64,000 nucleotides of DNA from Ulva prolifera (GCA_023078555.1 CM041198.1:5894924-5958923); one strand, 5' to 3'; counted from the stretch's first letter, positions 1 to 64,000 are shown. Made by a program: numbers and translations. The notes: generated by a model from the letters alone, not told the origin.

Positions 1-3000
1 TCAGCAGATGCTGCAGCATGTCCTGCGCCTGGCTCTTGCCGAATTCGTAGTCCGCGAGCTTGTAGTTCCATACGACGCTCGTCTCGCGCGTCTCGACGAC
101 GCTGCGCGGCGTGCGCGTGCTGAAGTACTCAAACACCTGCACGCATGCACATGTATGGGGGGGGGGGGGGGGTCCTGGTGCTGTAAGCGTGGGCGTGCTG
201 AAGAACTCGAATGTTCAAGCGCACACGCGGACACACACGCACATGTGGGTTTTCACGCGCCGCCCGCCCCGGACGGCCGCATCGGTCCTCACGGCAACGG
301 CCGCAGCTGCGGCGTTTGCACGCTCAGCTGTGCAGGGCAAGCCGCTGCTGAAGGTGGCTTCAGGTGCAGCCGTTTGCGCATACATGCACCTCATGCGTGC
401 GCACCTGCTCGACGCTCTTGACCCACGAGAAGTTGAGGTTCTCGTACAGCGTGACCCACTCGGAGCCCTCGGCGACGGAGAAGGCCTCCCAGAGGGCGGG
501 CGGCGGCCGCATGAAGGTGCCGTTCTCTGCCGCAAGCCACACGTTGTTGTGCTGCAGCAGTGACGCGAAGGCCGCGCAGAGCTTGGCGGCGGTCGCGCCG
601 GAGATGATGACAATCACGTTCGCCGAGTCGGCGGCCAGCAGCCGCAGCATCTGCATGATCTCGCTGTCCACCCTGCACAGCGCGCAGCATGCTGAGTCAC
701 AGCACACGGCGACGGGAGGGGGTGCGCGGCTGGAGGTGGCGAAATGCGCCCTGCGGGGGGACGGTGGGGTCGGCGGTGGCCGCGGCGGACCGAGACCGTG
801 GGGGTCGGTGCACTGCGCGGGACGATGCAGCAGTGGCAGCGTATCACATCCGGTCGTGTGCGCAGGTTCGGTGCATCACAGGCGCAACATGTTAACAACA
901 GCAAGCACTGCGGCGCGTTGGGCCGGACGAGCTGAGAAGCATGCCGACCGGTTTGTGCCCCTTGCCATGCGATGCACGAGGCAGGTGGTGGGCATGCACG
1001 GCTCACTGTGAGTGCGTAGAGCTTCCCAGCACTTGGTCTCTACAGCGCCAGCACATGGTCACAGCGGACAACAGCGATGCATTGATGTTCGCGGCACTGG
1101 TTTGCAGGGAAAGGGCAGCTGCAGGCCCGGGCACGCACGTGGTGCGGCTGGTCCCGGACTGCAGCCTGTCAAACCGGAGCTGTGGCCCCTTGGCCACTGA
1201 CACCGCCTTGAGCGCGGCGTTGTACCCGAGCACGATGAGCCGCCGCTGCGTGCCGGCGGCGGCGGCGGCGATGGCGTCAAGCTGCAGCGGCGGCGGATGC
1301 CGCGTGTTGTGGTTCTGCGCGCTCGCGCACGTCTCGTGCAGCTCCATGAGGAAGTGGTCGCCCCACGTCTGCGCCGTGTGCACCGAGACGTGCTGGAAGT
1401 TGGACTTCCACAGCCGTTTGCGCGTCTGCGGCGACATGCCGACGGCCTGCGAGTGCACATATGCATTGGTTGCATGCACTGCACGCCAAGGAATGCAGCG
1501 ATCATGCGGTAGCGGAAAGAAAGCAGGAATGGACCACGTGACACGGTAATCAAATGTCAGATGCGGAGCACCGTGTGTGAGGCTGGGGAACTCTCCTGTC
1601 CATGCGCGATCTCGATCTCGCACGGCAAGTCGCCGCCCAGCAGGGTGCTGTACAGTACGCTGAGCGCACCTCAGCTACGTTTCATTTGCAGGGACGCATC
1701 CGAGACGCGCAGCACAGAGCAGGGCAGTCAATGCCCCTCACACCACGCCGTACCGCAAATGCTCGCGATGAGTGCCAAACGAGTCGAGCGCGTCAGAACG
1801 CTACGTAGAGAGCACCCCACTGCACCAGGCGTAGGGGGGGCCACACCACATGTTCCGCAGTCCTTCAACAGAGAACAAGTGCTTGGTCCACAACACTGCA
1901 GAGCACGATCGCATACTACAAATGCGCGCCGCAAAAAGCACTTATTGCTGCAAGGGCAGGTGGCGGCACGCACCACGTGGATCGCGGTCGTCATGTCGTC
2001 GATGTTCCACGGGTTGACGAGGATGGAGCCGGCGCCGAGGGACTGCGCGGCCCCCGCAAACTCGCTCAGCACGAGCACGCCGTGGTTCTCGGCCTGGCAC
2101 GCCACGAACTCGTAGCTGACGAGGTTCATGCCGTCGCGGAGGGAGGTGATGAGCGCGACGTCGGTGATTGCGTACAACGCGCACAGCTCCTTGAACGAGA
2201 GCTTGCGGTCGAGGTGGTGAATCGGGACGTGCGTCAGCGTGCCGAAGCGGCCTGCAGGAGCGCAGGGGGCGGTGTGAACTTCACCGCGAAGCGCTCAGCG
2301 TGATATCGCTTCGAGCGAGAGGATGGTTTGAAGATCAAGAGAGGTGAATGCGAGATGCGCTGTCGGTGCTGTGGCAAAGGACGTGTCCAGACCTCGGGTA
2401 GACGTCGGCGATGCGCACAATCGAGCGATGAGCGCAGTCAGCACAGAGACGTGCGGCAGAGAGTGGACAGCATGTCACCACCCCGGGGGCGGGGGGGGGG
2501 GGAGGGAGATGTTGCACAGAGCACAAGAGCTCGGACCCATTGCACGGCAGAGCACTTCTCAGCAGAGCAGAGTGCTACGGTGCATGTGACAGAGGATGCG
2601 GGGGCGTGCCGTTGATGCGGCCGACGATCTCGTGGACCTGTGACCGCAGCTGCTGGTACTCCGGCACGTCGAGGCGGCTCGGCACCGCGATCTGCACGAG
2701 CACGACCTTGTCCCGCCACTCGCTATACTCCTCGAGGAACTTCTCAAACGCGAGCAGCTTCTGCGGGATGCCCTTGATCATGTCGAGGCGGTCGACCCCC
2801 AGCATCACCTTCAGCCCGGCGTATCTGCACCCCGGGCCGGCCTCAGCGTCTCATAAACTATGGCTGGCACCACAAACAGCAACAACTCGAGCTCAAAGAG
2901 GGTCCGGCAGAGGGTGAGTGCGGTAGAAGGGGTGGACGGCAACACCCTAATACCCAGCATCAGCATCAACTCCATCAGCATAGACGACACGAGCGTGACG

Positions 3001-5825
3001 ACCAGAGACACAAGAGGCGATTGAGCGCCGTCGCGTGTTCCAGATTGCGGCCGCAACCTGCGCTGCTGCTTCACGAGAGCGCAGCAGGTCAGGCGGCGGC
3101 GCAAGTGCGAGCCTGGCGCGTGAGGAATGCGTGTGGGATGCACAGCCCGCGCTCATGCAGGACACGCCGGGAGGAGCCCCACACCACCGCCACAGCATGC
3201 GTGCCACCACAGCAGGGGCACTCCACGATACGCGCACGTGCATGCACTGTCCGCCCCACAGATTCCAGGGCGCTACCAGTGCGCCCGGCCACCCCGTCGA
3301 TGCACACATGCACCCGCACAGCAGACACCCAAACCCACGGAATACTACGGCAGCTCCGCGACCGCCTTGTGGGGGTTCTTTTGGTACCAGTCACCCGAAC
3401 AGCACAGATAAATCAACCGCTCAAGAGCAACAATATGACTCAGGCGCGACGACAGTATTCGCACCGGTGCTTGAGGTACCCGACATGCTGCGCGACGTCG
3501 GCCTCCTTCAGCGCCGTCTCGAACTTGAGGGGGTTGATGCCGATGGGGAAGGCGGCGACGCGCGTGAGGGCGCCGTTCTCCTCGACGCCATACGGGTTGC
3601 CCTCGAGGCCGAGCACGCGGGTGCAACTCGAGATGAAGTGGCGCACGTAGTCGTACGTGTGGAAGCCGATGAGGTCGGCCTTGAGCACACCGCGCAGCAG
3701 CTCCTCGCGGAACGGCAGTGTGCGGTAGATCTCGCTCGAGGGGAAGGGCGTGTGGAGGAAGAAGCCGACCTGCACCGCACCGCCAACACCCTCTGGAAAA
3801 GAAAAGGAGAACTGCTTTTGCGAGTGATGCGGTGAAGTCTGCGCTGTGGTGTCGAGGGCCGGGGTGGGGGTGGGGGTTTCCACAGGTCAGTGCCCGCGGC
3901 ATGTCGGGTGGGGCACGTCTCACGAGCCGGCGCATGCTCGGCCCGGTCCGCAACCATGCATGTATACGTCACAGGGCCCCCATACTTAGAAGTCTGCTGA
4001 CAACACAGCAGAAGCGCTGCCGCGGCACGGCCGCCGCACCTTCATCGTCGGCCGCCGCTGCTTCAGGATGTCCGGCAGCAGCATCAGGTGGTAGTCCTGG
4101 ATCCACACGACCTCCCCGTCATGGTAGCCCTCTAACACGGCGTCCGCAAACATCTCGTTCGCGGCCTGGTACGCCGCCCACTCCTGCTGCAGCGTCGGCG
4201 CCTCCGCGAGCCGGAAGTCCATCTGGACCGGCACGTAGTGGAAAAGCTGCCAGAGCACCGCATTGCAGAAGCCGTTGTAGTAGAGGTCCAGCGTGTCCTT
4301 CGGCACCCAGACGGGCTCGCTCGCGTGGCGCTCCCGCAGCAACGCGGTGATGCCGTCGCGGGCTTCGCCCTCCGGGATGCACGACCCCGGCCACCCGACC
4401 CACCGGGTCGTGTGCTGCACACACACACGCACACATGCGTTGAGCGACGGCGGTGGCTTGCGCGTGCAGGTTGCGCTGTTTATGTCGTGCGTGCGGTTCC
4501 TGCGGTTCTACCTGCCTCGCCGAACGTGTCCTGTGGTGCATGTGGTGCTACCTACCCAGCAGGTGAGCATCAGCATGCATTTTTGCGGAAGCAGTTCGTT
4601 GTCTGTTTCTTGAGAGCAGTGTTGCGGGCCCGCGGGTGCAACTGTGGGGGAAAGAAAGGGCTGAGGACACAGGTGGACACTCAGCCGCCTGGCAGAGGCA
4701 TGGCAGATGGTGAGATGTGACACGGGGTGGGGCACCGGGGACATGGGCGACCAAAGCATCCAAGAGGCGAGGGGAACAATCTGGCACAGCAATCTGATCT
4801 GCTTGGCGGTTTCAGTTGTGTTACAGTTTCAGGTGTGGTGCGGAGTGTGCGGTGCCACAGGAAACGAGTGGTGGCACATCGTTGGGGTTGTCTACGCTTA
4901 CGCATCTTCTCCTGTGTACAGGCGTGGTCAGACGCCGTGAATGCTGGTGGATGCTAGTGGCGGGAAGTGGCAATGGTGGTGGAGGTGACGCTGTGGTGCA
5001 CTGTGGGAGTAACCTTTCCCCCAATTCAGGCCTCCCTTCAAATTGCAGCTGCCTCAGAGTGTGGTTGAGCCAAATGTTTGTGCAGCCTCGAAGCAGCAGC
5101 GCTGGTCTGGCTCTGTGTAAGACAATAGTGTCCCTGTGTACACTGGGCAAGTGGCATTGCACACGGTATGGCCCAGAGGTTGCAGCTGTTGGCATATGGC
5201 TGTGGAGGCACAATGGTACAGCTTCCTGGGATGTAGCTTGCCAGCCTCCACCGCAAGCGGAGCTGAGGTGGATGCAGATAGGCTATAAAGCTGCGTGATT
5301 CAAATTGGATGGTATACACACTGGAATGGCTGTGCTGCAGGGAACGGTGTGGCTGTCACATGGGTTGGGGGTACACAACATGCGCTACAAGGGCCAGCCA
5401 TGCACGAAAATGGCCCCAGAAAAGGTTCAGCAGGTAAAAATGCACTGGCACTGGTGCTAAGACGTAAGTGCTGATGCACGGATGTGCTAGGAACGCACAT
5501 TGCCAACTCCCATGAGAGCAGATACCAGCCCGCCAGAGCTCACAGGCAGTGCCCACTGCTGTGTGACGTTGTCCCATGTTGCATTTATTGGCAGACGATT
5601 CGATACTATCACTAGATTCTGCTCTGGAGGTGCTGGCGGCCTCTGCGTCGCTGTGGCCTGGCTGGGGTCCTCATCATCTGTCAAGCTGTTCTGCTGCAAG
5701 TCCAGCGTTGCGTGCCCACCATCTGTGGATGGTGAGAGCAACGGGTTTGAAGCGTTTATTTGCGGTTGCCCTGGATGTGATGTGGATGCCGTTTGCTCGC
5801 CTGCATCCCGAAACATCGGTGACAT
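1..5825 (-). CDS. TPS: Class II trehalose-6-phosphate synthase (GT20 domain plus phosphatase-like domain), 3' end outside window
   Basis: Makes trehalose 6-phosphate from UDP-glucose and glucose 6-phosphate, presumably in the cytosol. Inferred exons: 5825-5499, 4414-4040, 3769-3465, 2824-2610, 2251-1974, 1446-1202, 672-405, 136-<1. Phases close at each junction. Exon 1 holds about 70 low-complexity residues and then SNRLP and SSGGLVSAL. Exon 2 holds GWPG, YYNGFCNAVLWQLFHY and IQDYHLMLLP. Exon 3 holds GFFLHTPFPSSEIYRTLP and LIGFHTYDYVRHF. Exon 4 holds GVDRLDMIKGIPQKL. Exon 5 holds LRDGMNLVSYEFV and LSEFAGAAQSLGAGSILVNP. The synthase core therefore looks complete. Exons 6-8 form a HAD phosphatase-like domain (IIISG-type motif, LAAENGTF, VVWNYKLADYEFG). 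Its motif I reads GYNAAL where active phosphatases have DxDGT, so phosphatase activity is probably lost. The start is the first ATG after an in-frame stop. A short exon could be missing between exons 6 and 7. Confidence 0.9.
157..172 (+). repeat. Poly-G tract of 16 bases in TPS intron 7
   Basis: Uninterrupted run of G on the plus strand (C on the coding strand). It lies 20 bases from the exon 8 acceptor. Confidence 0.9.
2608..2609 (-). other. GC splice donor of TPS intron 4
   Basis: The codon for Gly in RINGRFG must be split as G|GC. The only border that keeps frame with the next exon (acceptor CTCCTGCAG at 2252) begins GCACG rather than GT. All other donors of this gene begin GT. This is a GC-AG intron by inference from frame and family alignment. 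Confidence 0.6.
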
Positions 5826-8170
5826 AGAACACGGGGCCAGAGAAAGGCCCACGGGCGTCTCTCATGATTAGCTCTAGCTTAGACACGTCTTGGAGCCACA
5901 TGTCATGCGTAACGCGCTGGGTTGACGCAGCTTTGGACTGTCACGTACGGATGAAGCTTGTGCAAGGTGCACAAAGTGGTCCGAACACAAGCCGCATGAT
6001 CACCACAGGGCGAGCAGCGTACCTTCGATCGAATGCAGCCTTCGTTGCATTGCATCGTCATTTGCTGCTTCGTTTACCAAAAGCGCGGCAGATGCGTCCC
6101 TCTGTGAAAAGAGTTGATCCATTACGACAGGCCGCTTCTTATCTGACAACGAATTCTACTCGATTGTAGCATATCTATGCATAGTGGAGCAAATGCAGAA
6201 GCTGCACCGCCGTGTCCGGGCACAAGCACCGGCTCTCGGTTCAGATACGCCTCGGCTCCAAAAACCGGCATGAACTGGATACACATATGATTGTATAGCA
6301 ACAACCAAATATCATAGTGTTACGGTGTGTGATGGCACGCGGAATTGCCATCACATGGCCAATCCTGACCGGCTAGCGTCGCTGACCATGCGTTCGAGTA
6401 CTGAACGCCATTTAGAGCCGCTGCCATAACCCATGCACGAACTCCGTCACATAACTCTACCAACAGACCAGAGATACTTGATGCAGCCTCTCAGTGCTGC
6501 GAGGGCATAGTCTTGCAAGGCCTTGTACACGGATTATTGAACACATGCGTGAAGAACGCGCGCGCTAGCAAAGCCATTCCAACCATGCATGTGATGTCAG
6601 GGCCTTCACAAACAGCACGCAATGAGTGCATCCGCAATCAACAGTTCAGCTGCCAGAATTTCGATGACATGGTTGGTTTGTGATAGCGCAGGTGTCACTC
6701 TGGCTACTCTGACCCACCAGCTCGCATCGCCCAGCAGCCACGGCGCGCAGAAGCGAGCATGCAGCTATCCTACCGGTTGCCGATACACCCATGACTGCTG
6801 GGGGCTGTACGACTTGGTGTGATGTGTCACAAGGAAGTTGAGGGGGCAGGTAGCACCGCCTGCACCACCACCGGAATTCCGCGGAACACGGCACACCCAA
6901 ATCAAAGCCCGACACGCCCACGCACACAATGCCTCCCTCACAAACAGTTCCGCACCCCAGCACGCGGGACATGACACCTCCAGAGTAGACCAGTCCCTTA
7001 CTTACATCTCTCGCAAGGCCGTGCTGCGGATGAGGGCAGGTGCATTTGGTCAATGTTGCCCCGCGGACTGCTTGACCAGACGGTGCTGATGACCAGACGG
7101 GCCAGTGTCGCCGAAGCCTCTATCTCCTGCGGTGGAAAAGACCTGCAGGTGCGTGTCTGATGAGTTCGATACATACCAAAACTTCGTCACACAGACGTCG
7201 TTCATGCTAGAGCCACAAACATAATATCGACTGAGTCCCTCCGCCATTCGTCGTCTTGGATGGAACGGGCCCATCAGTTCGATGAATAACCCGCAGACAT
7301 TTGAGTGTAAATCATTGCTCTCTTCAAGCCTCGTGCCTACGTCATTCCCGGAGGCAGCCGGCCTGCGTGGATACTGTGTTGCACCGAGTACGGACCACGA
7401 CAGCCAGTGATGCACCGAGTACGGACCACGACAGCCGTGTAGCCTGTAAATGTCTATACCTATAAATATCTACCAGGAGATATTACTCTGAGACGGGACA
7501 GAAGCATCAGCTGTGGCTACCGGAGCTTATCTGAACTCTTGATAAGACCACGATGACGTGCTGTGGTACGAATGTTTGGCTTCTTCTGTACCCGCCTGTG
7601 CCCCAGCGCACTGAAAGTTACCAAAGGCAGGGCCAGAAGTAAGTACCAACATGCACCGAGTGCAAGAGCCGGACAAAATCGAGCCGGACAAAATCGCCCA
7701 ACTGCTTGGTTTATGGCTGCTTATGCTTCTCGGTCGTGTTCTCTCCAGCACCAGCTGTGACTGCTCAAGAAATTGCGTGCGGAAACGGTCACAGAGCTCA
7801 ATGCTTGTCCAATGGTATCAGAAATGACCACATAGGCTATGTCAACAGTCTGCCATGGCCACGTGATGGCGTGTTGTTTCCAACAGCTCTAGCAATATTT
7901 CAAGCGCATGTGCGCACAGCTGCAGCCAGTGGCCAACGCGGTCGACGCCCGTCGTGCCACAGGTGCTGTTGCGATCACGAATCAGCTGGCGCGCAACGGA
8001 TCATCCAGCATAGTCTCTAGCGACCTGACTACTGCGTGTGATCTCCCATGGCGTCCGTTCACAGACCGATGTCAACGTAGCCTCCTGGCACAGGAACGCC
8101 TAGATCAGCCCATCAGTCCTAGGGGCATGGGCCTACACAAATAGCTAGTTCTTACGTTGAGTTTGGATCG
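5826..8170. other. Intergenic region between divergent TPS and CCDC47 genes
   Basis: No coding exon recognised. It must hold the promoters of both flanking genes, but I see no convincing core element. It contains a 26-bp direct repeat (7380-7405 and 7411-7436), a 15-bp tandem pair (7666-7695), and at 6821-6863 a reverse-strand match to the LINE-A 3' end. Confidence 0.6.
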
Positions 8171-11100
8171 ATGTATAGTTTGGGATGTCTCTTTGTGTGG
8201 CATGTCCTGGGCACGTTCGTAGGCGCTGTGATCTCGCAAGCAGTGTCAGACTTTGATGAAGATGCGTTCGAGCATGAGAGAAGGCCTCATTCTCATGAAG
8301 ATTTTCTCAAGCCGCTGATGGGCAGAAAGCGCGCCCCAGCCGCGTTCAAGCTGCAAGCACCGGAGACGTACTATCCGGAAGCGTTCTTCTTGCTTCTGCT
8401 CATTGTATACGCCATCAACTTCTGGCGCGGTCGACGCATAAATGATGCAATCGTGTTTGACTGGGCAACACAGTTCTGCAAGTCGGGGACATTGCTAGAT
8501 CGCAATTTTGCGTTGGTTGGACCGGGGTACAACGATGATGGGGAAGAACTGGTGATGAAAAATTCACATAGCGACTTTCAACTATGGGCCAGCGGAAGGA
8601 GGTGTGCTCATGGGCCTCTGCGTGGTTGCATTGTGTGGGCCTGTGCAGACTTGCAGTCGCAAGGCCTCCAATGAGCACTGCATATGCTGCTTGCTGTACA
8701 GCCATGAACCGATCAGCTGCTGAAATCCTGCAACCCCCAACTCGAAGTTCATGCTTCATTGAAGTTGACGCTTGACTTCCTTGCTCAATGAATGCCATCG
8801 CAAGCATCGCCATTGCAGATGTCACATGTCTGAGATGTGCCATCGCCTGTGATCAGTTCAACAAATAACCATGGGCCCGGTCTGACATGGACTGATCGGT
8901 CAGTACCGCTCTGAGCGACTGGCTGATTCCAGCTGTGTGAGATTCCATGCTTCCGACGTTGCTCTAGTGGCTTCTACTGGGTGAACGACAGCCCACCTGT
9001 CTGCCCGGCTCCTCTTGCGGGTGTAGGACCACGGAATGAAATCATCCTTTGAGCATGCCCCTCCTTTTCAGGAGAACGTGGATTCGATTCTGTGTGCGCC
9101 TTGGGGAATCGAAGCGGCCGTGCGTGACCACCTCTCAGCACAGGAGGAGCCCTGTGAGTTGCGCACGGTCGTCTGAGGGGGGCTCCCAGGTGGTTTACCC
9201 CTTCAGCATGTGGTCCCGTTAATTCAGAGTCGTCAATGTCCTCTTCAGGACACAGCTCAGTAAATCTAGATTTACTCTGCTTTACACCACACGTGACGCG
9301 ACACACTTGACGAACCACATGCACACTCCCCGCCGCACATCCCGTCCCTGTCACACATCCGAGACCGAGAACAGCCCTTCGATCCGTTGTGGAGTCGAGC
9401 ATGCAGCGGCACATGCCCCTGTCTTCAGAGTTCTGCCAGATGCCTGCCCGCGTGCACAACCCTGCCCCAGGTGTCCTCTCACAGGTGTAGGCAAGCGAAA
9501 CGTGACACACCGCACTTGACGGCGTGCCTACACACCCTGTCCTTGGTCTATGCTGCCATGCATGACATCATACCCAAGCGTTGGAATATTTCCGTGACGC
9601 GCTGAGGGTGATCCCATGCATGCATCATCCGCCCCCTGTGCGCAGAAGTGGCCGGCGCGCGTCTGGCGCAGCCCTAGAAGGGGGGGGTGGGGGGGCACAT
9701 CAAACGGTGTTGCACTTGTTCTGCTTGTGCTGTGCAGGTTGCTGGCTGTGGCTCGAGTGTGCTGTCCTACGGCGCATGCTCCTGTGCCACAAGCAGTTCC
9801 CTGTGGGGCTTCCTGTTTCCTCGCCTGTACCGTTGTAACACAGCCCGTGCTTTCACGGCTCCACCTGCACGCCCCGCCATGCGGCGGCCTGGTGTGAGGC
9901 GCAGGCGATGTCGCCCTCCGCACACAGGTTTTGCCAGGGCACGATCCAAGCATCATGCATGCCCGCATGCACGCCCATGCTGCGCGCGCACCTGTCCGCC
10001 AGGCCCCTTGTTCCTGAAGCACACGCTGGTCTCTCCCGGGCTACCTGCCTCACCGCTGTGGTCCGTGTGACGCACACACCGCCCCCGTGTGCAGGTACGG
10101 CGAGGGCATGTGCCATGCATGTGCCCCGCCCGCGCTCACACCTGTCCCCGCATGCAGGTACTGCCAGGGCATGCTCATCGACCTGCATCTGCGCTCCCGC
10201 CACGACCTCCTCTCCCTCGCCTCGTACGCCATCAACCCCGCCGAGGACACGCTCACGATCGAGGTCTCCATGCAGCCGGCCGCAATGCCGCCGACTGTCC
10301 TCGCGGTCGCGCCAGCGAAGGCCCTCCGCGCGCTGCAGCGCAGCTGCCGGGACCTCGACGCGTTTGCGCACGCGGTCGCGCCGGCCGCGCTCGCGGCGCA
10401 CCTGAGGCGGTGGCCGGCCACGCTCGCCGCGGTCGCGGAGTCATCGCAGGTGTTTGCGGACCTGTTTGCCCCAGCTGTCGTGGAGGAGATCTTCTCGTCG
10501 CCGGTGTGTCACCCCAGCAGGAACCTGCTACCGCCGTCGGCAGTCCATCGTGCCGCAGCAGTCTGTTGCTACCGCCTGGGTGTTGTAGGTGTGCGTGCGT
10601 GTGGATTCCCTCGCCAGTGGTGTGTCAACTGAAATAAGCACATCGTGCAGCATCGTTCTGTTCCGGTTGCTGCCGGTGTGGCCGGATGATCTGCGGCTGC
10701 TTGGAGGTGTGCAGATCTGTCGACGCCTTCGCCGTCCGCAGGTGGTGACGGCTTGGGGGTTTACCGCCGCTGCCGGCGTTAGAGTGGGCAATAGCCGTAC
10801 TGGCAGCTCAGACACGTTTGGTGTGGGTGTTTCGCATGCGCCCATGCATGCCAGTGCCTGGCGAGAAGGTTTCTCACCCGGCGGCGCTGGTGCACGGGCC
10901 TCTCTCGTCACGTGTCCACACACGGAGCTGGCACATGGCCGCCCTGGGGCATATGTCTACACGTGGCGCCCCCTGTACATCATGTCACATTGATTCATGT
11001 GGGTACCTGCGTACCCCGCCTTTTCCGTCACATGTATGACGCCGCGTCGCCGTGCAGGCGTTCGAGGACCGGGGGAGCCACTTCCGGTGGCTGCACATAT

Positions 11101-12218
11101 CAAGCGAGTACGGCCGGGGCGGCGGCACGGCGCCGCGCCCTGTGCTGCGCATGTGCTGCGCGCTGCCGCCGCGGGGCCGCATGCATGAGCTCGACAGGTG
11201 CGATCAGCCCCCACCACCTCGCGTGGCAGCAGCGTCCCCTCCGCCGCAGAATGCGGTGGCGCTACTCACCGGGCGGGCCCGCAGTGTGCAAACCCGCACT
11301 GCCTCGGCCTCGTGTACATTGACGGCGCAGCGGTACCCTGTCAAAGCATCGGCGTCGCTGTGATGCTGGTGGGTTTTTGTACTGCCGCACACGATGCGTA
11401 TTTCTGCGCGAGCTGGGTTCAAATCGGCTAGTGCTGTACATTGCGAGGTCTGTTGCGGTGTGAAGTGCTCTGTGGCTTGCGGGTGCAGCCTGATGGAGGT
11501 GGTGATGGCGCTCGTGGACCTCGTGGGCAGCTATGACATGCCGGCCAAGGCGCGCGAGAAGGCAGACCGATGCCGCGCGGAAGTCGCCAAGCTGCAGGAG
11601 AAGGAGCGCCGCAAGGAGCTCGCAGAGAACCTGCAGAAGAAGAAGGTCGCCCGCAAGGTGCCCTCCTCTCCACCCAACCCGTCCTGTTGGAGGCATGATC
11701 GCAACAGCTGATTCATGTACACCTGCATTTCTGCGCTTGTTGAGGCGGCACTCCTCCCCTTGAGGAGCGACGCTTCAGGGGTGAGGTGGATGTGTGTTGC
11801 CCTGGCGTTGCTACCGTCCTCTCGAGTTTTGTCCATGTCACACACATCTCCACTCCTCAGCTCAGTCTCTGCTGTGGAATCATACACACGTTGAGCTGGA
11901 CATGTCGCGCCGGACTGACCGTGATGGCACACGGCTCCTCTACACATGCTCAGTCTGGGACGCATGGTAAGCATGCATCTTGCAAGTGCTTTGGCTACCC
12001 TCTGTCGAACGCTCCGCCTCATGCCGCACACAACACCTGGACCTGTCCCCCATGAGACAGGCAGCAGTGCTCTGTCATGTATTGGCAGCGGTGCGGTGCA
12101 GGAGGCCGAGGCGGAGAAGCTGAAGCGCATGACGCCGGCGCAGCGGCAGAAGCACGAGGACCGCCAGAAGCGGATAGAGATGGGCCGCGCGATGAAGAAG
12201 CGCACCGTCAAGGTGTAG
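8171..12218 (+). CDS. CCDC47: CCDC47-like ER membrane protein (DUF1682 family)
   Basis: CCDC47 is a single-pass ER protein of the PAT complex that works with the translocon in multipass membrane-protein insertion. Exons: 8171-8601, 10158-10503, 11058-11197, 11489-11657, 12102-12218, together 1203 nt or 400 residues. Residues 1-22 are a hydrophobic signal sequence, followed by an acidic stretch (SDFDEDAFEHE). A transmembrane segment (AFFLLLLIVYAINFW) lies near residue 80. Next comes the conserved core: RNFALVG, then LWASGRRYCQGMLIDL spanning the exon 1-2 junction, HDLLSLASYAINP, and HFRWLHIS. The C-terminal third is a Lys/Glu/Arg-rich coiled coil (AKAREKADRCRAEVAKLQEK) ending AMKKRTVKV. This order matches animal and plant CCDC47. 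The Arg codon split AG|G at intron 1 supports the model. Intron 1 (1556 nt) carries a dispersed repeat. Confidence 0.88.
9168..9292 (+). repeat. Dispersed repeat R1, copy in CCDC47 intron 1
   Basis: Landmarks in order: CGTCTGAGGGGGG, AGGTGGTTTACCCCTT, TGTGGTCCCGTTAATTC, AGTCGTCAATGTCC, and a TAAATCTAGATTTACT end. The same order recurs on the minus strand at 19955-20112 and in part at 55690-55757. The family is unidentified. Confidence 0.7.
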
Positions 12219-12254
12219 ACATGACCTCGAGACTATGTATGCATGAGGTTGGGG

Positions 12255-12259
12255 TGTAA
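12255..12259 (+). terminator. Probable TGTAA polyadenylation signal of CCDC47
   Basis: TGTAA 37 nt downstream of the CCDC47 stop codon. TGTAA is the established poly(A) signal of chlorophyte nuclear genes. The assignment is positional. Confidence 0.5.
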
Positions 12260-12837
12260 CGCACGCCAACCAGATACTCAGCACACCTGCTTTGTGCCCC
12301 GCGTGTGTATGCTGACCTTATGACACTGAACCGCTCTGGGAGGTCTGAATGCTGCACAGGCTAACCCGCCCGTGTCCTGTCGGGGTGGATGCACACACAC
12401 CAGATGGACAGTCTGGTGTGAGCTTGTACAGCCTGCAGTGATGCTGCCATGCGCTTCACTTTTGTTCGCCAGGCGCGTCGTCTTCCGCCCACACTGTCCT
12501 TCTAATTCTCTTCGGTAACAACGTGTGGGGGATTGCCGACCGTGTCTGGAACGATATCAACATGGCTTCGCGTGGCGCTGTGCGTTGGCAGGCAGCAGGC
12601 ACGCGGTGTGTTCTCGATTTCGGAAGTAACGGGGAGTGCGGCAAAGATTGCTGGATCTGTGCGGGCATGCACAGTGCCTGTACGCTCTTCTGCATGCACG
12701 CAAGCAAGGCAATGTCAACTCAGGACACACGCATCTCGCCTGTGACAGCGCGAGTGAGCCCACGGACGGTGATGTGAGGGATCGCTGCTGGCAGCATTGG
12801 GGAACCGCCGTGCGATCTTGACCCAGGGACCGTGTTG

Positions 12838-12842
12838 TTACA
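12838..12842 (-). terminator. Possible TGTAA signal of the membrane-protein gene
   Basis: Reads TGTAA on the minus strand about 370 nt after the stop codon at 13212. Weak, because the distance is long. Confidence 0.3.
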
Positions 12843-12971
12843 GCCTACTCCAGTGCAGGATCACTTGATGATGACCCTTGTACTACCAGGCATGTGGGCG
12901 GATGTTCAGTGGCTGTCCGACGGGAGCCATGCTGAGTCCCACAGCCACATACAGCTGGCACATCACGCGCT

Positions 12972-13050
12972 GTGTGGCTTGCTGCGTGGTGTGCGGTTCC
13001 CCTGGTTCTTGCTTGCGGTGCTACCTGCCTCGCTTGCTTTGTCCTTGTAA
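12972..13050 (+). mobile_element. LINE-A 3' fragment with target-site duplication
   Basis: This is the last 79 bp of LINE family A (GTGTGGCTTGCTGCG to CCTTGTAA). It is flanked by CACATCACGCGCT (12959-12971) and CACATCACACGCT (13051-13063), a 13-bp duplication with one mismatch. Strong 5' truncation and a fixed TTGTAA end fit target-primed retrotransposition. Confidence 0.8.
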
Positions 13051-13211
13051 CACATCACACGCTCGATATGTCGGAACACTTGTTAGCATCCCGGAGGAAT
13101 GCGCGTATGAGGCTGGCACGCCATGAGAGCCACGCGCTGCCGGACACAGCCCTGCCAGAAGCACCAGAAGCATCAGCCGGTCACAGCACAGCCGTGCCCC
13201 CCCTCGTGCGC

Positions 13212-16200
13212 CTACGTCTGCTTGGTCTTTGCGCGGGGGCTTCTGGGCCAGCAGGCGCACAGCAACAGCACCGGCAGCAGAGCCGCCGCCGCGAGCGCCG
13301 CCACCTGCGGCCCCGGCCCGAGGTGGGCCCCTGGGAGACTCTCGAGGGGCAGCTTCTCCAGCGGGAGCTGCTCCAGTGCGCGGATGGAGGCGGTGTACAC
13401 GCGTACAGTCAGCAGGCTGGACCCGGGCTGTGCCGCGGGGGCGGCCTCTGATGCCGCGCGGCGGGGCAGTGTCGGCAGAACCTGCACCGCACGCACGTCT
13501 GTGGTGCACAGTCACCACATGTAGCACATGCGGCTGCATTTCCCACAGATGTCTGGGCGGGGCGTTGTCGGACATACAAGGTGACTACCTGGGACACCAT
13601 GGTCTCTTACATTGGTGTTGGTTCCTCGGCCGGTCCATTGTGCAAGCTGGACGTGTGGCGATTGGGTTTGTGAGGCATCTATGTAGTGCATGGTACGGCA
13701 GAATGCTGGGTAGTGCATTTGTGGGTACTTCAGACACCCAGATGCTGCGTGTGAGCTGTTGAACTTCCGGTCGTCCCATGGAGCTGTTTGACGTCTCATG
13801 CACCCCCGTCACACAGGTCACCCACACCCACACCCCCCTCAGGCAGAAGTACACAATGCACTTTGGAACGTTACCACTCCGCCACTCGCTCGGTGCATGC
13901 ATGGCTCACGTGACTACCAGCTCCCAGCGCCCTCCCGCGCATTGACGCGACCACGGCCCACACAACATGACGCGGACGCGGCCAGACAGCACACAGACCC
14001 CCTCCCCATCGCACGCACAAACGCGCCACGGCAGCATGCTTCAGCGGCAGAGGAAGTCACACCTTCTGCACCTCGCGCAGCCAGCCGTCGTCCGCCGTCA
14101 GCCACGCCCCGGCCGCGTCCGCGGCCTCGAGCGGCTCCGCCTCACCACTCGCACCCGCCTCCTCCTTCCACACCGGCTGCACCTCGTCGCTGAAGAACCG
14201 CGAGGAGCCCTGCGTGTCCAGGAACAGGTAGATGTTGCCGAACCCTGCAAAGGTGACGCCCTCGAGGCGGAAGAGGGAGGCCGCCTGTGCCTGCAGCACG
14301 GGCTGGTGCTGTGGCGCGGGTGGGGGCGGGATCGCGGCCGGGTCGGCCTCCGGCGGCGCGGCTGCGCGGAAGCTGCAGGTGCGGAAGGAGACGGAGTTGC
14401 GGCTGCCGCGGCCAATGACGGAGGCTTCTTCGCGGCCCATGTCCGCGACCGTCGAGCCTGCATGCACGCATCAGGTTGCTGCAGAGGCAGCACACCTGCA
14501 GTGTGTATCGACCACAGCGGAGCAGTGTGACGAGTGAATGGCCCTGGGACAATCGAATACGACGGGCCGCCGCGAACGCGCCCGCAGCAGGCACGACATC
14601 CAGGCGCAAGAATGAGGGCCGGGTGTTGGAGCAGGGCGATGTGGTGGTCCAACCTCAACTCGGCACCGCAAAACTCGTGGACACTTCAATGCCGCAACGA
14701 TCTGCGGTTTCAAGTCATTTCCAGAGATGATTCAGGGATGACAATCAGCAGGTGGGTCGCACCGTACACGTAGGCGCTGCCGTCAGCATACAGCGCCCGG
14801 ACCGAGCCCTGCCCGTCGCCCTGGAGCACGGTGTCCGTGACGTACAGCCGGCCGGCGGGGGTGCTGTTGACGTGGAGCAGCACCGGGAGGTCGGTGCGGG
14901 GTGTGCGCTTGAGGCGCACGTACAGCTGGCTCAGCCAGACGCTGTTGTTCCAGGCGTACAGGAGGTCGAGGTCGGTGGCGATGAGGCAGAGGGGGCTGCC
15001 GACGGGCAGCAGGTCGGCGCCGTCGAGGCCGAAGGCCTCCGCTGGTGGCACCGGGTCTGCGCAGTTGCCCTGCAACGAGGGCATGGGACGAGGTCAAGTA
15101 AGCATGCGCTGACGCTGTGTGTCACAAGGACAAGGGGGCGAGGCGGGCAGCAAGCATGTCACGAACACAGCCAGCGCTGATACTGTGCGGCATGTTTGTA
15201 GTTACAAAGGACAGAGGCCGGGCAGCAAGCCGTTGCTCGGATGCACTTGCAAATCCACTCATTCACCAGTTCCGAGCACGCGCACTACGGGCAAGTGCAC
15301 TGCACAGGAGAAACTACAAAAGCGGCTTCACAATCAGGGAAAACACAGGCATCCAGCTTCTCAAGGAAGCAGCCAGTCATCAACCACGCAGCCCATGGTC
15401 GCATGATCGTCAAAGCCGGTGCAGCAAACAGCGCTGGCTTACAGCCAGCAGGAAACCATCTCCTCACGCAGCGCCAATGCTCAGAGAGCGGGGCATCGTA
15501 GCGCATGAACATGGGATCATAACTTCCACACTGGGATGGGCATGTTTGTACGTGTGACTGCATTGCCGATGAATGTGTGGGAAGTCATGACAATCCCGCG
15601 CTGCATGATTGCTGTTTCAGGCAAGTGGGTGTGCAAACGAAAGCTTTCTGTGTGGAGACGTCGCCCAGGGTCGTGATTCAGACAGGCCACGTGTGCTCTG
15701 GTGAGGACCATGGCCATGGGACCCGAGACCCATGATCGCCAGCTGCGTCAGAGAGCGGTCGTGCTGGTAGACCGTAGGGCATGCAGACCTGCAGTGCAAG
15801 GGCCAGAACAAGCCCAGATGTCCTCTTCAGGCCACTGCCCAGAAAATTCAGATTTACTGTCATTTACTGTACTGTACATGCACCATCAAGTGCTGCATGA
15901 GGAGGCATGCTGGCGGGTGCCTGGAGGGTGCATACCTGGATGGACTTGATGGTGTCAGGGAGTACCCCGAGCATGCGGAAGTCCACGGGCTCGATGGTGG
16001 ACAGGTCGAGGTGTGCCTGGATCTCGATGTGGGCATCTCCGCGCATGACGGCGTCCTTCAGCTGCTGAGCGGTTTGCACGACTGTGACGGTGATGCTGTC
16101 CTGCAAGACCAGATGTGCTGGGGGGGAGCATGACCGTGGCAGTTCTGGGACAGCGGTTGTGCCAGCTGCTTCACAGTCCCGGATTTCGGAGTTGTCAATG

Positions 16201-17178
16201 TCCAAATGGATACAGCTATGTAATCATGCAAAACTACATACACTTGGGACGCTGCCCGGCCTCTGTCCTTTGTAACTACATACATACACTTGGGACGCTT
16301 GGGACGGCCTGCCATGAATCACTTGAATCGGCTGGCGGAGGTTGCGTCTCGGTGTGGTCAGGTGAACCGTGCTTTGTTTGTGACGAATGCTCTGCGCCGG
16401 TTGAGTGTGGCGTTGTGCAAGGGGAATGCTCTTGTGCTCCGTGCGGGGCTTCAATCTTTGGCTGGCATCACCGGCCGAGCTGTGGTACGTGCTCGTGCCC
16501 GGCCTAGTGCCATGACTGCGTGAGTGGATTTGCGTGTGTATCCCTGGCAACGGCTCGCTGCCCGGCCTCTGTCCTTTGTAACTACATACATACAGTGGTA
16601 CGTGCTCGTGCCCGGCCTAGTGCCATGACTGCGTGAGTGGATTTGAGTGTGTATTCCTGGCAACGGCTCGCTGCCCGGCCTCTGTCCTTTGTAACTACAT
16701 ACATACAGTTTTGGCTGCCTTGTTGCCCATGTCATGCCGATGTGGCTTCGACAGCCGGTCAGTGTGATGTGCAGGTGCACACATATTCGCAGCCATTTAC
16801 ACAAGGCTGGAACATTGCATGGCAGATCACGGACGCAGATTTCAATGCACAATGTGATGTACTGGAGCACATGCCCTTGCTAAATGTGGCAGCAGCCGTC
16901 AGTGTGCCAAATGAAGGTTTGCAGTACGAAATGAGGTGCCTTACGTGTGAACATGGCCTGCAAACTCAGTGGATTTTTTCACTGAGAAGATTGATCGTAG
17001 AGGTCTGGCTGGTACTTCAGCGCGGGGTATGAAGATGCTCTGCAGAGATATTTTCCGGTGCCGGACGTGACGATGACATTGGGATGATGGCCCAGTAGTG
17101 GTGGCGCACCTCGCACAACGGGCATGCCATACTCAATGACAACGCAGAGGAAAGCAGAAACAGTAACATCGGTATCAT
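13212..17178 (-). CDS. Putative secreted or type I membrane protein, function unknown
   Basis: Exons: 17178-17110, 16100-15936, 15069-14763, 14457-14063, 13481-13212; 1206 nt, 401 residues. Exon 1 is almost wholly a signal peptide (MIPMLLFLLSSALSLSMA) followed by CPLCE. Donors are GTGCGC, GTATGC, GTGCGA and GTGTGA, acceptors are GCAG, and the phases agree. Exon 2 starts DSITVTVVQTAQQLKDAV and continues HIEIQAHLDLS, a pattern often seen at the start of pectate-lyase-like right-handed beta-helix proteins. Later strands such as NSVSFRTCSFR and LFRLEGVTFAGFGNIYLF also fit a beta helix. The C-terminus has one hydrophobic span (VAALAAAALLPVLLLCA) and then a short basic tail (WPRSPRAKTKQT). This suggests a cell-surface protein anchored at its C-terminus. 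No catalytic motif was recognised. Introns 1 and 2 carry LINE fragments. Confidence 0.7.
15122..15173 (-). mobile_element. LINE-A-like 3' fragment in an intron
   Basis: Reverse-strand LINE tail (TGTGTCACAAGGACAAGG side, GAGGCGGGCAGCAAG inside). It is flanked by 16-bp direct repeats of the form GCGCTGAnnCTGTGnG at 15106-15121 and 15174-15189, with three mismatches. It lies in intron 2 of the membrane-protein gene. Confidence 0.6.
16230..16709 (+). mobile_element. LINE-C fragment: ORF2 C-terminus and three 3' tails
   Basis: Positions 16305-16523 encode a peptide ending PSAMTA* with NHLNRLAEVASRCGQVNRAL and FVTNALRRLSVAL. This aligns by eye with the LINE-A ORF2 end at 36688-36940 (FLNRLADLAAGSGAASRRL, FLENAMRDLSTTL). 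The tail CCTCTGTCCTTTGTAACTAC occurs three times (about 16262, 16567 and 16680), the last two in a roughly 112-bp tandem duplication. The whole piece sits in intron 1 of the minus-strand membrane-protein gene, in opposite orientation. Confidence 0.7.
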
Positions 17179-19199
17179 GGCTGCTGGATCGGACGTCTCC
17201 TGTCTTCAAGAACCGCGCTGCTGACCCCGGCTAATGTTCCACGACAATGCCGGTGTCAGCCTGCAGACGCACGCACAGTCGGCGCAGCATATTCAATGTG
17301 CAAAAAATGTTCCGAAAGGTACGCGCAGCATGGTGGACCAATCACAGCCTGACTTGCGACACGCTTGCTTGGCACTCCGGGTGCAGCGCCCGTGCTTCAG
17401 AGCGCTGCAGCTGCAGTCCGTCACAGAGCTTGAACCGCGCATGCTGTCACATGGCTGTCAAATCTGACTACCATGGCGCGGTGTAGTTTGCAAGGGTCCA
17501 CCTTTGCGCTGTGTCGAAGGCCGAATCTTGTGGGTATCGTGATGAAGCAAGGACAGCACGCACCGGCAGAAGCTCGCAAATAAGCCACAGATAACGACTA
17601 TTTCTCTCAGTTGATGCCCCCAGATTGCTCGTCAATCCCGCATGCGGTGGACTACGTTCGGTTGCAAGCGGACTCGAGCGTACTGCGCGTGCACCGTTCT
17701 GCAGCCTCAATTAATCATGTCCGCTCGCTTGACAGCACGTCGTTGCTCTGTTTCAAAGAGCGTTCCTGCGCCTGTTGCGCACTTTTCGGATACCAGCAGA
17801 CTGTTTTTTGCTCGGTGCGTCATGCTCAGTGGCCGTGAGTGAATTCAAGCATCAGCGCAGCGTGCCGCGACATGGAGAGCATGTCGCACCGGGCAAAGGC
17901 AAATGCATCATCAGCTATGAGCATGCTGCCTCGACATCCAACCCCTGCACACGCGCAAAGCTGCTCATGCGCGTGTTATGTATATCAGATGTAGCGCTGC
18001 GCAGCATGCGTTGCCGTAAATAGCTGTGGCAATTGCCATGTACCCGCACAAAGCTTGCCCCGTTGCAGCTGTGAACTCAGCGAAACGCTTGATAGGGGGG
18101 ATAATCTACAGCGCGAGTCACCGGACCCACATGGGTTGCTCTCGAAGCATCAAGAATTCTTGAGTGCATGCATATGCACCCCATGGGTACACCGTTTACC
18201 TCAGGCCAGGCCACACCGGCATGCAGACGCTGCACACGGATCCGTTAACATATCACACAGACCACAGAGATCGTGCGATCTGCCAGTATCTCTCGCCTGG
18301 TAACTGTCAAAGTCACATCTCTGATGCCTGCAACGTTTGTGCGCGTGCGTATGCAGCGGTTGTTCATGCATGCCCCTCTCAGCCCGCATTGCATACAGTA
18401 TGCATAGGCATGGGCCATCGAGATCTTGACCTCTGGGCGGCCCGTGGTGCAGCCGGCAGTCGCGTCGCCCGGGGCTGGTGTGTTGTGATGAAGCCAGTCT
18501 CGACGCGCAGCAGCTGCAGCAGCTGCAGCTACATGTATACTATAGCTGCATCCAGGGCTCCGTGTGGGGGCGAGCAGGGATGGAGCCAGGGCGCCCTACG
18601 TGTGCACATGGACGGGGCGTGGGAGGGGTTTCAGGGGGGGGGGGGGGGGGGGGGGGGGGTTGATACTGATGTGTCTCGTGCCGCTTCGGCGGCGGACAGG
18701 GAACTCAGTGCGCCCATTTCGTGCCACCGGAGCTCTGCATACTTGTAAGCATGCAGCAGGTCGTGTGTGTGCGCTGCGGTGATGGTTTCGCGCTTGGGCG
18801 GGTTCCCTCCGATGTTCCCTCCAGAACAAAAAAAGGCGTTTTAGTATGATTAGCTGACCTCTGTGTATCGAACAGTGGCCATGACTTTGACACGCTTCGC
18901 GCTTTGAAGTCCAGATCGGTCTGCTCGTGCGCGATTGATCCGCCGGCAAACGCCGTGGGCTGTGGCCGTCGATCAATGCATGCACATGTCACACGGTGTG
19001 ATATCGATCGTTCCATGCATATGTGGGCTATCCGACTGGGCCGCACACAGCCGCACATCCGACTGGGCCGCACATGCTGCAGCCCCGTTGGAGCTGACTG
19101 CCCCCAGGTGTGGCGCACCAGTGCCATAGCGGCCATGTCACTGGATTAATATTGCAATGTCCGACCTCCTGACTCAGCCCGCCTACAGGTGTGTGATCA
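17179..19199. other. Gene-free stretch
   Basis: No supported exon. Contains a CAGCAGCTGCAG-rich patch near 18510-18530 and a 26-base G run at 18634-18659, which may be hard to sequence or assemble. A short direct repeat (CCGACTGGGCCGCACA) occurs at about 19030 and 19060. Confidence 0.5.
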
Positions 19200-19204
19200 G
19201 TGCA

Positions 19205-19520
19205 TGTCATGATGAGTCATCAGCACTCAAGTACATATATGACCAGATCCTCAAAGGAAAGTAGTACACCTTCGGGTGGGCGCTTTTCCTGACATGGTAT
19301 CGGTGAGAGTGGTCATAGAGAGGATCGTAACCTCCATAGACGCGGGTTCAAATCCGGGCAGCTGCACCCGGATACGTGTCCGCCTTCCAAGCTTTCGGAT
19401 CCTAGTCAACGGTCCTTGAGTGAGGGGGGGTGTCATGATGAGTCATCAGCACTCAAGTACATATATGACCAGATCCTCAAAGGAAAGTAGTACACCTTCG
19501 GGTGGGCGCTTTTCCTGACA
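19205..19520 (+). mobile_element. TRIM-like mini LTR retrotransposon, 316 bp, intact
   Basis: Two identical 90-bp terminal direct repeats (19205-19294 and 19431-19520) begin TGTCA and end TGACA. The element is flanked by a perfect 5-bp target duplication GTGCA (19200-19204 and 19521-19525). The base after the left LTR starts TGGTATC, which matches the primer-binding site for initiator tRNA-Met. A polypurine tract GAGGGGGGG (19422-19430) abuts the right LTR. The 136-bp interior has no reading frame, so mobilisation must be in trans. LTR identity suggests recent insertion. The interior contains a tRNA-like segment, listed separately. Confidence 0.88.
19295..19370 (+). other. tRNA-like segment inside the TRIM element
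   Basis: B-box-like GGTTCAAATCC (19345-19355), an anticodon-type hairpin with 4-bp stem GAGG/CCTC and 7-nt loop ATCGTAA (19320-19334; T at position 33, anticodon CGT), and an upstream GAGTGGTCAT resembling a D arm. T-stem pairing is imperfect and no acceptor stem closes, so this is not a working tRNA gene. It may be a tRNA-derived module or a chance likeness. Confidence 0.4.
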
Positions 19521-19639
19521 GTGCAACATGCAAAACAGGCAAGGCGACTGTTACGCGTGCATTCCTTGGCTCTTCGGGGATGGCTACAGGCACACTGGCA
19601 GCCCCCAAGACAGATCTGCATCTGCAGAACTGCATATTA

Positions 19640-19722
19640 AGACAACTCCGAATGAACGGCATGCGACCGCATGCCGAAGTGGTGAAGCACCTGGAAAGCC
19701 CCCTCAGACAACCGTATGTAAC
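19640..19722 (-). repeat. Partial R1 repeat
   Basis: Shares ACAACTCCGAAT, CACCTGGAA and CCCCCTCAGAC with the R1 copies at 9168 and 19955, on the minus strand. Confidence 0.5.
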
Positions 19723-19954
19723 TCACATGTAGGGCCTCCTCGTGTGCTAAGCGCGGTGGTCACGCACGGCCGTATGTGCTGCCAGAACTTTGCACTGGAT
19801 GTATGAGTCAGAATTGTGGTGTGGTCCGTGGCTACAGGTGAGCCTCGATTCAGCAGGCAGGTGGACTGTGAATGGGGAGGGGACTCTGAACTCGCCTGTC
19901 ACAAACCGCATTCCCTCGAGGCTGTCAACTCGCGCATGCATGAACACGATGGTG

Positions 19955-20112
19955 CATGTAAAGAAAAGTAAATCTGAATTCACTGAGCCGTATCCTATTG
20001 GACATTGACAACTCCGAATTAACGGGACCACATATGCATATGCCGAATTCGTACTGCTTATAAGCAATAATATTTAAGGGGTAAACCACCTGGAACCCCC
20101 CCTCAGACGACG
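19955..20112 (-). repeat. Dispersed repeat R1, minus-strand copy
   Basis: Reverse complement carries the same ordered landmarks as 9168-9292: TCTGAGGGGGG, AGGTGGTTTACCCCTT, GTGGTCCCGTTAATTC, GTTGTCAATGTCC, AATTCAGATTTACTT. An AT-rich insert of about 30 bp separates the TTACCCCTT and TGTGGTCCC landmarks. Confidence 0.7.
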
Positions 20113-20905
20113 ATGTAAGCAGAGGTGCGCTTAGATTGCGTGAGGTGTAGAGGATGACCTATATATGGCGTAAGGCGCAATGGCCGCATTAGGTATCAAG
20201 ATTTGGGCAAGCCGTCGACGAGACGTCCCCGGGAATGCATGACCCGCTCATATAGCCTATAGGCTTTTACAAAAGAGTGAACCTCATATGCATTCGGGCC
20301 CAGACATGTGCACAGCAGAGCATATCTGGCACATTGAAAACCTTTCCGATGAAAGTACTAGTGTGCTGAATAGGCACCTGGCGTATCTGCACCTCTGCAC
20401 ATCGTGTCGCGGACTAGGCGGGAGCATGCACAATGATGAAATACATGTTTAAATTGCAAACGAAAGCATATATATGCCATGGAAAAGCGTGCATGCAGGC
20501 CATGTTCGTCTCCATCCGGACCTCCCTGCTTGCGCAGCTCTCCATGGATCGATCCAGGCACACGTTGCAAAGATGGATCTGGTGACATTGTTGCGTGTGC
20601 TTCTTGAACATTCGGCCGTCCACCGAATGTGCCAGCTGACGATACATGTGCACGAGATGCTGCACCTAAGCCACTGTACCGTACGGTCCTCGGCATGGCG
20701 CGCGAGCTTGCGCTGCAAATGACGAATGGACACCTTTACACCTTTTCTCCTTCACATATGTCCATGGTGTGCAAGGTCGTGTCACGTAGCTATCCAATCA
20801 TACTGCTGTGGCAAGCCGTGTGTCACTGTCGGGAGTATACAAAGGTTACAAACGCCACACCGCACAACCCACCTGCCGATAGTCCTCCGAGGAGCAGATC
20901 ACACC

Positions 20906-21537
20906 ATGTTCTCCGAAACACAGCTGCAGGTTATCATCAGAGATGTCAATCAGTCTATCAACATTCCGATTGTGAGTGAGTCCAGGGAAGGTGCGTTTTA
21001 TGCTGCCACCGGCTGTTCTGTGCCATTCATACGGCAGCAACATCATACTGCATCGGTCGTGAATACGCATTGCCAGACACTAACTATACCGCCCATACAG
21101 AGCCTGCAGAATACATTCAATGGATGGCATGCAGTGCAACGTGTGACCAGGCTGTCGCCCATGCAGGGAGAATCATCACCAAGCTGGTGACGAAGCTCAA
21201 CCCTCACCTAGAGCCAGCTCTGCGATCAATCCTTCCAGACATTTACGTGGACTGTCTGAGGATCGCCCTGACCGAAGGTGTTTCAGCCGATGATCGACGC
21301 AAGCAAATTACAGAAAAGATGATAGGTGAGATCGAGCCCGGTCTGACCCGAGGATTGAATGACCGCATCGACTCCAGTTTCGTGCCTGACATGTGGGAGG
21401 ATGATTTGCTGAGCATTGTTTCGAAGAAGGTCATCAAGGAGTTTGTGGAGTGGACCGTGGGCTCGCTTGACGAACAGTTGTCGAGATCAATTGCGATCCA
21501 AGAACAGGAAATGCAGCGTGAGGCGGAGGGAGAGTAA
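20906..21537 (+). CDS. Unknown 146-residue helical protein
   Basis: Not recognised. Two exons, 20906-20975 and 21167-21537 (441 nt). The donor GTGAGTCC at 20976 and acceptor CCATGCAG at 21166 give phase 1 and keep frame; the overlapping GTGAGT four bases earlier would break it. The protein starts MFSETQLQVIIRDVNQSI, continues RIITKLVTKLNPHLEPAL, and is rich in charged helical segments (DDRRKQITEKMIGEIEPGL, KKVIKEFVEWTVGSLDEQL). It ends in an acidic tail (QEMQREAEGE). No signal peptide or membrane span. It is on the same strand as LSM6, 580 bp upstream. The regular amphipathic pattern argues for a real protein, although no expression evidence is available. Confidence 0.6.
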
Positions 21538-22117
21538 TTCCTGATGTCGTAGTCCTTCACATTAAAAGGCGATGGATGTATTGTAGACCCTTTGCATCTT
21601 TTGAGTACACTACCGTTGCCAACATCAGAAAGGCACTGTATGGCCTGTCCAGGCTGTACAGGGGCTTTTGATTCCTTGACTGTCGACCGTTTTTACGAGG
21701 CGATATGTAATGATCGATATCAAATGGAAGAGTGTGAGATTTGAACGATTTTGGACAGTGGACGCCAGATCAGCTTGTTGTCGCGATGCCTGCCTGCATG
21801 CAATGAAGACAGTACATCGGGTATTTCTTCTTTCGCACGTGCCACCTGCAGCACAACAGCACGTGAAAGCCAATTGTGTGATGTGTGCACGCTCGGGCAG
21901 GTTCAGGTATCATAATTGTGAATGCTTGTTCCGATATATCGTACGGCAGCGTGGTGTCTAGTTCGTGTGTTTACGCTGAACCCTCGGTCTCAACTCAAAT
22001 TGCCTCGAGGTGCGGTAGCTGTGTGCAAGCATCTCCTACTGTAGCAAGACGTTATCACCGCTGTCTTAGCACCGCACATCAGCGTCTTGGCGTGTCCTGC
22101 GCAGCAGAGAACAGGCG
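21538..22117. other. Short intergenic region
   Basis: Between the unknown helical protein and LSM6, same strand. Nothing recognised. It probably holds the LSM6 promoter. Confidence 0.4.
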
Positions 22118-22465
22118 ATGTCGGACAAAAAGCCTAGTCCACAGGATACTGGGGCAAGTCCTGGAGAATTTCTCAAAGAAATACAGAACAAGCCGGTCGT
22201 GGTCAAGCTCAATTCTGGTGTCGACTACAGAGGTGACCGATTCCCCTGCAGCACGTACAACACGCGCGTTAAAACATCCCTCAAAGCCGTGCTACTCGAC
22301 CTGATGATCCTGCATGCAGGCATTCTTGTATGTATTGACGGCTACATGAACATCGCCATGGAGCAAACAGAAGAGTTTGTTGAGGGCCAACTGAAGAACA
22401 ACTACGGCGATGCCTTCATTCGGGGAAACAACGTTCTTCACATCACTGCCGCACAAGAGGGATAG
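22118..22465 (+). CDS. LSM6: U6 snRNA-associated Sm-like protein LSm6
   Basis: LSm6 is part of the Lsm1-7 ring (cytoplasmic mRNA decay) and the Lsm2-8 ring (U6 snRNA binding in the nucleus). Exons 22118-22232 and 22320-22465 give 86 residues, close to the usual 75-85. The Sm1 motif spans the junction: PVVVKLNSGVDYRG then ILVCIDGYMNIAMEQTEEFV. The Sm2 motif is YGDAFIRGNNVLHITA. The 87-nt intron (GTGACC...ATGCAG) splits the Gly codon G|GC. It is a multiple of three and has no stop, so the unspliced reading frame stays open for 115 residues. The N-terminal extension MSDKKPSPQDTGASPG is slightly longer than in animals. Confidence 0.93.
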   Translation: MSDKKPSPQDTGASPGEFLKEIQNKPVVVKLNSGVDYRGDRFPCSTYNTRVKTSLKAVLLDLMILHAGILVCIDGYMNIAMEQTEEFVEGQLKNNYGDAFIRGNNVLHITAAQEG

Positions 22466-24803
22466 GGTGCGATATTTGTCGTCTGCCGTCGGAATTTTCA
22501 ATTGGTGGTGCAAGGACTTGCTGACCTGCTGTGAGACAGTGCCAGCAGATACGCGCACACAATCAAAGCTCTCATGCTCACGTCTACTCTTTAGCACGCT
22601 TGCTTGCTTCCAAGGTATCCAAGTACGGGCACTGAGTATTGTATCTGGATACCGTGCGACTTCCACAGTTGAATACCAGTTGTATGTCTGGCTTGTGGTT
22701 TAGAACCATTCCATGGATACTGACGCTCAACACCGGTGCTATGCTGTCATTATGCAAGCACCCGGAGCCAAGCCCACAGTAACTGAGGAAAGCATGTTCA
22801 TGACTGTATCTGCTTTGAACTGGCCTTGTTTCGGTGCTATTGCAATGCCAGTGCTATGGTTAGGGCATCGCATGGCTGAGTTGTGCACTGCAGTGCCTGA
22901 TCGTCAAACTTATATAATCGCAGCATGTGTGTGAATCTCTGGTGTGATCTTTGTGTAACCTGCGTGCAGCTGCTGGCCAGGCTCTGAAAGGTGCAGATCT
23001 GTTTCATTCACTCTGCTCGTCACACCATGTTCTCTGCACTGCTTGCCTGCTCTTGCCATGCCACTTGATTATCACTGATGTCTGTTGTGCAGGAATGCGA
23101 GTGGAATGCGAGAACGCTTGTGATGCAGATGCACCAGTGAATGACAACGTTGGCCTCCTCTGGACGCCCAGGGGCTGCTTTCCAGCTCCAAGGCTGTGGC
23201 CACCCCCCAGCATGGCCTCCTGTGCTGCTGCTTCACACCAGAGACCTCTCGATCTGATCAGGCGACAGCAGCAGCGGCAGCAGGAAAGTTGTAGTGGCAG
23301 TTCAAGCAGCAGCAGCTGACACCATGCGCCCTCGATGCCCTCATGCAGTGATTCAGCAACAAGATGGCACATGAAGCAGCACTCAAGAGGTGTCAGTTCC
23401 ACATTGGGACTGCTCGGTGTGGAGACATTCAGCAAATGCACTGCATCAAGGCCATGGTCACCATGGTGTTGACGTGATGTCAGTCGTGTCTTGATCTCAC
23501 GGCTCAGCGCACATTTTCAGGCCTCTCAGTGGCTTGTGGCCTTGCAGCAAGTTTGCTACATCTTTCAAGGACACTGGCGGCCCTCACTCGAATCTCGTCA
23601 GGAGCGCCTGTTTGAAAGGCGGGCCGTGGCTGTAGCAAATGTGGCCACGGCCGTTGCTTGTTTGGCCATGACTCCAGCAGCTTGCACTGTGGGACCACCG
23701 AACATGCCACTGCTAATTCAGTAATTGGTACCTCCTGATATAACGATGGCTTTCGCCTGTTGAGTACCTGGATGCAGGCATCTCTCACCTTCAGAATTGC
23801 TGTTGGTGCATGTGTCTGGTTTGCAGTGTGCCTGTTTCCCAAGTGCTCGCGGGCAGGTCCAGCGGCCTGAGATGGGTTGTACATGTGCAACTGGGTGCCT
23901 GATGTGCTCGCAGTAGTTGTGTGCGCCTTTCCACGGTTCTTGTCTTGTTGTGCAGCGGTGATATGGCGGTCGCCATGGCCGGTGTCTGTTGGCTGGTCTA
24001 TGCTGCACACATCTATCAAAGCACAGGGCTGGCCACAGCATGTATGCGCTGCTGGTTGTACGGGAAGGCCACCAACACCCAATCTCAATCACCCTGATGG
24101 CACCACGTGCTGCAATTGTCTCTTCGTGTTTGTCAGGATACCCCCCCCCCCTTGAGGCCACCTCAGGCCATGCAGTCGGATCAAAACGCCACAAATCTAA
24201 TCGTCGATTGGCCCCCCAGCATCATAACGGCTCACGAAACCACGGCTTTGAGATCCAGCACGACCTGCTTTGGTGTGTCGTACAGAGCTCTGCAAGGAAA
24301 GCCACGCCAACTGCAAACGAATTATCGACGTGCTGAGTCCTGAGCTCCAACCTCAGGGGGGTGCTTCCATCACTATGACATCAGGCATCTTGCACTGACA
24401 GTTTACATGCTGCGCATGCATCTTTGCAACGCTGCCAGCCAAGGCAGCTGCTACGCTGCAGTCCGCTGTCCGCTAAATGTTGAGGGCAGTCTTTGAACAC
24501 GACGCCGGCCCATCAGTGTGAATGTGCACGTGTACATGTTAGCTATATACATGTAGGCTATGACCAAACCCCTTAGGCCGTGTTCAGTGGGGTGCGCCTG
24601 AAATAGGACGCATGGGGCGGACGAGGGTGATGTGACCGGTCACATTGCGTGCTGTGTTCAGAAGCAATTTGGTGTCGCACCGGTGAACAACACCACGTTC
24701 TGCAGAACCTGCTCGGGCACAATGAAAAGCACTCGTGCATGCTAGATGTGGTATCTGTTGACAAAATTGATGTTCTGGTGTGCTTCGCGATGATGTTCCA
24801 GTA
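22466..24803. other. Gene-free stretch
   Basis: No supported exon on either strand. Contains a CAG/GCAGCAG-rich patch at 23268-23318 and a poly-C run near 24141-24151. Confidence 0.5.
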
Positions 24804-24816
24804 TATCAAAGGCATG

Positions 24817-24940
24817 GACGCGATCCTGCCGGACTGAGTTGTGCGTGCGGTTGTTGTGTTCATGTGTGTGTGAGTGTAGGTTGATGTTGATGCGGCTGAG
24901 ATTCGGTTTCGGTGTTTGTTTTCTCCCGTTCACTCTTTTG
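24817..24940 (+). mobile_element. LINE-B 3' fragment with 13-bp target duplication
   Basis: 124-bp insert ending CCCGTTCACTCTTTTG, flanked by TATCAAAGGCATG at 24804-24816 and 24941-24953 (perfect). The first bases read GACGCGATCCTGCCGGACTGA, which could be the end of a LINE ORF2 (DAILPD stop). The reverse complement of this tail, ACAAAAGAGTGAACGGGAG, recurs in at least eight other places. Confidence 0.85.
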
Positions 24941-25493
24941 TATCAAAGGCATGTGTCCCCGGTCGCGTCCTCGTGCAATGTGTGTCCCGGCACTGTGTAC
25001 CCCCCTCGGGGGGGGGGTCACATACCCCACCGGACACATTCGCGGGACACATCACGTATCATCAAATAACTTTTAAATGCCATCGAATCAGGACAAATTT
25101 TCGATGCAGCGATACTTAACCCATGATTACACGTATAGTTCATGCTTCGTTCAGGCCCTGTGCAACTTTTTTATTTACTGAGGTCAATCCACTGAACACG
25201 GCCTTAAAGCTTTGGTCTGCAGCTGCAACGATCCGTATCCGCCATGGTCTCACTTCACAGTGTGAAACGACTTTGGCGTGACACCACGTGGCACTACATG
25301 AATCGACGTGTGACCACTCATCGATCATGGACAACTGCCCCGAGCAGGTGCCTCTACAAAGCACTGAGCACATCTGGGCACGGCGGCGTTGTGCACAGCT
25401 AGCATCAGCTCGATGTCGGGATTTTTCGGGCGAAGGTATGCATGCCGTCATCCTGAAGCTGGCACACGCATGCGCGCTCTTTCACATCAGACG

Positions 25494-26093
25494 ACTCACG
25501 CCGCTCACAGGCCACCCGGCCTGAGCGGCGCTGCGCGCCCGCCCGGGCTGCGTGGTGGGCAGTCGCCGCTGCTTGTCCGCTCGCAGCCTCGTCCGCTTTG
25601 TTGTGGTGGCGGCTCAGGCGTGCCGCGTTTCGCTGTTGTCTTCCCCGTGCGCCTGCGCGTGGCCCGCCGTTGGGGCGCAGCCGGGTAGTTTGGGTGGGCT
25701 GGGATGGACTTTGGGGGTTGCGGGTGTGGGTCTGCGGGCGGGCGGGGTGGTGTGCGAGGGCGGGGCTTGGGGGGGTTTTGCTGGGGGAGGCGGGGGCCTC
25801 CCCGGGCTGGGGGTTGTTGTTGCGGTCTCGCTGTTTGTTTGCTCGGCGGCCTCGGCTGCTTGTGCTTCCGGGGCTCGTGTGCCTGGCTGGTGGGCGGGGT
25901 TCGGGTGGGGGTACCACGTGGGTGTGTGGGCGTGGGCGTATGTGTGGCTGTGTGGCTGTGTGGCTGTGGCCGGCGCGGGTGCTGCCGTTGCGTGGGTGTT
26001 TTGGTGTGTGCTTCGTGTGGCTTGCTGCGTGGTGTGCGGTTCCCCTGGTTCCTGCTTGCGGTGCTACCTGCCTCGCTTGCTTTGTCTTTGTAA
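25494..26093 (+). mobile_element. LINE-A, 600-bp 5'-truncated copy
   Basis: Begins at the last codons of ORF2 (CCGCTCACAGGCCACCCGG, stop TGA) and runs through a GC- and GT-rich 3' UTR to CTTTGTCTTTGTAA. Flanked by a perfect 11-bp duplication CACATCAGACG (25483-25493 and 26094-26104). The long open frames in this region are compositional and are not genes. Confidence 0.88.
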
Positions 26094-26104
26094 CACATCA
26101 GACG

Positions 26105-27848
26105 TATGCGGCAAAATCAGCACCTAGCTAGGTGCTGGCCTAGCGCATCGGCCATCTGAACGATCTGCTTCGATCGATCCATGTGGTGTTGGGGTGGTGC
26201 TTCCGTAGTTCGAGACTGCGCTGCCCCTTGGGAGGGTCCGGACATGAGCAGTTGGTGTGAAGGCTCGCGTGACTCGAACGGTGATGATGTCAGCAATGTG
26301 ACGTGATGGGCCACCTATGGCCACTGGACCTCCGAGCTCCGCAGGTCGAGCCCACCCGAACGATCTGCTCCATGCACGACATGAGTTATTGATGGTACCA
26401 CCTTATAATACGTACTACGTAAGACGTTTTAAGCCGTGGGCTGACTGCCATCATGACCGATCATTGCGCCAGGCAGCTGATCATGAGCTCATCCCTCAGC
26501 AGCGGCCATTGCTGCATGTCATGATCATGTGCTGGAGCGCAAAGGGCAGCAACATGTCTGCATTTGCGTGTGCTGGGATGCAGATCAATGGGATGTGTCC
26601 TGTGTTGTGGCTCTATGTCGTACCCGGGCACTCGTCCGTAACTAGTACTATGGCCAGTGATGAACGATGCACTAGTATGCCACAATGCATGGTGCTCCTC
26701 AGGGTGGTTCCCCCGCACTGAAATCATGCATGAAACATGGCCACATGTGCAACAGTGACTGGGCCAGGGTCAGCGAGTCATGAACGAACTCCATGGAAGA
26801 TATGCCTTGCTTCCCTACACTGACCTTGCCGCAAGTTTGCTGCATTCTTCTGGAAGTTCACTGTCCAAGTGTAGCCAATGCTGCAGCACATATGCGCAAA
26901 GCAGGCGAGCGCATTACATCTGCTTGTCAATCGACCCTGCGGACCCTGGGCTGGAGGCGGAGACACGAGAGCAGCCTGACCTCGCGATCGGGAACTCCCT
27001 GTCACCATGGTGTAACAAGGGTAAAGGTGGCGAGGCGGGCAGCACTGCGAAAAAAACAAGCAGATCAAGCACACACCCAAACACCAGACACAGGTAGGGT
27101 GCTCTGTGGGTCTGGGGGTGGGGTTGGGGCGTGGGGCGGCCCCCGGCAGTCGTGCGGCCCGCATGGGCGGCCTTGGGCGGCAGCGTGTTGGGCGTGGCCC
27201 TATCGTGAGGCGACATGCATTTAGGTGTTGAATGCTGTGTGGTTGTGTTTGGGGCGTTGTGTTTGGGGCGTTGTGTTTGTGCCGGTTTGCGTGTGCACCA
27301 TGGGGGTGTGTACTTGGCGCGCGGTCTGCGGATCTGTGTCAGACTTACAAAAGAGTGAACAGGAGAAGGAGTGGTGGGACTTGCAATTAATTGTGTGTAA
27401 TGCGTGTGTGGGTATCTGGGTGTATGCTTGCTCTGCTTGCTTCTTTCGAGGTGCTGGCGGCCTTGGCACCTTCATCCTTGTAAAACACCCAGACACCCCC
27501 GCACGCAACACACACAAAACTCACCACATCCTCAGCAAGCGATACAGATCCGCAGTACACACCCACACACGCACACACAAACACAACGCTCCACACCATA
27601 TGGTGTGACGTCGACAGGCTCGAGCTGGAGGTGGTGATGTGGCCTCGCTCAACCTCTGCACCTGCGCAGCCGTGCTGGTGCCTGACTCTCTGTCCTTCTC
27701 CACGCAACACATGGCCGGGCCTGTTGACGAGGCGTTTTCACCAGAGCATAGGAACTCGTGGACGCAAGTCGTACAGCAGATCTGGAGGGCACGGGCACTG
27801 GCAAATCCAGCTAAGGGATCTCGTCAAGGTTGAAATGCACACGCACAC
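26105..27848. other. Gap with LINE-like debris
   Basis: No gene recognised. A minus-strand LINE-A-like tail lies near 27010-27090 (GTAACAAGG, GGCGAGGCGGGCAG) and a plus-strand one near 27420-27495 (TTCATCCTTGTAA). A LINE-B tail motif on the minus strand occurs at 27348-27375. Confidence 0.5.
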
Positions 27849-30618
<2,770 letters not shown>

Positions 30619-30626
30619 GTGAGGAA
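30619..30626 (+). repeat. Target-site duplication of TIR element 1, left
   Basis: GTGAGGAA; identical copy at 32073-32080. Confidence 0.9.
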
Positions 30627-32072
30627 AGGGGGTCAACCACTCCCGCTACATGGTGGGCCCACCTACGGCGCGCAAGATCGGCTGCGATTTTGGCCGCTTG
30701 GGGAAGACTTTGGCTATTGTCTATGTTGAATGGGGATTCGTAGTGTGTCATCTCACTCGGGTGGGGAAAATGGCCCATGATCGTCCATATGGCTCGTCTG
30801 GTTGGGGAAAATCGGCCTTTCGCGACGCTGGCTCCCCAACCGGCCCAGACGCTCAGTCGCCTCCCCAAACCTCTTCAAACGTTCGCAGGCGTCCCCAAAC
30901 GCCTTTAAAATGAGCTCTTTAAAGCTCTTGTTGGTGATCGCAAGGCTGTATGTGCATTTTTTTCGTTGGTGAGGCTTCATGAAGCTGTATACGGCTGAGT
31001 TTCCTGGAGGCTGGCCACATAGTGACGCACGCCATGCAATTTGAGTCGTATTAATCCCTCTAATAATGCTGGATAGGTCCGAATCTCTGGATATCCGGAC
31101 AGGGCGTCCTACCTGCGATCTGTGTGTAGCATGGGATAGTGGCTCAAACTGAATTATACACGAGATATCAAAGCTTCACTGCCTGATCCTGATTGATCGT
31201 CACTCTCGTAGAACGTTTGATATCGGCATGGGGCGCATGAGTATCTTGATTCCTGTGACAGGCCTGACAGGCCCTTGTGATGGAGCATGATCCGGAGCTT
31301 TGCAGTCCACCTGCTAGGTGTGTACTTCTCAACGAAGACGTCAGCGTAGGTATGCTTAGGTCATCTTTTGCGTAGTGTCACTGGAGACGTGTTGAGTTAC
31401 CCTGGCCTGCTGTGATCATGCCTCGCCATTGTACACTAATGAATCATTTCAATAGAGCGGTGGATGCTGGATACACGGTGGATACATCATTGATGCGCAT
31501 TTGCGGTATCATTAGAATGACATGCTGTGAAATAAGGTGTAGATGTGACGGTGCATTACAAAACACGGGCATTCCCCATTGCACATAAAATTGAGGCAGG
31601 GTCCTTCAACACGCAATATTCAACACGCAATATTCAACACGCAATATTCTACACGCAATATGCTGCCAATCAATGCTGACATGTCGCCTGACCAGTGCGT
31701 GAGCGCCCCGCCATGTCGGCCCGATCAGCTAGCGCGCCGTTGAATAGTGCCTCACTTACCGAACGCTACCCACAAATGTGACAGAAGCAATATGTCATAA
31801 CCCGGTGAGTATCATAGCATATTTTGAGTGTGCTACGTGTTCTCGATGCAATGGCACACGTTTGGGCATGAACGACCCTCGTTTGGGGAAAAGCGCGGAA
31901 ATTCGACAAAACCCGGGTTTGCGATGGGGAGACTCCCCAACAGCGAGATGATACACTACGAATGCCCATTCAACATAGACAATAGCCAAAGTCTTCCCCA
32001 AGCGGCCAAAATCGCAGCCGATCTTGCGCGCCGTAGGTGGGCCCACCATGTAGCGGGAGTGGTTGACCCCCT
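30627..32072 (+). mobile_element. TIR element 1 (family T8), complete, non-autonomous, 1446 bp
   Basis: Both ends read AGGGGGTCAACCACTCCCGC inward and stay alike for about 145 bp (CATGGTGGGCCCACCTACG, CGCTTGGGGAAGACTTTGG). A perfect 8-bp duplication GTGAGGAA borders them. Subterminal TTGGGGA/TCCCCAA motifs recur in both arms. The interior has no transposase-like frame. It contains a 14-bp tandem repeat at 31605-31660 (TTCAACACGCAATA, four units). An 8-bp duplication fits hAT, P, Merlin or KDZ/Zisupton type transposons. The superfamily is not settled. Confidence 0.9.
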
Positions 32073-32155
32073 GTGAGGAATAACCTTTGCAATCATATAC
32101 ATGTACATTTACCTCCAAGGCCTGTTTGTGTGGGCAACAACATCAACATACACAT

Positions 32156-32767
32156 TCAGTCGCCCTCTTGCATACCAAAGGTCAGCAAGCGCTCTAACTC
32201 ATCACGCTCAATGTCCTGCTCATCATCAGTGTCACTATAACCTACCTCCTCCCCACCTTCAGCACCTGGAAGCACATCAGACAAAACAGCGTCCCACGCC
32301 TCATCATGCTGCATGGCTACTGCCTCAGCAAGCTTACGGACGAGGAGGTCGCAATTTGAATCTTTCACCAGTTTCTCATACATGTCTATCATGGTGAGTG
32401 CACCCTCATCATCTATGGGCCTGTTGGGATCAAAATGCTGCTCGCGCAAGCTTTCGTATGTGATAGCTTGTTTCACACGTATTTGAGAGTCAAGGGTGGC
32501 CGTATGATCACCACCTAGCTGACTCCTCGCAGCCTGGTTCGTGACGGACGTGCTAGCAACCTCATCATGATCGTGCACGAGCGCGATTTCTGGGGGCTGA
32601 TCCCCGGAAACCGAACCGACTAAGCATTGCTCAAAGCGACAGGCGCACACAGCGTCTATTGGCCTTTGAGCTGTGCTTCGCAACATTATGTAGTGATACA
32701 CAGCCAGCGTGTTGCGGCTACGGAGCAAAGCATCAAGTGACGTTTCGGAAAGTGCACCTGAGGACAC
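32156..32767 (-). CDS. Unknown 203-residue ORF beside TIR element 1
   Basis: Single open frame, acidic in its C-terminal half (GYSDTDDEQDIERDELERLL), with a helical middle (ALTMIDMYEKLVKDSN). Not recognised. Composition differs from the spliced genes, and there is no intron border evidence. It starts 84 bp beyond the right end of TIR element 1 and could be a leftover transposon gene or a host exon. Confidence 0.4.
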   Translation of the reverse strand: MSSGALSETSLDALLRSRNTLAVYHYIMLRSTAQRPIDAVCACRFEQCLVGSVSGDQPPEIALVHDHDEVASTSVTNQAARSQLGGDHTATLDSQIRVKQAITYESLREQHFDPNRPIDDEGALTMIDMYEKLVKDSNCDLLVRKLAEAVAMQHDEAWDAVLSDVLPGAEGGEEVGYSDTDDEQDIERDELERLLTFGMQEGD

Positions 32768-35700
32768 TGTGCACCTAGGTGCAGCTGCTCGTCAAGATCG
32801 CTCGCTTCGCTCGCTCGTGTGCTCGCAGCACTATCTATGTGAATACATCCCACTCGCTTCGCTCGCACGTCGCACATTTCAGCGGGCAAGACCGCTCAGA
32901 CGCCCGAGACACAGCGGGCTGCGCCCGCTGGCATTTGCTGTAACAGCCCATTTTCAGCGGCGTAAACCGTCGACTTTTTAAAATATTGGCGGCATTTTCA
33001 GGAAAAACGTCTATTTCAGCTGGAAAACCGGCGGTTTGTAGAGCACTGGATATCTCTCACACTAGCGCATGCTGGCACAATTAACACCTTTTCTTATATG
33101 CGTAGCGACTTGTCCAGCCATGTGGACGGTCGCACAGGCATAGCTTTCGAATTACCGATTTCGAGTAGTACACAGTATAATCACACGTACGCTCAGTGGG
33201 CTTACGTGCCTGCACTGCCACGTGTGACTGCACGCGTCCACCAGCCTTACGTGCACACAGCATCAGCACTGTGTACAGCCTTCTCCCGGCACAATGTGTC
33301 CCGTCATAGGCTTATTATGGCTTTATGCGACTAGCCGAATCGTTGTTGCACATATTACGTCTTACTGTGTGCATTACCGCCGTTACACAGGGTCCGCCCG
33401 GCGGGCTCCAGGGTTGGCATGCACGATAATATCTGTACAGCCACCTTAAGCTGCCCACGAATTACGTGCGCAGCCTTGCTTACACTTATCTCAGGCTCTG
33501 TAAGCCACAACTTAAGATCTCCCGCGCTTATGCGGGTTCTGGGATCAGTGTGGCAGTTATGCGGCACGATTCCGCGAGGCCAGCTTTGACAGGGGGATTG
33601 ACCTGGGCGCACACACCCCGGTATTTATACCGAGCGCTTGCTGGGACCAGACACGCTTGACAGTAGTCTGGTTGGGGCGCCATCCATTTCTGCACTGGCA
33701 CGTCGCATCCTTGCGTGTGAGTGTACACCTGCTCTGCTTGTGCCTATGCAGCCCTCATGCTGCGGCAATCTTGACCCATCACTGTTTCTTCTTACTGCCA
33801 TCGAGGTCTGTTACCCAAGACTAGACCAATAGGTCTCAACAGGCTCATCCAAACACAACTGTTGGACATGATTTGGTTGGCGTCACAATGCTCATGTCTA
33901 CTTATATGCCAAAAAAGGCAAAAACAGTGATATTCAACATCATATACACGTATGTCTTTGGAGATGCGAAACAGCCAGCAAGCCAACAGTGGCGGAGAAA
34001 ATTAAGGCAGCTCTTCTGGCATTGAACAAGACAGCTGACACAGACAACGCCAAAAAGTCAAGATCGGCTGTCAAACTTCACTATCTTTCGTGGGCTTACA
34101 AGCAGGGCTGCAAACTGAAGGACACATTGACTGATGACATGGGCCTCAGCTCCACTGAGGCTGACTTGTCTGTGTCTGGTCTCCGGGGATCGGTAGACTT
34201 CCTACATGACACAGCGCCCGCTCATGACGCCTGATGGCATTTCGCCGTAGCTGCACTATATCTCGTTATCTCGAGTACTGCAGCGCTGCGGGCTGCTGGC
34301 TGCTAACACCGTTCTAACACAATAGGTACATGAGGCAAGACGCCACGGTTTACCTGCGGATTTCGACTCAGTATTCTATTCGTTATCTCGTGTAAACATC
34401 ACTATTCAATGAATAGTATTCATCCTCAATGGCTTCAACGCCAAAGATTTCAGGAAAACATGCAAATTGGCATGATAAAAGGTAGCAGCCTCGGAGGACA
34501 CGAAGAAGGTCATACTTCATGAATAGAGGGATGTACACTGTACCACAGCACTATCCGTTCCACTCTTGTGGCAACATTGTGTAGGGCCTATGAGCGAGCA
34601 TGATGATGTGGTGCAAGAATTTGGCCAAACGCAAGACGGTGGAGTTGGGAGAGCCGGCACCAGTCCCAAAATTTTGGCCACTGACACATCGAACGGCAAA
34701 CAATCGTGAGATAGATGCACCATGCTCCTACATCCACAGAGTAACAGATGCAGACAAGCCTCGAAAGCAGATGGCGCACGACCCGGAACCGGACAATTTC
34801 ACCACAAAGGACATGTTTGCTCCGTCAGGTGAGAAAGCATTTATCGGCATGCAGAAGTTCAGAAATGTCAACAGCTATGCATTGTGGCAAGCACCAGGTA
34901 TTGGCTACATACCAGTCACCACACTCAACCCCCATCAATGCCCCACAGTGCGGATACATCCTTCTGGTGGGTGTACACATGATGAACGCCATCCTCTTGT
35001 ATGTGGTAAGCCCTGCACACCCGCGATACTCTCTACACAATACATACCATGGCTGATACTGCTGTGGACGTTACTGCGTTCCATACTGCATGCTGACACT
35101 TTCAGTAGGGCGGGCATGTGTTGTGAAAGTGCCTCGTAGCGCACAAGGCAGGTGCACATGCGAATGCACGCACGGTTTGACACGTGGCAGACACCAGCCC
35201 GCGAATGAGAAGACACATTCCAGCTCTCTGTATAGGTCGTACAAGGTCATGGCTCAAGTATCTGACTCAGATACTGACCATGCAGGTGTGATCCCAGATC
35301 TCAGGCGTCATGTGCTAAGTACTCCGCACACATACTTAACATTTCGCCCAACTTAACTTACGGTATGACGCTTCCACTCGCGCTTGCATTTGAACAGCAT
35401 GTGACCCCCGCATGAGCTGATTTAGTTCTGTGACAATCTAGGGAGCACTGCCCCGGAGCCTTCAGGTGAACCGGTTCGGGAGGAAGTGAACAACGAAGAA
35501 TCTGATGTGCCTTCGAATCATGAGCTAGCTAGATGAGGTGATGGCAGTTAGTGAATCTAACAAACCTTCACCGGCACAGTCTAGAGAAGCTCGCTTACAG
35601 CACCGCTAGCTCACACATCGCAGGACCGGTGAAGGGCAGCAAAGTTCAGAGGAAGCGCGAGGCAACGAGAGCCACAGAGGTGATGCCCCAGGTGCGACCA

Positions 35701-36671
35701 CCTCGAGTGTGTGCTGCAGCACGCTGTGCATCCGACAAGATGCACTGCCAGTGCCCTTGCTGAGTTGTGCTCAGGCACACTGCGAGTTGCCACGACACAT
35801 TGGCAATGCGACACGAGTGGCACCTGTTGGAGACGACTGCAGTGCCAGACCCAGTGGTAGCCCCAATGCCACGATGGCTCACAACTCGCAGAAGGATACC
35901 GGCTCAAAGGAAACGCAAACATACTAGCAGGAGGCAGGGCAAGAAGCAGGGTGGTACGAAGAGCACAAGGACCGTGGAGCGCACCCAGCCATGATCTTGC
36001 CCCGAGTGAAGGTGAGACCCCCGGCTTAACCTTCAATATATGATCATGCTCACCACTGACATATTCGCTGGAGCATTGGCTCTAATGTGTACGGCAGCCG
36101 ACCTTGGTGTGCAGGCACGGCGTCGTTGACTACAAGCGAGGACCGCAGCAAGATCTCTGAGCATTCAATTGGTAGACTTGCTGTGAACAAGTGATCTAAG
36201 GGTCGCGTAGCGGACTGTTCACTTCGAAGTGAATTCTTGAGACTGCGCCGCTTCCCTGCATTTGACGCAGGTGACCACAGAGCCAGCGCCACGAGCATGT
36301 GAGATGCCGATGAGGCCGACAGCAATGCTAGAATATTGTAATAGATGAAATGTGATCATTAGAGCTGCTTTTTACGTGTACTGCGTGTCTGTGCGCCCTT
36401 GCTCACCCGTGTTGCACACCTGCCACTTGCGTCGCGTACTCGGCGCTACGCACCCAAGAGTGCGCAACCTGTAGGCAGGTTCTCGTTCCAACTCAGGTGC
36501 GCAAGCCAGAGTGCGGAAGCGCCGCAACATTCACAGAGAAGGCAGATTTTGCGAACAAGCGTGCTGCTGTATGCAGTTCAACCACATGAATACTGCTCTT
36601 TCGTTGTTTGGCGCCGGGCGGTATCGCAGAGGTGTGGCTGGTGCAGCTTCATGCGGGCTGGAAACGCCACA
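32768..36671. other. Long stretch with only weak ORFs
   Basis: No gene assigned. At 33989-34234 (+) an 81-codon frame begins with GTG (AEKIKAALLALNKTADTDNA) and may be part of an exon after a CAACAG acceptor. At 34600-34900 (+) another frame contains MAHDPEPDNFTTKDMFAPSG. Neither is recognised. Near 32780-32940 there are short GC-rich repeats (CGCTCGCTTCGCTCGC) and a 17-bp palindrome AGCGGGCTGCGCCCGCT. Confidence 0.35.
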
Positions 36672-36687
36672 CACATACCTCTGCATA

Positions 36688-37298
36688 CGGGAGGGTTGGC
36701 CCTGCCGCGTTCGCCTTCCTGAACCGGCTTGCCGACCTTGCTGCAGGTTCGGGCGCTGCCTCCCGGCGGCTGTTCTTGGAGAATGCGATGCGCGACCTGT
36801 CCACGACGCTGTGCCTCGCGGTGGCTCAACAGGTTCACGCCGCTGCCCCGCTGATGGCGCGTCATGCGGGCAAGGCAGTTTTGTCGGGGCTGACGGTCCC
36901 GTCCGATGACATCACGCCGCTCACAGGCCACCCGGCCTGAGCGGCCATGCGGGCCCGCCCGGGCTGCGTGGTAGGCAGTCGCCGCTGCGTGTCACGGTGC
37001 GCTCGTGGCCTTGTCCGCTTTGTTGTGGTGGCGGCTCAGGCATGCCGCGTTTCGCTGGTGTCTTCCCCGTGCGCCTGCGTGTGGCCCGCCGTTGGGGCGC
37101 AGCCGGGTAGTTTGGGCGGGCTGGGCTGGATTTTGGGGGTTCCGGGTGTGGGTTTGCGGGCGGGGTGGTGGGCGAGGGCTGGGCTTGGGGGGTTGTGCTG
37201 GGGGAGGCGGGGGCCTCCCCGGGCTGGGGGTTGTTGTTGCGGTCTCGCTGTTTGTTTGCTGGGCGGCCTTGGCTGCTTGTGCTTCCGAGGCTCGTACG
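36688..37298 (+). mobile_element. LINE-A copy, 5' half (ORF2 end and part of 3' UTR)
   Basis: Encodes the C-terminus of LINE ORF2 up to the stop at 36938-36940 (FLNRLADLAAGSGAASRRL, FLENAMRDLSTTL, VPSDDITPLTGHPA). The 3' UTR follows that of the 25494-26093 copy. It breaks off at 37298 and resumes at 44180. The outer 16-bp duplication CACATACCTyTGCATA lies at 36672-36687 and 44399-44414 with one mismatch. Confidence 0.85.
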
Positions 37299-37906
37299 AC
37301 TAGGAGAATGGTGACATTCCGCCGCGGAACCGTAGGCGTTCCGCTGACAGAGGAACGTTCCTATGAGGCTCTCGACCTTCCGCCCGCGTCCGTATGCTTC
37401 ACAAGGACCGATGGTCGCGGAATGTCCTATGGCTTCGTGGGCAACAGCGCTCACAGGAATGTGTGCGCTCTTCCATAGCGCGAGGCAGGCCAATCATTCT
37501 CCGCAGATAAAAAACACTGGAAAGCATTGCGTACTGAGGCGGACGCAGCAGCGCACATGTAAAAATTGTTACAACCGAGTACATGGATGAAGACAAACAT
37601 TAAAGAAGCTGCGCCCATGTAGGTCCAGCCGTCTAAGCTGGAACAAGTTTACACAAGAGTGAACGGAGAAGACGTACACCACAGGATATCCACAGGATAA
37701 TATATATTGAAAAGGATTGAGCACTCATGCCTGCAGATCCGATGCACACGTAAGACGAGGACGTGCCTGACAAGTTGGAGCTACTCTCCTTTAGGTGGTC
37801 AAGTATGGACTGGAGGAGACAACTGCTCCTGTCGCTGAGTGGTCGGTGTGGCACCTTCCATTCCGATCTGAATCGATGCACATGTGCCCAGTCAGCAACG
37901 TCGTGG

Positions 37907-37931
37907 AATGGTCGGTGCCACACCGACCATT
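37907..37931. repeat. Outlying hairpin related to the palindrome array
   Basis: AATGGTCGGTG and CACCGACCATT with a 3-nt loop, followed by ACGGGG. It resembles the 17-copy array at 41795-42905 (GAATGGTTGGTGG) with C for T at two places. Confidence 0.7.
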
Positions 37932-38018
37932 ACGGGGTCACTCTTTTGTGATTACGGGGTCGAGTAATGCATGCGCTAGTCACCACTGCAGTGTCGATGG
38001 AGAGCCCATGGGCTGATG

Positions 38019-38052
38019 GAGATGCAGTGCTCGTGCACGAGCACTGCATCTC
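38019..38052. repeat. Perfect 34-bp palindrome
   Basis: Arms of 17 bp starting GAGATGCAGTGCTCGTG with no spacer. Confidence 0.95.
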
Positions 38053-38455
38053 GCCATGGTGCATCAACGATCTCTGGAGCGAGTCTGGTACCAACCGAGC
38101 ATCTTCTCACAGCACTGTAAGCCAATTCATTGAGCTAGTATAAGCGTCCGGAGTAACCAGTCGGCGCCGATATCGACTCATGTATTTCTATTTGATTTGT
38201 ATCGACTCTCTTTGTATTTCTCTGGTACTGTCCTGACATGCACGGAGGCTAGCTGAAGCTGTACAGCATGTGGCACGAATACTGCTTGCGATCAATTTGT
38301 ATAGCGTGTAATGACATGTCTGGTGTGGGTGCACCCACGTGGTGAGGGCGCTGTGGCCTGTCTTTATGGCGATGGTCAGCCTGACCCTGGCGTGGCAGCA
38401 CCCAGACATGAAGGGGGCAGAGGGCATAATTATGCCCTCTTATAACACCACAGAA

Positions 38456-39655
38456 ACACCAGGTGCCACTGTGCTGCGGCAGCGATGGGCAGCAACACTG
38501 TCAACCCCGCTGCACTGCGTGGGGGGGCAGAGGGGGTAAGAGTACAGAAACACCAGGTGCCACTGTGCTGCGGCAGCGATGGGCAGCACCACTGTCAACC
38601 CCGCTGCACTGCGTGGGGGGGCAGAGGGGGTAACAGCACAGACACACCAGGTGCCACTGTGCTGCTCAACGATGGGCAGCAACATTGTCAACCCCGCTGC
38701 ACTGCGTGGGGGGGCAGAGGGGGTAACAGCACAGACACACCAGGTGCCACTGTGCTGCGGCAGCGATGGCCAGCACCACTGTCATCCCCGCTGCACTGCG
38801 TGGGGGGGCAGAGGGGGTAACAGCACAGAAACACCAGGTGCCACTGTGCTGCGGCAGCGATGGGCAGCAACACTGTCAACCCCGCTGCACTGCGTGGGGG
38901 GGCAGAGGGGGTAACAGCACAGAAGAACCAAGTGCCGTTGTGCTGCGGCAGCGATGGGCAGCAACACTGTCAACCCCGCTGCACTGCGTGGGGGGGCAGA
39001 GGGGGTAACAGCACAGAAACACCAGGCGCCACTGTGCTGCGGCAACGATGAGCAGCATCACTGTCATCCCCGCAGCACTGCGTGGGGGGGCGGAGGGTAT
39101 AACAGCACAGAAACACCAGGTGCCGCTGTGCTACGGCAACGATGGGCAGCAACACTGTCATCCCCGCAGCACTGCGTGGGGGGGCAGAGGGGGTAACAGC
39201 ACAGAAGAACCAAGTGCCGTTGTGCTACGGCAACGATGGGCAGCAACACTGTCAACCCCGCTGCACTGCGTGGGAGGGCAGAGGGGGTAACAGCACAGAC
39301 ACACCAGGTGCCACTGTGCTGCGGCAACGATGGGCAGCAACACTGTCAACCCCGCTGCACTGCGTGGGGGGGCAGAGGGGGTAACAGCACAGAAACACCA
39401 GGCGCCACTGTGCTGCGGCAACGATGAGCAGCATCACTGTCATCCCCGCAGCACTGCGTGGGGGGGCAGAGGGGGTAACAGCACAGAAGAACCAGGTGCC
39501 GCTGTGATACGGCAACGTTGGGCAGCATCACTGTCAACCCCGCTGCACTGCGTGGGGGGGTAGAGGGGGTAACAGCACAAAAAAACCAGGTGCCACTGTG
39601 CTGCGGCAGCGATGGGCAGCATCACTCTCACCCCCTCTGCTCTGCGTGATGAGGC
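38456..39655 (+). repeat. 94-bp minisatellite, about 13 units
   Basis: Unit landmarks: ACACCAGGTGCCACTGTGC, TGCGGCAGCGATGGGCAGC, CCCCGCTGCACTGCGTGGG, GGGCAGAGGGGGTAACAGC. Units start near 38456, 38550, 38645 and so on every 94 bp; the last is degenerate. The open frames with repeated peptides here are products of the array. Confidence 0.95.
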
Positions 39656-40747
39656 AGAGGACGCACTTTTGCCGACATCCCAACACATTGCCGAGCCATT
39701 GCTGCTGTAGCATGCTGCGTCACAGCCATACTATGCGCCTCTGCCATCTGAGAGGGGGGAGGCCACGCGACACATGGTGCCCACCCGCACAAACACGCAT
39801 GCAAACCCACATTGGTACAACGTTCAACGGTACTGCAGCAGCGGTGCATATACTACATTTTTGCCCGACTTGTCTTGCATCGGAACCACTAAAACGATTT
39901 TATTACTTTACCACGTACATATGTATGGCTCATACTGCCGTTGTGTCTCTGCTTTCGGTGTCGCCAATCATCCGGGGTTCATGCTAGCGCCAGGAGGCAC
40001 CATGAGATCTGTGTAATGGAGGCCTGGGGCTGTTTGGGTTGCGGGCATGGCTGGGTCCACTAACGCCACACTCACCGCGATGCTGTTTTTGCATGCATGC
40101 GTGCATGCGATGTGTGGCGGTAACGCTCGCCATTCCAGGCGCGATCTCCATATGTGAGCTGTTAAAACCTAAACATTGCATCAGTGAGCATAAATGTATT
40201 ATCAATTCGTTGTGCTGTCTCAATGCGTTGGAGTGCTAGCCATGACATCCGTACTGCGTGTGCGGGCGCACCGACATGATCATTGCGGCGTATCTGGTTG
40301 AACAGAGCGCCTGAAGTCTTCTACAATCTCTGTCTGTGGGTATTTTTGTATAATGTGGTGTGAATCGTAGGCGGGTCTTTCACTCCCGGGCTGGCGTCTA
40401 ATTGTTAGCAAGCAGCAGCCGCAGGCGTCATCGCCGCTGCTCAACTTCCGACATGCTCAATTGAAGTATGCTGCAAGGTGTGACGTTTGTATATGTCTGA
40501 CGGCGCTGTCGTGGACATCACTTCCTTGCGAAGGCGTCGAAGACGCAGCTGATGTGCCGATATCGATGGTCGAGGCGCACACATTGTTCTGTTCGAGATG
40601 GCGCCTGCCACCAGTTTAGAACTACTTCGTATATCATATATGCTGTAGCTGTATGCTGTAGCTTTGGATATGTTGTAGCTTCGGATGTGCGATGGCGCCC
40701 GATCGCATGAACCACGTTCACCTTGCTTGCAGAGCAGCTGCTTGAGG

Positions 40748-40784
40748 ACTATATTACAAAAGAGTGAACGGGAGAAAACAAACA
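40748..40784 (-). mobile_element. LINE-B tail, 37 bp, with 13-bp duplication
   Basis: Only the last bases of LINE-B (reverse complement ends CACTCTTTTGTAAT). Flanked by CAGCTGCTTGAGG at 40735-40747 and 40785-40797, perfect. Confidence 0.85.
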
Positions 40785-41713
40785 CAGCTGCTTGAGGTGA
40801 TTGCCGTCCGACTCCGTGTCTCAAACAAACTGACATTCTTAGAGTACGCGTAAGCAGTAATGTTACTTGGAGCCTATCTACGCTTGCTTCTCTGCTGCTC
40901 GATCGAGATCATTGTGGTGCGCCTCGCATTTGCGTGCACCATCGGTTGTTGACCAGGTGTGTTTTCGCAGGTCACGGGTATCAGCATCTTCCGGTATATC
41001 TACGTAGCCTACCTGAGGAACACACACTCACGTGGAAGTTATTTCGAGCCGGCCATGGGATCGTGACATCAAGCAAAATCGCATGGCATGGAGGTGGTGC
41101 GATCCTATACCAAGTGCTTCCATTGTGGAGAGCAAACATATGGAGTATGTTCTAGATTGACTATGGTTGGACAGTACCGAACACTCTCGCGCGGCGCGAC
41201 TTGCATAAATCTCGGCGAACAAAGTTTACATGCACTGCTGCCATCGCCAGTGACTTCGTGGCAACAAGCAGGCGCACAAACATCGCATTTGTGTGTGCAC
41301 ACGTGCGTCCAAGTTTGACCTCGCCAGTACCCGCAGGGCGTCTATAAGCATGCATGGGATCAAAACTGTAAGACAAGGCAGCCAAAGGATTAAGAGGACC
41401 GGAATATGTTGACAGCAGTGAGGGGTTAGAGAATTATCCGGCGCGTTCCTTGTTTGAGTGCGTTGTGTTGGGGCTGCAATCCTTCGAGTGTATACATGTA
41501 TCATTTAGCTGCGTACGTGGTGCCTCCACGTGGTGTCCTGTCTCGCCTTGATAGCTGATGCACATTGCATTTCCCAAGAGGCACGCGGAATACATCTGCA
41601 CCATCGTAAGTTCGTTTAGTGTTCTTCTGCATGCCTGCTAGAGTGGGCAGTCCCGCACCGTTCGTTTTCAAGAGTCCGCGAGAGCGGATGGTGGAGCACC
41701 GTCCATTCGTAGT

Positions 41714-41748
41714 TACAAAAGAGTGAACGAGAGAAAAACAACACTGAA
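41714..41748 (-). mobile_element. LINE-B tail, 35 bp
   Basis: ACAAAAGAGTGAACGAGAG motif with flanks ATTCGTAGT and ATTCTTAGT (9 bp, one mismatch). It lies just before the palindrome array. Confidence 0.6.
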
Positions 41749-41794
41749 ATTCTTAGTCGCCACGCCGCGCATGGTTCGTCACATGCATGACTAC

Positions 41795-42905
41795 TGGAAT
41801 GGTTGGTGCCCCACCAACCATTCTTGTGCGTCGCGCCGTGCATGGATGCTTACATACATGACTGCCCGAATGGTTGGTGGCCCACCAACCATTCCGGGGT
41901 GCCTGGATCATGACATATGTCATGCATATGCATGATTGCCCGAATGGTTGGTGGCCCACCAACCATTCTTGTGCGCCGCGCCGTGCATGGATGCTTACAT
42001 GCATGACTTCCCGAATGGTTGGTGGCCCACCAACCATTCCGGGGAGCCTGGATCGTGACATGCATGACTGCCCGAATGGTTGGTGCCCCACCAACCATTC
42101 CGGGGAGCCTGGATCATGACATGCATGACTGCCCGAATGGTTGGTGGCTCACCAACCTTTTTTGTGCGTCGCGCCGTGCATGGATGCTTACATACATGAC
42201 TGCCCGAATGGTTGGTGGCCCACCAACCATTCCGGGGTGCCTGGATCATGACATGCATGACTGCCCGAATGGTTGGTGGCCCACCAACCATTCTTGTGCG
42301 TCGCGCCGTGCATGGATGCTTACATACATGACTGCCCGAATGGTTGGTGGCCCACCAACCATTCTTGTGCGCCGCGCCGTGCATGGATGCTTACATGCAT
42401 GACTTCCCGAATGGTTGGTGGCCCACCAACCATTCCGGGGAGCCTGCATCGTGACATGCATGACTGCCCGAATGGTTGGTGGCCCACCAACCATTCCGGG
42501 GAGCCTGGATCATGACATGCATGACTGCCCGAATGGTTGGTGGCCCACCAACCATTCTTGTGCGTCGCGCCGTGCATGGATGCTTACATACATGACTGCC
42601 CGAATGGTTGGTGGCCCACCAACCATTCTTGTGCGCCGCGCCGTGCATGGATGCTTACATGCATGACTTCCCGAATGGTTGGTGGCCCACCAACCATTCC
42701 GGGGAGCCTGCATCGTGACATGCATGACTGCCCGAATGGTTGGTGGCCCACCAACCATTCCGGGGTGCCTGGATCATGACATATGTCATGCATATGCATG
42801 ACTGCCCGAATGGTTGGTGGCCCACCAACCATTCTTGTGCGCCACGCCGTGCATGGATGCTTACATACATGACTGCCCGAATGGTTGGTGGCCCACCAAC
42901 CATTC
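41795..42905. repeat. Array of 17 inverted-repeat units
   Basis: Each unit centres on GAATGGTTGGTGG-C-CCACCAACCATTC, 13-bp arms around one base. Units are separated by two alternating linker types: one with CCGGGGAGCCTGGATCATGAC (unit about 61 bp) and one with CTTGTGCGTCGCGCCGTGC (unit about 71 bp). One unit (near 42135) has decayed arms. The linkers themselves repeat, so this is a satellite-like array. Confidence 0.95.
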
Positions 42906-43623
42906 TCGTGCGCTGCGCCCCACATTCCCTGACAGACCCATCCGATGTAGACGTTGTGCTACTGCAAAACAAACACATTGGGCAACAGCATACCAGTGCG
43001 CGTGAACGAGCGCAAGCCACTGACACATCACCTATCCATGCAGTTGTCCGGAATCGGAGCGAGGACTGCTTACGGCGAGGGCACGATGAAGCCGGCCCCG
43101 CAGTGGGCACAAGAAGACGGACTGTACGTGGCTGACTACGAGTACTTCAGGAAATTCATCCTTGGCGCACTAAAAACGGAGGGGACAGCGGAATCTCTGT
43201 TGCATCCCACCCATAAGAGGAGCCAGAAGGTTGGCCTCGCGTTGAAGATTACCCGGAAGAAGTATGTCGATTAGTTGTATACCAACGTGGGCTCGGAAAG
43301 AAACTGTACACATGCGGTGATCGTGATTAAATGTATGAGTGGAGTAAATGACATGTTAGAGGTGGCACTACATGTGATCGTAGTATCATCGTTCCATATG
43401 GACATGATGAGGGCACCCAAGGTGACGAGATATCAATGTAAGCAATGTATATGATATGCCTATGCAAGCCATGGCCACCCCTGCCTACGAACTCGTGTGA
43501 ACACATCAATAAATCTGTCTTGTTCCGGAATCACGGTGTACAGTTGATGACATGCTGCTTGTACATGCACTCGAAACTGCCTTTCCCGCAGGACCGTATG
43601 TCCTGTGCACTAATCGCGATTAA

Positions 43624-43645
43624 TCGACAGAGAATTCTCTGTCGA
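43624..43645. repeat. Perfect 22-bp palindrome
   Basis: TCGACAGAGAA and TTCTCTGTCGA, no spacer, 15 bp before a LINE-B tail. Confidence 0.85.
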
Positions 43646-43659
43646 AAACGTGATACACA

Positions 43660-43738
43660 TGTTACAATAGAGTGAATGGGAGAGAACAAACATTGAGACC
43701 GAGTTGCATCCGAATCAACGGCAACCTACACGTGGCAC
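43660..43738 (-). mobile_element. LINE-B tail, diverged
   Basis: GTTACAATAGAGTGAATGGG and ACCGAGTTGCATCCGAATC match the LINE-B consensus with several differences. No clear target duplication. Confidence 0.6.
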
Positions 43739-44179
43739 GCATGTAAAGAAGGCCTTGATGACCTCACCACTTACGTAATCTGCCTCCAACACGTCCGGGC
43801 ACAGAGTAACCTCTCACGAACCATCCTGTTCTTCCAGGCTTCCGGGAGGCTTCCGCAAGGCTCTGCCGGAACGTTATCGGATCCGTAACCATTCCGAGAT
43901 TTTAAGCATTCTTCCTCAAACAGTCCTCTGGAAGCATTGCGGATCCTTCGCACGTTCCGGCATCACTCCGGAAACGTTCCGGCGGAACCCCCACGTGGAG
44001 TGCCCGTTGAAACACCCCGGCCGGAACGCTCGCGGAACTTCCGCCCACAATCCGGGCTGCCTTCCGGGCGCTCCGCCAACGGTCCTTTCGCCGTTCCCGA
44101 GGTTCCGCCAGGCCTCCGCCACTCTTCCTCAAACCATCCTCGCACCTTCCTCACCACCACGTCACCATTCTCCTAGTGG

Positions 44180-44398
44180 CGTGCGCCTGGCTGGTGGGCG
44201 GGGTTCGGGTGGGGGTGGGCGTGTGGGCGTGGGCGTGTGTGTGGCTGTGAGGCTGTGTGGCTGTGTGGCTGTGTCCGGCGCGGGTGTTGCAGTTGCGTGG
44301 GTGTTTTGGTGTGCGGTTCGTGTGGCTTGCTGCGTGGTTTGCGGTTCCCCTGGTTCTTGCTTGCGGTGCCACCTGCCTCGCTTGCTTTGTCCTTGTAA
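44180..44398 (+). mobile_element. LINE-A copy, 3' half
   Basis: Continues the LINE-A 3' UTR (CGCCTGGCTGGTGGGCGGGG) to the CCTTGTAA end. Followed at 44399-44414 by the right outer 16-bp duplication that pairs with 36672-36687. Confidence 0.85.
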
Positions 44399-44414
44399 CA
44401 CATACCTTTGCATA

Positions 44415-44870
44415 TTCAGCCCAACTATGAATTATAAGTCATGGCCGTTGTGCATTGAAACGTATTTACAGACGCTCATCCATTGCAACGGCTCACGAGA
44501 GCCGGGTCGGATGTTAGCGCTCTGCAATGACGCAAGCAGTTCACCAAGACATCGAAGCAAGCCTTAAGGCAACAACAAACATGCCCGTGGACGGCCGCAG
44601 CATTGTACTGAATTTGTGTGCATATGAATGAGACTGGCAGGCAGTTTTGATCGATATGCGGCTTGAAAGCCATGCGGCTGCATGCGCATCGCTCTACACA
44701 TCACCCGGATTCGGCACAAGCGTAAAGCAAAAATGCACTTGACGGGAGGGGACACAGTATATGTGTTACTGAAAATCTCTGTGCCACGATTTTCTGGTTA
44801 CAGTACCCCAACGGGGACGCCCGAGGCTGCATGCACCTGTCTCAGTCGCAAAGCGAGCAGCCACAGATGG
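44415..44870. other. Short gap
   Basis: Between the LINE-A right flank and TIR element 2. Nothing recognised. Confidence 0.4.
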
Positions 44871-44878
44871 ACCTGATG

Positions 44879-47116
44879 AGGGGGTCATGCACTCCCGCTA
44901 AAGGGTGGGGCCAGTAAGGGCGCGCAAATTCAACAGCGAATTTGCCAAATTGGGGAAGCATTTGAGTATTGTCTATGTTGTTTGGGCACTCTGGGAGGTC
45001 GATCCCAGCGTTGGGGAGCCTCCCCAACGCGATGACCCATTTCAGCGAGAACGGGCGATTCTCCCCAATCGCGCTTATTTGTTCCCCAACCGCGCGGCAT
45101 CGTGTCCAGTGCACGGAGAGCATCAAAAATGACATACAACACACGATGTGGTTGCTTCTGTTGGTGCTTGGTACATTTTCGTTGTGTGTGTGGGTGACCT
45201 CACCATGTGTAACGACGTTGGGCTGCCGTAAACCTGTCTGACCATCGCTGGCTAGCGGTTATCTGGCCGTCAATTGTTAAAGTATAGTGTACTGAATGTA
45301 TTTGCGTGTGGCATACAAAGGTTACCAACGTGATCCCGTGAGATGCCAAGCCCCTGCGCGCGCATGCACCAGCAATGGTAATGCCAGATTAATCTGCGAT
45401 AGGACCATGCGGTAACATATTGCAGTTTTGCCAGACAGTAGCGCCTGCTAGCAAGCTGGGTTGACGAATTGCGCATCGGTGAGAGCAGAATGCGGTGATC
45501 ATTCGCAACGCAACACAACTGCGACACATAAAATCATTCCACGGATACGCCGGAGACTTATCAGCTAAAATATGCTTTATTTTCATGTAGCCTCCTTGCG
45601 AAAGACTGAACAAATATGGTGCATGTACAGAAAATGCACATGTTGCAAAAGACTCACCGAGCCTACTCACCACCTCCCACTATACAACGATGAGACTACA
45701 CAGGGCAGTCCAGGGATTCAGTGGAGTAAGCATTGATTCATGAGCTGCACGATCTGCGAACTATTTCCAGCTCTGCAGCTGCACGGAGGCCTTCACATTG
45801 CAACTGCTCTGAACCACCGTCTTTTTTTTCAATCGGTGTCCACACGACACCGAGGAGATAGCCGGTTGGATAATCTGCTAGCCCGCTTCAGTCAGCCACG
45901 AATCCACACCAGCGCACTGTCACAGTGCATGCGCCTGCGGGCAGCAGTGTGGTGACAGGTGCACCCATGCACGGATGATCCGCGGATCACGTGTAGGGGT
46001 AAGCCGCCAGCGGGATTGTCCCGGAGTAGTGAAGGAGATCCTGCGAGGATCTCCCGCCGTAATCTTGACTATTCAGTGTGCATATATGGTTGTGCACACA
46101 GAGAGCTGTGACCATTATTCTCACTGTTTCACGGTACTAGCTGTACCTGTCTCCCCTTAGCATCTCTCTGGTTCTACCTCTGTGCGCAATAGGTATGAGA
46201 TGCTGGCCTCCTGACCTGACGTAAGACTGCGTGTCTGACCTGCGGATAGATAGCTTTTCTGACACGCACATCCACACTGGGCTACAGTGTATTGCATCTG
46301 CCTTATCAAAGAGGCATCAGCTCAACGGATGTGACACCTTCGATTACAAGCACTCAACACGTGCATATGGCACGGATGACTCTTCCTTTTATATCAGACA
46401 ATGTCGATTGGCAACATCGTATCTTAATGCAGCCGGATATGGTATATGGTTGCCATCGAGGCTGCTCATTGGCAGTGATAGTGATGCTGCATTGCGATCA
46501 TACAGTCCGCAGAATTGTAACTCATAGCTCTAAATACAAGTGACTGAAATTGATTGAAGAGCTCTGACCTGGATGAGCAGAGTGATGAGATGGTGAATGA
46601 CAACAAATCATGCACAGCTGTCTGTCAGTTGATACGTGCTCCAACGGGAGAGGATGTATGCTGAACTGAGGTACATATTTCATGCCTTAAATGGGTATCA
46701 CACAGGTGTGTACACATTGAGTTCCGGGACGTAGTGGCATGATGGTCAGACTTCAGACTAAAACGTCACCACATGAGCACCTGGCGGGGCCATAGCAACA
46801 GGCGCGACCCCCCAGGGGCTCCTAAATGCAATTATAGCCTACACAGAGATGGTTTGGGAAGGATTGGGCAAGCGGCTGTGCGATTGGGAAGGATCGGGGA
46901 GGATTGGGGAGCCGCGCTCCCCAAATGGCGATTCTCCCCAACCCAACAAGCCTAGTCGGCGAATACGGGCCGATTTCCCCAATCGTACGAGTTAGACCTC
47001 CCAGATTGTGCATTAGACGTAAACAATAGTCAAAAGCTTGCCCAATCAGTCAAAATCGCCGTCAATTTTGCGCGCCCTTACTGGTCCCACCCTTTAGCGG
47101 GAGTGCATGACCCCCT
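44879..47116 (+). mobile_element. TIR element 2 (family T8), complete, 2238 bp
   Basis: Ends read AGGGGGTCATGCACTCCCGC inward on both sides. Perfect 8-bp duplication ACCTGATG at 44871-44878 and 47117-47124. The arms stay similar for over 150 bp (AAAGGGTGGG, CAGTAAGGGCGCGCAAA) and carry many TTGGGGA/TCCCCAA motifs. No transposase frame; interior ORFs are short and unrecognised. Confidence 0.9.
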
Positions 47117-47265
47117 ACCTGATGTCAAGCGATGCACATACGGCTTCAGGAAAAACAGCGATAGCATCATGAGAGGCTAACATCTGCTGCTCTTTTTATG
47201 AATTTTTGACCGTGTGAGCCTGCCAACTGTGCGCTGCTTCGATGACCGCGCGAACAAGAACAGAC

Positions 47266-49018
47266 AGGGGGTCATGCACTCCCGCTACATGGTGGGACCC
47301 CGGTGGGCGCGCAAAATCCACCGCGAATTTGACACTTTGGGGAAGGTTTCCATTATTGTCTCAGTCGATTGGGCAATCCTAGTGTACGATCTCGGCGTTG
47401 GGGAGCCTCCCCAACAGAAGCAGCCCTTTTGGCGGAAAAGCCCGATTCTCCCCAAAGCCGTTCAGATGCCCCCCAACGCTACGGCAACATGCCCAATGCA
47501 CGCAAGACATCAAGAATAAGACCCAACACATCTCATGTTATTATCCTTGCGTATGGTAGCTGTTTGTGATTTCGCGAGGACTCGACGGTGATTGGCGGTT
47601 GACTGCACAATTGGGCCCATGGTTGCGCGAACACAGTCCGGTCGTGAGATCTTGCGAGACGGTATCGACGACGTGTCTGGCGCATATTACATAAAACGAA
47701 AACCTTTGACGGCGATACAGCTCCAAGAAGTTGTGGAGGTCGTGGTGGCTCGTGCTTTGGATGCCCCCAACGACGTCGGGGACGATCAAATCAGAGAATT
47801 CTGCTTCAGAGTGTCCGATCTGGAACGATTTTGTGCTACCCATGGGCTCAGGTAGACTGTACGAATGGTGCTCTGATGACATGTGAAGAGCCAGTAGAAT
47901 ACTATCGTGTAGTAACCACCAAGACTGCCAAACAGCAATCTGCTGCTTCGCAAGAGCTCCTCGCTCAAAGTGAGGTTGAAATAAGGGGTGATGAGGATGA
48001 TTGTGGGGATGCTGAACGTGTGCATGTCAGCGGCTCCTCTATCATCATGAGGTCAGTCAAAGTGGATTGGCAACGGTGTCGGTTGCTCGAGCCACAGCTA
48101 GTATTAGATACCATATTAGGGGCTCTTGTTCTATAGCATCAACATGTATGCGTATCGAATACCGAATACGCTGGTAGTACTGTCCTCTTGTGAAAGTACC
48201 GCGTGCCCACTAATAGACATGGATCAAGACTTTATGACACTTCACCGCTAGGCCTGTTCACATGATAATGAACTTTTTCAACTGATCGGCAGGGCACTTC
48301 GGAGAGTTGCGGGGTCCCGGCAGCATTTCAGTTGAAAGTATGACAGCACGAGGTTTCCATCTGCCTCCAGATCATTGCTCTCCTATAACATACTCCTAGA
48401 CAATGCAATGAAATGTTATTGAGCAAGCCAACAGGCTTAATTGACATGAACGTTCCTCCTTGCTATCCCAACAAGAGGCAGCGCTGGGTGCCTGCAACAA
48501 GCAGTTGTGCAGACCTACACCAAATCAGTGAACCACAGACAACAAGCACCTCAAGCTGTGTTATCACCGATGTAAATAAACACACCAGGACTTGATTTTA
48601 TTAATACACAGTCGCGTGGGCTCGTACAGCACAACTCAGGGCTACATGGGCCTGGTGTGTCATTCTGCGATGATAACACGTCCATATGACCACACCTGGA
48701 CGCCCCACAAAGAGGCGCGACCATCTACATGACGTAAAACATCATAATAAACGTTGTAGAGGCGGTTTGGGGAGGATTGGGCAAGCGGGCGAGGCGTTGG
48801 GCAGCTTTGGGGAGCAGCGCCCGCGAAAAGCGATTCTCCCCAACGAGACAGCCCTATTTGGCGAATTAGGGCCATTCTCCCCAACAAACTAAAGTGAAAC
48901 ACTACGATTGCCCAATCGACTGAGACAATAGTGGAAACCTTCCCCAAAGTGTCAAATTCGCGGTGGATTTTGCGCGCCCACCGGGGTCCCACCATGTAGC
49001 GGGAGTGCATGACCCCCT
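47266..49018 (+). mobile_element. TIR element 3 (family T8), complete, 1753 bp
   Basis: Ends read AGGGGGTCATGCACTCCCGC. Perfect 8-bp duplication GAACAGAC at 47258-47265 and 49019-49026. The outer roughly 130 bp of both arms are nearly identical (CATGGTGGGACCCCGGTGGG), closer than in element 2. It sits only 134 bp beyond the right TSD of element 2. Confidence 0.9.
47619..47855 (+). CDS. Unknown 78-codon ORF inside TIR element 3
   Basis: Frame from ATG at 47619: MVARTQSGREILRDGIDDVSG, later LQEVVEVVVARALDAPNDVG. It looks protein-like but is not recognised. It could be a captured exon or a relic of a transposon gene. Confidence 0.3.
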   Translation: MVARTQSGREILRDGIDDVSGAYYIKRKPLTAIQLQEVVEVVVARALDAPNDVGDDQIREFCFRVSDLERFCATHGLR

Positions 49019-49026
49019 GAACAGAC

Positions 49027-50910
49027 ACAGACGACTGAAAACATAGCCAATTTCCGCCGGGACCGCCACATCGTACAACACTGATCTTTGAATACTTCTG
49101 TGTCGAAGCAGAAAGCGTTTTCAAGCAGTGTGCGCAAAATGGTTGTTCTCAGTTCAACTGCGCACCATCGTCGCCCACCCAAGGCCTAGGTGCACATGTG
49201 CGAGCGTCCCGTAGCCCCTGTGGCACCGGTACCATTTGACTTGCAAGTTGCAATCGCACGGAAGGACCATCAATCACCTCGCGAGCAATTCCGCAGCATC
49301 AATTCTTCCTCATGGTGGGTCAATTCGCGTCGCGCACCCAGGCCTGGGGGTCATTTTTATCCGGTCGTTCCATCGCATGTGCGACTGATCGAAAAGGCAC
49401 CAGGGCATGACGACTGCTGACATCGCTAGTTGCCACGCAAGCAGCGGTTGCAGCGCGCTGCGTGCAACTGTGATAGACCGGCGCGCCGTTCAGGGAGATG
49501 TGAGCGTTTTTGATCTCAGAGGAAGTAAGGAATAACTGAATGACTGGTTGTTGTCTAAGCTACATGGTGAGTGCTGCAACGAGCGAAACGTCACATTCCA
49601 GAGTGTTGCAGCGCGCACAGGCTGTGGTGTCTCCCACGACTCAAGTTCCGATCAGACTGACCGTTGCTACTTCACAGCTGATCAGTCGTATATGATACAA
49701 TACGTCAGCTCTGCACGACGGCATGATTGAAGTTCAGCGCTTACGCGTGAGCGTTGCAGCGTGCGGCGACATTGTTAACGCATTGACAACCTCAAACGCA
49801 ACCCAGAGGTCACTGAGGCAAAGGCGACACATTAACTGAATGTGGCTCAATTCAAAGGATGTCAAGTCGCGCTATGCGTGGCCGTATGTGCCCTGGCAGG
49901 GGACATGACGGAATGGACTGCACTCGCAACGAATTGCACTCATCCATACAGCATGCCCGCTCAACATGATACTAATGTCTAGTAGTATCTGCTTGATCAA
50001 TAGAGTCGGGCTTTACGTACGGCAGGGGGCGTGATAAGCAGCCGCGCGTCAGGTCAGCGGTACTTCCATCGCAAAGCCTACAGAGCTGCTGCTGACCCAG
50101 CTAATAATAAGCCACGTTTACAAAGAGATACAGTGCACATCATTCCCCACAGTTGCACATGTGTGCTGCCACAGGCGCGCTGCCTCGCGGCCGTAACATT
50201 AGACCGGCATGGTGGCACTCTGTGCATTCACGCAGTCTCTTTGGCCCAGCTATGTCGCGAAACCGCTTCACTGATGGTTTATCCTCGTTCTTTGATGTCC
50301 ATAAGCACTACTGGGGGCACGTAGCGCGCTAGGCGGTTGGTGGTGACACCTGCCTGGCTGTGCAGGCTCCATGCATTGTGAATGGCGTGCCGCTGATGAC
50401 GTATAAAGTAAAACACGTGGGCATACCATGATACCGGTCGACTATTTAGGACCGGTTATGGAAGACCGGCCTGGGTCACTGAGCGCCCCGCTCGTAATGG
50501 TACCAGAGCTCTGCAGAGTAGTGTGTAATGTCGACACATGCGAGGTGCTATGCATTGATAGCATGCATTGTCATACGAAAGGCACTTCCGGAGGATCGTT
50601 CACACCTCTGTAATTACTTCCGGAGGATCCTGTCACCGCGTATGCATTCCCACTGCCCCCTGTGTCTGCGCTGGTCTTCGTGACTCACTCGTAAGCCCGA
50701 GAACTGACGCCATACGTATCGATTGTCCGTTGCAGAGACACGGCGGTGTTTCCATTTTCGCGCTATAGCGCGCTAACGGAGCATCATGGCTCGACATCGA
50801 TGGCCCGAAATCGATCGACGTATCGATGAGGTGAAGATCCGACGTACGTTGATTCAGGTTCCTCGAGGTCCTACTATCACCCGGGCAAAATGGAAGCTAA
50901 CCATCGATCG
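49027..50910. other. Gene-free stretch
   Basis: No exon recognised. CTTCCGGAGGATC occurs twice near 50584 and 50618. Confidence 0.45.
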
Positions 50911-51023
50911 CGAGATCCCATAGCATGCGGCTACATGAGCAGCAGAGCAGCCAGCAGACGTGCACAGCGCACCCCCCGCCACCACAGCGCAGGGGAGAAC
51001 TTGTAAACACCGCGTGAAAATTG
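50911..51023 (+). repeat. Segmental repeat, copy 1
   Basis: About 113 bp (CATAGCATGCGGCTACATGAG to CACCGCGTGAAAATTG) repeated directly at 53093-53204 with about five differences. Confidence 0.85.
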
Positions 51024-52006
51024 TGAAGGCACGCAGAAATCTGCAAGACGGTGCAGCAGATTGCCTCTGCATTCATGCAGGCAGCCCTTGTGGAAGCGTC
51101 GCCGGTCACGTCCAGTCCGTCGCATGCAGGCACTGCACTGCACAGCCCGTCATCCCCGCTGATGTCACAGACTTGGCCGGGCTCCGCTTCGTCACGACCT
51201 GCGGACGTGAACATGTACAGGTCTTTTACAAAAGAGTGAACGGGAGAAAACAAACACTGAAACCGAATCTGATCCGCATCAACATCAACCTACACTCACA
51301 CATGTACAGGTCTGGGTTATCTGGGCCTGCTGTACATGTGCAAGGACTGTATCAGCAGCGTCTGTGCAAGCAGCGTCAGTCCACTTGAACCGCGCAGTCT
51401 GGGCACGGCTTCGCGAGCTCCTCAAAGCGTCATCCGCTCTAGATCTCCTCGTTGCTGGCAGTGCAGCCGCGGTTTTCAATCTGGTCTGCGGGACAGTCGG
51501 GGTTGGCGTCGCATGGGCCTGCTGTGCCGCGGATTTCGCAAAGGGCCACATAGGAGGTGCTGTCATTCACTGCCTCGCAGCCGCCGGCAACAGTGAATTC
51601 GGGGCAGTCTGATACACGGAGAACTCAAACACGGCGGCCGCAATCGCAGCGCAGGCAGCGTCGCGGTCGCTTGAAGGGGCCGGGATGCGGGAGTCGACGT
51701 CGGTACCGGTGGCCGGGACGCGGGCTCGTCGAAGCAGAACTGCGCGCACAGCAGCGGCTCCAGGTCACAGGTGGGGCACAGCTTCGCCTTGAAAACACTG
51801 CAGCAACTGTCGGCCGAGCTGAGTGTGGCTGAGGTGCAGGACTTGCCCGAGACCGTCTCCAGCCCATCACACGCGGGGGTGCTCGCACAGGGTCCGGCCG
51901 TGCCGGCCGTGTCACATATAACTCCAGTGCCTGCGGAGGAGCACGAGGCCGATGCGACGTCAGGGGCCTCCATGACAAAGGCTGCAAAGAGGACCCGTGT
52001 TGCCAT
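50960..52006 (-). CDS. Possible cysteine-rich secreted protein with three repeated modules
   Basis: ATG at 52006 gives MATRVLFAAFV then module 1: ICDTAGTAGPCASTPACDG, SCTSATLSSADSCCSVF, LCPTCD. Module 3 on the same strand (about 51190-51010) reads VCDISGDDGLCSAVPACDG, AACMNAEAICCTVLQISAC. Module 2 (about 51605-51380) reads LCEIRGTAGPCDANPDC but meets two in-frame stops, so it is decayed or crosses an unrecognised intron. Exon borders are not resolved. A LINE-B tail lies between modules 2 and 3. The repeated CxxxGxxGPCxxxPxC pattern is the main support. Gene or pseudogene is open. Confidence 0.4.
51225..51299 (-). mobile_element. LINE-B tail, 75 bp, with 14-bp duplication
   Basis: Flanked by ACATGTACAGGTCT at 51211-51224 and 51300-51313, perfect. 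The minus-strand reading ends CACTCTTTTGTAAA. Confidence 0.9.
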
Positions 52007-52210
52007 TGCACAGAGCCGGCCGCGGCACCGCGGCGGTGCCGCCGGCAGTGGTCGGAGCATCGATGCTCCGGATATCCGTGAGCGCCGGAGGGAGGGGCAG
52101 CATGACCGCGGATATCCATCGATGAAGCTCACATCACATCGCAGGACAAGGCAGCTTCAACTCGAGAGCTGAATAGTACTATACTATACTAGTGTGTCGT
52201 GCGTGCGTGT

Positions 52211-52337
52211 TTACAAAAGAGTGAAGGGGAGAAAACAAACACTGAAACCGAATCTCATCCGAATCAACTGCAACATACACTCACACACACACGAACACTA
52301 CAACCGCACTCACAACTCAGTCCGGCAGGATCGCGTA
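52211..52337 (-). mobile_element. LINE-B fragment, about 127 bp
   Basis: Matches the 24817-24940 copy over its full length, including the CGCGATCCTGCCGGACTGAG end on the minus strand. Target duplication not clear. Confidence 0.75.
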
Positions 52338-53092
52338 CAACTTGGCTTGAATTCTTCGAAGCGAAGGCAACGGTATACCGCAGCGTCACAGACTCTTCGG
52401 AAGACTGCAGCTGCTACGGTATACCATCAACTTGAAGGGCCCACAAATATCTCTAGAAAAAAAAGAAAAAAAAATCTCTGGGTATATATAGCACCCTATA
52501 GCACCCTCACGATCGCGAGGCCACACCGCGATGCTGAGAGAGGCCGTTCCGAACGTGCCCGAGTCGAGCGGCCACCAGAAGTCGCAACTCACGAATCCAC
52601 TCGCGACGTACTACTAGTTGCTTCCACACTCACACGAACGCCCCGCCTCAACCGGCACACGTGCCGGCAATTATGGTCATGATACACAATCTATAGGGTC
52701 TACATAGATTCTACACACGCGGCCCCAGCTGGGCCCAGTGGAAACTGTCCTCACCCCTGCCAGTGGTGAGCATGACCCCCCGGCATACCTCTGTAGATAG
52801 AGCTCTATCTCGAGATACTCCGACAGCGTGCATGCGTGGGCCTTCATGAAAGCTGCCGCGTCGTGCGCCCGTAGGCCTGTCAGCAGTGCGCAGCATGAAA
52901 TATTATTCGAACGTGAGTTTGCACGCGCGATGGCAACGGTGCACGGTCATGACGTTGATCGAGCTGAGAGTGCACAAGCCTAGGCCGTCATCGTGGACGT
53001 TAATGTTTTGGGTCCGGATCATCGATGCTTCGCTACGTTCTCCGTGCATCACGGGATCGCGAACGGGCAATGTTGGAAGGTAGTCATCGAGG
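52338..53092. other. Gene-free stretch
   Basis: Nothing supported. Short A-rich run near 52457-52475. Confidence 0.4.
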
Positions 53093-53204
53093 TCCCATAG
53101 CATGCGGCTAAATGAGCAGCAGAGCAGCCAGCAGACGTGCACAGCGCACCCCTAGCCACCACAGAGCAGGGGAGAACTTGTAAACACCGCGTGAAAATTG
53201 CGAC
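53093..53204 (+). repeat. Segmental repeat, copy 2
   Basis: Direct copy of 50911-51023. The break after GAAAATTG is sharp in both copies. Confidence 0.85.
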
Positions 53205-53446
53205 GCCTGATCCGCAGCGATGGCTGGTGCGGACGAACAGTGAAGTGCAAAACGGGCCCCCAATTTCACAGCACTTTGTAGAGCATGAGATGGTGGGCTG
53301 TAGCTACCCTTTCAGCACATAGCAGGAATAGCGTGTTGCTGCATTCTGTTGCAATCGCGGCCGCTGTAGTGCCTAGGGCGGGATCCCGAGCTCGCTGATT
53401 TCAAGCTTGACTGTGTGAAAGTTTTGCTGAGTGCTGTGATTGTCTG

Positions 53447-53476
53447 TGTCGGAGGTATTGTACAATACCTCCGACA
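53447..53476. repeat. Perfect 30-bp palindrome
   Basis: Arms TGTCGGAGGTATTGT and its complement, no spacer. Confidence 0.95.
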
Positions 53477-53599
53477 TGTGATTCTTGCACGAGTAGACGA
53501 ACCAGTATCACAGTGGAGAGGCAGGAGCAGGTGTGACAGTTTGTCAACAGGCCGGGCAATTCCGGGATGCGAGCACCGAGCTGCTGTATGCCTACTAGT

Positions 53600-53710
53600 T
53601 ATTACAAAAGAGTGAACGGGAGAAAACAAACACTGAAACCGAATCTCATCCGCATCAACATCAAAACACACGCATACGAACACAACAACCACACTCACAA
53701 CTGCTAGTGC
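53600..53710 (-). mobile_element. LINE-B fragment, 111 bp, with 12-bp duplication
   Basis: Flanked by ATGCCTACTAGT at 53588-53599 and 53711-53722, perfect. Confidence 0.88.
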
Positions 53711-53722
53711 ATGCCTACTAGT

Positions 53723-56617
53723 AGTATGTGATGCCATTCATGCTTGCTGCAAATCCGGGGCGCACACCCATTGCACGCATGTGTGAGTCCACAGGCCATC
53801 AGCATCACAGCACAACATCAACATCATCACTGAATGCTGTTGGAGCGGGCGAAGCATATAAAATGCTGCGCATCTGCTCCAGCTCAAATTCTTATCTCGA
53901 TGGTTAGCTTCCATTTTGCCTGCACCCATTCGAGCTTGTACACACATGCTGTGAGGCAGCATGCAGTGCCACCGCGTCAATCTGGATGCTGCAAGATTCG
54001 ATCGATTCGACACAGCTGTCATTTGCGGACGTTCCCTGACACCCGCACGCAGGCTGAGCTGTGCTATATAATGTGCCAAATCAATCCGACACTCAGCAGT
54101 GCAAGAAGCGTAGCGCGCCAACGACCATGTTAATGTAGCAGCCACCACACGTTCCGCAATTGCTTAAGCTTTCATCAATTTCGTTAGCCTCCGAAAGAGT
54201 CTACGTGTGTTGGAGTCCAACAACTCGCCAGCTGCAGTGTTAATGCCTCACTCCTGACATCAATTGCACGACGTGCAGCCTAGAATCAGCGGTGCGATTT
54301 TTCTGTTTGGTGCAAGATTGATGTGCCGTAGGGTCCATTACGCACTGTCGACATGTGCGCCCATGCACGCGTGGCTGAACCTCAAACAAATGACAATTGT
54401 AGGCGTGCTGCGGGCCTGAGCAGACACAAGAGAAGCGCCCTTTATTGTTTGACTCGTCTTTCTATGTTCATCTTTATGTTCTTGCGGCGTTGGAATATCT
54501 CGGGTCATGTCCGAAACATCGTTCGAAACATGTGTCCGAATCGGGTCAGCCCAATAACGGGTCACTTTGAGCTGCGGAGATACATAGACGGCTGTCTTCC
54601 GTTCACCCTTTTGTGAAGACGTGCTGTCGTGAAGTTTACGTGCCAGAAGCCTGTACCTTGAGCCCTCGCGAGGTTGGTATGAATACGTCGGGACGTCGTC
54701 GCTTCGATTCTGCGTGCGCTTTGAGGAGTCCAAACAGCCGTGCGTGACGACCTGGATTAGCGCAGGAGAAGGCCTTTCATGTGAGAGCGTGATCATGAGG
54801 TCGTCTGGGCGATTTGACAAGTAGGATCCTCATTCAGCATGTGCTTCCGCTCGTTCGACGTGTTCAACGCCACAGTCTTCGTGTGTGTTCACGGCGGTGC
54901 ACCCTGCCGACGCGACTCGCGACGGTAGCTTGCGCAGATCTGCATGGACAACACTTTGCTGCAAGGTTCGGGCTATGACAGATGTACCACGGGCTGTCTC
55001 AAATGCAACATGACGCCTCTCGATTACGTCATATGCTTGTCCCGGTGCCCTAGGCCTGTCCACTGTGCATGCATGGTGCAGCTGCTTGCATGCATAGCCA
55101 CGACTGAAGATGCAGCGTACTGAGAAACAAGTAGTCACCTGCTCTGCACTGGGTGCGGCATGCGCGTTGGCAACTTGAGATAGCTCAACTTTGCCACCAG
55201 TTCTGATTGATGACTTGATATCATAAGTATCTCGGACCTAGCCTATAGGCTATTACACAGTTGTGCCATGTTTGGAGGCCAAATTTAAAGCCGCTCGCGG
55301 CTGCAGAGTCATTCCTGTGCTGGCCTTCGTTTATTAGCCTGCTCATGAGTCCTGGGTCTACTGCATGATGTTGGGTTGCATCACACTAGCTTCTTGACAT
55401 CATGATGATCATGCTTCACCAATTGTTGCAAGCCAGTACTACCAGCCATGCATTATGGGGAACCTTCCCCTCAATGTGGCAGTGATCATGATGTGCACAT
55501 GTAAAGACTTGATCAAACAACAACCTCAAGAAGGTGCAACGCGATAGCTATGAAACCGCCAATCTGTCGGGAGGATCCTATCTCACAGCCTCCCTGGGCA
55601 CGCCTTGTGAAGTTCCGGACTGTCCTGTGCAGCTGCAGCTACTACTGGTGCTACTGGCACTACTAGTATATTTGGCCCATATGGGACCGTGTTATTCGGA
55701 GTTGTCAATGCCCAATAGGATAGGGCTTAGTAAATTCAGATTTACTTGACTTTACGGGTAGCTGAATCTTAGTATGCATGCAGCAGAACATATATAGCAC
55801 TATCTGAGCTCCACCATGACTGTAGTACTAGTACTGTCTGCAGGTACTTGACCACGACCACGACAGCCAGGACACATCCAGCTCATTCAGCGGAGAGTCT
55901 GCAGCAGCAAGCCAACAAGCCCTCTGCAATTGCGAGCTCGGTCCTGTCTCCCGGGCCCGCTCAGCTGTACTATAGCTATAGTAGTGCGCCTACCCGTACG
56001 CATTCAGAGATCATCTCAGGAATACAGGAGCTGACAGCATGATGCTGCATGCCCCAGGTGTGTGCCACATAGCAACCAACAGCACCAACTCCCGTGAGCA
56101 TGAAGGCATACCTTCAGATCTAAACAGTTCAAATCAGGGCCACCCGGCTGATCAGCATTATTAATGACTACTACCTGAGAATTCATCCCTGGAAGACTTC
56201 ATGGCTACTGCAGACTGCAGATTTCACTGATGGCATGTTCCTTTGAGACATACTTCCTGCTTCATGGCCAACTTGGAGCCAGTAGGGCGCTCGAGCTCAG
56301 GTGAACCATGTATACGTAGATACCTGCGCGCAGCTGTCACGAGCCTCTCAGAGGCTCTTGGCGGTTGCATTCCGCACTCTGCTGGCAGCCGAGCACAGCT
56401 GGCACTGCTGGCAGATCACAGTGCTGCTGCAGCGGTTAAAGTGTTGTAGCTTCCACCTAATCTGCAGGCTACTAGTATGGAGCATGCGTATGCACATTCA
56501 GGCAGCACTCGCATTCTGGCCGCATACCGGAGTAGTACTAGCAGCCTCCGAGTCATGCCTCTGGTCGGCATCGACCCATTCGAGAATGTAGGATCACGGT
56601 GACCCCTGTGTATAGGA
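53723..56617. other. Gene-free stretch upstream of KatG
   Basis: No exon recognised. Near 54650-54800 a segment resembles 9070-9180 (CGATTCTGCGTGCGCTTTG, GCCGTGCGTGACGACCT). A LINE-B-like tail CGTTCACCCTTTTGTGAA lies at 54599-54616. An R1 repeat part is at 55690-55757. Confidence 0.5.
55690..55757 (+). repeat. Partial R1 repeat
   Basis: TATTCGGAGTTGTCAATGCC and TAAATTCAGATTTACTTGAC match the 3' part of R1 at 9168-9292. Confidence 0.6.
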
Positions 56618-59600
56618 ATGCTGAACATGCTGGTGTCAGTGCTGATTGCCACCGCGGGCGTTGTGATCGCCCGCTGCCCGATGGGCCACGGTGCGGTGGG
56701 AGGCTTCAACGCCGTGATGCCAGGCGGGCTGACGCAGGGCCCCCTGAACACTGTGACGGGCCGCGACCTGCTGTGGGCCAACAGCGGCCCGATAGGCGGC
56801 AGCAGGTACATCCCGCAGACCACTGTGCCGCAGCAGGAAGCTCTCCCGCCTCCAGCGGCTCTGCCGCCGCTGTCGGCAGAGACGTATGCCGCCCTCCAGG
56901 CCGACATCGAGGCGCTACTCGGGAACAGCCTCCCAGAGTTCCCGGCGGATTTCGGCACGTACCGCGGCCTGATGATCCGGCTCGCGTGGCACTGCAGCGG
57001 CACGTACCGTCAATCCGACGGCCGGGGCGGCTGCGACGGGGCGCGCATCCGCTTTGCGCCGGAGTTCCAGTGGCCGGACAACACGCAGCTCGACAAGGCA
57101 CTCGGCCTGCTGCAGCCGCTGTACGACAAGTATGAGGGCGTCATTTCCTGGTGCGGCCCTCCGTCAAATCCACCTTGGCAATGCTGCTAGCTCTACAGAG
57201 GCACTGAATCCGATGCAGTGCACGTACAACTAGACTCTGTACTTTGCACAGGCACTGCGGCCCGTCTGACTGGCCATTTTGTTGGTCATCATGATCTGTA
57301 GCTCATGAGCTACACAAGCGCAGCTGCAATCGCTGCCACATCATGCTGTTAAATTGCTTACCTGCTCTACTATTTTATGGCAGAAACCAGTATATCAATG
57401 TCCGAAGTGCATCTGTCGCGCCGCCGCAGCTCTCAATGCTTATCCAATGTGGCCCTGTCCGATCGGACGCCGAGTTAGTGCATAGAGATATAATAGGATG
57501 GCCAGCTTGAAGCCACACAGCAGCTGGCTCAGTGAACTTGGTCTGAACAACAAGCACACAAGCACACAAGCATGCAGGGGTGACCTGATTGTGCTCACGG
57601 GCAACGTTGCCATCTCCAGCGGCGGCGGCCCGGTCCTTGGCTTCTGCGGCGGCCGCCGCGATGATGTCGACGGCTCCGCGTCCCTACCCTTCGGCCCAAA
57701 CGCCATCCAGCAGTCGCTGTCGCCGTGCCCGGTGAACGGCCTGTGCAAGGACCCTTTGGGCGCGAGCACCGTCGGCCTCATCTATGTTAACCCCGCCGGC
57801 CCAGTTGATGCCCCAGGCGACCCCGCGGCGAGCGCAAAGGACATCCGCAAAATCTTTGGCAACATGGGCTTCAACGACCGCGAATCAGTCGCGCTGATCG
57901 GCGGAGGCCACGCGTTTGGCAAGGTGCGTATATATGACAGCTGCACACCTGTGCGGCACAGATAGAGCGTGCGCAACGTGGACGGTGCAACGGCGCTGTG
58001 AGAACTGCTTTAAATCGTTTTGGTCTGCACTGTGCATGTGTGAAACCGGTTACAAAAGAGTGAACGGGAGTAGACAGACGTACACCAAAACCGAATCTCA
58101 TCCGAATCACCAGCAACACATACACTGTGCATGTATCGATTTCTGCGCACGTGTGCCCGGAGTCGTTGACAGATCGCCGTAATGCCATTGTGTCTCGTCT
58201 GTCTGACTGACTGTGACAATGTGCACAGAATTCGATGATCGCATTGTTAACAGCCCCCCCCCCCCCTCCCCAATATGCATCCGACCGTCGTGATGACACC
58301 ATGTGCCCTGCAGTGTCACGGTGCATGCGAGGACGGCCCCGGGCCCGGCCCGATCGAGAGCCCCAGCGCGCCGTACCCCGGCGTGTGCGAAGCCTTCCCC
58401 GAGGACCCCCGCGGCGCCGGCCGCAACACCTTCACCTCCGGCTTCGAGGGCCCCTGGACCACCACTCCTACCAAGTGGAGCAACCAGTACTTTAAGAATC
58501 TTCTCATCTACGACTGGCGGCTCGAGGAGAGCCCCGCCGGGCAGCCGCAGTTCCACCCCTACAACAAGACGACCGGAGACCCCGGGCCAGACATCATGAT
58601 GCTCGTGTCGGATGTTGCCTTCATCAACGACCCAGAGTACCTGAAGCTGGTGGAGGAGTACGCAGCAGACCAGGCTGCGCTGGACCGTGACTTTGCGGCG
58701 GTGTGGTATCGGCTGACCACTCAGGACATGGGCCCTGTCACGCGCTGCACCGGCCCCGACGTGCCGCAACCACAGCCGTTCCAGAACCCTCTGCCAGAGG
58801 CGGCGGTGGAGGTGAAGGCTGGCCGCAATACTTTCATCAAGGTGGCGGAAGAGATTGTGAGCGTGCTCCGCAGCGAAGAAGATGTCGCTCTGGTGGCAAA
58901 TCTGGCTTACAACTGCGCCTCCACATTCCGAGCAACGAACTACGCTGGAGGCTGCAACGGAGGCCGCATCCGCTTCCCGCCACAGGTGCGTTTGTGCCAC
59001 CGTTTTCACCCTCCCTGTCTGATTCATGATCACATTCGTTTCATCAGCAACTGTATTGCACCATCTCAAAGCCAAGGATAACACCCCTGGTCCTGTTGGA
59101 TAATCTGGAATCCGGTCGTGTGGTACATCCGATCCGGGATTCCCTCCGCTGTACCGCATTTATGACATAGATGTTGCAGTGCCAAACCTGTTGTCATTGG
59201 TCGCCCCCACATGGCAGTCCTAGTGCTGCCACAGGGCAAATTGGTACTGTCACATGTCCCCAGGATTGAGCATGATCATGAGCAGAGGTGTGCGCGTGCA
59301 GATCGACCTGCCATCCAACGAGGGCGCAAGGGAGGCTCTGGAGCTGCTGCAGCCTGTGTACGACGCCTTTGAGGGCGAGGTCAGCTTTGCAGACATCATT
59401 GTGCTGGCCGGCAGCGTCGCGCTGGAGAAGGCAGGCGGCCCACGCGTGCCCTTCTGCCCTGGCCGTGTCGATGCCACCGACGGCGAGTCCGCGCAGGACC
59501 TGTCGCCGCGGATGTACTACCTCGACCCCCTCACAGCCGCCCTGGACAGTGCCCGAGTGCGCCTCTTCATCCATTGGTTGTTGAAATTCAATGTGAAACA

Positions 59601-60201
59601 AGTCAGGGTGAAGCATCTGCTTGGCTTCAGTTTCTGTGTGATCCAGCACGCATTTGGCTGTCTTTGTCTGACACATATGTGACATGCATGATATCAGATT
59701 TCGGCTATCAGCCTTCCGCCAGCGCAATATTACATGTTACATATTGTTGACCAGCATCATTGCTGAAGACACCAGAGCTCTGTACACATTCAGAGTCCGC
59801 GAAGCAGCAGCCGTCCTTCGTTTGAGCGCCGATGCTTGCAGGTGATGGGGCTGTCTGCTTCTCAGTATGTTGCCCTGGCCGCCCGCCCCACCGCCACCTC
59901 GCCCATCCTCTCCAACAGCGTCTTTAAGACCCTGGTCGAAAACACCTGGGAGCCGGTGCTTGCAATTGAGGGCGATGCCATCGCCGTGGACCCTCTGGAG
60001 GGCGAGTACCGCGCCGTGGGGGACTCCGAGGTGGTGGTGCCGGTGGCGCAGTGGGTGCTGCTGCGAGACGCTGAGCTGCGCTTCCACGTGCGTGAGTTTG
60101 CCGAGAGTGAGGAGGCGCTGGCAAAGGCTTTTGGCAGCGCTTGGGAGTATCTCATGAACGCTGACCGCTTTGATGGGCCGGCCAGGAATGTGTGCTCTTG
60201 A
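56618..60201 (+). CDS. katG: Secreted catalase-peroxidase (KatG family, class I haem peroxidase)
   Basis: Breaks down hydrogen peroxide. Exons 56618-57150, 57578-57923, 58314-58985, 59302-59556, 59842-60201: 2166 nt, 721 residues, the usual KatG size. An N-terminal signal peptide (MLVSVLIATAGVVIARC) predicts secretion or an organelle lumen. The N-terminal haem domain has the distal Arg-Trp-His (MIRLAWHCSGTYR), GRGGCDGARIRF, the Tyr loop (GLIYVNPAGP) and the proximal His (ALIGGGHAFGK). WSNQYFKNLLIYDW and ALDRDFAAVWYRLTTQDMGP follow. The C-terminal haemless domain has NGGRIRFPPQ, VSFADIIVLAGS and AWEYLMNADRFD. The Met of the Met-Tyr-Trp adduct is not where expected; that stretch reads SAPYPGVCEAFPEDP. 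The Trp and Tyr are present. Catalase activity is therefore uncertain. Intron 2 holds a LINE-B insertion. Confidence 0.92.
58040..58132 (-). mobile_element. LINE-B fragment in KatG intron 2
   Basis: 93-bp insert flanked by CACTGTGCATGT at 58028-58039 and 58133-58144, perfect. It lies antisense to the gene. Confidence 0.88.
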
Positions 60202-60640
60202 GTGGAGTCTCATTCGCGGCTGTATCTGCCATCAAGGATGTACATCATACTTTATCCATCCCTGTCTAATAACGTTAACTATGCCGCATGGCGGCCATCC
60301 GAACACTTTTGAGAGTAACCCTTCCCATGGTGAATGTTATTGTTGCGGTGCTGAGGTGGAGGATTGCCTGAGTCATAGAGTACAATGTCGGCTGAGTGTT
60401 TCTGTGTTTAATCGAACACAGACTCCAGCAATTCATAAATTTCTGGAGTGTGTCCGTCGCGTAGAAGGTGCATAAGTACTGATTTGTGACACCCAATTGT
60501 AACAGCTGTCTAGACCTACTGCACATTGGATTCAACGACTAGGACAAACACCAGCTATCAGACCAGCATGTGCTGAGTTTTCAGCCTTTATATAAATCTG
60601 ACCTCTGGGATGCAGGCTGCAGCAGCCTGTAGCTTGATGT
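60202..60640. other. KatG 3' flank
   Basis: No further exon recognised. Contains the possible poly(A) signal at 60498. Confidence 0.4.
60498..60502 (+). terminator. Possible TGTAA polyadenylation signal of KatG
   Basis: TGTAA about 297 nt after the KatG stop. Confidence 0.4.
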
Positions 60641-60679
60641 AACCATATCATATATATATGGTTTATATATGATATGGTT
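60641..60679. repeat. AT-rich hairpin
   Basis: 16-bp perfect arms (AACCATATCATATATA) with a 7-nt loop. Confidence 0.9.
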
Positions 60680-60954
60680 TCAAAGTTCCTCACCCTGAAC
60701 GGACAAATTACTGTGACGAAAACCCGTTCCGCAATTGAGGCATATTTTGTGAACCCTATTCGTCCGACAAATGCCGGTATATCCGATTCACAGCCATAGC
60801 TGACACTTTCGATGGTAGCCTGCGGAATGCGCCGACAACTCACCGCTATGTTATCCACTAGTGTATGATATCATATGAATCATTCGGACATGATTGCAGT
60901 ACTAGTCAAGGCAGAAGACTGCGCAGCAGGCGTAAGCTTTCATCACTGTTCCAT

Positions 60955-61540
60955 GATAAGACAGCGTCGCGGAGCAGCACCCACTGCGCCACCGGCGCCA
61001 CCACCTCGAGCTCGGCGCCCCCCACGGCGCGGTACTCACCCTCCAACGGGTCCACGGCAATGGCGTCGCCCTCACGCACCGGTTTCCATGTGTTTTCAAC
61101 CAGGCCTAGGGTCTTGAAGATGCTGTTGGAGAGGGCGGGGGTGTTTACTGGGGGGCGGCAGTGAGGGCGACAAACTGAGACACAGACAGCCCCGTCACTT
61201 GCAATCGCACTCCATCTGCAGTTGCAGATATTGGCATGATCATACTATGACAGTATAGTACACCACACATATGCATGCACGCAATACGGCTGTGACTTCC
61301 ACATCACGATGCTGATGTTGCTGGACTCAGCATTGATGTGCATACAATGCATACATTCGTCAAGCTGGGCCACATGATGCAGACAGCGAAACCGCGCTTG
61401 TTTGCCAAAAACGCTGAAGCGCGGCAGAGGTTTGACGATGAGCTGTGTATGAGCCATGGGCAACTAACATTCATGAGGAGACCGCACTCGCGCACTGTCC
61501 AGGGCGGCTGTGAGGGGGTCAAGGTACCAATCAGGTACTA
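60955..61540 (-). pseudogene. Partial inverted copy of KatG exons 4-5
   Basis: On the minus strand, about 61525-61490 encodes the end of KatG exon 4 (LDPLTAALDSAR) and continues into an intron-like stretch beginning GTGCGG. An acceptor-like GCAAG at about 61195 is followed by VTGLSVSQFVALTAAPQ and a stop. In another frame come LSNSIFKTL, then VENTW, EGDAIAVDPLEGEYRAVGG and PVAQWVLLRDA. These match KatG exon 5. The copy ends abruptly at about 60955. The stop, frameshifts and missing ends make it non-functional. Confidence 0.85.
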
Positions 61541-61571
61541 GTAATGTACTAGCAGTATGTCGGTGTTGCCA

Positions 61572-62174
61572 CACATCTTGCGCAGACTTGGTGTGCTGAG
61601 TCGTTTTGTGGCAACTGCAACTGATGTGCATTGGAAAGCTGCCAAGCGTGTGCTGCGGTACATTGCTGGTACGCTTGATAGGGGCATTGTGTATCAGCGT
61701 GGTATGCCCGCTGTTGAGGCATATACAGATGTTGATTACGCTGGTGAGCCTGACTCTACGAAGAGCACCTTAGATGCAATTGTACTCATACATGGTGGTC
61801 TTGTGGTCTGGAAATCCAAGTTGCAGACTGTGGTAGCTTGCTCAACATGTGAGGCTGAGTATGTGGCAGCAGCTGCAGCGGTGAAGGAGGTGTTGTGGGT
61901 TCACAAGCTCATGGCTGAGCTGAGTGGGAAGATGCAGCGTATTCGGCTGTATGGGGACAACCAGTCCGCCCTTGTTTTGATGAAGCAACATACTCCAGGA
62001 GCAGCTGGTAGGACAAAGCACATCGACATTGCGTTTCATTTTGTCCGCCACCGTGTGATGCAAGGAGACATTGAAGCAGTGTTCGTCAAGACAGAGGAGA
62101 TGAAGGCTGATATCCTCACCAAGGCTCTGCCAGGCCCGAAGCAGGAGGCTGGGAATGCAGATCTCTCAAATTGA
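61572..62174 (+). pseudogene. Ty1/copia polyprotein end: RT tail and RNase H
   Basis: Open frame with copia RNase H marks: VHWKAAKRVLRYIAGT, AYTDVDYAGEPDSTKST, VACSTCEAEYVAAAAA, LYGDNQSALVL, KHIDIAFHFVRHRV and KADILTKALP before the stop. The reverse transcriptase core is absent; homology begins abruptly at about 61575, beside the KatG copy. This is a 5'-truncated element. Confidence 0.9.
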
Positions 62175-62190
62175 ATCAGTGTGATGATTC

Positions 62191-62198
62191 AGGGGGGC
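62191..62198 (+). other. Copia polypurine tract
   Basis: AGGGGGGC just after the pol stop and directly before a TGTGGTGAAATC start, the expected place for a polypurine tract and 3' LTR. Confidence 0.65.
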
Positions 62199-62920
62199 TG
62201 TGGTGAAATCAGGAGTTTTCAGGAGAATCATAAGCATGGCTCCATATGAGACTGCTATGAGGGAGCTAGAAGCTAGCATATCAAGAGGTGGTTGTACGCA
62301 TGGTTGTTGTACACGTGCTCGACGCGATCCCTGAGATGAAGGGATTCAGAAAGCGGGAGCGTTTGTTGTGTTGCACATAGGTAGACATTATGTGTCTCTG
62401 TGCTTCAATGCATATAAACATTGTGTTGACTCTAGTAGGACATCTTGTCTATTGGAGTAAAATACAGGTATGGTGTCCTCTAGCTGACATGCATGGATAT
62501 GTGGTTGGTTTGTGCTTGTGGACACATAGTCTGCTGAGTTGGTATAACTCAGCACGTGGAATGCAGGCTGCATGAACCTGTGAGTGCTCTAGACGGAGAT
62601 GCACTCGAGTTCACAGTTGAGCTCACAGCAGCTGTGTTCTTTCACAGGTATACTTCTATTTAGTGTATACCTCTGTAATCTTGTCTATTGGAGTTAAACA
62701 CCGGCTGCATGAATCTGTGAGTACTCTAGAGGGAGATACACTCACAGCAGCTGTGTTCTTTCACACAACTATCTACCGCATGTCACATCTGTGCGAAACA
62801 TGGGCCTATCTGACTGCAAAGTATATATAGTTTGCAGGCCTAGGCCCATAGCTATAGGCCTAGCACTGAAGCCGAGATCCACAGACTGTGGAGTCGCTTC
62901 AACTCGTAGTCACAGAAAAA
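62199..62920 (+). repeat. Probable copia LTR (3' border not fixed)
   Basis: Starts TGTGGTGAAATCAGGAG. Contains a TATATATA patch near 62822. An internal duplication repeats TCTTGTCTATTGGAG (62444 and 62676) and CACAGCAGCTGTGTTCTTTCACA (about 62625 and 62743). I could not place the terminal CA with certainty. Confidence 0.5.
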
Positions 62921-63263
62921 TAGAGACGTTGGGTCTTACTGTGGTGATGTGATGAGTGTGTACACTCAACTTGAGGCACTATGTGCCGATGTGGGCTAGC
63001 GATCGCTTCGATTGAAACTGTTAGAAGTGGGGGAGGAGTTGAACACTGTGCGCGGCGAGGTTCTCCACTCTTCCCCACATGTAATCATCTCACGTTTGAC
63101 TGAGCATGCTGATTTGCTCAAGCAACAGCGGTTGCAGGCTAGGTCTGGGGCGCTTGCGGGCAAACCAGGCCATGGCTGGCTGTTGTGGGATATCCATAAC
63201 TGGGGATCCAAGAATATAGATGACATAATCAAGGGAGGTGTCATCTAACAAAGGACTCGTTGC

Positions 63264-63325
63264 TTCAGGTGAGCCCCAGTGGTAGAGCATGTAGTGTGTA
63301 CTCATGAGGTCACCGGTTCAGTTCT
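63264..63325 (+). other. tRNA-like sequence
   Basis: CCCCAGTGGTAGAGCATG resembles an A box or D arm, and 32 nt later CGGTTCAGTTC resembles a B box. Anticodon stem and acceptor stem do not pair well, so it may be a tRNA relic or SINE head. Confidence 0.3.
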
Positions 63326-63439
63326 TACTTTCATTTCTGCCGCGCGACTTTACGCGATGGCAAGGTACGCTCCCCTCCACGTCGTCATGCACAGTCAGCA
63401 TGCTGACCAGCTCAGGCACGCGTATTAACCCCTGTGCAC

Positions 63440-63913
63440 ACTCGATGAGACTAACACGCGTCTTGACACTGGCGCAATCAGCCACGAGGCGACGGAGCTG
63501 CAGTAACCGCGCTCGACGCTGGCAAGGCTCCTCGCGAAGAGACCATCTACTGCTTCTTCTGCAAGAAGAAGGGACATTTACGCGCGAACTGCCCCCAGCG
63601 CAAACAGGCCGCGGCCAAAGATGTATGCGCTGTAGAATTGCCTGAAGAATTCCCGGACCACGATGCGTTGAAACCGTGGAATTTCATCATAGATAGCAGT
63701 TCCGATATTCAGCAACGGAGGCAATCGCGAAATAATTACCGAGTATGGTCCGTGCCAGAGGACTGCCAAATCCGCGTGACCACGCAAGATTCCTATTTCG
63801 GGCAGGGGAACCATTCAGGTGAACCAGGGCACTTATTTGGATGAGCATGGGAACAAGCATCCTCTGGATGTGGAAATCCCGGGTGTTTACTACGCTCCTG
63901 AGTGTCCGGATAA
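63440..63913 (+). pseudogene. Copia gag-protease remnant with frameshifts
   Basis: A gag-like stretch (LDETNTRLDTGAISHEATEL) ends in a stop; in the next frame come CFFCKKKGHLRANCPQ at 63551 (CCHC zinc knuckle), then KPWNFIIDSSSD (protease DSG changed to DSS). A further frameshift leads to GRGTIQVNQGTYLDEHGNKH and PGVYYAPECPDK. The frame is cut at 63913 by TIR element 4. Confidence 0.8.
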
Positions 63914-64000
63914 AGGGGGTCAACCACTCCCGGGGTCTACATGGTGGGCCCACCTACGACGCGCACGTTCGGCTGCGATTTTGACTGTTTGGGGAAAACT
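63914..64000 (+). mobile_element. TIR element 4 (family T8), left end only
   Basis: AGGGGGTCAACCACTCCCGG and then CATGGTGGGCCCACCTACG, closest to element 1. The preceding 8 bp, CCGGATAA, should be its target duplication. It is cut by the window end. Confidence 0.85.

Follow-up and report, generated by a model that had tools for sequence, protein, structure and literature searches.

The Ac/Ds system of maize, a member of the hAT superfamily, makes target site duplications (TSDs) of 8 bp and combines an autonomous transposase element with internally deleted and interior-unrelated dependants. The same TSD length is found in Novosib. Mutator-like elements have long terminal inverted repeats (TIRs) and a usual TSD of 9 bp, long TIRs also occur in Galileo, and the P element has the termini CA...TG. 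The dependants of Ac/Ds have TIRs and subterminal repeats in common, according to PMC3260210. The Zisupton and Dileera elements of the KDZ group are given an 8-bp TSD in PMC12730594, as is the P element in PMC3276498 and PMC7776569.

The family compared here with these systems, T8, was found in a window of 64 kb from Ulva prolifera (C3:5894924-5958923); the window is the whole stretch of DNA that was analysed. Like Ac/Ds, T8 has a candidate autonomous transposase element together with internally deleted and interior-unrelated short copies, but its termini are different and the hAT domain was not found in its open reading frames (ORFs). It resembles Zisupton and Dileera in its 8-bp TSD, but the KDZ profile was not found in the ORFs of its 8.03-kb element, L116. 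It has long TIRs like those of the Mutator-like elements, but its TSD is 8 bp and the L116 ORFs are without the MULE profile. We propose that T8 is a two-component cut-and-paste family, in which an autonomous form of 8.03 kb is accompanied by short dependants that are moved in trans. The probability of this reading is about 0.85.

T8 copies in the window and in the genome

Seven T8 termini lie in the window. They belong to three complete copies, each with a perfect 8-bp duplication, and to the left end of a fourth (Table 1). The three copies were verified at the positions and with the termini given by the first-pass annotation, and the fourth, which it had beginning at 63914, is an element of 1955 bp that extends 1868 bp past the window end and is flanked on either side by the TSD CCGGATAA. 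In copies 1, 2 and 3, the first 100 bp of the two arms agree at 100%, 86% and 99%, respectively. The arm lengths by a simple ungapped measure are ~138, 68 and 127 bp, and the earlier description of arms longer than 100 bp is therefore clearly borne out in copies 1 and 3. The solo LTR nested in copy 2 matches both LTR-position stretches of a Copia-like element in another locus (L049) at 81%, and has an apparent 5-bp duplication, CGCAC, in a reading by eye.

Table 1. Positions of T8 elements and associated features. Plain ranges are counted from the first letter of the window; ranges with a prefix are genomic.
Feature	Position	Strand	Remarks
TSD GTGAGGAA left of copy 1	30619..30626		right counterpart 32073-32080
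T8 copy 1, AAC subfamily, non-autonomous	30627..32072		1446 bp; TIR ~138 bp
TSD ACCTGATG left of copy 2	44871..44878		right counterpart 47117-47124
T8 copy 2, subfamily C (CTAAAGGG ends)	44879..47116		2238 bp including nested insertion
Solo LTR (TG...CA), Copia-like, nested in copy 2	45918..46264		347 bp
TSD GAACAGAC left of copy 3	47258..47265		right counterpart 49019-49026
T8 copy 3, subfamily B (CTACATGG ends), probable internally deleted derivative	47266..49018		1753 bp
First predicted transposase exon, remnant in copy 3	47604..47825	+	similarity to L116 ORF 7298-7732
Last predicted transposase exon, remnant in copy 3	47828..48133	+	similarity to L116 ORF 997-1965
TSD CCGGATAA left of copy 4	63906..63913		
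T8 copy 4 (L048), AAC subfamily, left end	63914..64000		
L116, T8 ends	C3:7020158-7028190		8033 bp; TSD CCTACTAT
Second 8-kb element	C9:3038948-3046982		8035 bp; TSD TCCCACAC; samples match L116 at 100, 100, 99.7%
Third element	C9:5171207-5180694		9488 bp; probable insertion, by length
Fourth element, partial copy	C3:6309800-6314826		5027 bp; sample 99.8% to L116

The terminal 18-mer AGGGGGTCAWSCACTCCC has 271 exact occurrences (138 forward and 133 reverse) in the 88.9-Mb U. prolifera genome of 44 contigs; the reversed pattern, used as a control, has 0 forward and 0 reverse genome-wide. An exact 8-bp TSD is present in 24 of the 27 T8 elements read, which consist of 21 of 24 elements with both flanks and 3/3 of the 8-kb family. 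The misses are L012 (two mismatches), L025 (one mismatch) and L021, where 7 of the 8 positions differ. Flanks that lack the duplication are thus not the rule, and among mismatched flank pairs, taken as a control, 0/552 agree over 8 bp. Symmetrised over the 21 exact TSDs, the target preference is GTCCGGAC, and it is stronger than in 4978 of the 5000 sets drawn at random from the window.

Joined flanks were also compared with the sequences read, and unoccupied paralogous sites, each holding the 8-mer once, were found for 2 of the 23 T8 junctions tested. They correspond to window copies 2 and 3. The empty site of copy 2 reads ACCTGTTG, one substitution away from ACCTGATG, and that of copy 3 is GAACAGAC exactly. 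Both sites are in a single locus, L026, because copies 2 and 3 sit in the same dispersed repeat. With its duplications at many loci and two empty sites, T8 is a real cut-and-paste family of TIR DNA transposons with 8-bp TSDs, as had been claimed from the window.

The two subfamilies distinguished earlier are present as the AAC and TCATG classes, but the TCATG class splits, and genome-wide the end types number five or more. The numbers of left and right ends are 40+39 for AAC, 8+7 for CTACATGG, 18+23 for GAAG, 23+18 for CTAAAGGG and 36+34 for TCC, with further variants CAAAAGGG/CTGAAGGG. Lengths are rather uniform within subfamilies: 29 of 36 paired AAC elements measure 1407-1446 bp, and 12 of 14 paired elements of subfamily C measure 1865-1895 bp. 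Different subfamilies have in common ends of ~150-310 bp, at roughly 67-78% identity, and their interiors are subfamily-specific. The TCC elements L017, L019 and L025 have 280-308 bp of their ends in common at 81-85%, with higher values within one sub-type. The TIRs measure ~40-140 bp and have the termini AG...CT.

The dense TTGGGG/CCCCAA motifs noticed in the arms are a property of the family. The 250-bp ends of 22 elements, 11,000 bp in all, contain 172 of them. T8 interiors have 14 in 27,563 bp, a count that omits three elements with large nested inserts, and the 58,476 bp of the window outside T8 have 26. In the 22 elements the inward-facing TTGGGG clusters at ~72, 104, 133-135, 176 and 193, and CCCCAA at 144, 185, 206-208, 216, 227, 237, 247 and 267; the full set of positions is found in 0/22. 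The motif spacings, near 10, 20, 41 and 62 bp, are close to whole helical turns and would put the sites on the same face of the helix.

The 8.03-kb elements and their predicted gene

The search for longer copies was based on 261 of the 271 termini, which were listed and paired by adjacency with neighbours less than 16 kb apart; reading was confined to the elements named in the text. This gave 102 neighbouring pairs and 57 unpaired ends. Seven pairs exceed 2.6 kb: three of them hold retrotransposon-like frames, and the other four are TCC elements of the 8.03-kb form (Table 1). The sample from the third element is 100% identical to L116 over 400 of 601 bp, with the rest unmatched. The third and fourth elements have the exact TSDs TACGGGTG and GCTTGTGC between them, so that all four carry different exact TSDs and must represent separate insertions. 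The genome has three near-identical copies of the gene core, all showing the same pair of open frames and each inside a T8 pair, and the 5-kb element contains a gene fragment that is 94-95% identical. With near-identical gene-bearing copies at separate sites, T8 looks recently active.

Several other candidates for the autonomous form were rejected. Of the three long pairs with retrotransposon-like frames, judged by eye, the one of 4.77 kb contains a nested LINE-like frame, that of 15.4 kb nested Copia-like elements and that of 7.9 kb a nested Copia-like element with a frame of 1881 aa. A 4.1-kb copy has a 2.85-kb insert without a convincing gene, again by eye, and a 2.56-kb copy has an insert of 1.25 kb in which there is a weak hAT fragment. 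Three identical interiors at unpaired ends resembled an autonomous form but are part of a larger duplicated block, which has a kinase-like frame, since their flanks are identical too.

Two shorter elements are related to the 8.03-kb form by the loss of its middle. L017 has 1824 bp, of which positions 1-1241 are 97.7% and 1243-1824 are 98.3% identical to the L116 ends, the middle of L116 being missing; judged by its sequence, L017 is an internal deletion of the 8.03-kb form. Window copy 3 holds a first-exon remnant of 74 aa with 45% identity to the corresponding L116 ORF (E 7e-19), and fused directly to it, 2 bp further on, a last-exon remnant with 60% identity over 104 aligned residues (E 9e-38). 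With both gene ends present, copy 3 most likely arose by internal deletion from an autonomous element of type B, although a complete element of this type was not found in the genome pairs examined. The absence of a visible transposase, reported for the window copies by the first-pass annotation, is therefore correct for copies 1 and 2, where no similarity to the transposase gene was found at E 1e-3, and incorrect for copy 3 and for the family as a whole. The longer copy with a DDE-type transposase that it had suggested looking for has a probable counterpart in the 8.03-kb elements and their candidate gene.

Among the pairs examined, there is no gene-bearing form for subfamilies AAC, B, C and D, and transposase similarity was not found at E 1e-3 in the AAC, C and D interiors. 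Unpaired ends were sampled over 371 bp inward for 40 of the 51 ends then unpaired; 7 of the 11 omitted had already been read. The samples match no known T8 interior in 14 of the 40 cases, and 11 of these 14 were examined by sequence comparison and translation of the 371-bp sample only, so that further forms with a gene may have escaped notice.

L116 has open frames of 567, 386 and 323 residues on the minus strand, with shorter ones upstream, and the predicted exons suggest a multi-exon, intron-containing gene. The genome was searched with two joined L116 exon frames, with an X at the join (the X was dropped for spacings and Smith-Waterman comparisons). Besides the T8 copies, this query matches a decayed relative on C4, at 45-73% by segment and interrupted by stops, and at C1:10505875 a fragment with 42%. 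The C4 sequence was stitched from overlapping loci, and its pieces between stops were used separately, unmended. Around the C4 relative, 6.6 kb were read and contained no T8-like end.

The differences between L116 and the C4 relative are concentrated at third codon positions, with 167 against 47 and 83 at rc 3781-4620 and 185 against 77 and 50 at rc 4981-5940. This bias follows one frame to rc 4860, is absent in rc 4861-4980, follows another frame from rc 4981 and recurs at rc 6421-6780. The switch of frame coincides with a putative 83-nt GT-AG intron, itself a prediction. Such a pattern is that of a gene under constraint at the time when the L116 and C4 families diverged.

Three acidic blocks are kept in the C4 relative: the D in CCDEVAV, the D in GADNAAPHAAL and the E in SQECESFFGEIRSSG. 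In the numbering of the joined exons these residues are D241, D379 and E728, and the spacings are 138 (D-D) and 349 (D-E). Among the most conserved blocks are CCDEVAV-QVVDSIPST-PPGYEVAGLSNRC-RENNPEGV-YIMKDEG, then IPPATLLCVWI...VRGKRSFI...SCGDLTT-DDA...GADNAAPHAALARGI, and GSQECESFFG-IRSSGSLQNTGAVSCGS-VRHIPKVMMTN. From these motifs and the genetic logic of the family we infer that the L116 protein is a DDE-type transposase.

The gene could also be captured cargo in elements moved by an unrelated genomic transposase, since MULE genes (15 profile matches, 11 of them with equal-length 208-aa frames) and hATs are present in the genome. We consider this quite unlikely. The four MULE loci read, of the 15, have no T8 end within ~1.5 kb, T8 ends enclose each of the three near-identical copies of the gene, and the deletion derivatives in two T8 subfamilies keep the ends of the same gene, which fits a gene native to T8.

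Comparison with known transposase superfamilies

Nine L116 ORFs were compared with Pfam (E<=5), four each with NCBIfam and PHROGs (E<=1), and two ORFs and two profiles with PDB sequences. No credible match, and hence no named family, was found in these four libraries; the hits were weak and scattered over unrelated families, with E 0.011 or worse. Viral, prokaryotic and phage collections contained no relative of the T8 protein. A family with these termini was not found in the literature, in searches made without the terminal sequence as a term.

The first-pass annotation had limited T8 to hAT, P, Merlin or KDZ mechanisms. Each of these fails the test against the sequence libraries, and P-like is still the best guess, from one motif. 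In the Pfam scan of L116 ORFs there was no IS1016/IS1595-type DDE (Merlin) domain, no KDZ transposase domain (PF18758) and no MULE transposase domain (PF10551). The profile searches of the genome for KDZ and for the P RNase H gave no match, with their controls equally silent. Judged by these comparisons, the T8 protein is a demonstrated member of none of the P, hAT, MULE, KDZ and Merlin groups.

The T8 transposase may belong, as a highly divergent member, to the P-element superfamily (P, THAP9, Galileo, 1360), a tentative assignment that we hold at a little under even odds. T8 has in common with the members of this superfamily (Drosophila P, zebrafish Pdre2/THAP9) the 8-bp TSD, the occurrence of internally deleted copies, the identical order D-D-E and, as a weak resemblance of the protein confined to this block, the motif of the E block, in which ESFFGEIRSSG aligns exactly on the P E531 block EHFFGSMRSRG. 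A profile of the C-terminal part of the T8 protein scores 22.6 against P, with 0/60 shuffles as high, and four hAT ORFs and one MULE ORF reach at most 16.8 in the same comparison. However, the N-terminal part, which holds both D blocks, reaches 15.6, a value equalled or exceeded by 29/60 shuffles, and three hAT ORFs score higher, at 16.7-17.6. The Smith-Waterman comparison of the whole protein with P gives a raw score of 46 (z 1.7, 16/200 shuffles as high), and one hAT ORF likewise gives a raw score of 46 (z 1.2).

There are further differences from P. The P Pfam domains (TNP-like RNase H, GTP-binding) have no match in the nine L116 ORFs, whereas the P core, in a sequence identical to 6p5a, matches its own domains PF21787, PF21788 and PF21789 in the control. 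The T8 termini are AG...CT instead of CA...TG, and T8 has many subterminal motifs. The D-D and D-E spacings are wider than in P (73/228), where the catalytic residues are D230, D303 and E531 according to PMC7776569.

The target preference is of less use in this comparison. The symmetrised motif GTCCGGAC is the same as the P motif in table 4 of PMC3276498, but the T8 motif was derived from the very TSDs on which it is tested, and the fit is post hoc. In addition, the hAT element hobo prefers GTNCGNAC, which is similar, so the TSD motif cannot separate P from hAT.

An atypical hAT family would be compatible with the TSD motif, as well as with the 8-bp TSD, with the hAT genes present in the genome, and with the dense subterminal repeats, which resemble those of Ac/Ds and Kat1. 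This origin is nevertheless unlikely. The hAT dimerisation profile (PF05699) matches 16 places in the genome, all of which were read and have no T8 end within ~1.5 kb, and it was not found in the nine L116 ORFs scanned. Comparison of the T8 protein with four hAT ORFs gave no sequence signal, with 23 to 89 of 200 shuffles scoring as high.

A doubtful but possible reading is that eukaryotic DDE transposases include a further, undescribed superfamily, with the T8 transposase as its founder or as one of its members. The lack of credible matches in the four libraries at permissive thresholds and of viral, prokaryotic or phage relatives points in this direction, as do the unusual termini and spacings. 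The comparison, however, rests on two families from one genome, and with so few sequences in the profiles remote relatives would be missed.

The proposed transposition system

Most probably, T8 is not a transposase-less family but a complete transposon system. The proposal starts from the observed ends, TSDs, empty sites, full-size gene-bearing copies, deletion derivatives and past coding constraint, and from these we infer the transposase identity of the protein, its chemistry and its binding sites. The 8.03-kb element would express a one-strand multi-exon gene, giving a large protein whose three conserved acidic blocks would make it a DDE-type transposase. This enzyme would recognise the TIR together with the subterminal array of TTGGGG/CCCCAA motifs, cut the element out and integrate it at a target opened by cuts with a stagger of 8 bp. 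The short copies, the window copies among them, possess these ends without a complete gene, and would be mobilised in trans in the way that Ac moves Ds.

A set of orphan repeats without genes thus becomes an autonomous/non-autonomous system with a candidate enzyme and natural deletion derivatives. As the enzyme is not recognised by the libraries searched, profile-based annotation would miss the candidate transposase. If the protein is P-like, the P superfamily extends beyond its current profiles; if it is not, T8 would represent a new superfamily.

Matches to other transposable elements

A MULE of the same genome gives 15 genome matches, and 208-residue frames of near-equal score are present in 11 of these. 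The four MULE loci that were read (L051-L054) share approximately 3.1 kb at 99.9-100% identity. One B-type T8 copy, belonging to the same end-type subfamily as copy 3 of the window, has a partial match to the MULE roughly 1.1 kb beyond its end, and this proximity is probably due to chance. One T8 copy contains a weak fragment of a hAT dimerisation domain, which is encoded by a 1.25-kb insert within the copy (E = 0.0017); its score of 18.5 bits falls short of the curated cut-off, which is 21.4. Another T8 copy holds a nested Copia-like element, identified by eye, with a single open frame of 1881 residues.

Coordinates of the T8-associated features
Feature	Location
Partial MULE match	C3:1301501-1301650
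Neighbouring B-type T8 copy	C3:1302781-1304705
hAT fragment	L020 986-1447
Copia-like element in T8	L049 819-6461
Unoccupied dispersed repeat	L026 8163-8921
Shared block (L095)	C2:3811558; C3:3346798; C3:8285310
Five T8 copies	C2:10971268-11071102
Three T8 ends	C7:1418065; C7:1432654; C7:1447240

Repeated sequence around T8 copies

Copies 2 and 3 of the window are separated by 149 bp, and both are located within one dispersed repeat of approximately 800 bp, of which an unoccupied copy with about 80% identity was found elsewhere in the genome. Three places have in common a block some 7 kb long or longer, and all ten of the 200-bp samples compared are identical between them; related sequence lies further along. 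Within the block a protein-kinase-like frame (Pkinase, E = 6e-9) adjoins a T8 end fragment.

Possible tandem arrays

Five T8 copies on C2, of 1876-1891 bp each, have start-to-start distances of 23-26 kb and look like a tandem segmental array. Three T8 ends on C7 occur at 14.6-kb intervals and are perhaps a second such array. The stretch L085 suggests a 279-bp miniature T8 at this triple-end locus.
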